From NCBI GenBank assembly GCA_947034885.2, contig OX344752.2, forward strand, positions 620,001 to 684,000: a DNA stretch of 64,000 nt, written 5' to 3'. Under the pieces are notes generated by a model. That model saw nothing but the letters and a program-made list of their open reading frames with translations. It was not told the DNA's origin and did not search any database. Shown here in pieces: positions 1 to 64,000 of the stretch (position 1 is its first letter; every line of letters begins with the position of its first letter). The translations under genes and the position numbers were made by a program. This stretch comes from Thuidium tamariscinum (taxonomy: Eukaryota; Streptophyta; Bryopsida; Hypnales; Thuidiaceae).

Positions 1-288
1 CACCTACTGTGCCTAAGACTTAGGCAACTGCCTAGCTAGCCAAAAAAGGTTGCCTACCATTCTTGTTTAATTTTTCCTCTATTTAATATTTTCTAGCAAT
101 AAAACTAATATTATTGTTCACCTAAAACAGAGCCTCATAGTCACACCATTATTGTTTCCAACACTCACGTTTGCAAAAACGTTGCTACTCGTTTCATACA
201 AAAACTAAGTAACCTCCATCAGTGTATGCTTAACCCAACATCATCTTTAGGGGCCTTCCAATCCACAAGTCTTTTAGCTAGTACAATC

Positions 289-846
289 CATTAGAGAAAT
301 TTTGAACCCTCAAAGAGGCCCTTAAGAATTGACATGCAGAGCTATTTATTGAAGGCTGGAGTTGATAGCCTAAATACACAATATGTGTCACTACCTTCTG
401 TGAATCTCATCAAGTACTTTTGAATTTGTTAATGTAAAAAATTCACTTATAGTACGAAGGACTTGAATAACAAAAAGTATCCATTGTTCTATTGTCCAAT
501 AAAAGGCATTTCATGGTGCAAACATCATGTCTTGAGCATGAAGTGCCAATGATCTTTTTTTTTTTTTAGAAGTCTCATTCATAGTACTTAATTACACCAA
601 ATTTGTCCTTCTTCAAATAAAATAATCAATTCCCTCAATGTACTTATGATTTGAATGACAAGAAGTACTTAATGTCCCATTATCCAATAAAAAAACATGT
701 ACCTTTATAAACATCATAATGTCAAAATGGGTGAAAATAGGGGAAAAATTTGTCCTTTCTTTAACAAGGACGCCTTTAAATCCAATTGAGGACCCCAATT
801 GAGGCCATTTTAGAGGCCTCTTTGAGGGTTCAAAATTTCTCTAATG
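289..846. mobile_element. MITE-like element with perfect 32-bp terminal inverted repeats
   Basis: Positions 289-320 and 815-846 are exact reverse complements over 32 bp, starting CATTAGAGAAATTTTGAA. The 558-bp element has no credible ORF. Its interior holds two related blocks (about 430-530 and 630-720) that share phrases such as 'tgtccaataaaa' / 'atccaataaaa' and 'aaacatcat', so it contains an internal duplication. No clear target-site duplication is visible if the ends are placed at CATTAG. The termini resemble those of the element at 61241-61532. Superfamily unknown; non-autonomous DNA transposon is the best reading. Confidence 0.7.
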
Positions 847-3800
847 TTGAACAATATCATCTTAATATCACGAGTTAATTTTTTTGGAAATTAGAATCAG
901 AATCACAGTTCCAATCTTTGTGCTAAACAAGGTGCCACATACATGCGCAAAGCACCAGAAGGATCAACCGGATTTCAAACACCCTAGCGTCAACTGTTTG
1001 TTGGCCTAGGTCCAAATTTGTAATTTTATTGATTTTTCATCTGGCAGCTCCAAGGGTTGATAACTGTGAAGAACAAAAAACAGAAAACAAAAACAAAAAC
1101 ACTTATAAAAGGAATATCGTTACAACCAAGGCTTTTTTTTTTGGCTTTTTAGTGCCAGATTGCACCAAGAAAAATGATCTGGCTAAAAAACACTACAAAA
1201 AATTCCCAAAAATTTGGATGACATCGCCAGACAACTTTGAAAATTTTAAAAATATTGGATGAAATCGCCTAATTTTGGATGAAAACCATACTATGCATCC
1301 CAAAGTGGATGAATATTGCAATTTGAAGCACCACTATAACATTTTCTATCGCCACTACGGCACTTCTTCAAATATGAAAAAAAAGCCCTGGTTACAACCT
1401 CGAGGTAGGAGTCAAAGTTTTCTTAACAAGACAAGACCGAATGTACTACAAACAGACCCCCACCACTACTACAGCGACAAACCGTTGAGCAAAAAACAAA
1501 GCATGCATAGGATGGCAACCCACTTGGGTTGGAAATCATGCCACTCGATGATCCTTGAGTATGTATGCACAATAAATGGTGGTGGAAATTTCCTAATAGT
1601 GAAATGATATTAGTTTTTTAATACTAAAAGATGTGTTAAAAGATAAATCATCAAACTTAAGATGCTTTCTCAATGTATCTTGGTACCTTCTACCTCCTTG
1701 TTTTGGACGTCAAATGTAAGTGTGAAAATGGTCTTAATTTGATTTAATTCAAAAGGACCGGTGTTCCTTTGGGGGAGAAATAGAATTTTGGGTAGAAACC
1801 TACTATGTCAATTTTTTGTCCTGATTTTTTGAAATTTTATTTGAAGATAGAAAAATTGATTAGCTTTGTCAAAAGGTGAGTTTTTTCAATACATGCCCCT
1901 TGATAAAAGTTATGCCCAAATAAGTTCAAAATAGGAGAAAGGAGGGAGCCCTAAAAAAATTTATAAACTTGAGTTCTAAAAAAAATAAAGATTTCTTCTC
2001 ATGGATTTGATTTTTTCTATATAGAAGTTCTTGATTCAATCCATTTGGATTTGTTATGAGAAAATTATAGACAGTTTTGATTTTTGGGCAATTTGATCAT
2101 CTTCTTGAGAAAATTACTTGTAGAATTCATTTTTAAATGCAATTTTTACAATTTTTTAAGGACGAAAGTTCCACATGGTTTATTTGGGTTTCTAAAAGAA
2201 TCTCACCATTGGTATTAGTGCATTTTAATTTTATCCTAGAGATATTAATAATTTAGATTTTTCTTCTATTATATACCTACTTCTACTCAACAATTTTTGA
2301 AAGAATAAGAATTAAGTTTTTAAAAAAAAATCCTTTTTCCTAGACTCAATTGAATTCTCTACCATAAATATTTAAATCTCATAACTATATAGTGCAAAAA
2401 TTAAATTGAAGAAGGTTCATAGTCAAATAATCCAACCCTACAATGTGTTGCAAGACTTTCTTTTTTACTTTAATCAAAGATATCTTGCAATGTAAGCAGT
2501 CAAAATTTTTGAGATTTCTTCCGCACACTCTCATACTTATATAAGGTATAAACTCTATGGTTAAATGTGCAAAAAAATATTTTTTCCATTTTTTTACTCT
2601 CTAAAATAAAAGTGGCAATTCTCATTGTTTTTTGGACAAAAAAAGGCCTTGATCCTTTAGGGTTAAATTCATTTGACTTTAAACCAAAAGGACGTGTTTT
2701 TATAAATCTAACCACACTTAGAAATGTCCAACTTAATTTGTCAAAGGATTACTTCAAGTGTAGTGTCATTTAAATATTTTTAATGATAGAAAAAACACTT
2801 CAAAAACCAAAGTGACTACACTCTAAGTTTCTAACTAGTCATTCAAGAAGTTAAGGGTGAAATGGTTAATCAATTATTGTTTGTTTTGACATGTTGCTTT
2901 TGAATTTGATCCAAATTTTTTGTATATTACATGTTTTCACACCAAACATTCATCCTAGAATACTTCATTATCAAACATAACTAAATTCCTAGAGTTTATA
3001 AGTTCTCCATCATATCAAAAAATTATGCTAAATTTTCATTTATAATTACCTTTAGGGTATTTAAAATTGAAAACAAGTAGTTTTTTTCTACTAAAAGGGT
3101 CCTTTAAAATCATAATGACTAGGTCAATAGCCCCTAGTCAAATATGTGGTTAATGCATGTGGTTACAAAATATAAGGGGAAGTGCCCTACTTGAGTTCTT
3201 TATAAACCAACTTACTACAAGATTCTATGATTCTATATGTGAAAAGAGGTTATTTTATAGAATTTTTTACTTATAATATAAATGGTAACTTTAGAGAGTT
3301 TTAATGAAAACATAGTCAAAAACCTTGAGGTTTTCTTCTTCAAATCTTCAAGGACCAAGAGTTCGTTTACAAGACATTGGAAATTTGGGTAGGTGATTAT
3401 GAAGTAAAAAATTATTGGATAAAAAAATTTGAATTGAATGCTTGGATCAAAAGCTGTGCATAAAAATATTTCGGCAAATCAAGCAATTTTGGCATCTTTT
3501 ATATATTCATCAATTAATTTGGAATATTAGTATATATGTAACTAAAATAATATAGTATGCAATTTTATAGTAATCTTCTTGTAGTGCAAAAAGCTCATTG
3601 TCATTGTAAGAAGAGTCAAAACTCTTTTAATCTTGTCAAGCCAATTTGAAAAGAAACATTTTCTTGTAACTATAAACAATTTTATTTTGAAATCCATAAT
3701 TTCAAAAAATTTGAAACTTTTTTCAGACATTCCAAAGATTTATCACTATATTTCATTGTTTAAATTTTAGACACTGAAAATTAAATCCTCATTGCACAAA

Positions 3801-4350
3801 ACACCATAAAAAATGAATAGTGGGTAATTGCAATAACGACTTATTAAATTGGTTTGCATCACGCCTTGTATAAAGACCTCTTTTTTTACTATAACTTTTT
3901 CACGCTAGTTCCAAATGATTTGAAATTAATATTAAGAAAACAAGTATTCATGAATACTATGTATCCTATTTATTTTTTTGTAATTTTTTGAGAATATTTT
4001 ATTGTTTAAAAATAGCCCCCAATATTATGCCACACCTGTTAAATTAGGTTTTTTTTACTACTATTGAATACCCATATAATTGAATTTAAAGTTCAAAATT
4101 TGAAGAAGTGGTCTTTCGGTAGACTTGTAGGTATTCTATGAAGGAGTCCTAGAAATAGCTCATTTTTCATGGTGTAGAAGTACATGTTGAGCTTCTTTTT
4201 GCTTACATTTCATAACATACAACAAGATTTTTTGGGTGAAAGTCCATTCTCATAAAGTCTTTACAAATGGATAATATTTATTTTTTTAATTTACCTTTTT
4301 TTACCATTTTTTACTTATTGAAATATCTTTTCTTTTGATTTTGGCCCAAT
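847..4350. other. AT-rich non-coding stretch with a diverged dispersed repeat
   Basis: No ORF here shows a recognisable domain or coding-like composition. From about 3180 to 4240 the sequence is a diverged direct copy of 40150-41570. Shared phrases include 'aatttgaattgaatgcttgg', 'atcttcttgtagtgcaaaaa', 'aaaatagcccccaat' and 'atgccacac'. Part of it, beginning with a TIR-like 'gggtaattgcaat' near 3823, belongs to the ~730-bp repeat family better preserved at 43.7, 45.1 and 47.6 kb. Confidence 0.6.
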
Positions 4351-5260
4351 ATTGGAATGTGGATTATTGACATTGTAGAAAGGAGCTGAAGCATTTGTTG
4401 CAGCAGGGTTTTTTTTGCACTGTAGATGAACAAGAAGAAGCCTTGTGTGCCCTCCTACCAGAGGACAATATTTGGAGGGGGCCACAAATAGCATAACATT
4501 CAGTAGCAAGAAGAGACTTTGCCTTTTCTACCAAGCAGGCATAGTCATCCACGAATTTCAAGCTGAAACTCTGACACGTTGCTTCTTTGCCTTGCTACTG
4601 AATAAAAGTTACTGATTTGGTGTGGAATATCCCACACCATTTCATCCTTTTGGATGGAATGATGTGGGATATTCCACACCATTCCGTCTTTGGGAAGGCA
4701 GCCCTGCAGAGTGCTATTGAATGTTATGAGTGGTGAATACCGTTGCATCATATTTGGAATCTGGCGATAAATCACCAAAAAAAAAATCTATTGGGGTTTA
4801 GTTTTTGTCTCACAGATGGTGAGGGCTTGAACCCAAGACTCAGAAGCTGAGAATTTGCAACAATATTTGGACCACTAGAATCTCTTATTTGATGAGCTAG
4901 GTTGGGGTATGTCTAGCATATTGTGTAACAAAATATGTGTATGATTCCTTCACAAGTGAAAAATCTCTTATTTGTGCACATGCTTCTACATCTTTGTACA
5001 GTTGTGCAAGGATCCCGATTGCCAATTGCTGAAAGCGTGATGCTGTGGTATACACGTTGGAATGCTTTTGTGGATTTTTAGTTGCCTCCTTTACTGTTTT
5101 GTTCAGTGTGACTTGGAACTTAAAAATCAACTGAGGTTGAGGCACCAATTAATAGCCACGCCTACAACCCAACCTGTAGGGGTGCAGTATTTCCAATCAT
5201 GGTCACAACTAATTTTGAACCAACGCTTGAATTGCATTTTATTTGGTCCTTTTCAAGGTT
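4350..5260 (-). pseudogene. Possible remnant of an unidentified host gene
   Basis: This stretch is richer in G+C than its surroundings and carries several short open segments on the minus strand. One (5148 to 4897) encodes an 83-residue helical-looking peptide containing SRFQQLAIGILAQLYKDVEA; another lies at 4561-4364. The segments lie in different frames with stops between them. They could be exons of a decayed gene or chance ORFs. I do not recognise the family. Confidence 0.2.
4619..4680. repeat. Near-perfect 62-nt hairpin (29-bp arms, 4-nt loop)
   Basis: The arms at 4619-4647 and 4652-4680 are reverse complements with two mismatches, separated by TTTT. Each arm itself contains an internal palindromic phrase (GGTGTGGAATATCCCACACC). 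As RNA from either strand it would fold into a long stem. It could be a short foldback element or a small-RNA precursor; the sequence alone does not decide. Confidence 0.75.
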
Positions 5261-7030
5261 GAGATTGAAAACGTTATGACACATGTCTTAAATTAGTGAG
5301 TAGAGGAAGCGCAAAAGAGTAAGCAAGAAAATAATTTTGGATGATTGGAATTGCAAGACTCTAGACATTGGTTGCGTAGAAAATGCAATTTTTTCCTCCC
5401 AAAATTTACAGTAATTTCAATTTCAAGAATAAAATTTCGAAATTTTTTCTTATCTCCATATTTTCTATCTTCCTACATGGGGAAAATTCCCACCATCTTA
5501 GACTATGCACAATCTGCTCCAAAATTGCATAAATGATCGGTTAGTAGTGCTTCAACCTTGTGAGTGATATTGTGGTGAGATTGCAAAATGACAATGACAA
5601 TGAGCACAAGAATATTGACATCAAGTTGCTTGAAGTAATACACCAAGTGCTTCATTAACATCTAGTTGCCAAAGGTTTATTTGAGCTTGAAATTTTGTAT
5701 AAATTGAATGGAAAGTCAACATTTTGATGAGTGTTATCAAATTTTTTTTAAATGAACAAAAAGACAACATTTTAATATGTTTGATCCTTTTAAAACCACT
5801 CATTGGTTGAGAGATTATAATTTTTGAACTTGCGGGTGCAAGTGCAAGTGTTAAAATTGTGAAATTGATTTTTAGTTTTTCAATCCTCTTTCCACATGTC
5901 AAACATGAAATTGAGGTCATCAAATAAATATGAAGTTAGTGGACATAACAAGCACAATCCTAATCAGTTTATAGCTTCTAAAAATTTACTATACAAGTTT
6001 ATAAAATGAATTTCTAGTGTGATTTTTTTTCCAAGATATTCTAGTTTTTATTAGGCTCCTCTCTAGAATCCCTCAATACCAAAAATCAAGATTTGCAATG
6101 GACACTCTTGCTCAAAATCTTCAATAGAAGAATTGTAATGATTCATTTATCAAAGTGGATTCTTGAGGGTAATTCTAGACTTCAAAAAGATTTTTTCAAA
6201 AATTCAAATTACTAAAAATAATAATTTGGTAAGTCTTTTTTTTATTTAACTTCAAGTTTTGTCAACACAATAATTTGGTGCCTTGGGCATTTAGAAGTTC
6301 AATCTTGACATTGTATTTGTTTCCTTTCTTTGCATTTGATGCAAATTCAATATCTCTTGGATTGGTCATATGAGACATAGAAAGTATTCAACCACATGAT
6401 AATCATGGATATTAAGTTGAGACCTTTTCAAATGTTCTGACTATTGATATAAGGCCTTATTCGTTAAAATGAGACAAATTGTAGTCTCATTTTAACAACT
6501 TTCTATTTTAAGGCCTAAAAAGCTTTCATTAAATTGAGACTTTCATTAAATTGAGACTTAAGAATGCCAAGAATTATTCTTTATTATTATTATTATTTTA
6601 TTTCTACAAGTGATAAATATCCACTATGAACAACTATATTTCTTCTTTTAATTATTTATTATAAGTAAACAAAATAGCTCAAAACATTTTCAAGTTCGAT
6701 GTTGTTTTTAATGAAGACTTGTACTTCTTGCAACATACATGTGAAGTTTGATGATATCACACTTTCACTCCTTAAACTTGTCACAAATTCCTTCATATAA
6801 GAAATCTTTTCAACATACAATAGGAAGATGTAAAGGTAGAGAATATGTAAGTACTATTAATAGAAATCATAATTTAATACATATCCACTACAATGTGACA
6901 AAAGACATATTCATATTGAACTTGTACTATATATGTATGCAAATATCATTCTCATAACCTGTAACTACAATAAAAAAAATAATCTAGTATTTGAAATACA
7001 ACAACAAAAACCTACTGCTACAACTATGAA
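5261..7030. other. AT-rich intergenic sequence, nothing recognised
   Basis: Only short ORFs without domain motifs are present. There is a short ATT microsatellite near 6583-6600 and a local direct repeat ('tttcattaaattgagact', about 6522-6560). The left end of the large DNA transposon should lie somewhere before about 7035, but I see no terminal repeat. Confidence 0.5.
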
Positions 7031-7034
7031 ATAT

Positions 7035-9896
7035 TCATTCTTCTTCCATTGATTCATTCTCCTCATCGTTGTGCTCATCAATTGCAAAGGCCGCCAATGA
7101 TGCCTTAATGATGCCAATTTGTAAATTTGGAATCGATACTTTCGGTTTTTTAGTATTCTCTCGAAAACAAGGCTTCCAAGCTGTTAGAATACAACCCGTA
7201 CTAGACCATGTTGGCTTAATCACGGTGTCTTCACGCTACACATTCCCTTGTTTTGTGTCCCATCCCTCATACGTATCCATATGAATGTGCCGATTTGAGG
7301 CAGGCGTCCAATATTGAATTCGGATCATATGCATATGTCCTGGATCTGGACTTGGAGCTGTAATGGCCCTAGCAAGCCAAAATGGTTTGGGATCACCATC
7401 AGCAGGACGTACAGCAATAAAAGAACCTTCATGCGTATCAACATTAACACGAAATGAAGGACGTGGACGATCACGTCTACGTCCAACAAATGGGGCATCT
7501 TCTGCGTCTTCCTCATGCAATGTGCCATCCCTTTGCATCCGATCTGTCTCATCTGGAGCAATCTGAGAAGCCGGCCAAAATCCATCAAGTAATGCTTCAC
7601 GCACTTGAAGAGGTGCTTTGAGAGCTACTCGAACAGCCTTCCAATAATCTTCCAAGGCACCATTCTTCCGCCTGAACTCTCCTGTGTAACCATCATTTGC
7701 CATTTTCTTCCAATGCGCAACAAAACCATCCAATCCCTTCTTCACGTATTCAAGATCCTTCATCTTCTCCGGAGCAAGAGGCCGAGGATTGCCACTCGGC
7801 ACTATAGGAAGCCCATCTTCAGTCTCAAACCACAACCTAATTCCTTTGCCATCCTCTGGCAACCACTTTGGATCGTTACACAGATTTTTATACTCCATCA
7901 AAGGCCATCCATTCGAATCCATGAAAAATTTGAATTGTTGGGCTTTCGAATGCCCGCCTAAACCATCCCCTCCGGTGCCTAAATATCCCTGAACAAATGC
8001 TTTGAAGTCAGGAACTTCCTCAATGAAATGAGGAATCACTGGGTGTGTTTCACAATCCATGAAGGACTTCATGAGCCTTGGAAGTGTTGGATAGCTACTT
8101 GCCTTCAACCTTGAGCTCCAACGACCAAAAAGAGCATCAATGTCTTCGTGAGTGTGTCCTACAATGAGGAAGTTGATGTACACCTCACGAAAAATGCCTT
8201 TGCACACAAGCAAAGAGCAAAAAGCAAAAACATATCGATTTTTGTTGTCCCCTGAAGCATTGTCTAATTGCAATATTAGCACCGGTGGGAGAGGTTTAGC
8301 TGGAAGTGGTTCCTCTGGAACTGGAAGGAGGGAGTCCAAACAAGATTCTGCTCCGTCCAGAAGTGCCTTCGTTAATGTTGACTGGTTGCTCTCTAGAGAA
8401 AATAATTTGCGCGATGAATTCTTTGGAGCTCCTTCCAAATCACGCAACAACTTCGCAATTGATCCAATGGTATGATTTGAATCAATTGGATAAATACTCA
8501 ATCCATAGTGTGCATATCGCACGTCGCCATGACCATGAGCAATCATACCTGTAACTGCTACAGGCATCTTCATGAAAGATTCTGTCACTTTTGTCTTATG
8601 AGAGAAGTGTGGAGAAGCAGTCTTTGAATGATCCATCTTATCATGAATGATGCACAACATCTTCTCAGGGTGTTTCGTGGAAGTGCGACGATTGGAGTAA
8701 TAGTATTCTCTATGAGCTTCCTGCCCTTCATTATGAGTCTTATAAAGATTGGTCCACTTCAGTTTTGACTCAGCACCTACACAAGTTTTTCTTAATTGCT
8801 TGTACGTGTCACACACTCCACACCTAGCAAAGGTATCTCCACGAGCCTTTGCAGCATATTCTGGGAAAGAAGCACGACGAATGTTGCTCAATCCGCTTGA
8901 AGATATTGGTGGCAAATCCAACATTGCATTGGAAGCATTGATTTCTTCTAATTGCTCACTCCAACGAAATGAAGACGGTAGAACCATTGCAGTGACTTTC
9001 TCCCCTGTTTCAAGTGTTCTAGTCTTGTGTGGCATCTGATCAGCATCTAACTCAATAAGTGTCCGTAGTGTGGCAGTTGCCTGAATGGTATGTGTCTGAG
9101 GCTTCTTGGTTCCTAAATTTCCATGAACCTCAACTTGCTCTCCACTTCTGGCTTTTCCTTTGTACCTATAGAATGTACACTTTGCAATCCCATGAATAAT
9201 CCACCAAGCGGTAGGACACACCTCTCTACCTTTCAAAGTTATCCACTCTTTTCCTCTATCGTCTTTGTGGATCTGCCTGTGCACCTCTAGAAGTGTCTTG
9301 TTCCGAGCCTTGAAGTCATCCCCTCCATATAGTTCAGTCCGTACCGCTTGAATTTGTGCACGAGGGAAAGGTTGCACACAATTCATCTCGCAACACGTTT
9401 TTGTGGAAACTGCTGTGATTGATTCCATCTTTAAGAGAAGTTCTTTCTTGGGGAGAACCTCAGTATCAACCCTTTCACGAGTTGTTTCATATGAACGAAC
9501 CCCCTTTCGAGCTCTTCTGCTTGAAGGATTCATGGCCGTGTTGTATATATGTGTTTGATCATGATCGTACAATGAGGCTCCATCATAAAGAAACACTCTC
9601 CTGATGTGCCAAGAGCGTAGCGACCACATGTTCCCAGAAGAATAGAGCTCCTCGTTCAAAGACTCAGCTATCTGAATGGCAACTCGATCGTCACCGAGTG
9701 ACTTCCCGTCGTGGTCAACAACCAAATCAGGGTCAACATTCTGACAGATTCCTCGGGCAATATCCACCCCGTCATCGTTCTGGAGAGTAACGGACTGTGA
9801 CACCCATTTCGAACGAGGTATCCCCTCGCACAACTGAACATCGTCCGGAAGCGTGGGGACTGGATTTGAAAACTCCTCAGGACCATGAAGATCCAT
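7035..9896 (-). pseudogene. DUF7869-type DDE transposase, one in-frame stop near the C-terminus
   Basis: The main open frame (9896-7236, 886 aa) resembles the DUF7869 family of RNase H-like, transposon-linked proteins. I see a Cys motif CCEMNCVQPF (about residue 170) and GREVCPTAWWIIHGIAK (about 225). A putative acidic triad follows: IHDKMDHS (about 415), QLDNASGDNKNR (about 545) and GHTHEDIDALFGRWS (about 580). After the stop at 7236-7238 the same frame stays open for 66 more codons (to 7035) with a plausible acidic tail ending SMEEE, so the stop looks like a nonsense change within an original protein of about 950 aa. The ATG at 9896 is supported by a strong 3' splice site just before it (TTTTCGCAG). 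Expected role: DNA cleavage and strand transfer of the surrounding element. The family call is from memory of motifs, not a search. Confidence 0.75.
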
Positions 9897-9897
9897 T

Positions 9898-10916
9898 CTG
9901 CGAAAAGCAAGTCATATTATCAATTTATATATAAATATGTATATCGTCATATCGGTGATAAGGTTATTGTCCACCAGATCATAGTAATGTAGGATTGTAT
10001 AATGCAAACTTTTTCATGAACATAAAATCTGCGGTTACATAAGAACCTCTCCTTTCCTTATATTTAAGAGGTGATTGTTATTCAAATCCATAAGAAATGG
10101 ATTTCTTCCCCGTCACTAAAGAAAAGTGGTTATCACCGAGTCGATGATATAGCTCTGAGAATCATTACCAGCTATAAGTACGAAACAAACATCCAGGATC
10201 TCGGTCTACTCTGAAACCAGAGTATGCTTACATACAAAGCAGTTATCACCGAGTTGACGATACCCACACTGGAGAAATCAAAACACCCGATTCGTACCCG
10301 GATTAAAGGTCTCCGTTCAAGAGGGCCCTATCGATTATGAACGTCCTAATACTTGCATTCCTATCTCACTAAGTTCAACAGAGAGAATATCATCGACTCG
10401 GTGATACTTTCACAGTCCATTTCAAGCATCCATCCCACTATAGAACATTAGAAGAAGTTTCTACATGAAACTACAAATTAGCATTCTTACGATAAATGGT
10501 TTGTAGATAAGGAGAATTCCTTTAACAGCAACCTACAAACCTGTACGATCTCATAAGCTCAGTTATCCTCGACTCGACGATAATCATTAAAGGAAACCGC
10601 AGAACAATTTCATAACTAAGTCATTACCCCTTGTTGATCCTAACTCCAAAAATGCATAAGCACACACTATCCTCGATTCGATGATACCTTACTACCATAA
10701 CTGACATAGACAATGTAATGTTCCGGAAATTACGCCTACAAATTCGGACATCGCTGTAGACGAACAATCTTCAGACGAATCCCACTAAATCTGTTCTTAC
10801 TTGTAAGATAAGAGCACAAGCCGACTTACGAATACAATATGATCAAAAAACAAAAGGAAACATGCGCAGAAGACACCCTATACTACGCACTGAAGTGATT
10901 ATTACAGTTGGCGTAC
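9898..10916 (-). other. Predicted 5'-leader intron of the transposase gene
   Basis: Read on the minus strand, a donor (GCAG|GTACGC, boundary 10917/10916) and an acceptor (TTTTCGCAG|A, boundary 9898/9897) would frame a 1,019-bp intron directly before the start codon. All six palindromes of the first cluster lie inside it. The upstream leader exon would be near 10917-11300, where a weak TATA-like ATTTATAG is found on the minus strand at about 11307. This is a prediction from splice-site consensus only. Confidence 0.45.
9942..10686. repeat. Palindrome cluster A: six copies of the ~20-bp near-palindrome
   Basis: Sites lie at 9942-9960, 10130-10149, 10243-10262, 10388-10406, 10563-10583 and 10668-10686, spaced 105-188 bp. 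Examples are TATCATCGACTCGGTGATA and TTATCCTCGACTCGACGATA. The shared form is TTATC, two bases, CGA(C/G)TCG, two bases, GATAA, which is nearly its own reverse complement and carries two CpGs. The neighbouring AT-rich sequence between sites is not conserved. The form suggests binding sites for a dimeric protein. Confidence 0.9.
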
Positions 10917-11384
10917 CTGCTAGCAACTGAGGACACTGTCAACGCTCACGACTTAAGGATACTCCATTGTGTGTTCAAGCATTCAAACTTGCTGCCACAA
11001 CAAGAATAAGGTAGATGCCAACACAAAGAAGCCATTGTCTTTGCGGCAAGGCTTTGCTTCGGACTTCCACTTTACAGAAAGGGCGGGGAAAAAAAAGCGC
11101 GAAACGAATCTAATTTGAATTCTTCTTAGGTCCACGTCCCCTACTTCTATAATTTCATGCACCTTCGCTGAACTTTATGAGATGCCTCGTGTCAGCTTTA
11201 AGGCACGAAAATCCGGCTGAACTTTTTTTGGCCGCGTTACAGTTGTCCACTACAAATGGTAGTCGTTGACTTCTCTACTGGTAACTTCGGATTCTTTGAG
11301 GTTTCTATAAATTGACTTTTTGAATGAGCATTGCCCAAGCCTTTCATGTTCTGAAAATCAGGTTTCGGATTTGCGGTTTAAATT

Positions 11385-11590
11385 TAGGGTAAGGTCTTGG
11401 CGTTTGTATTTCTTCCGGTTTTCAGGGTCAGGGATTAAGGTCAAGGTTTAGGGTTTAGGGCTTTCAGGATCAGGGTTTAGGGTTTAGGTTCACGGGTTAT
11501 GAATTAGGGTTTACGTTGTAGGGTTTAGGAGTTTAGGGTCTGTTAGGGAACACTTCAATAATTAAAACCTAGAAACCCTAAATCCCAATT
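11385..11590. repeat. Degenerate plant telomere-like repeats (TTTAGGG)
   Basis: Many copies of TTTAGGG / TTAGGGTTTAGGG occur between about 11385 and 11540, mixed with decayed variants (CAGGGATTAAGG, CAGGATCAGGG). The opposite orientation (AAACCCTAAA) follows at about 11572. A smaller AGGGTTT cluster lies at 16664-16740, in front of the divergent gene. It may be an interstitial telomeric patch or clusters of telo-box promoter motifs. Confidence 0.7.
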
Positions 11591-14194
11591 CATCAAATAA
11601 ATTTTGTTTATTCAGCTTTCAAGTTCAACATATATTAAATTACTAGACTCTTATTTGTAGCAGTAAATTTAGAGAAGTTGCTCGAAATTCTAATGTTTTT
11701 TATCAAACTTTTATCCAAGAAGGTCCAAAAAGTATAAATGAAAGAGAGTCGACATCTACATTGAAGTACAATGTTAATATTCTACAATGAGGGTAATTCT
11801 CAAACTCTTAAAGTGCATAGTCTTTGCCTATTTCAAAAAACAAGGCAACCATGTTATTTTTCCAAATTACCAAGAAGGTGTTTAAATGCATTTTAAAAAT
11901 TAGAAGCACTACATGAAGATTGTATCTAGATTATGTTCAATAATTTCCACGGAATTGTAAGAAGATCACACGAGAAGAAAAATGTAGTGTACTTTGTTTA
12001 AAGCATGCTCTAAATAGAATGGACATGCCGCAATCAGAGTCTTCATGTTTCAAAGAATCATTTCAAACGATAAATCCTGAGTAAAAAAACCTATATAGTT
12101 ACTTCAATTGCCAAAAAAGAAATGCATTGCCACATCAAGATTATGAATAGGTAAGCCTTCATTACTTTAATAATTTCATTCAATAAATGATGAAGTATTA
12201 GTACTATTGCAAAATTCATTGATGATGTCATAGAAGCTTGGGGGGACATTACATAATATATCAAGACATCCAGGGGTATTCAAGCCTCTATAATAAGGGG
12301 GCTATGTAGGTATATTTCTGAATTAAAATAGGCCTTTCTATACTTAAATTTCTGAAGCCACTTCATTGCAATCACCCTTTATTTATCTTGAAATTTGTTT
12401 CGGTGTTGATTTATTGAACTTCACATTAATTGTAAGTAGAAAGAACCTACATTTCCTATTTCAATACAAAGAGAGCAGAACTTGTCATTAAGTTCTTAAG
12501 GACCATGGTTGACTTGGGAGGTGGACATAGGTCTTCTAAACATGTGATTCATTCTAAAGAGACTAGAAAAAGGGTTCTTCCTTCCAACAATTGCATTCAA
12601 ACACTTTCAAATTATAAATACTTACAAAAGCACAACTATTATTTGTCATGCATTAGTTGTCAGTATCATTTATATGTAGAGCTCATTTCTTCTTATATGT
12701 AATCCATAGGATTCGTAATTTTAAACTTAATATACAAGATAATAGTTTGAAGAATTTGGAGATTCTTTTTGACAACCTTACTGTCTTCAAAAATAAGAAG
12801 AAGACAAAGCTATGTATTATTCCCTACCCTTCATTATTTGTAATGGATAAATCCATACTAATTGGCCTAGCAAGTGCGAGTTAGAAGATAAACATTCAGA
12901 GGATGTGTTTGTCCAATTATTTTTCTTTCTCTGAAAGTATATGAAAATGTTGCAATTTGGCACTCTCTCTCGTACTAGTCACTCTCTCGGTTCTCTAGTT
13001 CTCTCATATATCTTAGTGCTGTAATTTCCTTGTGCTCTAATTGTTGGGATCTTATACATTAGGGTTGTAGATTACCCTATCAATACTTTTGCGTTTAATT
13101 TGAAATTTAATTTAATTTTTTTTTAAATAAATTTTGATTTAGTCAAATTTACTTTGGTTTTCTGTAAGAAATCTAATTTCAATGTCTAATTCTCTAAAAG
13201 AGTATCCCAACTTTTGGTCTATTCGGTTGCTGATTGAGAGGTTATCCCAAATGTATGTGTGTATAATTACCGGTGCTCTGTAAGCCATCAATTTGCCTTG
13301 GAAATTCTGAATTAATCGTTGGATTCTAAAGATTTTGTCAATTCAACTAAAGTATGTTTAAATTCATGTATGGTTTTGAATGATCAAGTGAATTTGACGT
13401 TTGTGAATGTAATTTGTTGGGAATGAGTATGTGTGTTATTGAAGAGTCCAATAAATTGGGAGGGTACCTATGGATTGTTGTTCTAATTTCATAAAAATCC
13501 AATTGTAATAATGAGAGTACTCAACATGGCAACTACTCAAGTTTCCACATGTGAAACTTGAAATTAATATTTTGATAATAGAATTTCAATTTCAATTATT
13601 ATAATTTTCCCCTGTTAATTTTTTGTCAGTCATTAATTGAATGTGCAAATAAGCGAACTTGAAGAAAAGGTTTGAGGGAAATATGTTTATAACAGATTCC
13701 TTGGATAATTGTATATGCTCTAACTTGTAATTTGACTTCAATAAGATCCCCTAAATTTATTTTCTAGATACATTATTCAATTCTCAATTTCAAAATACTA
13801 AATTCTAGAACATTTATTTGTGAATGTAATAAATTCATCATAATTGAAAATTCATAAATGATAAAGTTTTCAAGATGGGAGACAATAAATTTTTTTTCAT
13901 CTTCTCGTGCTTTGTATACGGCCAAATACTGACTTATTATTAGTTTGATTTTGCATCTAATTTAGCAAGTATGCTAAACATTATACTAGAACGATGTATG
14001 GAACATATGCTAAAAGGAAATGGAAATAATGAAGGAATTATTTTTACTAAAAAGTTTAATTGTATTTTGAATAAAGAACTTGGCATTTTCATTAAGTTCA
14101 TAGTGCATATACTGTTTGCCTCCTTTTTTCAGAAGTAAAACAAATTTACACAACTAATAGTTATGATTTTAGGAACATGTGATTTTGAGAACAT
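11591..14194. other. AT-rich spacer between the divergent transposon genes
   Basis: This has the low G+C of host intergenic DNA, no palindromes and no credible ORF. It is either the interior of one large element or host DNA between two related elements. I see no terminal repeats or target duplications that decide this. Confidence 0.45.
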
Positions 14195-15008
14195 TGTAAT
14201 GAATTGTATGGATATAAGAGCCAAAAAAAATAGGAAGAGCTTAGGTTGTCATAGAACATTCATGTTCTATGACAAGTTCCATGTCTCACATCCTAAATGC
14301 CCATTTCGTACATGGTGGAATACAAATGGCACCCCTGCCTTTTATTTCTCAAAATACCAAGGTGCCAAATCTCTTACGATACACATTAAGGAAAGTCCCA
14401 AAATTTTTTTAGAAGTTTGGATCTCCTAGATCTTCCATTACGTAGGACAAAAATTTATTGCATGCAAAGCTAATTCAAATTCCCTTTGCATTCAAATGAA
14501 AAAGGCAACCCTAGCCTTCTTTCTCAAAAAATCGAAAAAACTTAGATGTAATAAATTGTATGGATATAAGAGCCAAAAAAAGTAGGAAGAGCTTAGATTG
14601 TCATAGAACATTCATGTTCTATGACAATTTCCATGTCTCACATCCTAAATGCCCATTTCGTACATGGTGGAAAACAAATGGCACCCCTGCCTTTTATTTC
14701 TCAAAATACCAAGGTGCCAAATCTCTTACGATACACGTTAAGGAAAGGCCCAAAATTTTTTTAGAAGTTTGGATCTCTTAGATCTTCCATTACGTAGGAC
14801 AAAAATTTATTGCATGCAAAGCCAATTCAAATTCCCTTTGCATTCAAATGAAAAAGGCAACCCTGGCCTTCTTTCTCAAAAAATCGAAAAAACTTAGATG
14901 TAATAAATTGTATGGATATAAGAGCCAAAAAAAATAGGAAGAGCTTAGATTGTCATAGAACATTCATGTTCTATGACAATTTCCATGTCTCACATCCTAA
15001 ATGCCCAT
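14195..15008. repeat. 352-bp tandem repeat, 2.3 copies, each with a 26-nt inverted repeat
   Basis: Copies start at 14195, 14547 and 14899 (the last partial, ending near 15008), a constant 352-bp period with only a few differences. Each copy carries GTCATAGAACAT, two bases, ATGTTCTATGAC (14248-14273, 14600-14625, 14952-14977), which is a perfect 12-bp inverted repeat. The 88- and 73-codon ORFs here arise only from the repeat copying itself and show no domain, so I do not call them genes. Confidence 0.85.
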
Positions 15009-15689
15009 CTTAAATTTCCATGTCTCACATCCTAAATGAATAATGAATAAAAAAGTTTTAAGTACAATTCTACATGTCTAAGGCTAAGGGGAGTGAAACA
15101 TAACATTGTAAGAGGACCCATTTCTTGGCTAATCAAATAGGGATAATGCCCTTGTCTTCAAATGGTTGTGTGCAACTCCAATTCTAATGTGAAGCTCGTG
15201 AGTGGCTAGTACAAGCCAACAGGGATGTACAGACTACCTTCAATATAGTAACTTTGGAACTTGCTTTGGAAGAGGGTCTCTCGCTTCCGTGAGGGGTAGA
15301 AGAGATCCTTCTAGTAATAGTTAGTAATCTTATGAAATAAGTGAATTTATTCTTCGAATCACCCACTGACATGATAATTCCATCTATTTTTTAGGAGGGA
15401 CAACACAATTTCAGGTGTTGGACATCAACCTTCTATTTCCGGCACTCTGGGGTGACACCGACCCATTTAAAAAGAAAGTCCTTTTTTTTGCCAGAGGAAA
15501 GTAATCTTGTTTTGTCAAACAGTTTTCATTTCTCCATAAAATATGGATGGAGTTGTCAGACTTTGGATGAAAAAGTGCACAAGTATGATGATAATGTTTT
15601 TGATGTCAAACGATAGATGAATGTAGAAATACAATGATTCCCCAAATATGAGGTGATGTGGACCTTGGCACTTGCTAAGAAATTAAAAA

Positions 15690-16750
15690 AAAGGGTGGAT
15701 TGGTAGTGCACCACCCGAGGCAAGGTTCCAGCTCAGCATGGGAGAGCGACCCACAGGTTCAGCAGTAGGGTTGGGCTGCTTTGGCAGCTCGGCGGTCGGG
15801 GTGGGTGTCCATCACCTTCCTCGGACGGAGGTTCACTGTTCCTTGTGTATATACTCTTCGTTCGCGCTCCGTGTGCGTTCTCTCAAGCATTTCTGTCATT
15901 TGAGATTGTTAGTTCTTTTGCGCAACCTGCTTGCTGTCTGAGGTCAGTTGTGTTTGCGCTGTGCGGCACTGCGGTGTAGGGCCCTTCATTTCAACAGTTT
16001 TCTTCAATTTGCGGCTTCGTGGTCGGGGTGGGAAGGCGCAATTTGGACGCGTTTTTTTCATTTCGGTGTTTTTCTGGCGTGGTGTCTGCGGCGTGGTGTC
16101 TGCGGTCAGGCGCGTGGTGTCTGCGCGTGAAGATTCCACCACGCAAGTAAACTCTCCGTGCTTGTGCACCTTGCATTTGCTGATTCTTGTGATGAGGCTT
16201 TCTAGTGTACCTTCTACGAATGCACGAATGCGTGATTTCCAAGGTTTGGTGGTTGTGATCCAAGTTCTGCTTGTTATTCGCGTTGCCTGGTTAGGATTTA
16301 GGATTTGGGAACTCTCTGTGTGTTGCACTGCTATGAATTTTTGTGTGAAGAGCACGGAACTGCGCATGCTATCGAAATGCAAAGACCACGGAACTTGTGT
16401 TCTCCACAGACGGCAAACCACGGAGCAGCGTTTGAATTCACAGAGTTTTTGGAATTCTTGCAATGTGCACAGGTGGATTCGGGAGCACTTCTGCAGCACA
16501 TCAGACTTTTCGACAGAGGTCAATTACTCTTCTGAGTTGTTGTAGGATGTAGTTGTCAGTTGGAAGATTGCTCTAAATGGTTGTTAGCACAGTTCTGTGG
16601 TGTCCGAAAATGTCATTATAGACTCCATTTTCGTTCAAGATTCTTCAGAATCCGTAACAGAAACTAGGGTTTTGAATTAGGGTTTATGGTTTATATATTA
16701 GGGTTTTCGGTTTCCATTAGGGTTAGCACAGGACGCTGCATTAGTAATGG
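15690..16750 (+). promoter_or_regulatory. GC-richer leader/promoter region of the plus-strand transposon gene
   Basis: Composition jumps from AT-rich to GC-rich near 15700. A TATA-like TGTATATACT lies at about 15844, and the first conserved coding exon begins downstream at 17718. Overlapping 204-codon ORFs on opposite strands (15909-16545) have no domain and probably reflect composition. The segment most likely holds the transcription start and leader exon(s). I could not choose the leader donor site with confidence. Confidence 0.35.
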
Positions 16751-16787
16751 ATTGGATTTTCATTTAATTCTTAAATTACAGCCGAAG

Positions 16788-17681
16788 TTATCCTCGAGTC
16801 GATGATAACTGGAAATGGCAGTGTAGAGTCCACAATATAATTTGTAGTCCTTCAATTAAAACTATTCAGAAAATTCAGGGTTGGAGGCTGGATAGTAACT
16901 TACACGAGCCTGGTGTAGGGGAACTGAAGATATGCCATACCTTTTGAAGTTCTGAAAAAAATATCGTCCGTCCAGTCATAACTGAACATTTAGATCACTT
17001 TGGGTGAGTTATCCTCGACCCGACGATAACACCACAAACATGTTAATAAGATAAAATATCATCAATATAGGATTTCTATAGAAACACATCAGAGTGAGTT
17101 CAATCCGACGCTAATGTTGCAAAGGCCAGAGAGCTCTTGACATTATCCTCGAATCGAGGATAAGTCCTTAACGTCTAGAACTATCTAAATCTTGTCAATT
17201 GAGGCTCCCTCCAACGATCCAAGTTAAGCCAATGTCCTCGATTTGTCATCGAGTCGGTGATAATACAATTACTTTTCAACTTGTTGATTATCACCGAGTC
17301 GGTGCTAATTGTATGGTAGAATAATTATCTGAGGTACACAGTAGAGAAGATTTTGGTTAGGTTCCCTTCCTAAATCCGCATAGGTTATACTAAACCCATA
17401 GTGATGATTATAATGTGAGGACATTAACACATTCAGTGAATGTCATTGAGAATAGCTAACAAAGACAAAAACCAAAGTCACTATGATAAAGATGCACTAC
17501 ATGTACATGTGGCAAACGATTTAACTAACCATCCATTTATCCTCGAGTCGATGATAAGGGGATCACTTCACCCAATTTATGGTGATGCTGGAATGAAGGT
17601 CCGCAGTAGTGTACACTTAAACATGAGAGTGAATCCTGCTCTCATTTTCCAATGCAATGTATTATCACCGTATCGAGGATT
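16788..17681. repeat. Palindrome cluster B: seven copies of the ~20-bp near-palindrome
   Basis: Sites lie at 16788-16808, 17009-17029, 17143-17163, 17243-17263, 17288-17308, 17537-17557 and 17662-17681. Two (16788 and 17537) are identical and closest to the consensus TATCCTCGAGTCGATGATA. The cluster ends 36 bp before the splice acceptor at 17717 of the divergent gene. It mirrors cluster A, which lies just before the transposase coding region. Confidence 0.9.
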
Positions 17682-19176
17682 CTGAGTTTTCTAACATTAT
17701 ATTTTTCATTTGTACAGGGGCACAGTAATGGAGATCACAGATGGATACGACTACTCCATTACCTCACACCATATTGAGCCTTTTGTTAACCCCTTGGGTA
17801 ATGAACCTTTCATCGCAGAAATGGCAGACACGTACGGGCTGCTTTGGAAATTCAAAGACCATATTGATACCTGGAGTTTTGGGGTGAACCGATTCAGAAA
17901 CTATGTTTACCTGCGCTACCGCGTGCGAGGTACCAATACGTACATGCCATGGAATCTGAAGGAGAAGGTGATCCTCATTGAGGAACACCAAGCGGACTAT
18001 GTCGTCATCGTACTTCGTGCTGTTGACGAAAATGGAAAGCCTCAGGATCACTGCCATTCCATTGTTGTGGACGTACATTGTTCGCAGGGTAAATTCGATC
18101 TGTCCAATCTCATGACGTTTCTGGAGGGCTCTCAGATGGAGTCCTTGAATGAGCAATTTGAGAAATCAGGTTACGTCCCATGGAAAAATGGAACTACAAA
18201 GTCAATTGCTGCAAGATTGCGTTTGATTTTCCAAACGCTGGACCGCTATGCATTGGAGCATGCTGAAAAAGAGCCTGCTATTGGTCGCAGCACGGACCTT
18301 GTTTCAGGATCCCGGTAGCAAACCGAGAGTCGAAAACCCCGATCATCTTCTGGTGCAGGTTCAGGGGGTAGGGCAACAAGACTTGGATCAACAAGGTCTG
18401 AGCCCAAAAGACAGGAGCCTCCATCATCTGAAGGCGGGGAATCAAGCCGAAAGAGGAGAAAAACTGGAACCAGTGCACCTGCAAGGGGCTATAGCTCTGG
18501 ATCCGCTCTCACTATAGTTTCTATTCCTACGGCCGAAAGCAAGGATGAGGTGCCAGTGCATGAGAAGTTCCAGAAAATTCAGAAACAATTCTGGGCGGAG
18601 CACAGGACGTGCTTCTTGTTCGACGAAGCTGCAATGCAGATTGACATCAAACAATGTATCATAGCACGTCCGCACTATGTCATTCGGACATTGCAGAGAG
18701 ACATAGTGGATGCTGTGAAGAAAGAGCTTGTGCAACTCATAGATGTGAAGCAGCGGCAGAAAGTTTGCCTTACCCCTGTCGACAAGACGAAGAGACTACT
18801 CAAGACGAAACCTCAGTCGTGGGACGAAATCAAGAACGGCCAGTTCATGATAATCAACGGTCAGCATAGTATAATGGCTTCTCAGGAGCTTCAGAAGGCT
18901 GGCTGTGGAGAAACACGGAAAATTGAGTTGAAGACATGGGACGCCTATATTGTGTGGACTCTTGATGAAAGCAAGCTGAGGAACATATTCAAGTTCTACA
19001 ACTGCACTAACCACCTTGACCATGCCCAGCCCATGTGGGGGAATCAAATAATTAGTTGCAGAAGAATTTGGATAACATACAAGCGTCCGACTGACACTCG
19101 CATTGAGGACGCAACGAGGAAAAACAAGGCAGTGTGGGATCTGGAACAGTACAAGGTAAGTATTGCTTTGGACTCG

Positions 19177-19303
19177 TTATCGTCGACTCGAGGATAAAGT
19201 GTTGAAACATGGTAGATCTAATCTAACTAGATTATGTAGGAAGTTTACATTCCAGTTTTCTATCTTGAGCGAGGGACTGCCTGTATCATTGTGTCGACGA
19301 TAA
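19177..19303. repeat. Palindrome pair C inside a predicted intron
   Basis: Two copies (19177-19197 and the poorer 19284-19303) lie within the 200-bp intron 19156-19355 and none lies in the flanking exons. Confidence 0.8.
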
Positions 19304-19875
19304 CTGGGAATGCATTATCTCACGGGCACCTACTTGTCTGTCGTGGGTAATGCAGAGCTTCACGGATGCAGTCATTGAGCGCTTTCAGAATATCAATCCT
19401 GAGCGGGACGGTGCGTCGATTAATAGCACCTCGGATCTGAAGAATGAAATCCAGATTATCACCCTATCCGACGCTTTATGGATACACTGGAAGAATTTCT
19501 TGACAAAGCACGCAGCAGGTGACTTGATTGACCCTTGCGCCTTTGATACCATTCAAGGAGGTGAAGGGCTTCCGAGTGAAGAGCATGTCCTTGAAGCGAG
19601 AGTTTTTTAAACACTTCGGCCACTTCACGGACGTGGATTTTGGAGCAAACGCTGTTCATCTTCTTGGCGACACTCTTGGACGTTTGGCAATATATCCGAA
19701 GGTCTCTGTTGCATCAACTAAGATCCTTGTGCCGGATAACACAACCCACAAGGAGTGGGTCAAAGGAGAAAGAGGAAGAAAATAATACTTCAGGATTTGA
19801 TGGCTGTGAAGCTAGACCTGAAGTTCGTAAATGCTGGTGGTGATGTCGTGGACTAGACGTGGAAGTCATGGAAGG

Positions 19876-19880
19876 CACGA
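19876..19880. repeat. 5-bp target-site duplication CACGA, left copy
   Basis: CACGA precedes the TG of the left LTR. The matching copy follows the CA of the right LTR at 33025-33029. Its perfect state fits a recent insertion. Confidence 0.9.
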
Positions 19881-22800
19881 TGTCGCAACACAGGGTAAGT
19901 AAATTCCCTGTTATACTCACAAAAATCACTGTAGAGTATAACTAAGTGACTCTAAAGATCGAACCCGCAAGATTCTGTGAAGTATCTGGCTTAGTTAAGC
20001 GATTAAGATAGGACAGCTCCCAAAACTCAATAATCCGGTTCTAGATCTAGAACCGGAAATACACAAATAACCCGAGACGACAACCCGTTATCCCGTTCAA
20101 AAACTGATATTCTAGCAATCTGGTCCGGAACGGATCCGTTCCTTCACTTTTCCGGTTTCCCGGATTTTATCCGTTCCGTCAGACTGCAACGGATCCGCTC
20201 CCTAACGAGTTCCGCTCCTGGTTTCCTCTTCGGACCAATCCGTTCCGGATGATCCGTCCACACCCGTTCCTCAATCCGGTTTGGTTTTGCCTCTGTTTTA
20301 CCATCAGAGGGGTCGCCGCTTGATTTTGTGAGCGGTAGGCCCACCGCTCCTTCCGTGACTTATAGTGGCTGAAGACCCACTTTCTACCCGTTAATTCTAA
20401 AATTACTTCAGATCCGGTTTGATCCCTCACAACAATCCAGACAAAGATCCGGACTGTAGGTCACACAGAGATCCCCCGTACGATCTTCTCATACTACAAC
20501 GACTTTGACGCGACTTTCCGTTCCTGGGGAGCCAGGTGGCTACAAGTGTATCCGTCCGTTCCAACGTCAACCAGAACTCTTCCGTTTGCCACAAAGACGG
20601 TGAGACCTCACAGGAGATCGGACACTCAACTGGGTTTCCCACCCAGGAGCTCTAGCATGATTAAGGAATCCCTCCCTCTCGTCTAGCCTAACAACGGCTT
20701 TCTCACCCGGAATCTTAAGTCCTAGAGGCGCTGAGGCGCTAGAGTTACACTCCCAACTCTTCTCTACCCGTTCTCATATACTCGGACACGGAAAATAAGC
20801 ACCAAAGGGAGAATGTCGCCTGCAAAACCACTTGCGCCTTCCTAACTCCGCGTCACGCCGCCCTGCCAAACTCGGGAGATACACACGCAAAGCAAGAGAG
20901 AATAAAATACACAAAGATAATGCAAAGGAAAAGACTCCCAGTCCACCGCGAGGGGACTGACTTAAATAATGGGCAAAAAAGCAAAAAGCGCCATACAAGT
21001 CCGCCGCGATTAACGCTCGGCGGATCCGTTCCTACCTACTTCTGAACCGGAACGGATTCCAACCCGCTCCAAGTTCCTAAACCGGACCGGATTTCCTCCT
21101 GATCCGTTCCTAAGTTAAAAACTACAAAAACAGGAAAGTCCTAATACCTACGTATCCGGCTCTGCTACCCTAGATCCTATAGTCGGGCTTTCCGCCCTAC
21201 TGATCTGCTCGAAGACCTCGGTGAGGTTCCGATTCCGTTCTCCGTCTGTTGCAACCGGAGCTCCAGTAACCGGACTCGCAGGAGACTCCGACAACTGAAT
21301 TGCCGCCTCCCGGTTGCCCGTTGACGCTCGCCCTGACTTCTTGGATTGCGGCGTCCTGTCCTTCCCTGGTCTCTGAGGCAACCCTTCGGAAATATCCGGT
21401 AGAGACAGATCGGAGAGTCTGACCAGAATTTCCGTCAGTCTCCGGCTACAGTCTTCCATCCGTTCGGCCGCCTCCCGAACCTTCACCAAAGTCGTCTCCA
21501 CCTTTTCGGAGAAGTCGGACAGAATCCGGACTATCCGGCTTCCGGATAGTTTCTTCTCCTTGTGCACCTCTTCGTCAAACAGTTGAGCCCGGATGACAGC
21601 CGATCCGGGTTCCCCGAATGTTGCCTTCACGTGCTCCGCCACTTTGACGGTCTCCGCCGCCATCTCCTTGGTAGCGGCCTCGTTGTCCCTGAGAACAAGG
21701 AGCTCCGCCTTCAAACCGTCAACTTCCTCCTGAAGTTTCCGGTTTTCCTCCTCCATCTTGGCGAGATCCGCAGGCGAGGCGATGCAATTCCCTACCACGG
21801 TCGGGAGAGTATGATCCGGTTTGCCATTGACCATCTCCGCGATGTTCTCCAAGACGATCCGCTTGACCTCCCAATCCGCTCGGATGTTGCACAGGATTTC
21901 CGTCAGTTGCACGAACGGATCACTGGGATCCGTTTCCTCTGCTGCTGGTTCGGCCTGACCCGGTTCGGATGGTCCTGCTCTGCCTTCCGTTCCCGGATTG
22001 TGTCGGACCGGAGGAGATCCCCTCGTGTTCGGCGGTGTGGTCTTCTGCCGCTTCACGAGCGGAACTTCCGGTTCCTCTCCCTTATCCGAGTCCTCCCGCT
22101 CTGTCTCAGACTCGGAGCTCTCCTCATCATCCGTTGACGTCTCCCCGTACGTCAAGACTATCTTCTGGGTGTGCCACGTCTTCTCTTCCGTATCCGAAAG
22201 GAGCTGTAGATGGTGGTAGAGGTGGAAGAGGTAGGGGGAGATCGGAGTTGCCCTACTCCCTCCGAGGTTCTTCAATAACCGGGTGATCAGGTCCTGTATG
22301 ATCCGGCCCCAGTCCACTTTCCGGTCTCCGATCAGCGCACCGAAAATGGTGTTGGCCAGGCCGATCGTGATCCGGGTTGGTTTCTCCGGATGAAGGACCG
22401 GAAGCAGAAACTTCAACAGGCGCCTATGCCTGTCTTCGTTGCAGTCCATGATCCGGTATCCGTCCTTCGGGTGAGGGGTGCCACTGAACTTGTTTTGGAG
22501 GAAGTCTACCTTCCTCCCGGCCGGTCCGTGCCCCTGGTGTTTGAACCCGTATACGGCCCTCCAGTGCGCCTCCGTCCATTTGTGCGGCATTCCCCGCGCC
22601 GTGTTGTCGAACTGATTCGACACCTTGCCCTTCAGCTCCTTCACCATCCGCTCCTCCTTGAAACCCCAGGGTATCTCTGCTAACCCTAGACACCCCATTG
22701 CGGTTAAGTCCGCCATCAAGTTGCTTTTCTCCGGCTCTGTGGAAGGGATGAGCGGAACTACTTTCTTCAGCTTTATCCCTGAGGGTGGGGGTGTAGTGGA

Positions 22801-23501
22801 CTCGGTTCTCTTCCGGCGTAGCTGCGGCATGGCAACTATCCGGGAAACTACCTCACTGCTCTCCTAGCCGCACGTCCCGTTCCTCACACACACTCACAAC
22901 ACAACTACAAAAGTAATCCGCCCGTAATAACCACCTGCACATACACACACACACTCCTCTCCACACACCAGCGTCTCAGCGCACAGTCTGAAACCCGCGC
23001 CGCTGACAACTGCCCGCTCTGACAAAACACCCGCTGCTAATACTGACAGCCGCGTCACAGAAAATTGCGCCACCAAACACGCGCGGAAAACCAACTCACA
23101 GAAAAGGCGGAAAACGCTGAGGGTTGAAAAACACACAACGAAGCGCCTGAGAGCAAATGGGCCAACTGAAAATGTCAGGCCTTATATAGTTTCCAGAAAT
23201 GGATCCGGTCTTCCGTTCCTGATCATCCGTTCCCGTTCTCATCCGATCGGTCCAAGTCCGAAAATCATCCGTTCCGTTCTGGGACTGAATCCGGATAGAA
23301 TCCGTTCTGTAGGGTCTGGAATTTTTCCGTTCCGGTATTCCGTCGTAATAAACCGGAATTATTCTGCCACCGGTCTCTACAACATTATCTGGTACTACTT
23401 CTGGATCTTACCCATTCCCTGAACAAATCCGGTTGCTAAATTTTCCACTTTCCGCTCCATACTGACTTTAAATGGAAAGATCAAAAATATGTCTTGCCAC
23501 A
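19881..23501 (-). repeat. Long terminal repeat, left copy (3' LTR of the element)
   Basis: 3,621 bp, TG...CA ends. It contains a TATA-like box (CTATATAAGG on the minus strand, 23180-23189) about 320 bp from its 5' end and a 560-codon ORF downstream of it. The non-ORF parts are packed with TCCGTTCC / CGGAACGGATC-type words. It is about 99.9% identical to the right copy. Confidence 0.95.
21148..22830 (-). CDS. LTR-encoded ORF, 560 aa (left LTR)
   Basis: This is a complete ORF in the same direction as the element, starting about 350 bp downstream of the LTR TATA-like box. Residues about 40-215 form a globular region (WTEAHWRAVYGFKHQGHG; VDWGRIIQDLITRLLKNLGG) that recalls the plant gypsy-associated 'putative plant transposon protein' family. 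Residues about 225-300 are acidic and proline-rich with a basic patch (VKRQKTTPP). Residues about 345-500 are heptad-like and probably coiled coil (MEEENRKLQEEVDGLKAEL). Function unknown; an accessory structural or regulatory protein is possible. The translations of the two LTR copies look identical. Confidence 0.6.
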   Translation of the reverse strand: MPQLRRKRTESTTPPPSGIKLKKVVPLIPSTEPEKSNLMADLTAMGCLGLAEIPWGFKEERMVKELKGKVSNQFDNTARGMPHKWTEAHWRAVYGFKHQGHGPAGRKVDFLQNKFSGTPHPKDGYRIMDCNEDRHRRLLKFLLPVLHPEKPTRITIGLANTIFGALIGDRKVDWGRIIQDLITRLLKNLGGSRATPISPYLFHLYHHLQLLSDTEEKTWHTQKIVLTYGETSTDDEESSESETEREDSDKGEEPEVPLVKRQKTTPPNTRGSPPVRHNPGTEGRAGPSEPGQAEPAAEETDPSDPFVQLTEILCNIRADWEVKRIVLENIAEMVNGKPDHTLPTVVGNCIASPADLAKMEEENRKLQEEVDGLKAELLVLRDNEAATKEMAAETVKVAEHVKATFGEPGSAVIRAQLFDEEVHKEKKLSGSRIVRILSDFSEKVETTLVKVREAAERMEDCSRRLTEILVRLSDLSLPDISEGLPQRPGKDRTPQSKKSGRASTGNREAAIQLSESPASPVTGAPVATDGERNRNLTEVFEQISRAESPTIGSRVAEPDT

Positions 23502-23516
23502 TTACCCCTTCCTCAT
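23502..23516 (-). other. Polypurine tract of the gypsy element
   Basis: On the minus strand the sequence just before the 3' LTR is purine-rich (ATGAGGAAGGGGTAA), the expected priming site for plus-strand DNA synthesis. Confidence 0.7.
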
Positions 23517-23537
23517 CTGTGAGCGTCCTCGCGAACA

Positions 23538-26500
23538 TCATCCCCCCTCATCTGAAGAAGTAGCTTCTAGGTACTTCTTCACCCTTGATCCGTTCACGCG
23601 AGTATCCAGCCACTGTCCTTGCAGATTCTCAAGTTGCAGGGATCCGTTCTGGAATACCTGGTTGACTCGGAAAGGCCCCATCCATCGTGTATGTAGCTTT
23701 CCCGGGAAATCCTTGTGTCGGTTGTCGTAAAGAAGGACAAGTCCGTTCTCTCGGATTCCGTGGTCAGCCGGGATCTTCCGGTCATAGTCTTCCTTCCGTT
23801 TGAACTGGATGCTCATGGTCCTTTCCAAGGCTGCAGTCCGGATCTCCTCCAATTCTTCAATTGCAAGAAGTCGTGGAAGTGTATCCACCCTTGGCTCAGC
23901 ATTCCGGGCTGCCATTACCCGGAATGTTTCCACCTCTAACTCCACTCCGTGAATTGCGTTTTGGCCAAAAACCAAAAAGTACGGCGTCTGTCCGGTTGTA
24001 TTCTTCTCTGTTGTATTGTACGCATGGACTGCCGAAGGTAGTTTCCGATCCCAGTCAGTCTTGTGAGCGGAAACCATCTTATTCAAAATCTTACCAATGA
24101 TTCCGTTCGCACGCTCCGTCAATCCGTTCGCTTTTGGATTATAGGGAGTCGTCTTCCGGTGCTTAATAAGGTATTTGTTGGTGATGTCGATGATGACATC
24201 GTTGAGGAAATGCGTCCCTCGGTCACTGACCAGCTCCAATGGGTGTCCAAACCGCATGAGAATCTCCTCAAACAAAAAGTTCGCGGAAGTTTCAGCGTCA
24301 TTCTTCCTTGTCGCCTTGGCTTCTACCCACTTCGTTGCATAGTCCGTCGCCAGGATGATGTACCTCTTCCTCCTTGCATTGACCGGAAAAATGGGTCCAA
24401 TAAAGTCTATGCCCCATTTTTCGAATGGTGCTAGGGGAATGATAGGAGTAAGCGGCCAGTGGTTCCGGAAGGATGGTGCTCCTGTCCGTTGACACTGATC
24501 GCAACTTCGAACAAAATTTTTCACATCTCGGTGTAGGAACGGCCACCAGTATCCGGCCGACCGGATCCGGTTAACTGTACTCATGGAGGCGAAGTGCCCT
24601 CCAGAGCTTCCAGCGTGAAGTGCACGTATTACCTTCTTCTGTTCCGCCGGTTCCAGACATCGTCGGAGAATGTCGTCCGCTCCTAACTTGAAAAGGACTC
24701 CCCTAATCAGAGTGTAAGGAGCCACTTTTCTATGAAAGATCTCTTTCTCCTCCCGATCCATCTGTTCAGGGTATCTAGACTCTACGAAATAATCTATGAC
24801 GTCTTGGTACTCTGAAACAGTCTCATTGTTGAGGTGAAAGACTTCTAAAGAAGAATCCGGATTCTCTTTTTCATCCGGAATCTTCAGAGAATCCGGAAAC
24901 TCATCCGGAAACTCAGCAGAAATATCTGCTACGGATTCCTTCCCTCTCTGCCTTGAGAGGTAATCCGCGTTTGAATTTGCTTTTCCCGGTTTAACTCTAA
25001 CCTCATAGTTAAACTCTTGTAAAAGTAAAATCCATCTTGCAATCCGGCCTGACAGATCCGGTTTATTTACAAGATATTTCAAAGAGTCATGGTCTGTGTG
25101 AAAAATTACCTTATACCCCAATAGGTAATGTCGGAATTTCTTACAGGAATACACCACTGCTAGCGCCTCTCGTTCTGTGGTCGTGTAATTCCGTTCTGCC
25201 AAACTCATCTGTCTGCTTGCATAATAGATCGGATTCTCACGCTTCTCTTGGTCGAACTGCCACAGAATAGATCCCAGACACCAACCGGATGCATCGATGG
25301 TGACGTGGAACTCATTTGCCCAATCCGGAACACAGAGGATCGGAGCTCGAGCAAGCTGGGTTTTGAGATCCTCAAAGGCTTCCTGTCGTTTTCCGGTCCA
25401 CTCAAATTCCGCATCCTTCCTGAGAAGTTCCGTAAGAGGTATAGCCCTCTTGGCGTATCCGTCAATGAATCTGCGGTAGTAGCCTACACATCCAAGGAAA
25501 CCCCGAATCTCTCTTACGCTCGTGGGAGGTAGTAGAGATAGAATTACCTTTACCTTTTCCAGGTCTGCTTGCAGTCCGTTCTGGCTTACCATATGTCCAA
25601 GCAGGATTCCGGAATTCATCCCGAAAAAACATTTACCCGGATGCAACTTCAAGTTGGTCTCCCGGCATCTTTCAAAAGTTTTCCGTAAACAATCGAGATG
25701 ACTTTTCCGGTCACTAAAAACCGCAAAGTCGTCTATAAAAATTTCGATGAAGTGTCGAAGAAAGTCTTTGAAAATGTCCATCATTAATCGTTGAAAGGTT
25801 CCGGGTGCATTGCACAAACCAAACGGCATCCTGGTGAAAGCGTACGTACCCCATTCTGTTGTAAATGTGGTTTTCAGCTGGTCACACCATCGGATGAATA
25901 CTTGGTTGTATCCAGAAAATCCGTCCAGGAAGTTGTAACACTCGTGTCCAGCTACATGATCCAAAATGATATCGGTGAACGGAAGTGGAAAGTAGTCTTT
26001 TCGAGTTGCTGCATTCAGCTTCCGGAAGTCCTGGCATACCCGGATCTTGACCTTTCCATCCGTTCCTACCTTCTTTGGAACCACCACAATGGGAGAGACC
26101 CACTCGGAATTGTTGACTGGGTAGATGAATCCGGCTTCCAGTAACCAATCGATCTCCTCCTTCACCATCAACGAGTACTTGGGGTTGAGCCGGTACTGTC
26201 GCTGACGGACCGGAATGGATTCTTCCGTCAAGTCAATGTGGTGTTCTCCTAAATGCGGGGGAATCCCTGTCAAGTCAGTCGGCTTCCAGGCAAAAATATC
26301 CAGATACTCCCTCAACAGTTGAGTGTACCCGGTCCTCTCCGTATCCTGCAAAAATTTGTTCAGATAGAAACTCTTGCCGGGACCGATCTCTTCCTTCTCA
26401 TAATCCGTGGATGCGACAACCGGCTTGATTTTCTCTATGTGTGCTTCTTCCGGATCGAGGACCAGATGTCCCCATTCTCCTTTATTTGACGTACTGCTGC

Positions 26501-27641
26501 TGACCGGAAGATTTCCGTTCCTGATCTGTAGGGCAATCCACTCAGCCGTGAGCGGAACACTGGACTCCCCTAAACTTCGATCCTCAGAAACTGGGTTAAG
26601 ATCCTCCTTTGGAGTGTATTCTAACACAGCGTTAGAGAATCCAAAGCTTGACTCCGACTCGTGCCCAAATGAATCCACATAATAGGATGGATCGGAATCT
26701 TCCGGATCCGTCCAGTCGGATGTATAACCTTCTGAGTCGCTAGTCTCCCCCAAGTGACGCTCGGTGACCCAGGGTATCCGGATTGAAGGTTTCCCCACAA
26801 CCAGCTCCTTGGCTCCCCAATCCACGAGTACTCGCGCAGAGTACAGCCATGGCCTCCCAAGCAGCATAGGAAAAGGTCTCCCTTTGTTAACACGGATGAT
26901 GACAAAGTTCAGAAGGTAATCCGTTCCTCCGATCCGGGTTGGGACCTGTGACAATCTCCCAACCGGATTCACTCGCGATTGATCCGCCATACGAAGAACT
27001 TGATCCGTGGCTTCAAACGTAGTGAATCCCAGATCAAATGCTGTTTCTTCCAACATCAGGTTCACTCCTGATCCACCATCGATAGGAACCTTTGGAATAG
27101 AACACCCTTCTATTTCCACAGTGACTTCTGGTGCTCCGGCATCCTCCGGTTTAGAGTAGTTTACCGCGACAGATGGAAGTTTCACCTTCTTCTTCCGTTT
27201 CCATGTCCAGGCATCCCGGATCAGCTTCTGGTACATCACATTGTCGTGGATGAGCTGTCCGATCGTCACGTTCGCCTTCTGGTCCTTGATGTCCTGGATG
27301 ATGTTATACTCGTGGGCCCTCACGTCCGGGTTCAGTATCACTGGAGTGTCATCGAAAGTAACTTTCTTCCGTTCTGGCACTATTTTTTCTGCAGAGATAT
27401 CCGCTCGTACTTCGGCACTAATGTCGATCGGAATCCGGTTCCGCTCCATCCCTTCCTCCGAGTGGTCTTTCTCTGGTTCCGGAACTCGTAAGGAAGGGGG
27501 CGGATCAGACTCACTGCTCGATTCCGGCTTCCTTCTGTGCTTTTTCTTCCTGCCCCTGACAGACCGTTCCGGCTGATTCCGGGTGGAATTGCGGGTGGAT
27601 ACCCGGTGCACCAAATTCTCCATCCCCCCGGGCAGTTCCAC
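23538..27641 (-). CDS. pol: gypsy pol polyprotein (1367 aa)
   Basis: Domain order is typical of Ty3/gypsy. Aspartic protease (IDGGSGVNLM, about 180), reverse transcriptase (FPLPFTDIILDHVAGHE; catalytic FIDDF at about 640), and RNase H (FHVTIDASGWCLG, about 780) come first. Integrase follows, with an HHCC zinc-binding segment (H...H...CDQC, about 1025-1055) and a DDE core (WGIDFIGPI; LVSDRGTHF; NPKANGLTERANG). The C-terminus shows no clear chromodomain. It lies in the same frame as gag, separated by a termination codon, the read-through layout described for several plant LTR elements. Codon use favours CGGA-containing words, unlike the host sequence. Confidence 0.93.
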   Translation of the reverse strand: MELPGGMENLVHRVSTRNSTRNQPERSVRGRKKKHRRKPESSSESDPPPSLRVPEPEKDHSEEGMERNRIPIDISAEVRADISAEKIVPERKKVTFDDTPVILNPDVRAHEYNIIQDIKDQKANVTIGQLIHDNVMYQKLIRDAWTWKRKKKVKLPSVAVNYSKPEDAGAPEVTVEIEGCSIPKVPIDGGSGVNLMLEETAFDLGFTTFEATDQVLRMADQSRVNPVGRLSQVPTRIGGTDYLLNFVIIRVNKGRPFPMLLGRPWLYSARVLVDWGAKELVVGKPSIRIPWVTERHLGETSDSEGYTSDWTDPEDSDPSYYVDSFGHESESSFGFSNAVLEYTPKEDLNPVSEDRSLGESSVPLTAEWIALQIRNGNLPVSSSTSNKGEWGHLVLDPEEAHIEKIKPVVASTDYEKEEIGPGKSFYLNKFLQDTERTGYTQLLREYLDIFAWKPTDLTGIPPHLGEHHIDLTEESIPVRQRQYRLNPKYSLMVKEEIDWLLEAGFIYPVNNSEWVSPIVVVPKKVGTDGKVKIRVCQDFRKLNAATRKDYFPLPFTDIILDHVAGHECYNFLDGFSGYNQVFIRWCDQLKTTFTTEWGTYAFTRMPFGLCNAPGTFQRLMMDIFKDFLRHFIEIFIDDFAVFSDRKSHLDCLRKTFERCRETNLKLHPGKCFFGMNSGILLGHMVSQNGLQADLEKVKVILSLLPPTSVREIRGFLGCVGYYRRFIDGYAKRAIPLTELLRKDAEFEWTGKRQEAFEDLKTQLARAPILCVPDWANEFHVTIDASGWCLGSILWQFDQEKRENPIYYASRQMSLAERNYTTTEREALAVVYSCKKFRHYLLGYKVIFHTDHDSLKYLVNKPDLSGRIARWILLLQEFNYEVRVKPGKANSNADYLSRQRGKESVADISAEFPDEFPDSLKIPDEKENPDSSLEVFHLNNETVSEYQDVIDYFVESRYPEQMDREEKEIFHRKVAPYTLIRGVLFKLGADDILRRCLEPAEQKKVIRALHAGSSGGHFASMSTVNRIRSAGYWWPFLHRDVKNFVRSCDQCQRTGAPSFRNHWPLTPIIPLAPFEKWGIDFIGPIFPVNARRKRYIILATDYATKWVEAKATRKNDAETSANFLFEEILMRFGHPLELVSDRGTHFLNDVIIDITNKYLIKHRKTTPYNPKANGLTERANGIIGKILNKMVSAHKTDWDRKLPSAVHAYNTTEKNTTGQTPYFLVFGQNAIHGVELEVETFRVMAARNAEPRVDTLPRLLAIEELEEIRTAALERTMSIQFKRKEDYDRKIPADHGIRENGLVLLYDNRHKDFPGKLHTRWMGPFRVNQVFQNGSLQLENLQGQWLDTRVNGSRVKKYLEATSSDEGG

Positions 27642-27650
27642 CTCGCACCG

Positions 27651-29258
27651 TCACTTCTCTGGATTTTCCGTCCCAGCAGTGTGTCCGTAATTGAGCGCGG
27701 TCTGCTCCCTCGGTAGAATTTGCACCTTCTTGTACACCGGTCTTGGCTGTACCGGCTTGGGACATTGCTCCTCCTGATGTCCATATTCTTGGCAATTCTG
27801 GCACGGAAGAGTTCGCGGAGCACCCTGCCCCAGTCCTCTGTTGGGACAGGCGTTGGCATAGTGTCCTGGCTCTCCACACCCGTAACAGATAACCACTTGT
27901 CTATCCGGATAGCCAGAGGTTCGGATCGGCTGCTGCACCATCATTCCTTGACTTGATCCTGGTAGGAAGTTCCGGCTCAATATGTTGGGCCGGATTGGTA
28001 CTGCAATACCCTTCCCTCGCCCGTACGTTGGCTGAACTTGGTACACTTCTTCTTCCTCTTCTTCTGCCATGGTGTAGTAGATCTCCTCTTCCGGAAACAC
28101 ATACTGCACTTGTTTCTGGGTGATTCTCTGGCATTCGCTCGGGTAGTGACCCGGTTCTCCACATCTTCCACACCAAACGTTGGAGCACGAGGTCGGAATT
28201 ATCCGCCTAGGCTTCCGGTTCTCAGCAAGGTTGACCTTGATCGCCTCCAAAGATTGCTGAATGCTCTTCATCATATTCTTCGAATCCGTATCTTCAGTCT
28301 TTACCTTCACAATGGTCTTCCCTCGAAGGCCCTTCGATTTCGAGGAACGTCGAGGAGGTGAATCGCTCCGCTCCTCATCCGAACTTGATGAACTTGGATC
28401 GGAAACTTCCGTTCCAGAAGTGTCGGAACTACTTTCCGTCTCCGAAGTCTTCCGGTGGTGCTTCTTCCGGTTTTTCTTGTGCTTGCCCTTCTCTTTCTTC
28501 TCATTACTTCTAAGGGACTCCCTTAATGACTGAGCTGAATTTTCGTAGTTGGCAGCAGCATCCATGGCCTCTCTCAAAGTCCTCGGTCGCGTCTGACGGA
28601 TCAGAAATCCCATGGATTTTGGTAAACCAGCAACGTACCACTCCACCTGCAAGCTGGGAGCAATCTCAGTAGTCAGTTTCTGAATGAGTGCCTTAACCCT
28701 TTGTCCATACTTACGAACGGATTCTGATGGCCTCATAGTAAGAGTACTCAACCGTCCCAAGGCTCTGGCTTCTCCCCCCACTTCACGGAATGCCTGCAAG
28801 AATTCCGTTCTCAATTGGTTCCAATCATTTCGGACCGGATCCGTAATATCTTGGTACCATTTGAGAGCTTCTCCCTTTAACAGTCCTTGAAAGATCCTTC
28901 TCCGGGCCGCCTCATTCTCTTGATTGGCTATTGCCGTTGATTCAAACTCGCAGAGCCAGTCATCCGCATCTTGACTTCCGTCGCCCTTGAAACGCTTGTA
29001 TCTTAACCGGGTCATGATGTCTTCGTTCTCCAGAATCGGATCTTCCCGCTCTTGCTCTAATTCCCGGTCAGGAGATGGAGGCGAATCTACAATTCTAGGA
29101 TCTACTTCCTCTCTGGATCCGGTTCCTAGATCTACAACAGGATGATCTTCCGGATCGGAGCTCTCCGGATTGCTAAGATAAGGTCCGGATGATCCTTCCG
29201 CCTGCTGGCTTGGACCAAATCGTTCAGACCTCCTCACTTTCCGTGCCCCCTTTTTCAT
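27651..29258 (-). CDS. gag: gypsy gag protein (535 aa)
   Basis: Residues about 80-235 form the capsid-like retrotransposon Gag region (LLKGEALKWYQDI; FLQAFREVGGEARALGRL). A Lys/Ser/Asp-rich linker follows. There are then three CCHC zinc knuckles: CGRCGEPGHYPSEC, CYGCGEPGHYANAC and CQNCQEYGHQEEQC. It is expected to form the particle and package element RNA. It begins shortly after the primer-binding site and is uninterrupted. Confidence 0.92.
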   Translation of the reverse strand: MKKGARKVRRSERFGPSQQAEGSSGPYLSNPESSDPEDHPVVDLGTGSREEVDPRIVDSPPSPDRELEQEREDPILENEDIMTRLRYKRFKGDGSQDADDWLCEFESTAIANQENEAARRRIFQGLLKGEALKWYQDITDPVRNDWNQLRTEFLQAFREVGGEARALGRLSTLTMRPSESVRKYGQRVKALIQKLTTEIAPSLQVEWYVAGLPKSMGFLIRQTRPRTLREAMDAAANYENSAQSLRESLRSNEKKEKGKHKKNRKKHHRKTSETESSSDTSGTEVSDPSSSSSDEERSDSPPRRSSKSKGLRGKTIVKVKTEDTDSKNMMKSIQQSLEAIKVNLAENRKPRRIIPTSCSNVWCGRCGEPGHYPSECQRITQKQVQYVFPEEEIYYTMAEEEEEEVYQVQPTYGRGKGIAVPIRPNILSRNFLPGSSQGMMVQQPIRTSGYPDRQVVICYGCGEPGHYANACPNRGLGQGAPRTLPCQNCQEYGHQEEQCPKPVQPRPVYKKVQILPREQTALNYGHTAGTENPEK

Positions 29259-29375
29259 GGATTAGAAATCTCTATTTCTATAAGAAAGCTAACTCCGAGA
29301 AATGGTAAACTAAAATGGGGAAAACAAGACTGTCCCTTCTATTTCCTGTCGCAACGAAGCCGATAGCTTTAGAAT

Positions 29376-29392
29376 CCCCGGCAGCGGCGCCA
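29376..29392 (-). other. Primer-binding site complementary to tRNA-Asp
   Basis: The minus strand reads TGGCGCCGCTGCCGGGG, 11 bases after the 5' LTR. It matches the 3' end of plant tRNA-Asp except for one position that can pair as G:U. tRNA-Asp priming is known in Athila/Tat-group elements. Confidence 0.8.
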
Positions 29393-29403
29393 GATTTTTG
29401 CCA

Positions 29404-32400
29404 TGTCGCAACACAGGGTAAGTAAATTCCCTGTTATACTCACAAAAATCACTGTAGAGTATAACTAAGTGACTCTAAAGATCGAACCCGCGAGATTCTG
29501 TGAAGTATCTGGCTTAGTTAAGCGATTAAGATAGGACAGCTCCCAAAACTCTATAATCCGGTTCTAGATCTAGAACCGGAAATACACAAATAACCCGAGA
29601 CGACAACCCGTTATCCCGTTCAAAAACTGATATTCTAGCAATCTGGTCCGGAACGGATCCGTTCCTTCACTTTTCCGGTTTCCCGGATTTTATCCGTTCC
29701 GTCAGACTGCAACGGATCCGCTCCCTAACGAGTTCCGCTCCTGGTTTCCTCTTCGGACCAATCCGTTCCGGATGATCCGTCCACACCCGTTCCTCAATCC
29801 GGTTTGGTTTTGCCTCTGTTTTACCATCAGAGGGGTCGCCGCTTGATTTTGTGAGCGGTAGGCCCACCGCTCCTTCCGTGACTTATAGTGGCTGAAGACC
29901 CACTTTCTACCCGTTAATTCTAAAATTACTTCAGATCCGGTTTGATCCCTCACAACAATCCAGACAAAGATCCGGACTGTAGGTCACACAGAGATCCCCC
30001 GTACGATCTTCTCATACTACAACGACTTTGACGCGACTTTCCGTTCCTGGGGAGCCAGGTGGCTACAAGTGTATCCGTCCGTTCCAACGTCAACCAGAAC
30101 TCTTCCGTTTGCCACAAAGACGATGAGACCTCACAAGAGATCGGACACTCAACTGGGTTTCCCACCCAGGAGCTCTAGCATGATTAAGGAATCCCTCCCT
30201 CTCGTCTAGCCTAACAACGGCTTTCTCACCCGGAATCTTAAGTCCTAGAGGCGCTGAGGCGCTAGAGTTACACTCCCAACTCTTCTCTACCCGTTCTCAT
30301 ATACTCGGACACGGAAAATAAGCACCAAAGGGAGAATGTCGCCTGCAAAACCACTTGCGCCTTCCTAACTCCGCGTCACGCCGCCCTGCCAAACTCGGGA
30401 GATACACACGCAAAGCAAGAGAGAATAAAATACACAAAGATAATGCAAAGGAAAAGACTCCCAGTCCACCGCGAGGGGACTGACTTAAATAATGGGCAAA
30501 AAAGCAAAAAGCGCCATACAAGTCCGCCGCGATTAACGCTCGGCGGATCCGTTCCTACCTACTTCTGAACCGGAACGGATTCCAACCCGCTCCAAGTTCC
30601 TAAACCGGACCGGATTTCCTCCTGATCCGTTCCTAAGTTAAAAACTACAAAAACAGGAAAGTCCTAATACCTACGTATCCGGCTCTGCTACCCTAGATCC
30701 TATAGTCGGGCTTTCCGCCCTACTGATCTGCTCGAAGACCTCGGTGAGGTTCCGATTCCGTTCTCCGTCTGTTGCAACCGGAGCTCCAGTAACCGGACTC
30801 GCAGGAGACTCCGACAACTGAATTGCCGCCTCCCGGTTGCCCGTTGACGCTCGCCCTGACTTCTTGGATTGCGGCGTCCTGTCCTTCCCTGGTCTCTGAG
30901 GCAACCCTTCGGAAATATCCGGTAGAGACAGATCGGAGAGTCTGACCAGAATTTCCGTCAGTCTCCGGCTACAGTCTTCCATCCGTTCGGCCGCCTCCCG
31001 AACCTTCACCAAAGTCGTCTCCACCTTTTCGGAGAAGTCGGACAGAATCCGGACTATCCGGCTTCCGGATAGTTTCTTCTCCTTGTGCACCTCTTCGTCA
31101 AACAGTTGAGCCCGGATGACAGCCGATCCGGGTTCCCCGAATGTTGCCTTCACGTGCTCCGCCACTTTGACGGTCTCCGCCGCCATCTCCTTGGTAGCGG
31201 CCTCGTTGTCCCTGAGAACAAGGAGCTCCGCCTTCAAACCGTCAACTTCCTCCTGAAGTTTCCGGTTTTCCTCCTCCATCTTGGCGAGATCCGCAGGCGA
31301 GGCGATGCAATTCCCTACCACGGTCGGGAGAGTATGATCCGGTTTGCCATTGACCATCTCCGCGATGTTCTCCAAGACGATCCGCTTGACCTCCCAATCC
31401 GCTCGGATGTTGCACAGGATTTCCGTCAGTTGCACGAACGGATCACTGGGATCCGTTTCCTCTGCTGCTGGTTCGGCCTGACCCGGTTCGGATGGTCCTG
31501 CTCTGCCTTCCGTTCCCGGATTGTGTCGGACCGGAGGAGATCCCCTCGTGTTCGGCGGTGTGGTCTTCTGCCGCTTCACGAGCGGAACTTCCGGTTCCTC
31601 TCCCTTATCCGAGTCCTCCCGCTCTGTCTCAGACTCGGAGCTCTCCTCATCATCCGTTGACGTCTCCCCGTACGTCAAGACTATCTTCTGGGTGTGCCAC
31701 GTCTTCTCTTCCGTATCCGAAAGGAGCTGTAGATGGTGGTAGAGGTGGAAGAGGTAGGGGGAGATCGGAGTTGCCCTACTCCCTCCGAGGTTCTTCAATA
31801 ACCGGGTGATCAGGTCCTGTATGATCCGGCCCCAGTCCACTTTCCGGTCTCCGATCAGCGCACCGAAAATGGTGTTGGCCAGGCCGATCGTGATCCGGGT
31901 TGGTTTCTCCGGATGAAGGACCGGAAGCAGAAACTTCAACAGGCGCCTATGCCTGTCTTCGTTGCAGTCCATGATCCGGTATCCGTCCTTCGGGTGAGGG
32001 GTGCCACTGAACTTGTTTTGGAGGAAGTCTACCTTCCTCCCGGCCGGTCCGTGCCCCTGGTGTTTGAACCCGTATACGGCCCTCCAGTGCGCCTCCGTCC
32101 ATTTGTGCGGCATTCCCCGCGCCGTGTTGTCGAACTGATTCGACACCTTGCCCTTCAGCTCCTTCACCATCCGCTCCTCCTTGAAACCCCAGGGTATCTC
32201 TGCTAACCCTAGACACCCCATTGCGGTTAAGTCCGCCATCAAGTTGCTTTTCTCCGGCTCTGTGGAAGGGATGAGCGGAACTACTTTCTTCAGCTTTATC
32301 CCTGAGGGTGGGGGTGTAGTGGACTCGGTTCTCTTCCGGCGTAGCTGCGGCATGGCAACTATCCGGGAAACTACCTCACTGCTCTCCTAGCCGCACGTCC

Positions 32401-33024
32401 CGTTCCTCACACACACTCACAACACAACTACAAAAGTAATCCGCCCGTAATAACCACCTGCACATACACACACACACTCCTCTCCACACACCAGCGTCTC
32501 AGCGCACAGTCTGAAACCCGCGCCGCTGACAACTGCCCGCTCTGACAAAACACCCGCTGCTAATACTGACAGCCGCGTCACAGAAAATTGCGCCACCAAA
32601 CACGCGCGGAAAACCAACTCACAGAAAAGGCGGAAAACGCTGAGGGTTGAAAAACACACAACGAAGCGCCTGAGAGCAAATGGGCCAACTGAAAATGTCA
32701 GGCCTTATATAGTTTCCAGAAATGGATCCGGTCTTCCGTTCCTGATCATCCGTTCCCGTTCTCATCCGATCGGTCCAAGTCCGAAAATCATCCGTTCCGT
32801 TCTGGGACTGAATCCGGATAGAATCCGTTCTGTAGGGTCTGGAATTTTTCCGTTCCGGTATTCCGTCGTAATAAACCGGAATTATTCTGCCACCGGTCTC
32901 TACAACATTATCTGGTACTACTTCTGGATCTTACCCATTCCCTGAACAAATCCGGTTGCTAAATTTTCCACTTTCCGCTCCATACTGACTCTAAATGGAA
33001 AGATCAAAAATATGTCTTGCCACA
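29404..33024 (-). repeat. Long terminal repeat, right copy (5' LTR of the element)
   Basis: 3,621 bp, the same length as the left copy, with about five single-base differences seen by eye. Its TATA-like box (32703-32712 on the minus strand) is the likely element promoter. Transcription from it would run through the 560-codon ORF before reaching gag. Confidence 0.95.
30671..32353 (-). CDS. LTR-encoded ORF, 560 aa (right LTR, promoter-proximal copy)
   Basis: Same protein as the copy at 21148-22830, with no amino-acid difference noticed. Because this LTR is the 5' LTR, this copy would be the first long ORF of the genomic transcript, lying about 350 nt after the TATA-like box and about 1.4 kb before gag. 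Gag would then need a splice, a second promoter or an internal start to be translated. Confidence 0.6.
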   Translation of the reverse strand: MPQLRRKRTESTTPPPSGIKLKKVVPLIPSTEPEKSNLMADLTAMGCLGLAEIPWGFKEERMVKELKGKVSNQFDNTARGMPHKWTEAHWRAVYGFKHQGHGPAGRKVDFLQNKFSGTPHPKDGYRIMDCNEDRHRRLLKFLLPVLHPEKPTRITIGLANTIFGALIGDRKVDWGRIIQDLITRLLKNLGGSRATPISPYLFHLYHHLQLLSDTEEKTWHTQKIVLTYGETSTDDEESSESETEREDSDKGEEPEVPLVKRQKTTPPNTRGSPPVRHNPGTEGRAGPSEPGQAEPAAEETDPSDPFVQLTEILCNIRADWEVKRIVLENIAEMVNGKPDHTLPTVVGNCIASPADLAKMEEENRKLQEEVDGLKAELLVLRDNEAATKEMAAETVKVAEHVKATFGEPGSAVIRAQLFDEEVHKEKKLSGSRIVRILSDFSEKVETTLVKVREAAERMEDCSRRLTEILVRLSDLSLPDISEGLPQRPGKDRTPQSKKSGRASTGNREAAIQLSESPASPVTGAPVATDGERNRNLTEVFEQISRAESPTIGSRVAEPDT

Positions 33025-33029
33025 CACGA
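33025..33029. repeat. 5-bp target-site duplication CACGA, right copy
   Basis: It matches 19876-19880 exactly. Confidence 0.9.
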
Positions 33030-33858
33030 CACAAGTTCACTTCTGCCTCGTGGGACTTCTTGATCACGCACCCGAAGCCTGAATATTACAAGAAGCGCTT
33101 ACGAAATGAGGGTTGGCTGAAGCGTTTAAAAGACCTCGAGAAGCAAAACCCCGAGGCTCATCACATGTTTACAAGGTTCATGAAGTTGAAGTACCAACTT
33201 CCTGAGTCCACTGGGGGGGTGCCGGGTGCAAGTGTGAGGGGTGGACATCAATGAGAGGGCGCTCGTCACCAGTTCCACCTACAGTTATATCAACAGGGAG
33301 GTTAACTTCGCCCTCGTGGACTTCCGAGAAGCTCCGAGAGCGGAAGCCACCGAAACAGATCGCCCGATTGACCCCTTCTTGAATTTCCTTCGTATCAGTC
33401 TCCATCATAGAATGACAGAGCCAAATATCTGGCTCTTCATTTTGAAGAACAACAACGACTTGAAGGCGGCGAAGGCATTTGCAACCAAACATCTTTCAAC
33501 GTACGAGTACGTTCTCTCCACGTATAGTCCAGGAAGAGCCGAGCTGTTGGGCAACCTTACCAACCGAATGCCAGCCGGAGACGTGACAATGATGTTCCTC
33601 TTCAAGAAGAACAACGCCTTTGCATCCTCCAGTCGTGTCTTCTTGATGGAAAAATACTCCACCTTGGTAGAGAATACGTATTACTGGGATTGGGGTAAGA
33701 CCACGGAGGCAAAGTGGAGGATAGAGTCGACGGAACTGCGCATGGAGTTCTACCTGCAAATGCTTCAAGCGTTTGCAAGGCCGGATGAGAACGTCCTCGG
33801 CATTTTTGTAGGTGCGAAGTTCATGCTCGCGGCAAAGGTAATAGTTTTTTAATTGTAG

Positions 33859-33977
33859 TTATCCTTGCATCGGTGATACCATCCTCCATTCCTTCCTTCA
33901 GTTGTTAATCATGTACGTCCTGATGTACATGACTATTTTGGTAGCTAGAGTACTCGAGTATCATCGAGTCGATGATA
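33859..33977. repeat. Palindrome pair D inside a predicted intron
   Basis: Sites 33859-33878 (weaker) and 33959-33977 (TATCATCGAGTCGATGATA, a perfect palindrome) both lie within the intron 33838-34057. Confidence 0.85.
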
Positions 33978-35198
33978 CTAGAGATCAATTCCATTGTCTT
34001 TTGTCCTACAATTCATTCTATATATATTCTCATTTATTGCCTCATATGTTGTTGCAGATGTTTGGAGCGTATTATTATGGCTTTGTCGATCGGGGTGACA
34101 TGAAGGCGTATCAGGCTATTTCCTATCTTGCTGAGAAGATGGACTGGAGGGACTTCATGATGTCAAATTCCCCCTATTCCATGACCTACGAGAAGCCAGC
34201 AACTCAGAGCCTCGTGGTAGTTCGTTCGAACTCCCCTGCCTCACCTCCCATGATCTCGCCGGACACGGAAAACACCCCAGTCTCTCGACCAAGGGAGATT
34301 GTCGGGCCTCACGTGACATCAGATCCAGGTGTCCAAGGTCTGGACGAATTTGGAACAAATACATTCCAAATTTACTTGTGGATGGCGAATGCAGACGTGA
34401 CTACACGAACTGCAAAGCCAACTGCGCAAGTAGCTGATCAACCAGACTTAGAGTTGGTTGATTCGCAAGCCCCGCCGGTAGCACCGTCCAACATTGTGAT
34501 TGAACTCGAAATTGAAGAAGAGGCGGAGGATAAAATGGAGACGGACACCGAGTGGGAGAGAACCGAGCGCGGGCGGACAGAGGAGGAATACGAGGACCCT
34601 CTCGACTTCAGAGACCGGGACGACTCCTTCCTGAAGGAGGGCTCCCCGGACGACGACGTCGTCATGCAAGAAGTAGGGCGCAATGACGGCGTCGGAGAGG
34701 GGGCCTCTACCAAACAAATCCCTGCCGCAGACGCCGTGGACAAGGACGGGAAGCCCCTGTTCTACGACTTCGCCGATGATGATGATCCACTGATCATCCT
34801 CACGAGTCTGATAACGACGATGAGGACCACGACGGTGCGCCAAAGCAAACTGAGTTGAAGCCGCTACTCCTTCCTGATGGCAGAGTGATGAAGGTGGAAA
34901 AAGACCACTGGAAGGAAGAGGAAGAGAAGCGAGACAAACGCGCAGCTCGGAGGGCTGAGAATGCAAAGAAGGACAAAGAGTTGGCGGATGCGCGGGCACA
35001 AATTATCGAGGTGCAGCAGGAGTCGCAGCAGAAGTATTCTGACCTCTCCAGTCAATTCGAGGAGCTGAAAAAGATGTTTCAATCTCAATTCAGCCAAGGA
35101 GGGACTCCACCAATGTCGCAAGCTTCAACGACAACGTCTTCAGTTCCGGCACCTCCCGGTCCTACGGAGGTCGTAGTCCTCGTGGCTGGACTTCCTCA

Positions 35199-35383
35199 TC
35201 CTCGACTCGAGGATAACGCTCACGTTACATCATTGGCCCACGATGAGGTCGTCGCGTGCACCCCAACGTCACAGGTGGCTCCGACTGTGGTCTCACCTGA
35301 TGTGGGTGCCTTTCAGATTACCCATCTGCAACCACGAAGGCCTGCACTAGAGGAGGCTCGGGACTATCGTCGACTCGACAATA
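35199..35383. repeat. Palindrome pair E, within coding sequence
   Basis: ATCCTCGACTCGAGGATAA (35199-35217) and TATCGTCGACTCGACAATA (35365-35383) fall in the low-complexity C-terminal coding region. They are the first good matches outside predicted introns. Confidence 0.75.
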
Positions 35384-36143
35384 TTCTTGAAGAGGGGGTG
35401 GAGAAGGACTTAGCGACAGCTGCACCAGAGTGTCGGGTGTCTGAGCAAGTTCAAGTCTCAGCGGAAGTGTCTTCTCTCGTGGACAATGAAGAGAAGCTAG
35501 ACTACGGAGAGAATGAGGCTGACGACAATGTGCCTGCAGAAAGCGATGTGGATGCTCTCGCTGCTGCTCTGGGAGAGCAGGCCGCCCTCGATGCGACTGA
35601 GTCCGCACAGGTACTAACTTCTGACCCTTACTGCTTTGATTGACTTCAGAAAACTTGAAGTCTAGTTAGCGATAGTAAGTGTTGGAGGAAATCATGAATC
35701 TCATTTGTACTCATGGTTTCTGGCAGGAGAAGGTTGCCACTCCTTAATTACCTGGCGCTGACGGAGAATCCGTCTGCGGCGGACAACATGTACAATAGTG
35801 TAGAGTAGAGAGCTCAAGAGTGTATAGTTTTTGGCGGACTAAAATTTTGAATTGTATATACTAAGCGACATCAATAAAAATATATACTTTACGATCTTTA
35901 AAGTATGAACGGTGTCTAATTGTACTTCACTGTCCATGTTTTTTGGCTCAGCTTGAAAAAAATGTAAACTTGCATCGCCCGCTACCCACGAAAGCACTTC
36001 CTACTGGGAGGATGCAGTCGAGTAGAGAATTACAATGCGTATCTCCGCACTCTGCCTTTACCAGTTCCGCATGTAACCAGGTAACTCCAAATTCTTTGTT
36101 GTCCTGCTTTTATCAGGTAGGATCGGAGGGGCGAAGAGAAGTC

Positions 36144-36944
36144 ATGCGGAGGATAGACCGTCCTATGATGCCTCCGCCCAGGAGGAAGTGGCTAAACATT
36201 GTCTTCGACCTGAACGGGGTGTTGTGCCACACCGTAATGAAGTCCTACGGCGACAAATTCAAACCGTACAAACTCGAAGACAATGTTCTGAGCCATTGAA
36301 ACCCCACGATCATCGGCCAGAAGGCAGTGTTCGCGCAACAGAACGTCGCCGAATTTCTTCGACACGTTTCGGAGATAGCGAACAAAATTGTAGTGTGGTC
36401 GTCCATGGCCAAGCGGAACGCGGAACCGATCGCGGAATTCTTGTTCCGGGGGTGCAGACCGCCCTACAATGTCTTAGGCCAAGAGCAATGCACAAAAATA
36501 GAAATCGCTCCTGGCAAATTCTTTCGTTGGGGAAAGTCGCCCTTGTTCATGAAATTCCTCGAGGGCGATCTCATGGGCACTAACAGTCAGGGCGTGTCGT
36601 TCTTTGCGCATGACACCATCCTCATTGATGACTCTCCCGAAAAGAGTGTCCTCAATGTGAATGGGAACACGCTCCTTCTGGAGTCGTGGACCCACGATAT
36701 GCGCAGGGACGACGTGCTCATGGGGCAGCTCCTGCCGTGGATCCGCCGACTCCACTCGGAGTGCGACCCGGAAGGGGAGTTGCTCGAATACGTCGACGAC
36801 AACCGGATCGGCGTCAATCCGCTTGGCCGCAACGACGCCCACTATAAGGAAATAATGGGAGCAATGAGGGAGTCCGCCGAGGTCATGGGGGCTCGATTTG
36901 ATAGCTTCAACACGGGTCTCATTGCACCGAGGCGACGTTGTTAG
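36144..36944 (+). pseudogene. FCP1/NLI-interacting-factor-like HAD phosphatase in the transposon
   Basis: From ATG 36144 the frame encodes KWLNIVFDLNGVLCHTV, matching HAD motif I of the FCP1/SCP family but with Asn in place of the second Asp (DLNG instead of DxDx). KIVVWSSMAKRNAEPI (motif II region) and ILIDDSPEKSVLN (motif III) follow. The protein is about 266 aa and ends IAPRRRC. One in-frame TGA (36297-36299) interrupts it about 50 codons in. FCP1-like enzymes dephosphorylate RNA polymerase II tail serines; the changed motif suggests altered or lost activity. It follows the ParB/methyltransferase-like gene in the same direction and has an AATAAA at about 37036. It could be cargo or a captured host gene. 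Confidence 0.65.
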
Positions 36945-37115
36945 AATTAGACTTTTTTGTAGTGGCGCGCATTCAGGGAGCACAAGCATATCGTATCGTA
37001 TCTTATTTTTTCATGTATGACATAATTTTTTGTAAATAAAATATATTTAGTTGTATATATCATATTCTTTCCTTGTTTTGAAAGTTGTCTTCGACCAAAT
37101 GAATGCCAATTTCAC

Positions 37116-38090
37116 ATGTACCCATGTACTCATGGAGAGAAATCGACGGTGGGTTCTTGTAACCATTGTGCAATGCAGGTTTCAGCCTTCCGCTCTGTTC
37201 CAACACACAAAAGACAGAGGCTCACGAGGAGCCTCCTTTCGGGGTCGCTCAAGTCGAGGTCCATCGACAGTTCCGAATCCGACGGTGGAAGCTGTGAAAC
37301 GGCTCCCGTGTCCAAGCCTTACATGTTGCGTTCTGCTACTGACGCGGCGTCCGCCGCCATAGACTTCACCAAGGGAAACATCGAGGACGGCGTCGTGAAC
37401 AGTCCCCCGAGTCGCACATCGGGGAGGACTCCCATCTGCTCGCCTTCGCCCTTGAGGCGGGCATCCTCGAGTCGAGGACCCTCTTCGTCGCTCGATCGGC
37501 GGGCAGATGCTGCGATGAGTCGAAGATTAGAACTTCCCGACGACGATGTTGGAGGGGATCCTCGAGGCGAGGATGATGTACCATCGTTTTCTCCGGTGCC
37601 CACTAGCCGCACCAACGGAGTGAAGTCGACTAGTGGACCAGTAACGGGCACAGTGGTCTAAGCTGCCGCGACAGATGAAACGCATTGTTCACCTCGACTC
37701 CACGATAATCCAACCCATTCATCACTGTCCGCGGGAGCTAGACGTCTCTCATCCTCGGATAGTCTTTTTCGTCAACGAATTATTAGAGAGCATCGACGTT
37801 CTCTCGAGGCCAAGTCCGAGGGAACTATTCCTGCGAACGTAGGCGGTGCGAAGGCGTCGGTGCCAAGGCCGCCTCAACAACATTCCAAATCCCTTTCCAC
37901 TACAGGAGTTCCTCAAAGCGCGTGCAAATCGAAACGAAAAGCCACTGCATCTCTTAGTGTCAGCGAGACCGGTGCTCTTTACAATGGAAGTGGCCCGCAT
38001 TATTCTTCTCGACGCAAGGACATCTTAAGAGGTCTTGCGAAGCTTAAAGCCATAGAGGCAGGAAAGGCTATTTCCGCAACCAATAAGTGA
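37116..38090 (+). pseudogene. Ser/Arg-rich ORF of unknown function, one in-frame stop
   Basis: The frame is open from 37116 to 38090 except for a TAA at 37659-37661. The predicted product is rich in Ser, Pro, Arg and Asp (PICSPSPLRRASSSRGPSSS), with a basic C-terminus (SRRKDILRGLAKLKAIEA). A splice-acceptor-like ATGCAG|G lies at about 37176, so the true start may differ. No domain is recognised. Three motif-like palindromes lie inside it. It has the same direction and similar G+C as the two genes before it and is probably the last gene of the element. Confidence 0.4.
37461..37708. repeat. Palindrome group F, degenerate copies
   Basis: Sites at 37461-37480, 37557-37577 and 37688-37708 keep the CTCGA(G)TCGAGGA core but have lost parts of the outer TTATC/GATAA arms. 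No copy is seen to the right of here, which helps place the right part of the element near 38.1 kb. Confidence 0.6.
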
Positions 38091-41000
38091 TGCGCAAGAA
38101 AGAGAATTATGTTCTCCAAGCCATTAGCTACTCAAGATCTTTACTAAAAATAGAATGGTCTGCAACTGGATCTTAGATTTTCCTTGTCCGTTCTTTGTGT
38201 ATAATCCTAGTACCTGTAATTAGTATCCAATTGGACATAGAGAAATAGTAAGAGAACTTGAAGGCTTCATTCGTGTACAATCACTACCAAATAAAGGTCC
38301 TAGGGCTTTGTTTTAGGATGTAGAGACTTTGGCATTTATTTAGAAATTCACATGTATATCAAGTCTTCATCAAAAATTCTTCTTAGAAATAGTCAAAAAA
38401 TGCTATGAAAACTTTATTGAAGCAATTTCTTTTGTGCACCTAGACTCCTAGAGTGGGATGATGATAAATGTGTGTTTAGTGGTATATGTTGTCTCAAAGA
38501 ATATGTATAAAGATTCATTTAGTTGCTCAATGTCATTGGCATATTTGTTTGATAGGCCTTTTGAGGTAGGCAACAAATCTTTAACTTTGGTCTTTGTGTT
38601 AGAAAGCAACCACCTTATGCACAACATCAATGAACCATAGATGGTGTGAGGCCTATAGAAATCAAGAAGGTTGACACTGTAGAAGATCTAATTGGTGCCA
38701 TGGAGTTTTAGATGTCAAAGTTGGATAAGGCTCTACCATATTTGTATATTCTTTGTCAACAAGTTCTTGGTATCCATCAAAGCAAAAATGGAGTTTTATT
38801 GTGCAATCTTAGAGCTTGGTGATAGAATAATGCAAAAGAAAAAAATTTAATATTGGTAACCAAATGATATTGGCAATCTATATTTAAAATTATCTAAGTA
38901 CCTTTCAAAGGTTTAGGCTAATGAGTTCTTTTAGAAAGAGTGATAAATAAATCTTCTTCTAGTATTGAAAATGAAATTGATTAGGAAATGAAAAGTTTTC
39001 AATGTAATTGTTGTGATGATCTTTAAACTGGAGTTGATTTAGAGCTTGTCTTGTATAGATTCTATTTGTTAAGCGCTAAAATGTTACAAACCCTACTTTG
39101 TAGGCTTTTTACAAATTTTACTTTGTTTAAGTGGCTTTACACTTTCAAATCTCTTACATCTTGATTTTTTAAATAATTCCTAATTTCAATATCTAACAAA
39201 TATGGTTTTGCTTCACACCATTCCAACAATTATTGTGAAAGGCATGAAATTCTTTGAATTTCCATCAATGGTGGTATCTAAATAAATAATCCTTAGGAAA
39301 TTAATGTTTGAAATTTGTTATTTCGTTTACAAATGACGAAACTGCATATTTACAAAAAGACAAAATTGCGTATTTTGGTAGCATAGCAATTGTGAATAAC
39401 TTACTACAAATGGAATCTCTCTTTTATTTTTCTTTGAAATTTTCACTCATTTTCTTTGGATGTAGATATAAGGCCCAACAATTTTCATAACTTATGACTA
39501 CATGGTTAAAAAGTTATTGTATCATATGTGATTTTTAGTATTTGGCAAGCACCTTGGCCAATTCAATTTTTTTTGAAATAATTACTTTTCTGAAAAATTA
39601 AAAATTAAAAATGTTTTTCATGGTATAAATTTATATATGTGAAATGCTTTTAATCATTCCATATTGATTAATGAAACAAAAATTATATGGAGATTTAGTT
39701 TGTGTATGGTTAAGGATTTACTATTCTAAAATATACTCTAAAGTCTTTTGTTTAACTCACTTTACAATATTTTTGTAAAAAGAATAAAAATTTAGGTGTA
39801 AATTTTTCATTACATTACAACCATTAGGATTGACATTTTTCAATTCCATAAATAAATTTCTTAACATTTTGTATTCTAAATCATTCACTACTTTTTTGTA
39901 CTTATTATCTTTTTTCAAGATGTTGTGCACCTCCAAATGATCTAAAACTTTTCAAGAATGTAGCAAACTTGCTTTGATGAATGAATCCAAAGAATTGCAA
40001 CCATCTTGGACATTTTTTCATAGAAATGTGAGCTTGTGAAATGCAAGTGCTTGGTTTTTTGTAAGGCCCAAAAAAACATTTTTATCAATTCAAATGCTAG
40101 TATCTTGCAATCCACAAGGTGGAAATTTCTGAAATTTGTTCCACATCTTTTTTTAACAAGCTAACTATAAGATCCTATGATTATTTGTCTCAAAAGATGG
40201 GTTTTTTTCCTAGAATTTTGCACTTGTAATAAAAATGGCAATTTTAGAACGTTTTGGACAAAACATAGTTAAACATCTTTAGGGATTAAATATATTGATG
40301 TTTGTTCAAAAAGATTTGTTTCATTCTATTTTGAATATTCTTTGAGAACGTGAGGACATTTCATCTTCCACTTAATTACAGTTTGAATGTTTGTTATTTT
40401 TAGATTGTTTTCTTCTTTGAATCCTTAAGGACCAAGAGTTCATTTAAGGTAGGTAAACCTAGAATGTCACCTGACACTTAAAGCGCCATCTACAATATGC
40501 CTACAATCCTACATTTTCAAAATCATTCATGTACCCAAACTGTAGATGGTGCTTTTAGAAACAAACTTTGATTGTTAATAACTTTTATATATAGTATCCA
40601 AATCCTCCGTTCTTTGGTGTGTTGGAACATTCTTTCACTTGCCAACAGGATTGTTTAAAAATGTGAACAGCATAATAATAGTAACTAGGCCCAATATGAA
40701 TAAGTGGCACTTTTCGGTGTACTCACCTTACAAGACATTGGAAATTTATTAGAGTGATCATGAAGTCAGAAATGATTGGAATAAAAAAATTTGAATTGAA
40801 TGCTTGGATCAAAAGTTATATATGAAAAAAATTGAGCAAATTGGAAAATTTGGCATCTTTTGTATATTCATTATTTACTTTTGAAATTTAGTATATATGT
40901 AATTAGTATAATACAATATGCAATTGTACGTTAATCTTCTTGTAGTGCAAAAATCTCATTGCAAGAGGAGTAAAACTCTTTTAATTTTGTCAAACAAATT

Positions 41001-43720
41001 TGAAAAAAAAACATTTTTTTGTAAATGTAAACACTTTTATTTAAATTTATAATTTCAAAAATTTTGAATTTTTTTACATATTTGAAACATTGATCTCTAA
41101 GTTTCACTCTTTGGATTTTAGACAAAAATTGAATCTTCATTGCACAATAAACCATCAAAAAATGACTAGTAGCTGTGATTGCAATAAACACTTATACAAA
41201 TTTGCGTCACACCTTTTATCAATGATCTCTTTTTTGACCACTTAATTTTTTTATTCTAGCTCCAAATGACTTAAAGTTTATAAAAACGTACTTATCACTA
41301 TTATACACTTTATTTAGTTTTTTGAAAAATTTTAAGAATACTTTAAGATTTCAAAATAGCCCCCAATTTTATGCCACACTTGCTAGATTAGGGTTTTTTA
41401 GTACTACTAAGTACCCAAATTAAAGTTGAAAATTGGAGGAGGTGGCATTCTACCAGATTTGTAGGTATCCTATAAAGGAGCTCTAGAAATAGCTAATTTA
41501 ACATCGTATAGAAGTCTACGAAGCGAACCTCTTTTGCTTGCATTTCAAAATATATTTAAAAAAAGTTGTTTTTGTTTTTGTTTTTGTTTTTTATGGGACC
41601 TCCGGAGGATGCCGATGTTCCTGACATTGGGAACGCCAAGTCGCCAACGTTTCCTTAGAGGTCAACAAAGAACTTGAAAAGAACAATTCCTAAGAAAGAA
41701 AAACAATATTCTTCCATTTGAAGAAATTATTCAGAGGTGCTCACTTTACAAATTCGTGGTTTTTGAACAAGATGGTTGCAAATTATCCTATATATGCACT
41801 AGTGATTGTGGGTGGCAAGGTGAGCCTTTATATTTTCTAAAACTTGATGGAATTCGTCTCTTTGGCTTGCATAAATAAAATTTTCTTATGTTCGACAGTT
41901 TTTGCTCCAGTCCAAACTTGTGTTGCCATAATTAATGATCACCAGTCCTGAAGCTGACCAAGATAGGCTTTTACAGGTAAAAGCACTGTCAAGACTGTGA
42001 GGATCACTTTGAGATGAGAGAATTTAATTTGGAAGTCTAGGACTAGAGCTCCAACAACTTGGCTGTCGATGGTCGTGACGACATGAAACCTAAGCTTGAG
42101 ATGAGTGGAAACCATACCCTGTATATCCTTCTAATAGTGGGTTGCAACCCAAAACATTGGAATTTTGCATTCAACAATAAATTTTTACTTTCTCCTATTC
42201 TACTCTCTATAATTGGTATAATTCTAATAATCCTAATGATGAATGAACTATCGTTCTATTCAACTAATGGTTTTTAGAATCTTTATACTACAATCTTTAT
42301 TAATAGAGACTGCTATTTTTTTCTTTCCAACAAGCTATCACTTGCATGATTTGAACCAGATATGAGAAAGACTTTTCAACAAAATGAACTTGTTGTTGAC
42401 AATCTTTCTAAAGTCTACTAGCATATTTGTTGTGCACCTGTAATTGTGCATGTGATCATGATACCTTGAGTTGGCCCATTTAAGCTCAATGGAAGCACAT
42501 TTTGTGTAGCATATTGCTCCAAATGATTTGGTTGATAATTGAGTATAAAATCTTAGTTTTAAGTTTTTGAGTGTAAGTGTTGAATGCTACTAGAGTCCTT
42601 TTTTACATTTGTTTGGCTATAGGATCTTAGGGTGAAGCTAATTTCTAGTTTTTGCTTGACAAAGCAATCGTCGTCTAGTAGAAACAAAGAGAGATGGTTC
42701 AAAAGGACCACCAAGGTTTGGAATGTTTGTGATTCCATCTCCCTTTCATGCGAGTTCAGGAACTCTAGGTGCATCTCCAAGAGCTACAAGGAGTCTTAGA
42801 GAGTAGGTGGCACTTCGGTCATTAGGAAAAGGTATTTAACAAAAAATTGTAAATCTTAAGACCCAAACTTTTGTTTGAAGTACTTACCCTCACATAGAGT
42901 TTTGAGGTCTTGTATTTCAAAATTTCGTCCTTTTACAGAATCCCAATCTTGCACTATAACAAGCCCTAATGAAATATCACTATAGCATCTGTTGTTTCCA
43001 TTCAAATTTCATTTGCTTCTTTCAAACAATTGGGTTATTCTCTGAAATTTGAGCATCCTATGAAGAGGTATATTTTGTGTATTACAGTGGATTTATTTGG
43101 TGATCAGTCTAATATTGGTACATACTCCAAACTTAGAAGGTACTGCTCAGTTCTTCTTGATTTCACATCATTTGTAGTCATTACAATCATTAGTCTCTCA
43201 TTTGAAAATTGCATTATAAGATTCTAGAGAACCCCTATTGAGCAAGTCTGTTTGAATTTACATGAAAGAAAGCCTTCAAAATTGAGAGCTCAATTTGAAC
43301 AAGTGAGATCTCTTCAAGCGAATGTACCATTACCTCCACATGTGAGAATATGGCATAGCTTTTTTCTGCTTTATCCATTCCGACTCTTATCTGGCATTAT
43401 TTTCAAAAGTGGCGTTAAGCTACTACTTAAAAACAATTTGGTGATCTTATTTGGTGCAATTTTAAATACTTATAAAAATTAGAGGATGCTATAGGTCACC
43501 ACATTCCAATATAGGAGCACCGTAGCCTTGTCGCCTACGTTGAGAACCCAAGGTACAAATTTCTATCATATCCTTTGGAGGTCTTGTCCTACCATGATTA
43601 TGTATTTGCTCTTGTTCCAACTCTAACTAAAGATAGAGTTGAAGCTATAAAGATTACAAGTGTTCAGAAAAAAGTAGCGGAAAGAGGAACATTGCCAAAG
43701 CCAAGTCGATAGGAGACATT
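38091..43720. other. AT-rich intergenic sequence with a diverged dispersed repeat
   Basis: No gene is recognised. 40150-41570 is the diverged direct counterpart of 3180-4240. A (GTTTTT)n run lies at about 41562-41592, followed by a short GC-rich patch of unknown origin (41598-41660). The right end of the large transposon should lie in the first few hundred bases, but no terminal repeat is evident. Confidence 0.55.
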
Positions 43721-43721
43721 T

Positions 43722-44452
43722 GGGTGATTGCAAGAAAGGGTTGTCCTTTTTGGCGTCACAATGGAAGTGACATTTGTGCCATTGGTTATAATTTTTGGGG
43801 TATTAATCCAATGTACTTGAAATTTTTATTGAAGATGACCAACTTGATAATAAAGAAATTCCTTATTTTTCAGAAATTTCCAAAAAACATTTTCTAATTA
43901 AATTTTAATTTACCTAATTTGTCACACTTTGCAATTTAGGGTTTTTAGTACTGTGGAGTATCAAAATTAATGATGTAGACTTGAAATTTGTATGGTATAT
44001 TTATACACTAAAGATTTATGAGTTGACCAAAAATATTTTTAAAAAACATTATTTTATGTCCTCTACATTGATGCAAACAGGGGCCCCTTGCGCATACAAT
44101 TCTGAACATCAAAAATGGTTTCAAAATAATTCTTTTGGTGAAATCTCATCATCATCAATCCTTCCCAAATTGAAAATTTTTAGTTTTTTTAAAAATTGCT
44201 TTTCCTATTTTTTACAAATTAAAATGTGAAAGTACTCATTTTCATGAGATTTTGCACTTTTCTAATTCTCCTAGTTAGAGAATTTTCCTGAACTTTTCCT
44301 TATTAGGGTACCTTCTTCTTAAAGGTATATTCATGAAAATTATTTTTCACAATTTTTAAAAATTGTTTTTCTAATTAAATAGTACTCCTGAAAAAATTGT
44401 GAGTACTATTCAAAACGAGACAAAAAATGGGAGGCCTTTCTTGCAATCACCC
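43722..44452. mobile_element. ~730-bp TIR element, copy 1, with 4-bp target duplication
   Basis: It starts GGGTGATTGCAAGAAAG and ends with the reverse complement (CTTTCTTGCAATCACCC). ATTT flanks both ends (43718-43721 and 44453-44456). The interior is AT-rich with weakly conserved phrases shared with the other copies ('ttagggtttttagtact'). It has no ORF for a transposase, so it is non-autonomous. A 4-bp duplication narrows the superfamily to ones such as Sola or Chapaev, but this is not proven. Confidence 0.75.
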
Positions 44453-45119
44453 ATTTCCACTGTGGTCCTTGAGACCGATTGGATTACCAAACATTTGCAT
44501 CAAGTGTTGAAGATGCTTGTGGAATGAATTAATGTGGTCGACATCTTTGCCTTTGCTTCTGAGAGTGCCTTGAAAAATTCAACCACAGTTTTGTGGCAGG
44601 TGAGCGTCAATGATTTGGGATAAAGGATAAGTGTTATAAAGTGTTTAAGTTTTTATTGGTTGATAGACCTAAAATTGGCACAAGTTTTGATGGTGGATAT
44701 TCTAAAAGTTTATTTACACTCATTGGTTTTCTTGGGGTGTTACTTTGATTCTTGTTGCAAGTAGATACCTCTACTTTAAGTTCAATTTTTACTCGGGAGA
44801 TTGTTGTTGGTGGGTATGGAAATTGGATTAGGAAATGCATACAATGGCATTGGAATCCCATGTAGATTCTAGAAGTAATGAACACCTTGTGCTACACATT
44901 TCATCTAGTCCCCAGAGGTTATTATCTGGCCATGTTCTATACGTGTCCCATCTTCTATTGCAAAAAAACAATAGATCTCATGTAGATTGTCTTGTGACCT
45001 TTATGTCTGAGATGGATTTGGAAAGAAGAAATATGAGGAGTTTATTGTAAGCCTATGCATGTTGAAATGAGTACTTATTTTAAAGGCTTTCTTAGAGGAC
45101 AAGGATTTATAGGGTAGGA

Positions 45120-45841
45120 GGGTGATTGCAAGAAACACCTATCCTATTTGTTGCGTTAGGCTGATTTTTTCAAGAGTACTTTAAAATTAGAAAATTAATT
45201 TTAATTTTAAAAAAATACAAATAATACATATACCTCTGAGATGAAGGTTTTCACCGAAAGGAAATGGATAAGAAAATTCTCTAAGTAGGAGAACTTGAAA
45301 AGTGCCAAACCTCCAAAAAATATATACCTTCATATTTTAATTAGGGAAAAATAGTAAAAATAGATATTTAAAAAAAATAAAAGGTTTCAATTTGCAAAAA
45401 CTTTATGGAGATGGTCATTCACCAAAAAACCCACCAAAATAATATTTTATATGTTTCAAAATACAAGCAGAAGGGAGCTCACTTTGTAGACCTCTACACC
45501 ACATAAAATTAACTATTTTTAAGAATCCTTCTCTAGAAATCTAGAAGTCTACTAGAAGACCATTTCATCCAAATTTAATGTTAAAAACATTAAAAAAAAG
45601 TATTCCCTAGTACAAAAAAATCCCTAAACTGCCAATTGTGACATCCAATTGGGGTCTATTTTAATATGGTAAACTATTTTTGAAAATTATGAAAAAAATT
45701 ATGGAATATTTATGATAGTTATGAGTACCTTCCCTACAAATCATGAGTCAATCGAAGCTAAAATACAAAAGTTATGGCCAAAAAACAGATCAACATGCAA
45801 CGTGTGATATAAAATAGGACAAGTGTTTCTTGCAATCACCC
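45120..45841. mobile_element. ~730-bp TIR element, copy 2
   Basis: 30-bp terminal inverted repeats (GGGTGATTGCAAGAAACAC...) match with about three differences. The flanking tetramers AGGA and TGGA differ by one base. The interior aligns with the right part of 61.5-62.0 kb in the same orientation. Confidence 0.75.
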
Positions 45842-46756
45842 TGGATCTTCTGCAAAAGTTGTGTGCTACATGTAAGCCTTTCAAGAAGGGCGTTTCAACC
45901 TTGTGATTGGAAGTTTAGAAAGTTACCCTCAAATTTACACATTTTTGTTTCCTCTCATCATGTGGAGAGCAAGTGCTTAATATGAACAATTTTTTCCTCA
46001 AATTTGTATTTCCTTCGAGGTTGGAGCACACTATTTGTTTCCAAGGAGGCCTATCTTCTGTTTCTTTTGTGTTCTACTCTAGTACAATTGTGAAAGTTCA
46101 TATTTTCATGGTTCAAAAGAATTGACAATTACAAAGATAGGGATGGGATTATGTGGTGTATAAGCATATTAACATTGTTGGTCAATGAAAGTGGAGTTTC
46201 TATTGGAATTGTAAAGGAAAATTTGTTTGAAGCCATTTCAGGCTATAACTAGGTTCAAGGCTCATAGGCTCATCTCTATATCCTCATGTGCTAACAGAAT
46301 TGGATTTGAAATCACCAAAAATGACTAGTGTAATGGCCAATTTCATTGTGTTTGTTATATTAGAGTGGTTTGTTGTTTTATATCTTTTAGTGAGCTACTA
46401 ATGACATTGAAAAGCCAAGTTTTGACTTCTTATTATGGCCAATTGAAATAAAGGGTAGCATTCTTTAAAGGAGTATGTGGTAATATTTTAGGATGATGAC
46501 CTTTCTGTATTCAATGAAAGGTAAGAGAGTTGAAACTGTACTTTTAAAATTTCACAACATTCCAAACATTTTTCAATTCATAGTATAGCTTGCAATGCAT
46601 AGTAGTCATTGAAATGAGAGTAGTGTTTGTAAGAAAAAAAGGATGGGACACTTGTCTTATCACCTTGAATTCCTTGAAGTTGTCAAAAATAAGGTCATAG
46701 AATCAAATAATACAAAAATGATCGTATTCCATTAGTTTGGCACTTTTGACAATTCA

Positions 46757-46970
46757 GACCACGCGATCTGAAATTTAAAACTATTGTAGATTTTTGAAAT
46801 CTACATATGTTGTAGATGTTTGAAATCTACACCCATCCAAACCGCATGATCTGAAATCTAAAATTGTCACATATTTTGGAAATCTATATGTGCCCTAGAT
46901 GTTTGAAATCTATATCCTTCCTAGATGTCAATTTTTAGTTCAGACCGTGCGATCTGAAAAATGGCATAAG
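46757..46970. repeat. Short tandem repeat array with hairpin-forming units
   Basis: The phrase CGCGATCTGAAAT and variants recur at about 46762, 46845 and 46948 (spacings about 83 and 103 bp). Units contain small inverted repeats such as GTAGATTTTTGAAATCTAC. No coding potential. Confidence 0.65.
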
Positions 46971-47635
46971 GAATACTGCCATTTTAACAAAATTCGCCAT
47001 ATTGTATGGATAGAATCTAAAATTCAAACTCTACAACTTCTATAATTTACATCTCAATTCTATAATATTCTTCCAAATAGTATTTTTTGATGATTTTTCC
47101 TAAATCATTACCATTGTAGAGATGAATCTAGATGCTTAGGAATTAGTATTAATAAATAAAGTTTGAAATTCCATCTATAATTAGTATAATCCTAGTTGTT
47201 GTGAACTAAGACTAAATATTTTTTGTAATGAATTTATAGAGAGAATTTCTAATTACAATTAGTCAATTAAAAAAAAATTAGGGATTTGTTATTCTTCGCG
47301 CTACAAATATGACTAATTAAATGTTTTCAAAATGAGAAAATTGAGAGAATTTGGAGAATAGAATATTTCCTTAAATTTGTAAATAAATTAAAAAATTTGT
47401 TAAAAAATAAAGTTACAAATTCATAATATTGCCAAAGATAAGGATGTTAATACTAATCATACAACCAAACCTTTTGGAGGAGGTCAAGTTGGTGGAGACT
47501 AAAATCTAGCCTACTTATTTGAAATGATAAGAATCACTCCCATATTAAATTACACTTCATCTTTTTATGTCTAGTAAGTTTTGGTGCTTTCTTATTTGCA
47601 CATATGTTTACAAAGTACAACTTCGTTGCTTTCCT

Positions 47636-48363
47636 GGGTGATTGCAAGAAACACTTGTCCTATTTTTTGTCCCCTTGACCTTCAATAGGTAGTTTTTTGC
47701 TCATAACTTTTGCATCGTTTGCCGTATCAACTTGAAATTTGGAATGAAGGTGCACACAAAAGTTTTATATGTTGTGTAATTTTTTCAATTTTCTTAAAAT
47801 TAGTTTACTATTTTTAAACTGCCCCCGATTGGCTGTCTACCTTGGCCATTTGGGGGGTTTTTAGTCCTATTTTTTACCCAAAAATGCAAATTTTGAGCTG
47901 AAAATTGGCATGCTTAGATATATAGTATAGTTACACAATACTTAAAAAGAATTTTTTTAAATATTAAACTGTCCAACTTCCACATGTCATCAAAGTTGCT
48001 GACTTTGCACAGGTGTAGAGAATAGAATTAATTTTTTCCAAAGATGAAATTTGTTGTAAAAGAAATACCTTTACTTGAAGAAAAAATGGATTTTTCATTT
48101 TCATTTTTTGAATTTTTTTACTATTTTTACCAAATTAGTGAAAAAAGAGCTATTTTCATTGTATTTTCCATTGTCTATAACATTTAGAGAAAAAAATTCT
48201 TAGGTCTGAATTTCAAGAGACATAATATTCTCATTGCTCTTCAAATTATCCATATTTTTTTCAATTTAAAAAAAACTTATTTCAAAGGGTCATAGGACTC
48301 ACAGGACTCATTGATTTTGAACCATTTTGAGCCAAAACCAGTAAGTGTTTCTTGCAACGACCC
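47636..48363. mobile_element. ~730-bp TIR element, copy 3, with 4-bp target duplication
   Basis: It starts GGGTGATTGCAAGAAACAC and ends GTGTTTCTTGCAACGACCC. TCCT lies on both sides (47632-47635 and 48364-48367). It has the same length and ends as copies 1 and 2, with a largely diverged interior. Confidence 0.75.
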
Positions 48364-49280
48364 TCCTATAGCAATTTTGTCATTGAGCATCAATTCACAT
48401 TGAGCTTGTACTGCATGGTTCATACATAATCCTCAATTATAGACTTAAATGCTACAAAACAAGGCAAGCAATGATCTTGACATCTTGATAGAGTTATCAC
48501 GCCTTCTATTAATTAATATGCTCAAATGCAAGGTACATGATGTGTCAGTCACAATGAATCTTACATTCTATTCTAGCATTATATTAGTACATGATCTATT
48601 TTTGGTGTGAATGGGTGATGTTGAAAATACAATTAAGAGACTTGTGTAGTGGTTGAGACAAATCTTCTAATGCATCCAATGGCTGATTTGAAGCCAAATA
48701 ACATGAAACTTATACACTCCAGGATCCACACCTTCACACTCACTAGCTCTAAAGTTCTTTCCTCAATCATCATATAGCACTAAAAATTCTCACTTGAACA
48801 AGTACAAAAGCCAATAGTTCTAATGATGAGTATAAACCCTAACAATGGAAGAGCCAAGGTGTATTTAAGGAGTACTAATAGCAGCTACTAGTCGGAATAA
48901 TGACTTCATAAAGCAATAGATCCTATACATCCACGTAACAAAATAATATTGCAATGTATATAATAGAATATTGCCTTCTATGCCCTCATGGAAAACTCAC
49001 ACATGCAAAACTTACAAAAGCTTGATTTGAAACCCACGCAACAAAACTTTGTGGACGATTCACACAACTACAAATGGATATGTGCAAGAAGTCCATGGCT
49101 AGAAAAGAGCCTCTTCCATGATGGTTGTCTTGACATTTTAAAACTGAACATGGGCTCAACTTTCCCATGCCTTGTTTGGCAAGTCGAATGTAGAAAGTTG
49201 ATTTCTCTCTATGGCCCACACCTTGCCAATATATCCACCCTTGGTGCAATAGAGTTAGACGGGTAGGTAATAGGCAACAT
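48364..49280. other. Intergenic sequence and probable 3' UTR of the kinase gene
   Basis: No gene is recognised. The 92- and 99-codon ORFs around 48986-49285 overlap on opposite strands and have no domain. The part next to 49282 is probably the 3' untranslated region of the gene on the minus strand. Confidence 0.4.
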
Positions 49281-49281
49281 A

Positions 49282-51921
49282 TCAATAGAGCCCACGCCTC
49301 AAACCGCAGAGTCTTTTTTTCCGTTCAATGGTCGGTTTTGTGAACTTTCCATTAGGACCTAAGTGAAAAATGGTGTGATTTAGTTTAGATCGCCACAAAA
49401 TTTCTCGAATCTCCTTAAAAGTTGGTCGATCTTTAGGACTGTGAGCCCAACACTTGACCATCAACTCCCTCAATTCATTTGGACAATTGCTTGGGATGGT
49501 AGGTCGTAGTCCTTCACGTACCGCCTCTTGCCACCACCTTGAAAATAAGTTTATGCCAAACGGCACCTCGCCAGTGACAACCTCATAGCAAGTCATCCCG
49601 AAGCTATATATATCGGCAAACCATGTATACAACTTCACCTCTTCTCCAGGCCGATGATAAAGCTCAGGTGCCATCCAACGACGGGATCCTTTATTGGGTG
49701 TGTTGAAATGACACCCCATCTCCGGGCTTTGCAACTCTGATGTTCCAAAATCAGTCAACTTCACGTCAACCATAGTTGAGCCATCAGACTTATAATTAGC
49801 AAGGCAATTGTCAGCTTTTAGATCCCGGTATATCACTCCACATTCATGCACATGAATCATTGCTTCTACAATTTGAAGCAATATATCAATCAATTGCAAG
49901 ATAGGGAATGGATAAAAAGGGCCAAAATGTATATTTAAAACATTCCGAAGGCTTGATTCCATAATCTCCGACACTTGGAAACCCCGTTGATTCTCTTCAT
50001 CATAGCCATATCCTATGAATGTTACAACATTTGGATGTTGTACCCTTGCCAACAATTCAGCTTCTCCTTCAAAAATGATCATGGAATCTCCTCCTCCTTG
50101 GTAACACTGGCCTTTACATTGGGATTCAGTGGCGATGGCTACATTCATGCCCAACCAGTTACATTTATAAACCTCTTTATAACTTCCCTTTCCAAGCAAC
50201 TTGACTTTCTTGTATTCTTGTTTTCCTGGAATCCTAAAACAACTTGGAACTAGCTTGATGCTAGAGTTGCCATCAAATGATGCGTTGCCATGCAACCTGT
50301 TTGTCAAAATGGACATGTAAGTAACCATCTCAGAAGTGGAAAGCCTCTTCTTTCTTCCTCGAAATAAAGACAAACTATTAACATCCTTCCTAGATTGTTG
50401 AAAGGTTGTGAAGTGACTCTCTATGGCTGAAACTAGGTCTAGTTGGTCTCGAGCTTGTCTATCATTATTAGCTGCTACAATACTAGATTCAACAATATCC
50501 TTGTCCTCTTCAACTCCCATGTACACTAGCCTCCCTTTTGACTCAGACCATACAAATTTTGACAACCAAGATTGTTGTTCATTGTCCATAGTATGTTGTG
50601 CTTCTGGATTGTGCATTAGAAAGTATAATGCATCGAGGGACCACTCTAGGTCACGAATCACCAAAGCAAACTTGGAAACAAGAAAATTTGTAGTACTAGG
50701 AAGTAAGCGAGAGGAGAATATAAGGGCCACCTCATGTTCCTTTTCACTATTACCACATAGTTGCAATAAGTTTCTTGCAACCTCCATGTAAGTTCTCAAT
50801 TTGCGTAGAGATTTCAGCAATGGTTTTAAATAAGAATCATCCTCATTGTCATCCCAGACCATTGCAACTCTTCCTTTGACCAGGTCATGAAGTTCTTTTG
50901 ATGCACCCTTGCTTCTTTGAAGAAGATACTCACATTGGCGAGGAAAAATCTTCACCTCCTTGCACAAGTTATGCATCTCGTCTCGGACCTTTAAAATCCA
51001 TCTAGCTTGCTCTTGCAACTTATCTTTGGTAGTTTTTTTAAGCCTTGGGGTAAATGAATGTGCTTCGAAATCTTGTGCATATCTACTTACAAGAGCTGAT
51101 CTCTCCGACCCCCACTCCCGTGTATGAACTGTTGGACAAGACATTAAGCCATGAGAAATTTTAGTCGCCATTTCTTGTATCTCCGCACCTTCCATCTTAC
51201 AAATTGGTAGCTCCACCCATGGACAATTTGTGGGGGTGAACATCTCTTCCATCTCCTTCTCAAATCTCTCGAGAACCTCAATCCTCGAAACAACAACGTA
51301 ATCATCATTAAGAGGAAACTTCTCAGGATCTAGATTTCCAAAGTCTATGAACAAAAAGTGTTTGCACTCAGGAAACTTCTCCTTAATCCTCGTATTCTGA
51401 TCGTTGTGCTGCATTTGCATCCACTCCATCCACCTCTTCAACCCTTCCTTCTCCTGCATCGTCAACCCCTCCTCCACCTTCATCCCTTGGAACTCCATCC
51501 TCCTCTTAGGTATTTCGTCAATGACTAGGACAACAAAATTCTCCTCACCACCTTTGAAAGTTTCACAAAATGTTTGCCACATATTTGATATGGGAAACAC
51601 GACTTTAGAACCTAATAAATGACATTCGGCTCTGTCCACCACAAAGATGATGTGGGTGTAGCGGCCTTTCACTTCATTCAGGAAGTCGATTGCCATCTTC
51701 TTGACACACTCGTCCGGGAGAATGCCACCCAGTGGTTCACCAAAGCCCATGGTGTCTACGACAGTCCAGCCTCTGCCTACAGACGTCACGCATTCGCCGG
51801 TGGAGTCTGTGGGCTCCTGGGAGCAATCCTTCAACTCCCCACTCACGAGCAGCTCTGCCACGGTTGCTCTGCTGGACCATCTCTTGCCGAAGAGCAACAC
51901 TTTTCCCTTCTCCTCGGCCAT
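49282..51921 (-). CDS. AIG1-like GTPase-domain / protein kinase fusion, 879 aa, WNK-like lysine shift
   Basis: A single uninterrupted ORF. Residues about 6-230 look like an AIG1/GIMAP-type domain (VLLFGKRWSSRATVAELL; VVDTMGFGEP as G3), but the P-loop lacks the GxGKS signature, so GTP binding is doubtful. Residues about 240-560 are helical. Residues about 570-850 are a TKL-like kinase: glycine loop GKGSYKEVYK, HRD-equivalent YRDLKADN (about 695), DFG in TDFGTSE (about 720) and MAPELY (about 749). The usual beta-3 lysine is absent (VAIATES), while a Lys sits in the glycine loop exactly where WNK kinases carry their catalytic lysine (GRGSFKTVYK in WNK). It may therefore be active through a WNK-like arrangement or be a pseudokinase. 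Likely cytosolic, no signal peptide. Composition is host-like and the gene looks functional. Confidence 0.85.
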   Translation of the reverse strand: MAEEKGKVLLFGKRWSSRATVAELLVSGELKDCSQEPTDSTGECVTSVGRGWTVVDTMGFGEPLGGILPDECVKKMAIDFLNEVKGRYTHIIFVVDRAECHLLGSKVVFPISNMWQTFCETFKGGEENFVVLVIDEIPKRRMEFQGMKVEEGLTMQEKEGLKRWMEWMQMQHNDQNTRIKEKFPECKHFLFIDFGNLDPEKFPLNDDYVVVSRIEVLERFEKEMEEMFTPTNCPWVELPICKMEGAEIQEMATKISHGLMSCPTVHTREWGSERSALVSRYAQDFEAHSFTPRLKKTTKDKLQEQARWILKVRDEMHNLCKEVKIFPRQCEYLLQRSKGASKELHDLVKGRVAMVWDDNEDDSYLKPLLKSLRKLRTYMEVARNLLQLCGNSEKEHEVALIFSSRLLPSTTNFLVSKFALVIRDLEWSLDALYFLMHNPEAQHTMDNEQQSWLSKFVWSESKGRLVYMGVEEDKDIVESSIVAANNDRQARDQLDLVSAIESHFTTFQQSRKDVNSLSLFRGRKKRLSTSEMVTYMSILTNRLHGNASFDGNSSIKLVPSCFRIPGKQEYKKVKLLGKGSYKEVYKCNWLGMNVAIATESQCKGQCYQGGGDSMIIFEGEAELLARVQHPNVVTFIGYGYDEENQRGFQVSEIMESSLRNVLNIHFGPFYPFPILQLIDILLQIVEAMIHVHECGVIYRDLKADNCLANYKSDGSTMVDVKLTDFGTSELQSPEMGCHFNTPNKGSRRWMAPELYHRPGEEVKLYTWFADIYSFGMTCYEVVTGEVPFGINLFSRWWQEAVREGLRPTIPSNCPNELRELMVKCWAHSPKDRPTFKEIREILWRSKLNHTIFHLGPNGKFTKPTIERKKRLCGLRRGLY

Positions 51922-54900
51922 AAGGTGAATGGCGTCCTAGCTCAGAGTTCCAAATATACAGACCACTCAGACTGAATCTGACTCGAGGATCAGACGAAGC
52001 TCCAACCCCTGCTGCTCGGCTTAAGAACTCCAAACTCAAATCCTCTCAATGGTTTCCGAACTCAAGCGCTGGACATGGACAAACTCAGAATTAGACCACC
52101 CTGCTGAGGATTGTAGGACCATGAAAGAGCAAGGTCAGAGGGGTGCCAGCAGATAAAGTCCCGTAACATTTGCGGCTACAAAAAGAACTGTCTCACAGAA
52201 ATCATGACAAACTCAAGGCAATTTTGCATCAAGAGAGACAGGCGGATCGAATTTATCTCCTTCGAGTGCCTCTAAGTTGTCTGTAACGCCTCCAATCGCG
52301 AAGCTTCTACTGTAGAATATGGCCATGGGACTTGCTTGGAGCTTACAGTCGTCACCAGCGCGTAGCACTGTACTGTAAGAAAATAGGGCGAGAGATTGCA
52401 CGGTGGTTTCGCGGCCACAACAAGTCTTTGATGTCTGCATCGTTTTCTGTGTCATACAAGTTACCACTTGTCATTTGTGGATTTCATAATAACCTTGGCT
52501 GCTCTGAGACGGCTCACGGCAGCTTCCCTGGTCCAGCTTTGTCGGAGGCCATTAAAGTCGTCCCACGAAGTAGGTACCACCAATGGAATTTTTATTTTTC
52601 ATGCACGATTAAATTTGCAAATTTGGAGTTCATATTTGCAACCAGAGACCTCAAGTTAGGCAGGAGAGATCAACAACACACCCTAAACACGGAGGAGGCA
52701 GCCGGGATGGAAACTGCGACGCAGCTGCGGACGCTCCTTCAGCGCGTGCTTGAAAACCACGCCTGGTGGTGCGGCTCATCGTGGCCCTGACTGACTTCAT
52801 GTACTCTGTCGGCACATTGGGCTGGTTGGTGTGCATGTGGTGGGACGCGGAAGGTGCTCAGTGGGCGATTTCGAGCACTCGAAGAAACTGTGTCTGTAGA
52901 TCCTGAATAGATTATGTTTTGGGATTCAAGGATTCAATCGTCAGGGGATTCAAGGGTAAGTTCTCCACAACCATGGCCGCAATAGAAACTGTGACTTGAC
53001 CGCCAACACTTTGTTAGAGAGACGTTTAACACCAATTTAAGATTTTCCGTGGCTTGTAATTAGATTATGAGGACGGAAGCTCACACATTTCTCACCAATA
53101 AGAAGATTTAAATTGATTCTACAAATTGTCCCCAAAGGATATGTGAGGGTGTTGCTGTCGTGGCCACTTTAGGATGGTTTTGCATCACAGATCATTTCTC
53201 ATGTGCTATCCGATCTTTGCCTTCCCACATTTTTCCTTGATTGATTGTTTCTCGGCTTTCTTTGCAGACACGGCAACAGCGGATGAATCCTCCAACATGG
53301 CAAAGGCGAGACCCTCAACAGTGGTTGCCGGGTATGCCGAGTCCCGGGGTTTGATAACATTGGTGAAATTCTCTCACTTTCCAGCTCCTCGTCTATTCTG
53401 AACTCTTTATACAATTTTAATTTTCAGACGCTCGTCCTTCGAAGACCTCCGCCGAGTTTGAAGAACTGTTGATTAGGGTTTTCGAACCGATGAGCGTTGG
53501 TAGCCGTATTCATTTCGTGACGGTTTGATGGTATGCAGACAGACCACATTTGATGGACTTCGGAGTTTGTGCTGACATCACCAGGCCGAGTGAGGATTGC
53601 CTTGCAGAAGAGATTCGCAAAATGCAGCTTAGAATCAATGCTTTTGCAGGATTTGCACTGTTTCAATCGTCTCAAACTCACTGGAAACGTGAATGGAGAT
53701 GACTTTGCTTACAGCGTTGCCGAATGCTGGCTCAATTTTCCACAGTTTGATTTCATGGAGCCTTCCGAGTGCGTAATGGGGCAAAGCATTCTTGCAGAGG
53801 CCTCGTCGTTGCAAGCTGACTCGCTCAATCGGAATCCATTGGTAAGAACTTCAGCTCAATACTCTGAAGCTTAGAGAGTTTGCAACAAACTGTGGAGTAT
53901 CAGAATTGTCATGACGTACAGGAATTTGCAAGGGCTAAACTAGTCTGTGGTGTGCTTCTGTTGTTTCAGCAGAATATTCCCCAAGCAGCTGCGGAGGTTT
54001 TGTTGACTACACCTCTACGAAGAGCAGAACATCTAGAGAAAATCTCCAACCCCTCTACCAAAAAACGAAAGCCAGAAGAAGCAGACGAGAATGCCTCTTA
54101 AAGTAGCCTCATCAGGGCAGTTGGCGGCACAAAAGAAGTGCTCCACATTCATCAAAGTAGTTGAAGCGACCGTCGAGATGGATTTTGGGGTTATCTTTGA
54201 ACTCAGCAGTTGGTGGCGCAGAAGCGCTACTCCGTGCATTTGGCATCGTTAATTTCTCCAATAAGGTTGGCATAGTTTTCATACCATATTTTCAATTCCT
54301 AGGCAGATCTCTACTTTGTGATATGAAAAAGTTGTGTACAGTAAGAGCACTGAATGCTGCAAATCATAGAAGGTTTGCGACAACTAGGATTCATCACTAT
54401 CCTTTTTATTGTGTAAACTTGTTTGAAGTCCTTGATCTGGAGCTTTGTTTCTCTGTGTCGTAATGTTCTAGGGGGTGTCTCCTGCATCACCGAGGAAATT
54501 CAAACACTGTGGTTGGTAGGTGCTAACCTAGCTGCACTTTATGTCCAAGTGCAGATCTTTGTTCTGTCTTTGAACTCATAAATGTTAATGGAGGGGCACA
54601 TTTGCTGTAGAGGACCCACCATCTAACCATCTGAGTAATACATCCGAGGTTCGGTGTTTCCTCTTGGCATTTTTCCTTGAAATTTCCTCTTTTGAATCAT
54701 ATAAAGATATTTCTCTGCTCCGTAACCGTCGCTCTTAATCTTTCTAAGCTTACCTTGCTTCATGACCCCTCATCTTCTGCTTGAATTCTTTGATGCTGAT
54801 CATTATGCTTCTCCGCGTTTTTCCATTAGGTCAATTTAATGCATGCCCATGTTTGTGATCATCCAAGTGTCATGCTTTGCCAAGCTTTTGTGCCCAAGGT

Positions 54901-55614
54901 CTTCCTTCCTTTGTCTGATTGAGTGGTGGCTGTGATTCAGTGCATCGAAAAGCTCCTGCATCACACTGAAAGCAACGAGATTTCAATGTATCTCTTGATT
55001 GTGGACATGTAAATAACGACTTTTCCTTCTCATTATTCTGCTATATTGTGTGCAAGGTTATTGTGATTGGCTACATTGATCCCGTTTCTTGATTGCTGAG
55101 CTCTGGATAATAAACTCAAGTGTTTTAATTGAATCGGGGGTTCTGCACAAAGAGAGTTGTCAAAAAGGTTTGGTGCGAGCTTGATGGCATGGTCAAGCAG
55201 ACAGTTCCCAAGACTCGTGGGCAGGAGCTGACTGTTGCGTGGTTGAGGAGAGTAAGCTTCTGTCAATAGTACCATAGCTCAGTGTTTTTTGGTTCCACGG
55301 AGAATTTCTGAGTTCTTTTTATGTTGAGCTTGAAAGTTGGGTCGGTTGTGTAGCCCATTTGTATGGCCGGGATGCACTTTCCGCTATTTCCGGGACAGTG
55401 TTTAATACAGTTCAAGCTAGTCCTTGGGTGTTGAACAAGCATAGCACTACTGGTTCTCCTTTTTTGCCTTGATCGAACTTTCTCTTGTGCCATAGGAAGA
55501 CACATATTGACACGGGATGACCGGACCTATGAATACTCAAAAAGGGTGTTGAAAGCAGAGGTTGGTAGATTTATAATCAGAATAATGAGTTCTTTATTCT
55601 CATAAATAATGTAG

Positions 55615-55815
55615 GAGGGTGGGATTTTGTACAGTGCTTCTCGAAAAGCCAATGGACTTTGCACCTGTCAACAAGCGCCATCGTTGTGAAGAAGTGCCTG
55701 GAGATGCGCAAAGACGCCCAGTATTTTATGTAAAACTGGGGCCGAGTCTTCAGGTGTATGACTTGGGAAAAATAGTATGGAACCACCCCAACTTTCACAC
55801 TAAAAAGTATATCTG
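55615..55815 (+). CDS. FYRN-domain exon
   Basis: The exon is bounded by TGTAG|G and CTG|GTAACT. It encodes PVFYVKLGPSLQVYDLGKI followed by VWNHPNFHTKKYIW, the hallmark start of an FYRN domain (VxLGPxLxVxxLGxI ... FHxxxYIYPVG). The expected continuation (PVGF-x-S-x-R) is not clean in the following intron-like sequence. A poor match lies near 55941. Confidence 0.65.
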
Positions 55816-56269
55816 GTAACTTGCTACTTAGATGTTTAAGTTGTTGAAATTTATTTTTGTGCCCTTACTGTTCAACTTGAGATGGCTTCAGAAAATTACA
55901 AATTTTACTAGATTTATGGAAGCAAGCACTTCTATTCAGGCATCTAGAACTAGACATGTACAGGGAAGGAAGGTGAATACTTGAGGATTTGGACTTCAAG
56001 GATGCTTACCTGAGCATGGGTTGCTTGGCAAGTGTATCTCATCTAAAACAGTCTGGCAATTTGGAAGTATTTAGTGACGATGGTGCAGGCCTTCAGGGTA
56101 CAAAAGTCACAAAGTGTACGCAAGTATGCTCAATTCTGAAAATCGAATATTCTACTGGTGAGAATATGAGCGAGTTTGCTGCAACTTAGTGTAGGAGCCC
56201 ATCTTTTGTCGTGGTTGCTTTCCATTCTCATTCCCCTCTGAATTTCTACTTTTAACTGCAATGTCACAG

Positions 56270-56761
56270 GTGCAAAATTGTTGATGATGGACAAGCACCT
56301 GAATTTCGACTTATGCCTGGTATTTTCTTAGTGGTATCTGATGTGTTTTGTTTTGTTTTCAGGATTTTTAATCACAACTTTGAGGTATGAGAGTAATCTT
56401 TGTTGCGAATTGGTTTAATTTAATTGTCGATCAATTGCAGAGGATGACCAGAACAACCCAGTGTCCCACTGTCCCAGTGGTTGTAAAAAGAGTCGGCGCT
56501 CTCCGAATAGAGGAGGGCGGCAAGAAGACGTTTGCAACTGTTTCAGGTGCGTTTTTGTTTGTACAGATTGTTCAGCTCCGGCATTGTAGTTTGGTAAATC
56601 TTCTTTGTGCATTATCACTAGCTTGAAAACCTTCGTGAAAGTTACTCATTCAGGCTGTGATTTAATTGGTTACTGTGTATCATTTTCATCTGTTTCTGAT
56701 CAGTTATCTTTGTCAGGCCCTGAATATTTTGGATATGCAAATTTAACAGTTGCTAATATAG
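56270..56761 (+). pseudogene. FYRN end and FYRC-domain exons with a frame break
   Basis: Exon 56270-56319 encodes CKIVDDGQAPEFRLMP. Spliced to 56441-56546 it continues EDDQNNPV, as expected for the FYRN-FYRC join. The rest of that exon matches FYRC only in another frame (PVVVKRVGALRIEEGGKKTF), and that frame joins correctly to exon 56717-56761 (GPEYFGYANLTVANI). One small indel within 56441-56546 therefore separates the halves. Splice borders are all canonical. Confidence 0.6.
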
Positions 56762-57690
56762 GTGAGTAGTTTAAGCAGATTTTCTAGGTCTCTCCGTTTT
56801 CTTCTTGTAACAAACAGGTCAGTATACTAAATCAGTGCGTAAGTAGCTGATTTGAAGTCCGTATGACTAAAACGCTTGTTAGCGATATGTAGTTTTCCTC
56901 TCGACCCAAGAAGAAAACTGTGAGTTTGTTTCTTTTCTCTGTGATTGACGTTGTACTTGTGCCGCTTTCTAGCGCCCGACAAGTTTCACCACGCTTCCTT
57001 CAAAGTCTGCATTCACGATTTTTGTGGCTGATCTTCTCGTGATAATGAAAGGCTGATATTGAACTTGAAATCGCTTTAACAGGCAACAAGAGTACTTGCC
57101 AAATGTGACCATGAGAACAATCGACTCGGAAATTGCTCAAGGAACAATTGTGCCGGAAGGTTTTGGCAGCCCTTTGAGCAGGGACCTGGCTTTAATTTCT
57201 TAAGAGCCCACCCCATCCACGCCCTAGCTAGTGAGGATGATCATTGACCCAGCGCTATATATGCTTTCAGCATCTGTTCGTGAGGATTCAGCTGCGCAAT
57301 CCATTCATGAGGATACGCCCTCTTCGGAGTTGGAAGAGCTCTTGCACTCGCCAGCTGAAGCTGCTGCCTGGAAAGAGGAAGAAGTTCAGCCTCGACCTTG
57401 CTTGATGGAGCTTGGAATCACAAAAAGGTTCCCGAGACAGTTGGCAGGGTGTAGCCCAGGTAGCTTGTTTAACCACTCACTTACTGGTCTGCCAAGTTGC
57501 GGAGCTTGCGAACTGTTGAGTTGGATGAGGGGCAGTAAGTTAGTCTTTTTTTCTGTAATCCATCAGGCTTGTGAACCGCTGGTTCATTGTCAATCTGTAC
57601 ATTACTCTTTGAATATTGACTCCATTGGCCGATCCCCTTGGTCGATGTTTGTAGAGTTTTGCCTTCATTTATAAATTGTGGCCCTGAGTC

Positions 57691-60600
57691 AGAAGAGTGG
57701 AACAGCAGGATTTGATGTTGGAGAGGTACTTGCATTAACCCTACACTAAGGACCAGGCCAAATAGTGGCCAATGGAAGACTTTCTATATAACTGTAGAGA
57801 TGAAGAATGTACCTACTAGTCTGAAAATCAGATCAGTTTTGAGTGGCTATCTTGGTCATAGGTTGGTTTCCTTAGAGGTTAATTTATCCCAAGGGTGTGA
57901 AGCACACCAAGTGTCTAGTAGATGACAAACAATCCTTTTATGTAAAGCAAAAGTGTAGATGTTCATCCTTAGAATTTTTATTTGAAAAGGGATTGGTGGT
58001 CTTGCATAGTAGTTTGAGTCCAATTAATGCTCTTGGGTTTTCTTAACTCTTAATGACCCAAGCAACTATGTTTTGGTTGTTGCCCCTCATTTTCAAGCTA
58101 CCTAGTTTTAAATTTGAGATTTTTTTTAAATAAAAATTATTTTTAGAAAATAGATTGTATTATGCATCCAGTGGTGGTAGTTTCATCAAATTCCAAGTTG
58201 AACTATGTATTGTGGAATTTTTCAAAGTTGGGAGGTGTAGTATAGTTTACAGCTCATTTTGTGGGGTTCAAATTAGCATGAACTAAGAAGTCAGCCAAAT
58301 TATATGATTCTTGCCCACCTCCTCAAGAAAGACAAATTTACCTTGAAAAAGGAAAATCTAAGGAATTCAAGGAAAAGACAAGTGTGCCGGATTTTTTCTT
58401 TTACAAACACTACTTTCATTTCAGTGAATGCCATGCATTGCAAGCTCTACTATGAATTGAAAAATGTTTGGAATGTTGTGAAATTTTAAAAGTACATTTT
58501 CAACGTTCTTATCTTTCACTAATCAAACAAAAGGCATCATCTCAAAATATTCTCACATGCTCCTTTAAAGAGTGCTACCCTACATTTCAATTGGCCCAAA
58601 TAAAACTTCAAACTTAAATATCTTCTCAACCTTATAGTCAAATAATCTAAATTTTTTTGAAGTGCTCATTCTCAATATGAACTTCAAGATCCTATGGTTA
58701 TATTCTATACTAGATCTAAAGAAAATATGAGCAAAAAAATTGCTCAAGCTCTTGGCAATTTTGGTCTATTTGAAAGTACCTCCTTTGAGTCATTAGGGAT
58801 TTAGAAAATGATTCACACAATACCAAAAAGAATGACTTCTACAATGAATGGCATGTCTTTTGAGAACTAGCCTTGAATTTCCTAAGAAGTCAAAAATTGG
58901 CTTTTGAATGACATTAGTAGCTTACTAAAAGATGTAAAACAACAAGGCCACCCTACAATACAATAAACACGAAAAATGGCCAATGCACTAGTTTTTTTTG
59001 GTGATTTTAAATCCAATAATATTAGCACATGAGGGCATAGAGATAAGCCTAAGAGCTTTGAACCTAGTTGTAGGTATGTATTTACAACATAGGTCCTCAT
59101 GACATAGACATCTATAACCATTGAAGGTGTCTATAAGATAGCCTCCTAGGTTCATGGGCTCATAGATTCTTGTAGATAATCTAGTTGGAGCGGAATTTTT
59201 ACAATTTTTTGTATGTTTTTGTGGTTTTAGGTTGGATTTTGATAGCCTAGTTGTACATTTGCGTTTCAACTTTGTAAAGTTTGAGTTTGCTTTGAACAAC
59301 TTGGGGTTGGTTCTTTGAATGTTGTTGCAACTAATTAGAGTTTGTCTACTAAATTTTGAGTAGGAGAGATTAGATTCTAACTAGGCAGAGTGTTGGGTTG
59401 GTGGAATTCAATCCAATTGGGAATGTTGTAGTAATTCCAAGTAGGAACCACTCTTTGGTCAATTAGATTGAATTCGATTAAGTATTTGTGTGAATGGTGG
59501 GAATAGAGTGTTGGATTGTGAGTTCCAATTTGGAAGTTAGTTGAATCAATTGAGGTGGTTGTTGGCCATCATCTTCCCCAGTCTCACATTAGTTTGTTTT
59601 TCCAATTCATTTTGTTTACCCACTGTTGAGAGTATGCTAGTGCGTGTCCCAACCAGTCAGGTTGCATTTTGATTTCTTTGTGTTTCCTTATGTGTTGTTT
59701 TGCTTGCATGTGTTTTTGTTTTTTAGTTGGGATGCGTCTGTATGTGAGTGCAAAAATAGAATTAATTCTTCCTATTTTGGAATGTCTAAGAGTTTAAATT
59801 ATGAGTGAAAATATTTAATTCTTGTGAAGATCAAAACTGTGAAGAAAAGATCTAATTGGAAAGTCCTATAGTGATTAAAATTACAAGTCCAATTAGGAAA
59901 AGAATCTGTGTGCTAAATTACAAGTTGGAATAGACGAAATGATAAGAATAATTTAGTCATATGATAGATCTGTGATATATTGAAAAACTAATATGTGATA
60001 AAGGTGATATTTTCACCAATCTATTAAATATAAATTTAATGTTTCCAAATTGTCTGAAAATGATGTGATGCATGTATGTAGATCCAATTTGGAGTTTGAG
60101 TTGTTGAGGCTGGTTGATGCTTGATGTGATTTTGTATGTATAATTGAAGTGGGAATGGTTGAGTGTTGACTGCAATACTATTTTCCAATTTGGAGTTTAG
60201 AAAAGATATTGGTTGTAATATTTCCGATTTAAGTTGAATTAAAAGTGCTAGAACATGACATGTGCTAGAATGAAAAGAATTATTGAATGGATTAGAATAA
60301 ATTAAAGAATTAGTTTGAAACATGTATCTAACTGTCTAAATGAATGATGGTCATGGAAAATAATTATAAATAAATAAATAAAAAGATGAATTCCAAGTTG
60401 GTGACTTTAGTGAGAAGATAATGAGGAGACAAATTTGGTAAATGAGTGTTTAGAAGTCTAATTGGAGTGTGAAGATTTAGCCGAGTTGAGAGTTGAAAGT
60501 TTAAGAGCCATATCAAGCTGTGTTTTTACAAGGCCAATTTGGAAGTTGTTGTTCCAGTTCGCGGTGTTCCATTGTAAAGATCCTATTTGGAGAATGAAGT

Positions 60601-61190
60601 TGTGGCAATGAAGCCGATTTGAAGAATTTTTTTAAAAAAAAGATGAAGGAAGGATAAATAAATAAATAATTGAAAATTAAAGATTAATAATTGAGAGAAT
60701 AATTCTAACCCCTGTTGCCATTAAGAGTGGAGAGACAAGTTGTGTAATTAGGTTCATCATGAAGAAAAACATATTATTATGGTTAAGGAACAAATTGATA
60801 ATCATTTTCTATGATTGCAATGGTCCGATTAGGAATTTATTAAAAATACCTATTTAACAAGCCTCCTTAGGAACGAATCACACTATTAGCCTTGGATTTT
60901 GTTTAATTTTAAATTAGTGCCAAAGCTTATCTACAATTCTATGCTTACATGCTAGCACTCTCCATTTTAATCTAAAGATCACCTTACAATTTGAGAAAGT
61001 CAAGTAAATAGCAACATGCTAGTCATTCTTTGATGATTTTTTGTATAAAGACAAAACTTTTGTTTGAAACACAAACAATAAACAGTTAAAGGTAAACATT
61101 TGGAATGTATAGGAAAAATATTTTTTGTTAATTTTTTAATCTCAATCATCCTACAATGCAAGAAGTTCAAGTACACTAGTAATATATATT
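57691..61190. other. AT-rich intergenic sequence with a recurring CCAATTTGG-like word
   Basis: No gene is recognised. Between about 59410 and 60840 a word like CCAATTTGGAAGTT recurs about a dozen times at irregular spacing (for example near 59413, 59529, 59886, 60083, 60187, 60534, 60587 and 60826). It may be an old, strongly diverged tandem repeat. Confidence 0.45.
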
Positions 61191-61191
61191 A

Positions 61192-62020
61192 GGGTGAAAT
61201 GCATAAAACATTTGTACTGTTGTACTGTTTTATAAAGTACCATTAGATGTTTTTTGAGGGGTCAAGAAGACTGCGAGTTATCACAGCAGGGAACAGGTTC
61301 GGCGAGGTTCGGCAAGGCGGTCTGACGTGGCCGAGAGACTGCCACGTCATCGACCAAAAAAAAAAAAAAAAAAAAAAAAAATAGTATTTGAAGACTAAAA
61401 AAAATTTTTTTTTTTTTTTTTTTTTTTTTGAAAAAAAAAATCTGACAGCAGGCCGCTACCCTCGCTGCGGGGAACAGCTGCGGGGGAACAGCACTGGAAC
61501 AGTCTTCTGCAGGGGTCAAAAAACATCTAATGTCACAAAATTTTCTAAAGTAATTTAAAAGTAGGAAAATCATTTTTTTAAATTTAAAGAAAGTATGACA
61601 AATGTGTGCACTTTTAAGATGAAAGGAACCACCACAAGAATTTCATGAAAAATTCTCTGAGTAGGAAAATTGGAAAAGTGCCAAAATCAAGAAAAAAATA
61701 GATATTTTAGTGTTTCAATTAGTAAAAAATAGTAAGAAAGGTAAATTAAGAAAATATGTATTCTCCATTTGTAGCAACTTCAAGGGAATGGACTTTCTCT
61801 AGAGAAAATCCAAAAAATTCTTCTTACATGTTTTGAAATGCATGCAAAGAGCATCTTACTTCATAAACTTCTACACCATGAAAAATTAACTATTTTTAGG
61901 ACTCCTTCATAGAATACCTACAAGTATACCAAAAGACCACTTCCTCAAATTTTCAACTTAAATTCATTTACTTGGAAATTCAATAGCACTAAAAAAAACT
62001 TAATCTAGCAGATGTGGTAT
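61192..62020. mobile_element. ~730-bp TIR element, copy 4, carrying a nested MITE
   Basis: GGGTGAAATGCATAAAACA at 61192 resembles the family terminus. From 61533 to about 62015 the sequence follows copy 2 (45.2-45.7 kb) in the same order: 'aaattctctgagtagga', 'aaaagtgccaaa', 'ttctacaccat', 'agaccacttc'. The right terminus is missing where the copia LTR begins, so the copia element probably inserted into this copy. Confidence 0.6.
61241..61532. mobile_element. Nested MITE-like element with long poly-A/poly-T arms
   Basis: About 292 bp with inverted ends: CATTAGATGTTTTTTGA at the left and its complement at the right. The arms, about 33 bp, extend to GAAGACTG with some mismatches. The centre holds about 30 A residues (61351-61381) facing a long T run (about 61400-61429), so the whole can fold back on itself. 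G+C-rich flaps (61262-61340, 61441-61510) contain GGGGAACAGC-type repeats. The ends resemble the element at 289-846. Confidence 0.65.
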
Positions 62021-62029
62021 TGAACTTCC

Positions 62030-62450
62030 TACATTGATACGTTTATGCTAGCCTAGCACGACACTCAGATTTCACACACAAAAGACAAGTCAAGTAGCAG
62101 CAACACAAATATATTGTACTTAATAAATCTACCATACACCCTCTGTGCCAAGCCATGCACAGAGTATGCTACAACTGCTGGAAGCCCCAAGCAACAACTA
62201 AAAACGAGGCATAGCACATGCGTACGCAGAGAGAGAGCTATCCTAAGCTAAAACTCGGAGATATAACCCCCATCCTATCAGGCAGGAAAAAGCAAGATCA
62301 AGAAGGCTCTGATGGTTCATCTTCCCACTTCAAGAAAACCTGATGCGCTGGCTCGTTATAGTTCAGGTGCTTTGTATTTGTGACGTGTGTCATCACAGTG
62401 TTGAACTCCTTTGTCCAATACTCCCACTCGATCAGCATTGTGATGACTCG
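62030..62450 (-). repeat. Probable 3' LTR of the Ty1/copia element, limits approximate
   Basis: It lies between the end of the copia RNase H region and the TIR element. A purine-rich GTGGGAGA-type tract, typical of the copia polypurine site, appears on the minus strand near 62425-62465. I cannot fix TG/CA ends because the other LTR is outside the window. Confidence 0.4.
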
Positions 62451-64000
62451 TAAGTCTCCCACTCAATACAGTACTTGGGATGCTATGGGTCCACCCAGTC
62501 TACGAAGTCGCTGAAATCGATCTCGAGAAGGGGCTTTGTCATGATATCAGTAAGCTGATCCTTGATAGAGATGTAGGTGATGGCTATATGCCTGTCAGTT
62601 TCAACATCCCTGATCTTGTGGTACTTAGTGTCGATATGTTTGGTGCGTTGATGAAATACTGGATTTTTCACAAGTCGAATTGTTGATTGGTTGTCACAGA
62701 ACAACGGTGTGGGGTATAATTGGGGAGATCTGATGCTAGAGAGCAACCACTGCATCCAAAGAATTTCTTGGGTAGCCAAACTAGCTGCAACATACTCGGA
62801 TTCGGTAGTACTGAGGGACGTGTAAGTTTGCTTCCTGCTGCCCCACGCCACGGGTCTACCGTTGAGAGTTAAAATAAAACCAGATCTAGATTTTCAATCA
62901 TCGCAATTAGAGGCATAGTCCGCGTCGCAGTAGGCTTTGAGGACATGGGGATTTGCTCCACGTCCATACGTGATCATGTGTTCTAGAGTTCCTTTGATGT
63001 ACTTTAAGATTCGTTTGACTCCAGAGACATGAGTTGGAGTTGGGTGATTATTGAATCTTGACATGTTTCTGACTGCATAGCTGATGTCGAAGCGTGTACC
63101 AATGTGAGAAAATTGCAAATAGCCAATACATTCTCAATATGGGAATTAAGCGTGGGGTTCATGAGGCTTGGCGATGCGCATGTGCGTTGCACTAGCTGGA
63201 TCAGACGGTACAGCAACAGAGTGGCAATCTTCATGGCCAAATCGATGTAAAACACGTTCCAAATATCAGCGCTAGAAGGTGTATCAATCCAAGATCACGA
63301 TTTCTTGTAATGTGTAACCCTACATAAACTTTGGCCAATCCTTGTGTGATTTTGAACGCATGTCCCATGTAATTGTGAATATCTTCAATACTGTCATTGA
63401 AGGAGCTGCAAACCATACCATCATCGACCCAAATGCAAAGGATCAGTTTCGGGTCTTTCTTGTTTATATAGACGCAACAGTCAACCTCAAAGATGATGAG
63501 GTCATAGGCTTGTAAGAAGTGATCAAATTTATGATTCCACACACGAGCACTCTACTTCAAGCCATATAAAGCTTTGTTGAGACGGCAAACAAGTCGTCTA
63601 TTAGCTGCGCTCTTCACTTCAAATCCAATCGGTTGTTGCATGTAAATTAATTCTCGAAGCAGACCATTGAGATAAGCTGTGCATATGTCAAATTGCGTGA
63701 CATTGAGATCTTTTGCAGCAACTACAGAAAGGAAAGTACGAATGGAGTCGAACTTGACAACCGGACTGAAGGTTTCTTTGTAATCAACGCCTTCCTTTTG
63801 AGTGAAGCCCTTTGCGATTAATCTGGCCTTGTATCGACTGACACAACCATCTGCAACTAATTTGAGTTTGTATACCCATCTACACTTTACCAAATTGCAT
63901 TCCTTGGGGATCTCTTCAAGACTCCAAGTATCATTAGTAATGAGAGAGTCATATTCTTCTCTCATGGCAGCAAGCCACTCGTCCTTCTGTAGGGATGCCA
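62450..64000 (-). mobile_element. Ty1/copia retrotransposon, 3' part of pol, decayed, cut by window edge
   Basis: Minus-strand segments carry copia reverse transcriptase (CRWVYKLKLVADG; ARLIAKGFTQKEGVDY; IWVDDG) and RNase H (KQTYTSLSTTESEYVAA; HIDTKYHKIRD). The order is the normal one towards a 3' LTR near 62.4 kb. The frame is broken in several places (at least four), so this is an old fossil. Integrase and gag would lie beyond 64000. Confidence 0.9.

Follow-up and report, generated by a model that had tools for sequence, protein, structure and literature searches.

Bacterial ParB/parS systems combine clustered palindromic sites with a ParB protein, and in VANDAL transposons the transposase, VANA, is a MULE protein. 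The motif of VANC21 is the 9-bp sequence YAGTATTAY, whose copies all point the same way within rapidly evolving tandem repeats (PMC5735166, PMC10398659); it is found upstream of VANA and in the introns of VANB and VANC (PMC5735166). In En/Spm, the element-encoded DNA-binding protein TnpA has multiple short sites, and methylation has been suggested to hinder its binding (PMC2613891). ParB and methyltransferase genes have been reported from giant transposons of algae: Sola1-1_Ec32 of Ectocarpus, itself a giant element, carries a ParB and DNA methyltransferase accessory gene opposite the transposase gene, and its authors suggest that ParB-methyltransferase proteins bind their own transposon (PMC12477816). 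Sola elements generate a 4-bp target-site duplication (PMC10741241).

We analyzed a stretch of 64,000 nucleotides from the moss Thuidium tamariscinum (OX344752.2, positions 620,001-684,000, forward strand; in the following, the window), which contains one copy of a giant DNA transposon (Table 1). Members of the family are about 19 kb long, end in 25-bp terminal inverted repeats and are flanked by 4-bp target duplications; they carry a DUF7869 transposase gene and, on the opposite strand, a long spliced cargo gene. The window copy was delimited by alignment with the end-complete copies c (C1:16430748-16449439; 18,692 bp; target duplication CGTA) and e (C1:22635333-22655124; 19,792 bp; AGAT), whose right ends are the reverse complement of the left repeat with 2 and 3 mismatches. 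The window copy is broken by in-frame stops and a Gypsy insertion and lacks its right end, homology to copy c ending at 38281, 327 bp short of the right end of c. The nested Gypsy element encodes gag, RT, RNase H and integrase and is a later insertion, outside the palindrome system. A preliminary description of this DNA had assumed a 28-kb element with the limits of the motif span; minus the Gypsy insertion, the element region measures about 18.7 kb, and it extends from the left repeat at 6451 to the end of homology, wider than the motif span.

Target duplications of 4 bp were also found for a distant-lineage DUF7869 element (AATT) and a 255-bp non-autonomous derivative (AACC). Together with the 25-bp inverted repeats they would agree with a Sola-type element; the sole named domain of the transposase is DUF7869. 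A VANDAL/MULE assignment does not apply, as DUF7869 is the only Pfam domain matched by the transposase and the target duplications are 4 bp long. The transposase of the window copy is 92% identical in copy c and 80% identical in copy e, and is perhaps shortened because its reading frame stops about 70 residues before that of copy e; a literature search on DUF7869 found no paper. Cargo exon 3 is a single frame in copy e and two frames in the window copy. The NIF-like gene matches Pfam PF03031 (E 3.9e-8 at 36300-36944; E 2.5e-10 in copy c), and the copy c version of the basic ORF is 49% identical to that of copy e over 278 aa.

Table 1 Features of the giant transposon copy in the window (positions within the window; a dot marks features given without orientation).
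Feature	Position	Strand	Remarks
Giant DNA transposon, window copy	6451..38281	.	Right end lost; later Gypsy insertion inside
Left terminal inverted repeat	6451..6475	+	AAGGCCTTATTCGTTAAAATGAGAC; 25 bp, identical in copies c and e
DUF7869 transposase gene	7239..9911	-	891 codons; Pfam PF25273, E 9e-45
Palindrome cluster, 6 sites	9942..10686	.	9942, 10131, 10244, 10388, 10564, 10668; upstream of transposase gene
Palindrome cluster, 7 sites	16789..17681	.	16789, 17010, 17144, 17244, 17289, 17538, 17663; upstream of cargo gene
Cargo exon 1	17728..19155	+	N-terminal domain and NGQH region; in-frame stop here; end set by comparison with copy e
Presumed intron 1	19156..19355	.	Copy e borders ACG/GTACGT and GCGCAG/A
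Palindrome pair	19178, 19284		In presumed cargo intron 1
Cargo exon 2	19356..33837	+	Methyltransferase-like fold (low confidence); split by Gypsy insertion
Nested Gypsy LTR retrotransposon	19881..33024	-	3,621-bp LTRs, 3,616/3,621 columns identical; target duplication CACGA
Presumed intron 2	33838..34057	.	AAG/GT donor visible in 11/12 contexts examined
Palindrome pair	33860, 33959		In presumed cargo intron 2
Cargo exon 3	34058..35640	+	Acidic, coiled-coil-like tail; start by comparison with copy e
Palindrome pair	35197, 35365		In coding frame, cargo exon 3
NIF / CTD-phosphatase-like gene	35865..36944	+	Split by in-frame stop in window; 5' limit approximate
Basic, low-complexity ORF	37026..38087	+	Two frames in window copy
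Palindrome triplet, weak	37462, 37557, 37689		In basic low-complexity ORF

A scan of the window for TATCNTCGANTCGANGATA, allowing 3 mismatches in its 16 fixed positions, yielded 22 palindrome sites, in agreement with the earlier count of about 22 near-palindromes in six clusters (6+7+2+2+2+3), each within 1-2 bases of its first placement. Seven of them match exactly, 12 when 1 mismatch is allowed and 15 when 2 are allowed; the three rightmost match only at 3 mismatches. Thirteen lie upstream of the transposase or cargo gene, four in the presumed cargo introns and five in coding sequence, three of the latter being weak. As previously described, the motif is absent (0 sites at up to 3 mismatches) from the window flanks (6,450 and 25,719 bases), and the nested Gypsy element has none either; an equal motif density in host DNA, sampled here as these 32 kb of flank, was thus not seen. 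The 19-mer of the first reading gave 24 strand-matches in the window compared to 0.01 expected from shuffles, and in 200 Markov-control runs on the 18.7-kb element the number of sites averaged 0.07 and never exceeded 2. Across the 363-Mb genome, TATCNTCGANTCGANGATA occurs exactly at 1,225 sites, where about 0.14 would be expected if GC is taken as 0.40, and three control patterns (reversed, core scrambled, spacing +1) had no match. The control patterns, shuffles and Markov runs rule out a chance origin. An origin as a by-product of tandem repeats was likewise rejected, 21-bp tandems being present in only four loci.

The motif is 19-21 bp long and, in its extended form tTATCNTCGANTCGANGATAa, consists of two inverted half-sites with a centre spacing fixed at 1 bp. 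A matrix built from 149 non-redundant sites is palindromic and sharply limited, with flanking positions below 0.1 bit, and this bears out the symmetric arms noted before. Motif columns are also better conserved than their surroundings. Between the window copy and copy c, the fixed motif columns of the transposase-upstream cluster are 97% identical, compared to 74-76% outside. In the cargo-upstream cluster the values are 90% and 68%, or only 72% and 60% with copy c as the reference. CpGs were retained at 24 of 28 positions inside motifs versus 14 of 32 outside, a difference that is confounded by constraint acting on the motif itself.

Association with the element was assessed for 43 sites of one exact 19-mer at a distance of 25 kb and compared to random placement, with 150 of 428 cargo candidates scored. 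Listed cargo genes lay within this distance of 37 of the 43 sites (2.8 at random) and listed DUF7869 matches within this distance of 14 (2.1 at random), so that the motif, as proposed, accompanies elements whose products include a DUF7869 protein and one bearing a ParB-like signature. Each of the 12 cargo loci examined, chosen to cover a range of 52-79% in protein identity, has a site with no more than 1 mismatch, and 11 of them have an upstream cluster; a site after exon 2 is present in 13 of 14 stretches from relatives. Among the matches listed, 50 sites fall on C1: 36 have a listed element gene within 25 kb, a further 8 fall in element-homologous stretches and 1 lies 7 kb from such a stretch, while no element was tied to the other five, which form two clusters, in the short stretches examined. 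About 160 copies with 7-8 exact sites each would account for all 1,225 exact sites.

Identity between the two DUF7869 lineages is only 24-30%. No site at up to 3 mismatches was present in four 10-kb regions of the distant lineage, one of which is a complete 5.2-kb transposon. Over-represented words in four regions of this lineage gave no comparable motif. At L027, one of 25 distant-lineage DUF7869 loci, two sites with 2 and 3 mismatches are present; a listed cargo gene lies 7 kb away. The predicted co-occurrence with DUF7869 genes therefore holds for the cargo-bearing lineage, whereas the site-free distant regions rule out the motif as a general DUF7869 property.

All 14 aligned cargo members covering the respective part of exon 1 contain NGQH, which we take to be a ParB-like signature. 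The ParB_N Pfam model had no match at E up to 10 in this genome and none among the cargo family members; it did have matches in 11 of 14 control genomes. The moss element resembles ParB/parS in its clustered palindromes and in the ParB-like signature of one of its proteins. Its palindrome is a different one, and the ParB/parS-like system considered earlier finds no support in the ParB_N search. Exon 2 gave Foldseek probabilities of 0.92-0.97 to the N6-adenine methyltransferases CcrM, M1.HpyAVI and MboIIA, at E about 0.03 and with low TM-scores. Such enzymes are expected to carry the catalytic motifs DPPY and GSGT, which look degenerate (DxRxxP, GxKF) in the aligned pieces covering them. No match over the cut-off was obtained for the N6_N4_Mtase profile in the genome or for the cargo protein against Pfam, NCBIfam and PHROGs; searches of the cargo exons against PDB sequences gave nothing useful, and the best phage tblastn match had an E of 0.8. 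A phmmer match of exon 1 to 5uqd (E 0.0023) was disregarded as it covers a serine-rich linker. The two cargo structure models were of poor quality (mean pLDDT of 52 and 48, respectively); the NGQH region was among the poorly modeled parts, and exon 1 gave no PDB match of note. The ParB label draws on a short motif and the methyltransferase label on a weak match at the fold level, and both are tentative.

We tentatively favor, at somewhat under even confidence, the reading that the palindrome is the recognition site of an element-encoded homodimer, most likely the cargo protein, which would keep the element expressed in a VANC-like fashion. The long cargo protein, with its ParB-resembling region and a methyltransferase-like fold with degenerate motifs, is the most likely candidate among the proteins of these giant DUF7869 transposons. 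It would occupy the upstream clusters of the transposase gene and of its own gene as well as the sites within its introns, and binding is predicted to keep the regulatory DNA of the element accessible or unmethylated, or to drive expression otherwise, an outcome analogous to that of VANC proteins on VANDAL elements. The earlier comparison with VANC stands with regard to layout: like VANDAL21, the moss element is a multi-gene DNA transposon with a short, family-enriched motif upstream of the transposase gene and in accessory-gene introns. It differs in its transposase and in its motif, a palindrome nearly constant across cargo proteins down to 52% identity. As VANC targets diverge fast, this constancy counts against the favored reading, and so do the 5 of 22 window sites that are coding and the 5 of 50 listed C1 sites not tied to an element.

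As the two DUF7869 lineages are so distant, the transposase of the cargo-bearing lineage could equally be the binder, for transposition or self-regulation, comparable to TnpA/TNP1 of CACTA elements. The moss element has multiple short sites and a proposed element-encoded binder in common with En/Spm. In favor of the transposase, the motif goes with this transposase lineage, six sites lie upstream of its gene, and the 255-bp derivative, which has the same type of ends, contains one exact site at a distance of 18 bp from the right inverted repeat. However, this site is present in only one of the four 255-bp copies among the matches listed (C1 below 23.07 Mb), several sites reside within introns of another gene and the complete distant-lineage transposon lacks the motif, so that we consider binding by the transposase unlikely. 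A plain transposase-end site was set aside as unlikely because the nearest sites are 3.4 kb (left) and about 0.9 kb (right) from the ends of copy c, with copy e similar, whereas CACTA sites are subterminal. Quite unlikely, too, is an operator at which an element protein represses the transposase and cargo genes, thereby limiting copy number. Clusters upstream of both divergent genes would suit it, and in four of the families sites are spaced in tandem at 21 bp, roughly two turns of the helix, which agrees with cooperative binding, but intron and exon sites far from promoters are not readily explained.

Some transposons recruit host factors, and teloboxes, to which host factors bind, are likewise clustered near the regions that hold the palindromes. 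That the element exploits a host transcription factor site nevertheless appears improbable given the empty 32-kb flank, the 45 of 50 listed C1 sites in or near element genes or homology and the number of copies that would cover the genome-wide count. Highly improbable is a role of the sites in marking the element so that the methyltransferase-like cargo protein methylates its adenines or cytosines. CcrM, one of the weak fold-level matches, acts at GANTC, and both TCGA and GANTC are contained in the palindrome; a published cargo relative is moreover predicted to make 4mC or 6mA (PMC12477816). Yet the GANTC core is frequently broken (GACCC in L054), the catalytic motifs look degenerate and no Pfam methyltransferase match exceeded the cut-off.

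Returning to the favored cargo-protein reading, the moss element shares with Sola1-1_Ec32 a size of about 20 kb and a long accessory gene opposite the transposase gene with ParB-like and amino-methyltransferase-like regions. It differs in that its methyltransferase motifs look degenerate and Pfam detects neither domain. The parts of the Sola1-1_Ec32 report considered here name no target DNA motif, and a literature search for a moss or Sola palindrome gave nothing relevant among the matches listed; the DNA of the moss element itself offers a candidate target motif for a ParB-methyltransferase-type cargo protein, arranged much as in the VANC system. A more specific version, doubtful at present, is that the lineage has a parS-like or VANC-like means of recognizing itself, in which a fusion of ParB and a pseudo-methyltransferase binds the fixed 21-bp palindrome at intervals along the element and shields it from silencing, recognition having been kept and methylation lost. 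If true, sequence-specific anti-silencing would have arisen independently of VANDALs, and the palindrome would be the first DNA target for accessory proteins of the ParB-methyltransferase type in algal and plant transposons. The candidate target makes the proposal of self-binding directly assayable, and such an assay would show whether transposons invented sequence-specific self-protection more than once.

A scan of the window (C4:620001-684000) confirmed the 22 near-palindromic sites of 19-21 bp and the positions at which the preliminary description had placed them. Sites, scored as exact or with up to three mismatches in 16 fixed positions, were absent from 32 kb of window flank and from the inside of the Gypsy element, and a Markov control gave a mean of 0.07 sites versus the 22 observed in the window. 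Across the genome (363 Mb in 19 contigs), the exact pattern TATCNTCGANTCGANGATA occurred 1,225 times, with about 0.14 occurrences expected by chance at an assumed GC content of 0.40. The reversed pattern, the pattern with its core changed from TCGA to TGCA and the pattern with one base added at its centre were not found anywhere in the same genome. In three element copies examined at full length, exact sites number 7, 8 and 8; allowing up to three mismatches raises these counts to 22, 23 and 18. The palindromic site array is real, strongly conserved and concentrated in one element family.

By alignment with the window, this giant transposon measures 18,692 bp in copy c (C1:16430748-16449439) and 19,792 bp in copy e (C1:22635333-22655124), two end-complete relatives. 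It ends in 25-bp terminal inverted repeats and is flanked by 4-bp target duplications (CGTA in copy c, AGAT in copy e). Opposite the DUF7869 transposase lies a long spliced accessory gene with putative ParB-like and methyltransferase-like regions, the cargo gene, which is broken in the window by the Gypsy insertion and an in-frame stop and is likewise interrupted in copy c. Identity between the window copy and copy c jumps from about 70-83% in the left two thirds to 91-97% in the right third, which suggests gene conversion or a mosaic origin. The NIF/CTD-phosphatase-like gene is transposon-borne.

Features of the giant transposon, its surroundings and related elements
Feature	Position	Strand	Remarks
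Window copy of giant transposon	starts at 6451		about 0.3 kb missing at right end
DUF7869 protein gene	left part of element	minus	
Tandem repeat	14195-15008		352-bp period; in spacer between transposase and cargo gene
Cargo gene	right part of element	plus	read as three main exons
Gypsy insertion in window copy	19881-33024		LTRs identical at 3,616/3,621 columns
NIF/CTD-phosphatase-like gene	35865-36944	plus	3' of cargo gene
Basic ORF	after NIF/CTD-phosphatase-like gene	plus	
Kinase-domain ORF	49282-51936		right flank; apparently host
255-bp non-autonomous derivative	L071:408-662 = C1:5319439-5319693		4-bp duplication AACC; one exact site
Complete cargo-less DUF7869 transposon	L041:3779-8992		5,214 bp; perfect 20-bp inverted repeats; duplication AATT

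Six of the 22 window sites lie upstream of the transposase and seven upstream of the cargo gene. Two each fall into presumed introns 1 and 2, with limits derived from copy e, in which canonical splice signals enclose the intron sites; five are in coding sequence (two in exon 3, three weak ones in the last ORF). Among 12 cargo loci chosen to span 52-79% identity, with L045 and L046 nearly identical to one another, all had a site with at most one mismatch and 11 had an upstream cluster (exception: L053). A site follows exon 2 in 13 of the 14 stretches covering this exon (exception: L067), and an AAG|GT donor occurred within 60 bp in 11 of the 12 contexts displayed. Seven adjacent site pairs in L050, L051, L052 and L054 are spaced by exactly 21 bp, or about two helical turns, which fits side-by-side binding. 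Telobox clusters (AAACCCTA) occur near the two site clusters of the window (11449-11573 and 16665-16699) and at matching places in copy c (6653-6736 and 11660-11715). Teloboxes point to a plant genome, and one may guess at a moss.

The motif matrix was built from 186 sites, reduced to 149 after removal of near-identical contexts; information in the 16 fixed positions is inflated because sites were chosen by consensus. Positions 0 and 20, neither used in site choice, are T/A in 61%, all flanks beyond them stay below 0.1 bit, and the variable arm base agrees between the arms in 54% of sites versus 26% expected. Between the window copy and copy c, fixed motif columns in the transposase promoter are 97% identical versus 74-76% outside, and those in the cargo promoter 90% versus 68% (72% versus 60% with copy c as reference). 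The promoters of copies e and c gave 91% versus 52% and 90% versus 64%, values for which the aligner was possibly anchored by the motif itself, and blastn found no alignment of these copies across both promoters and the spacer. CpGs were retained in 24 of 28 cases inside motifs versus 14 of 32 outside. With motifs masked, promoters had an observed/expected CpG ratio of 0.47-1.0, the spacer one of 0.60-0.71 and the flanks one of 0.44, which is weakly compatible with less methylation at promoters.

Linkage was scored against 150 listed matches each of 428 cargo and 853 DUF7869 candidates. For 43 sites sharing an exact 19-mer, a listed cargo gene was no more than 25 kb away from 37 (2.8 for random placement), and a listed DUF7869 match from 14 (2.1 for random placement). 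Likewise, 36 of the first 50 sites on C1 have a listed element gene within 25 kb, and the remaining 14 were followed through five short stretches. In L073 and L075, which contain seven of them, a translated search detected similarity to the transposase region; one further site lies 7 kb from L075 and one (in L071) inside a 255-bp inverted-repeat derivative, and for the five in L072 and L074 no longer stretch of homology was seen within 1.4 kb. The derivative has ends of the same type as the giant transposon and, counting itself, is present in at least 40 near-full-length copies, the other 39 being 84-89% identical to it; one of the four listed on C1 below 23.07 Mb has an exact site. Contig C11 (17.5 Mb, about 5% of the genome) holds 76 of the 150 listed cargo-gene and 47 of the 150 listed DUF7869 matches; one may guess at a non-recombining sex chromosome.

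The association with DUF7869 genes proposed in the preliminary description holds for the giant, cargo-bearing lineage and not for a distant one. Compared with the window protein, 25 of 30 DUF7869 loci show 24-30% identity and five 62-71%. Scanned with 1.5-kb flanks, mostly ending short of the promoter, one of the 25 (L027) and one of the five (L030) had sites. A listed cargo gene lies 7 kb from L027, which together with L011 makes up the two distant loci that have such a gene at 25 kb or less. Four 10-kb distant-lineage regions, each with one ORF of at least 200 aa, contained no site at up to three mismatches. One holds the complete transposon of L041, which supports DUF7869 as a transposase; element ends were not found in the other three. 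DUF7869 transposition there thus needs no palindrome. It is the giant DUF7869 lineage, with its cargo gene, that the palindrome accompanies.

Cargo exon 1 contains NGQH, which we take to be part of a ParB-like signature, in all 14 aligned members covering that region. The structure model of exon 2 is of low confidence (mean pLDDT 52), and its strand-helix order would fit amino-methyltransferases. Foldseek placed CcrM, M1.HpyAVI and MboIIA among the top matches (probability 0.92-0.97, E-values 0.02-0.04, TM-scores <0.35), the lowest E-value belonging to an ALBA2-DNA complex. The expected catalytic methyltransferase motifs appear degenerate, and searches of Pfam, NCBIfam and PHROGs returned no ParB or methyltransferase domain over cut-off for the cargo protein. 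Among the 150 listed cargo exon matches, 59 lack an internal stop, 33 of these with at least 480 open codons.

A passage of PMC12477816 describes a Sola-1 element of 21.5 kb with a ParB-plus-methyltransferase gene of 1,104 aa on the opposite strand, and cites such cases in green and red algae. Sola elements, according to parts of PMC10741241, have 4-bp duplications, occasionally exceed 15 kb and are present in Physcomitrella, for which an excerpt of PMC9033089 lists Sola1. Literature searches covering open-licence PMC papers turned up no target motif described for accessory proteins of the ParB-methyltransferase type. Further comparators are VANC, the anti-silencing protein of Arabidopsis VANDAL elements (described in sections of PMC5735166 and PMC10398659), and TnpA, the En/Spm protein of CACTA elements (in a section of PMC2613891). 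The palindromes are best read as candidate binding sites of an element-encoded dimer that may act in a VANC-like role; we infer both its effect and its identity, the cargo protein being the most likely binder.
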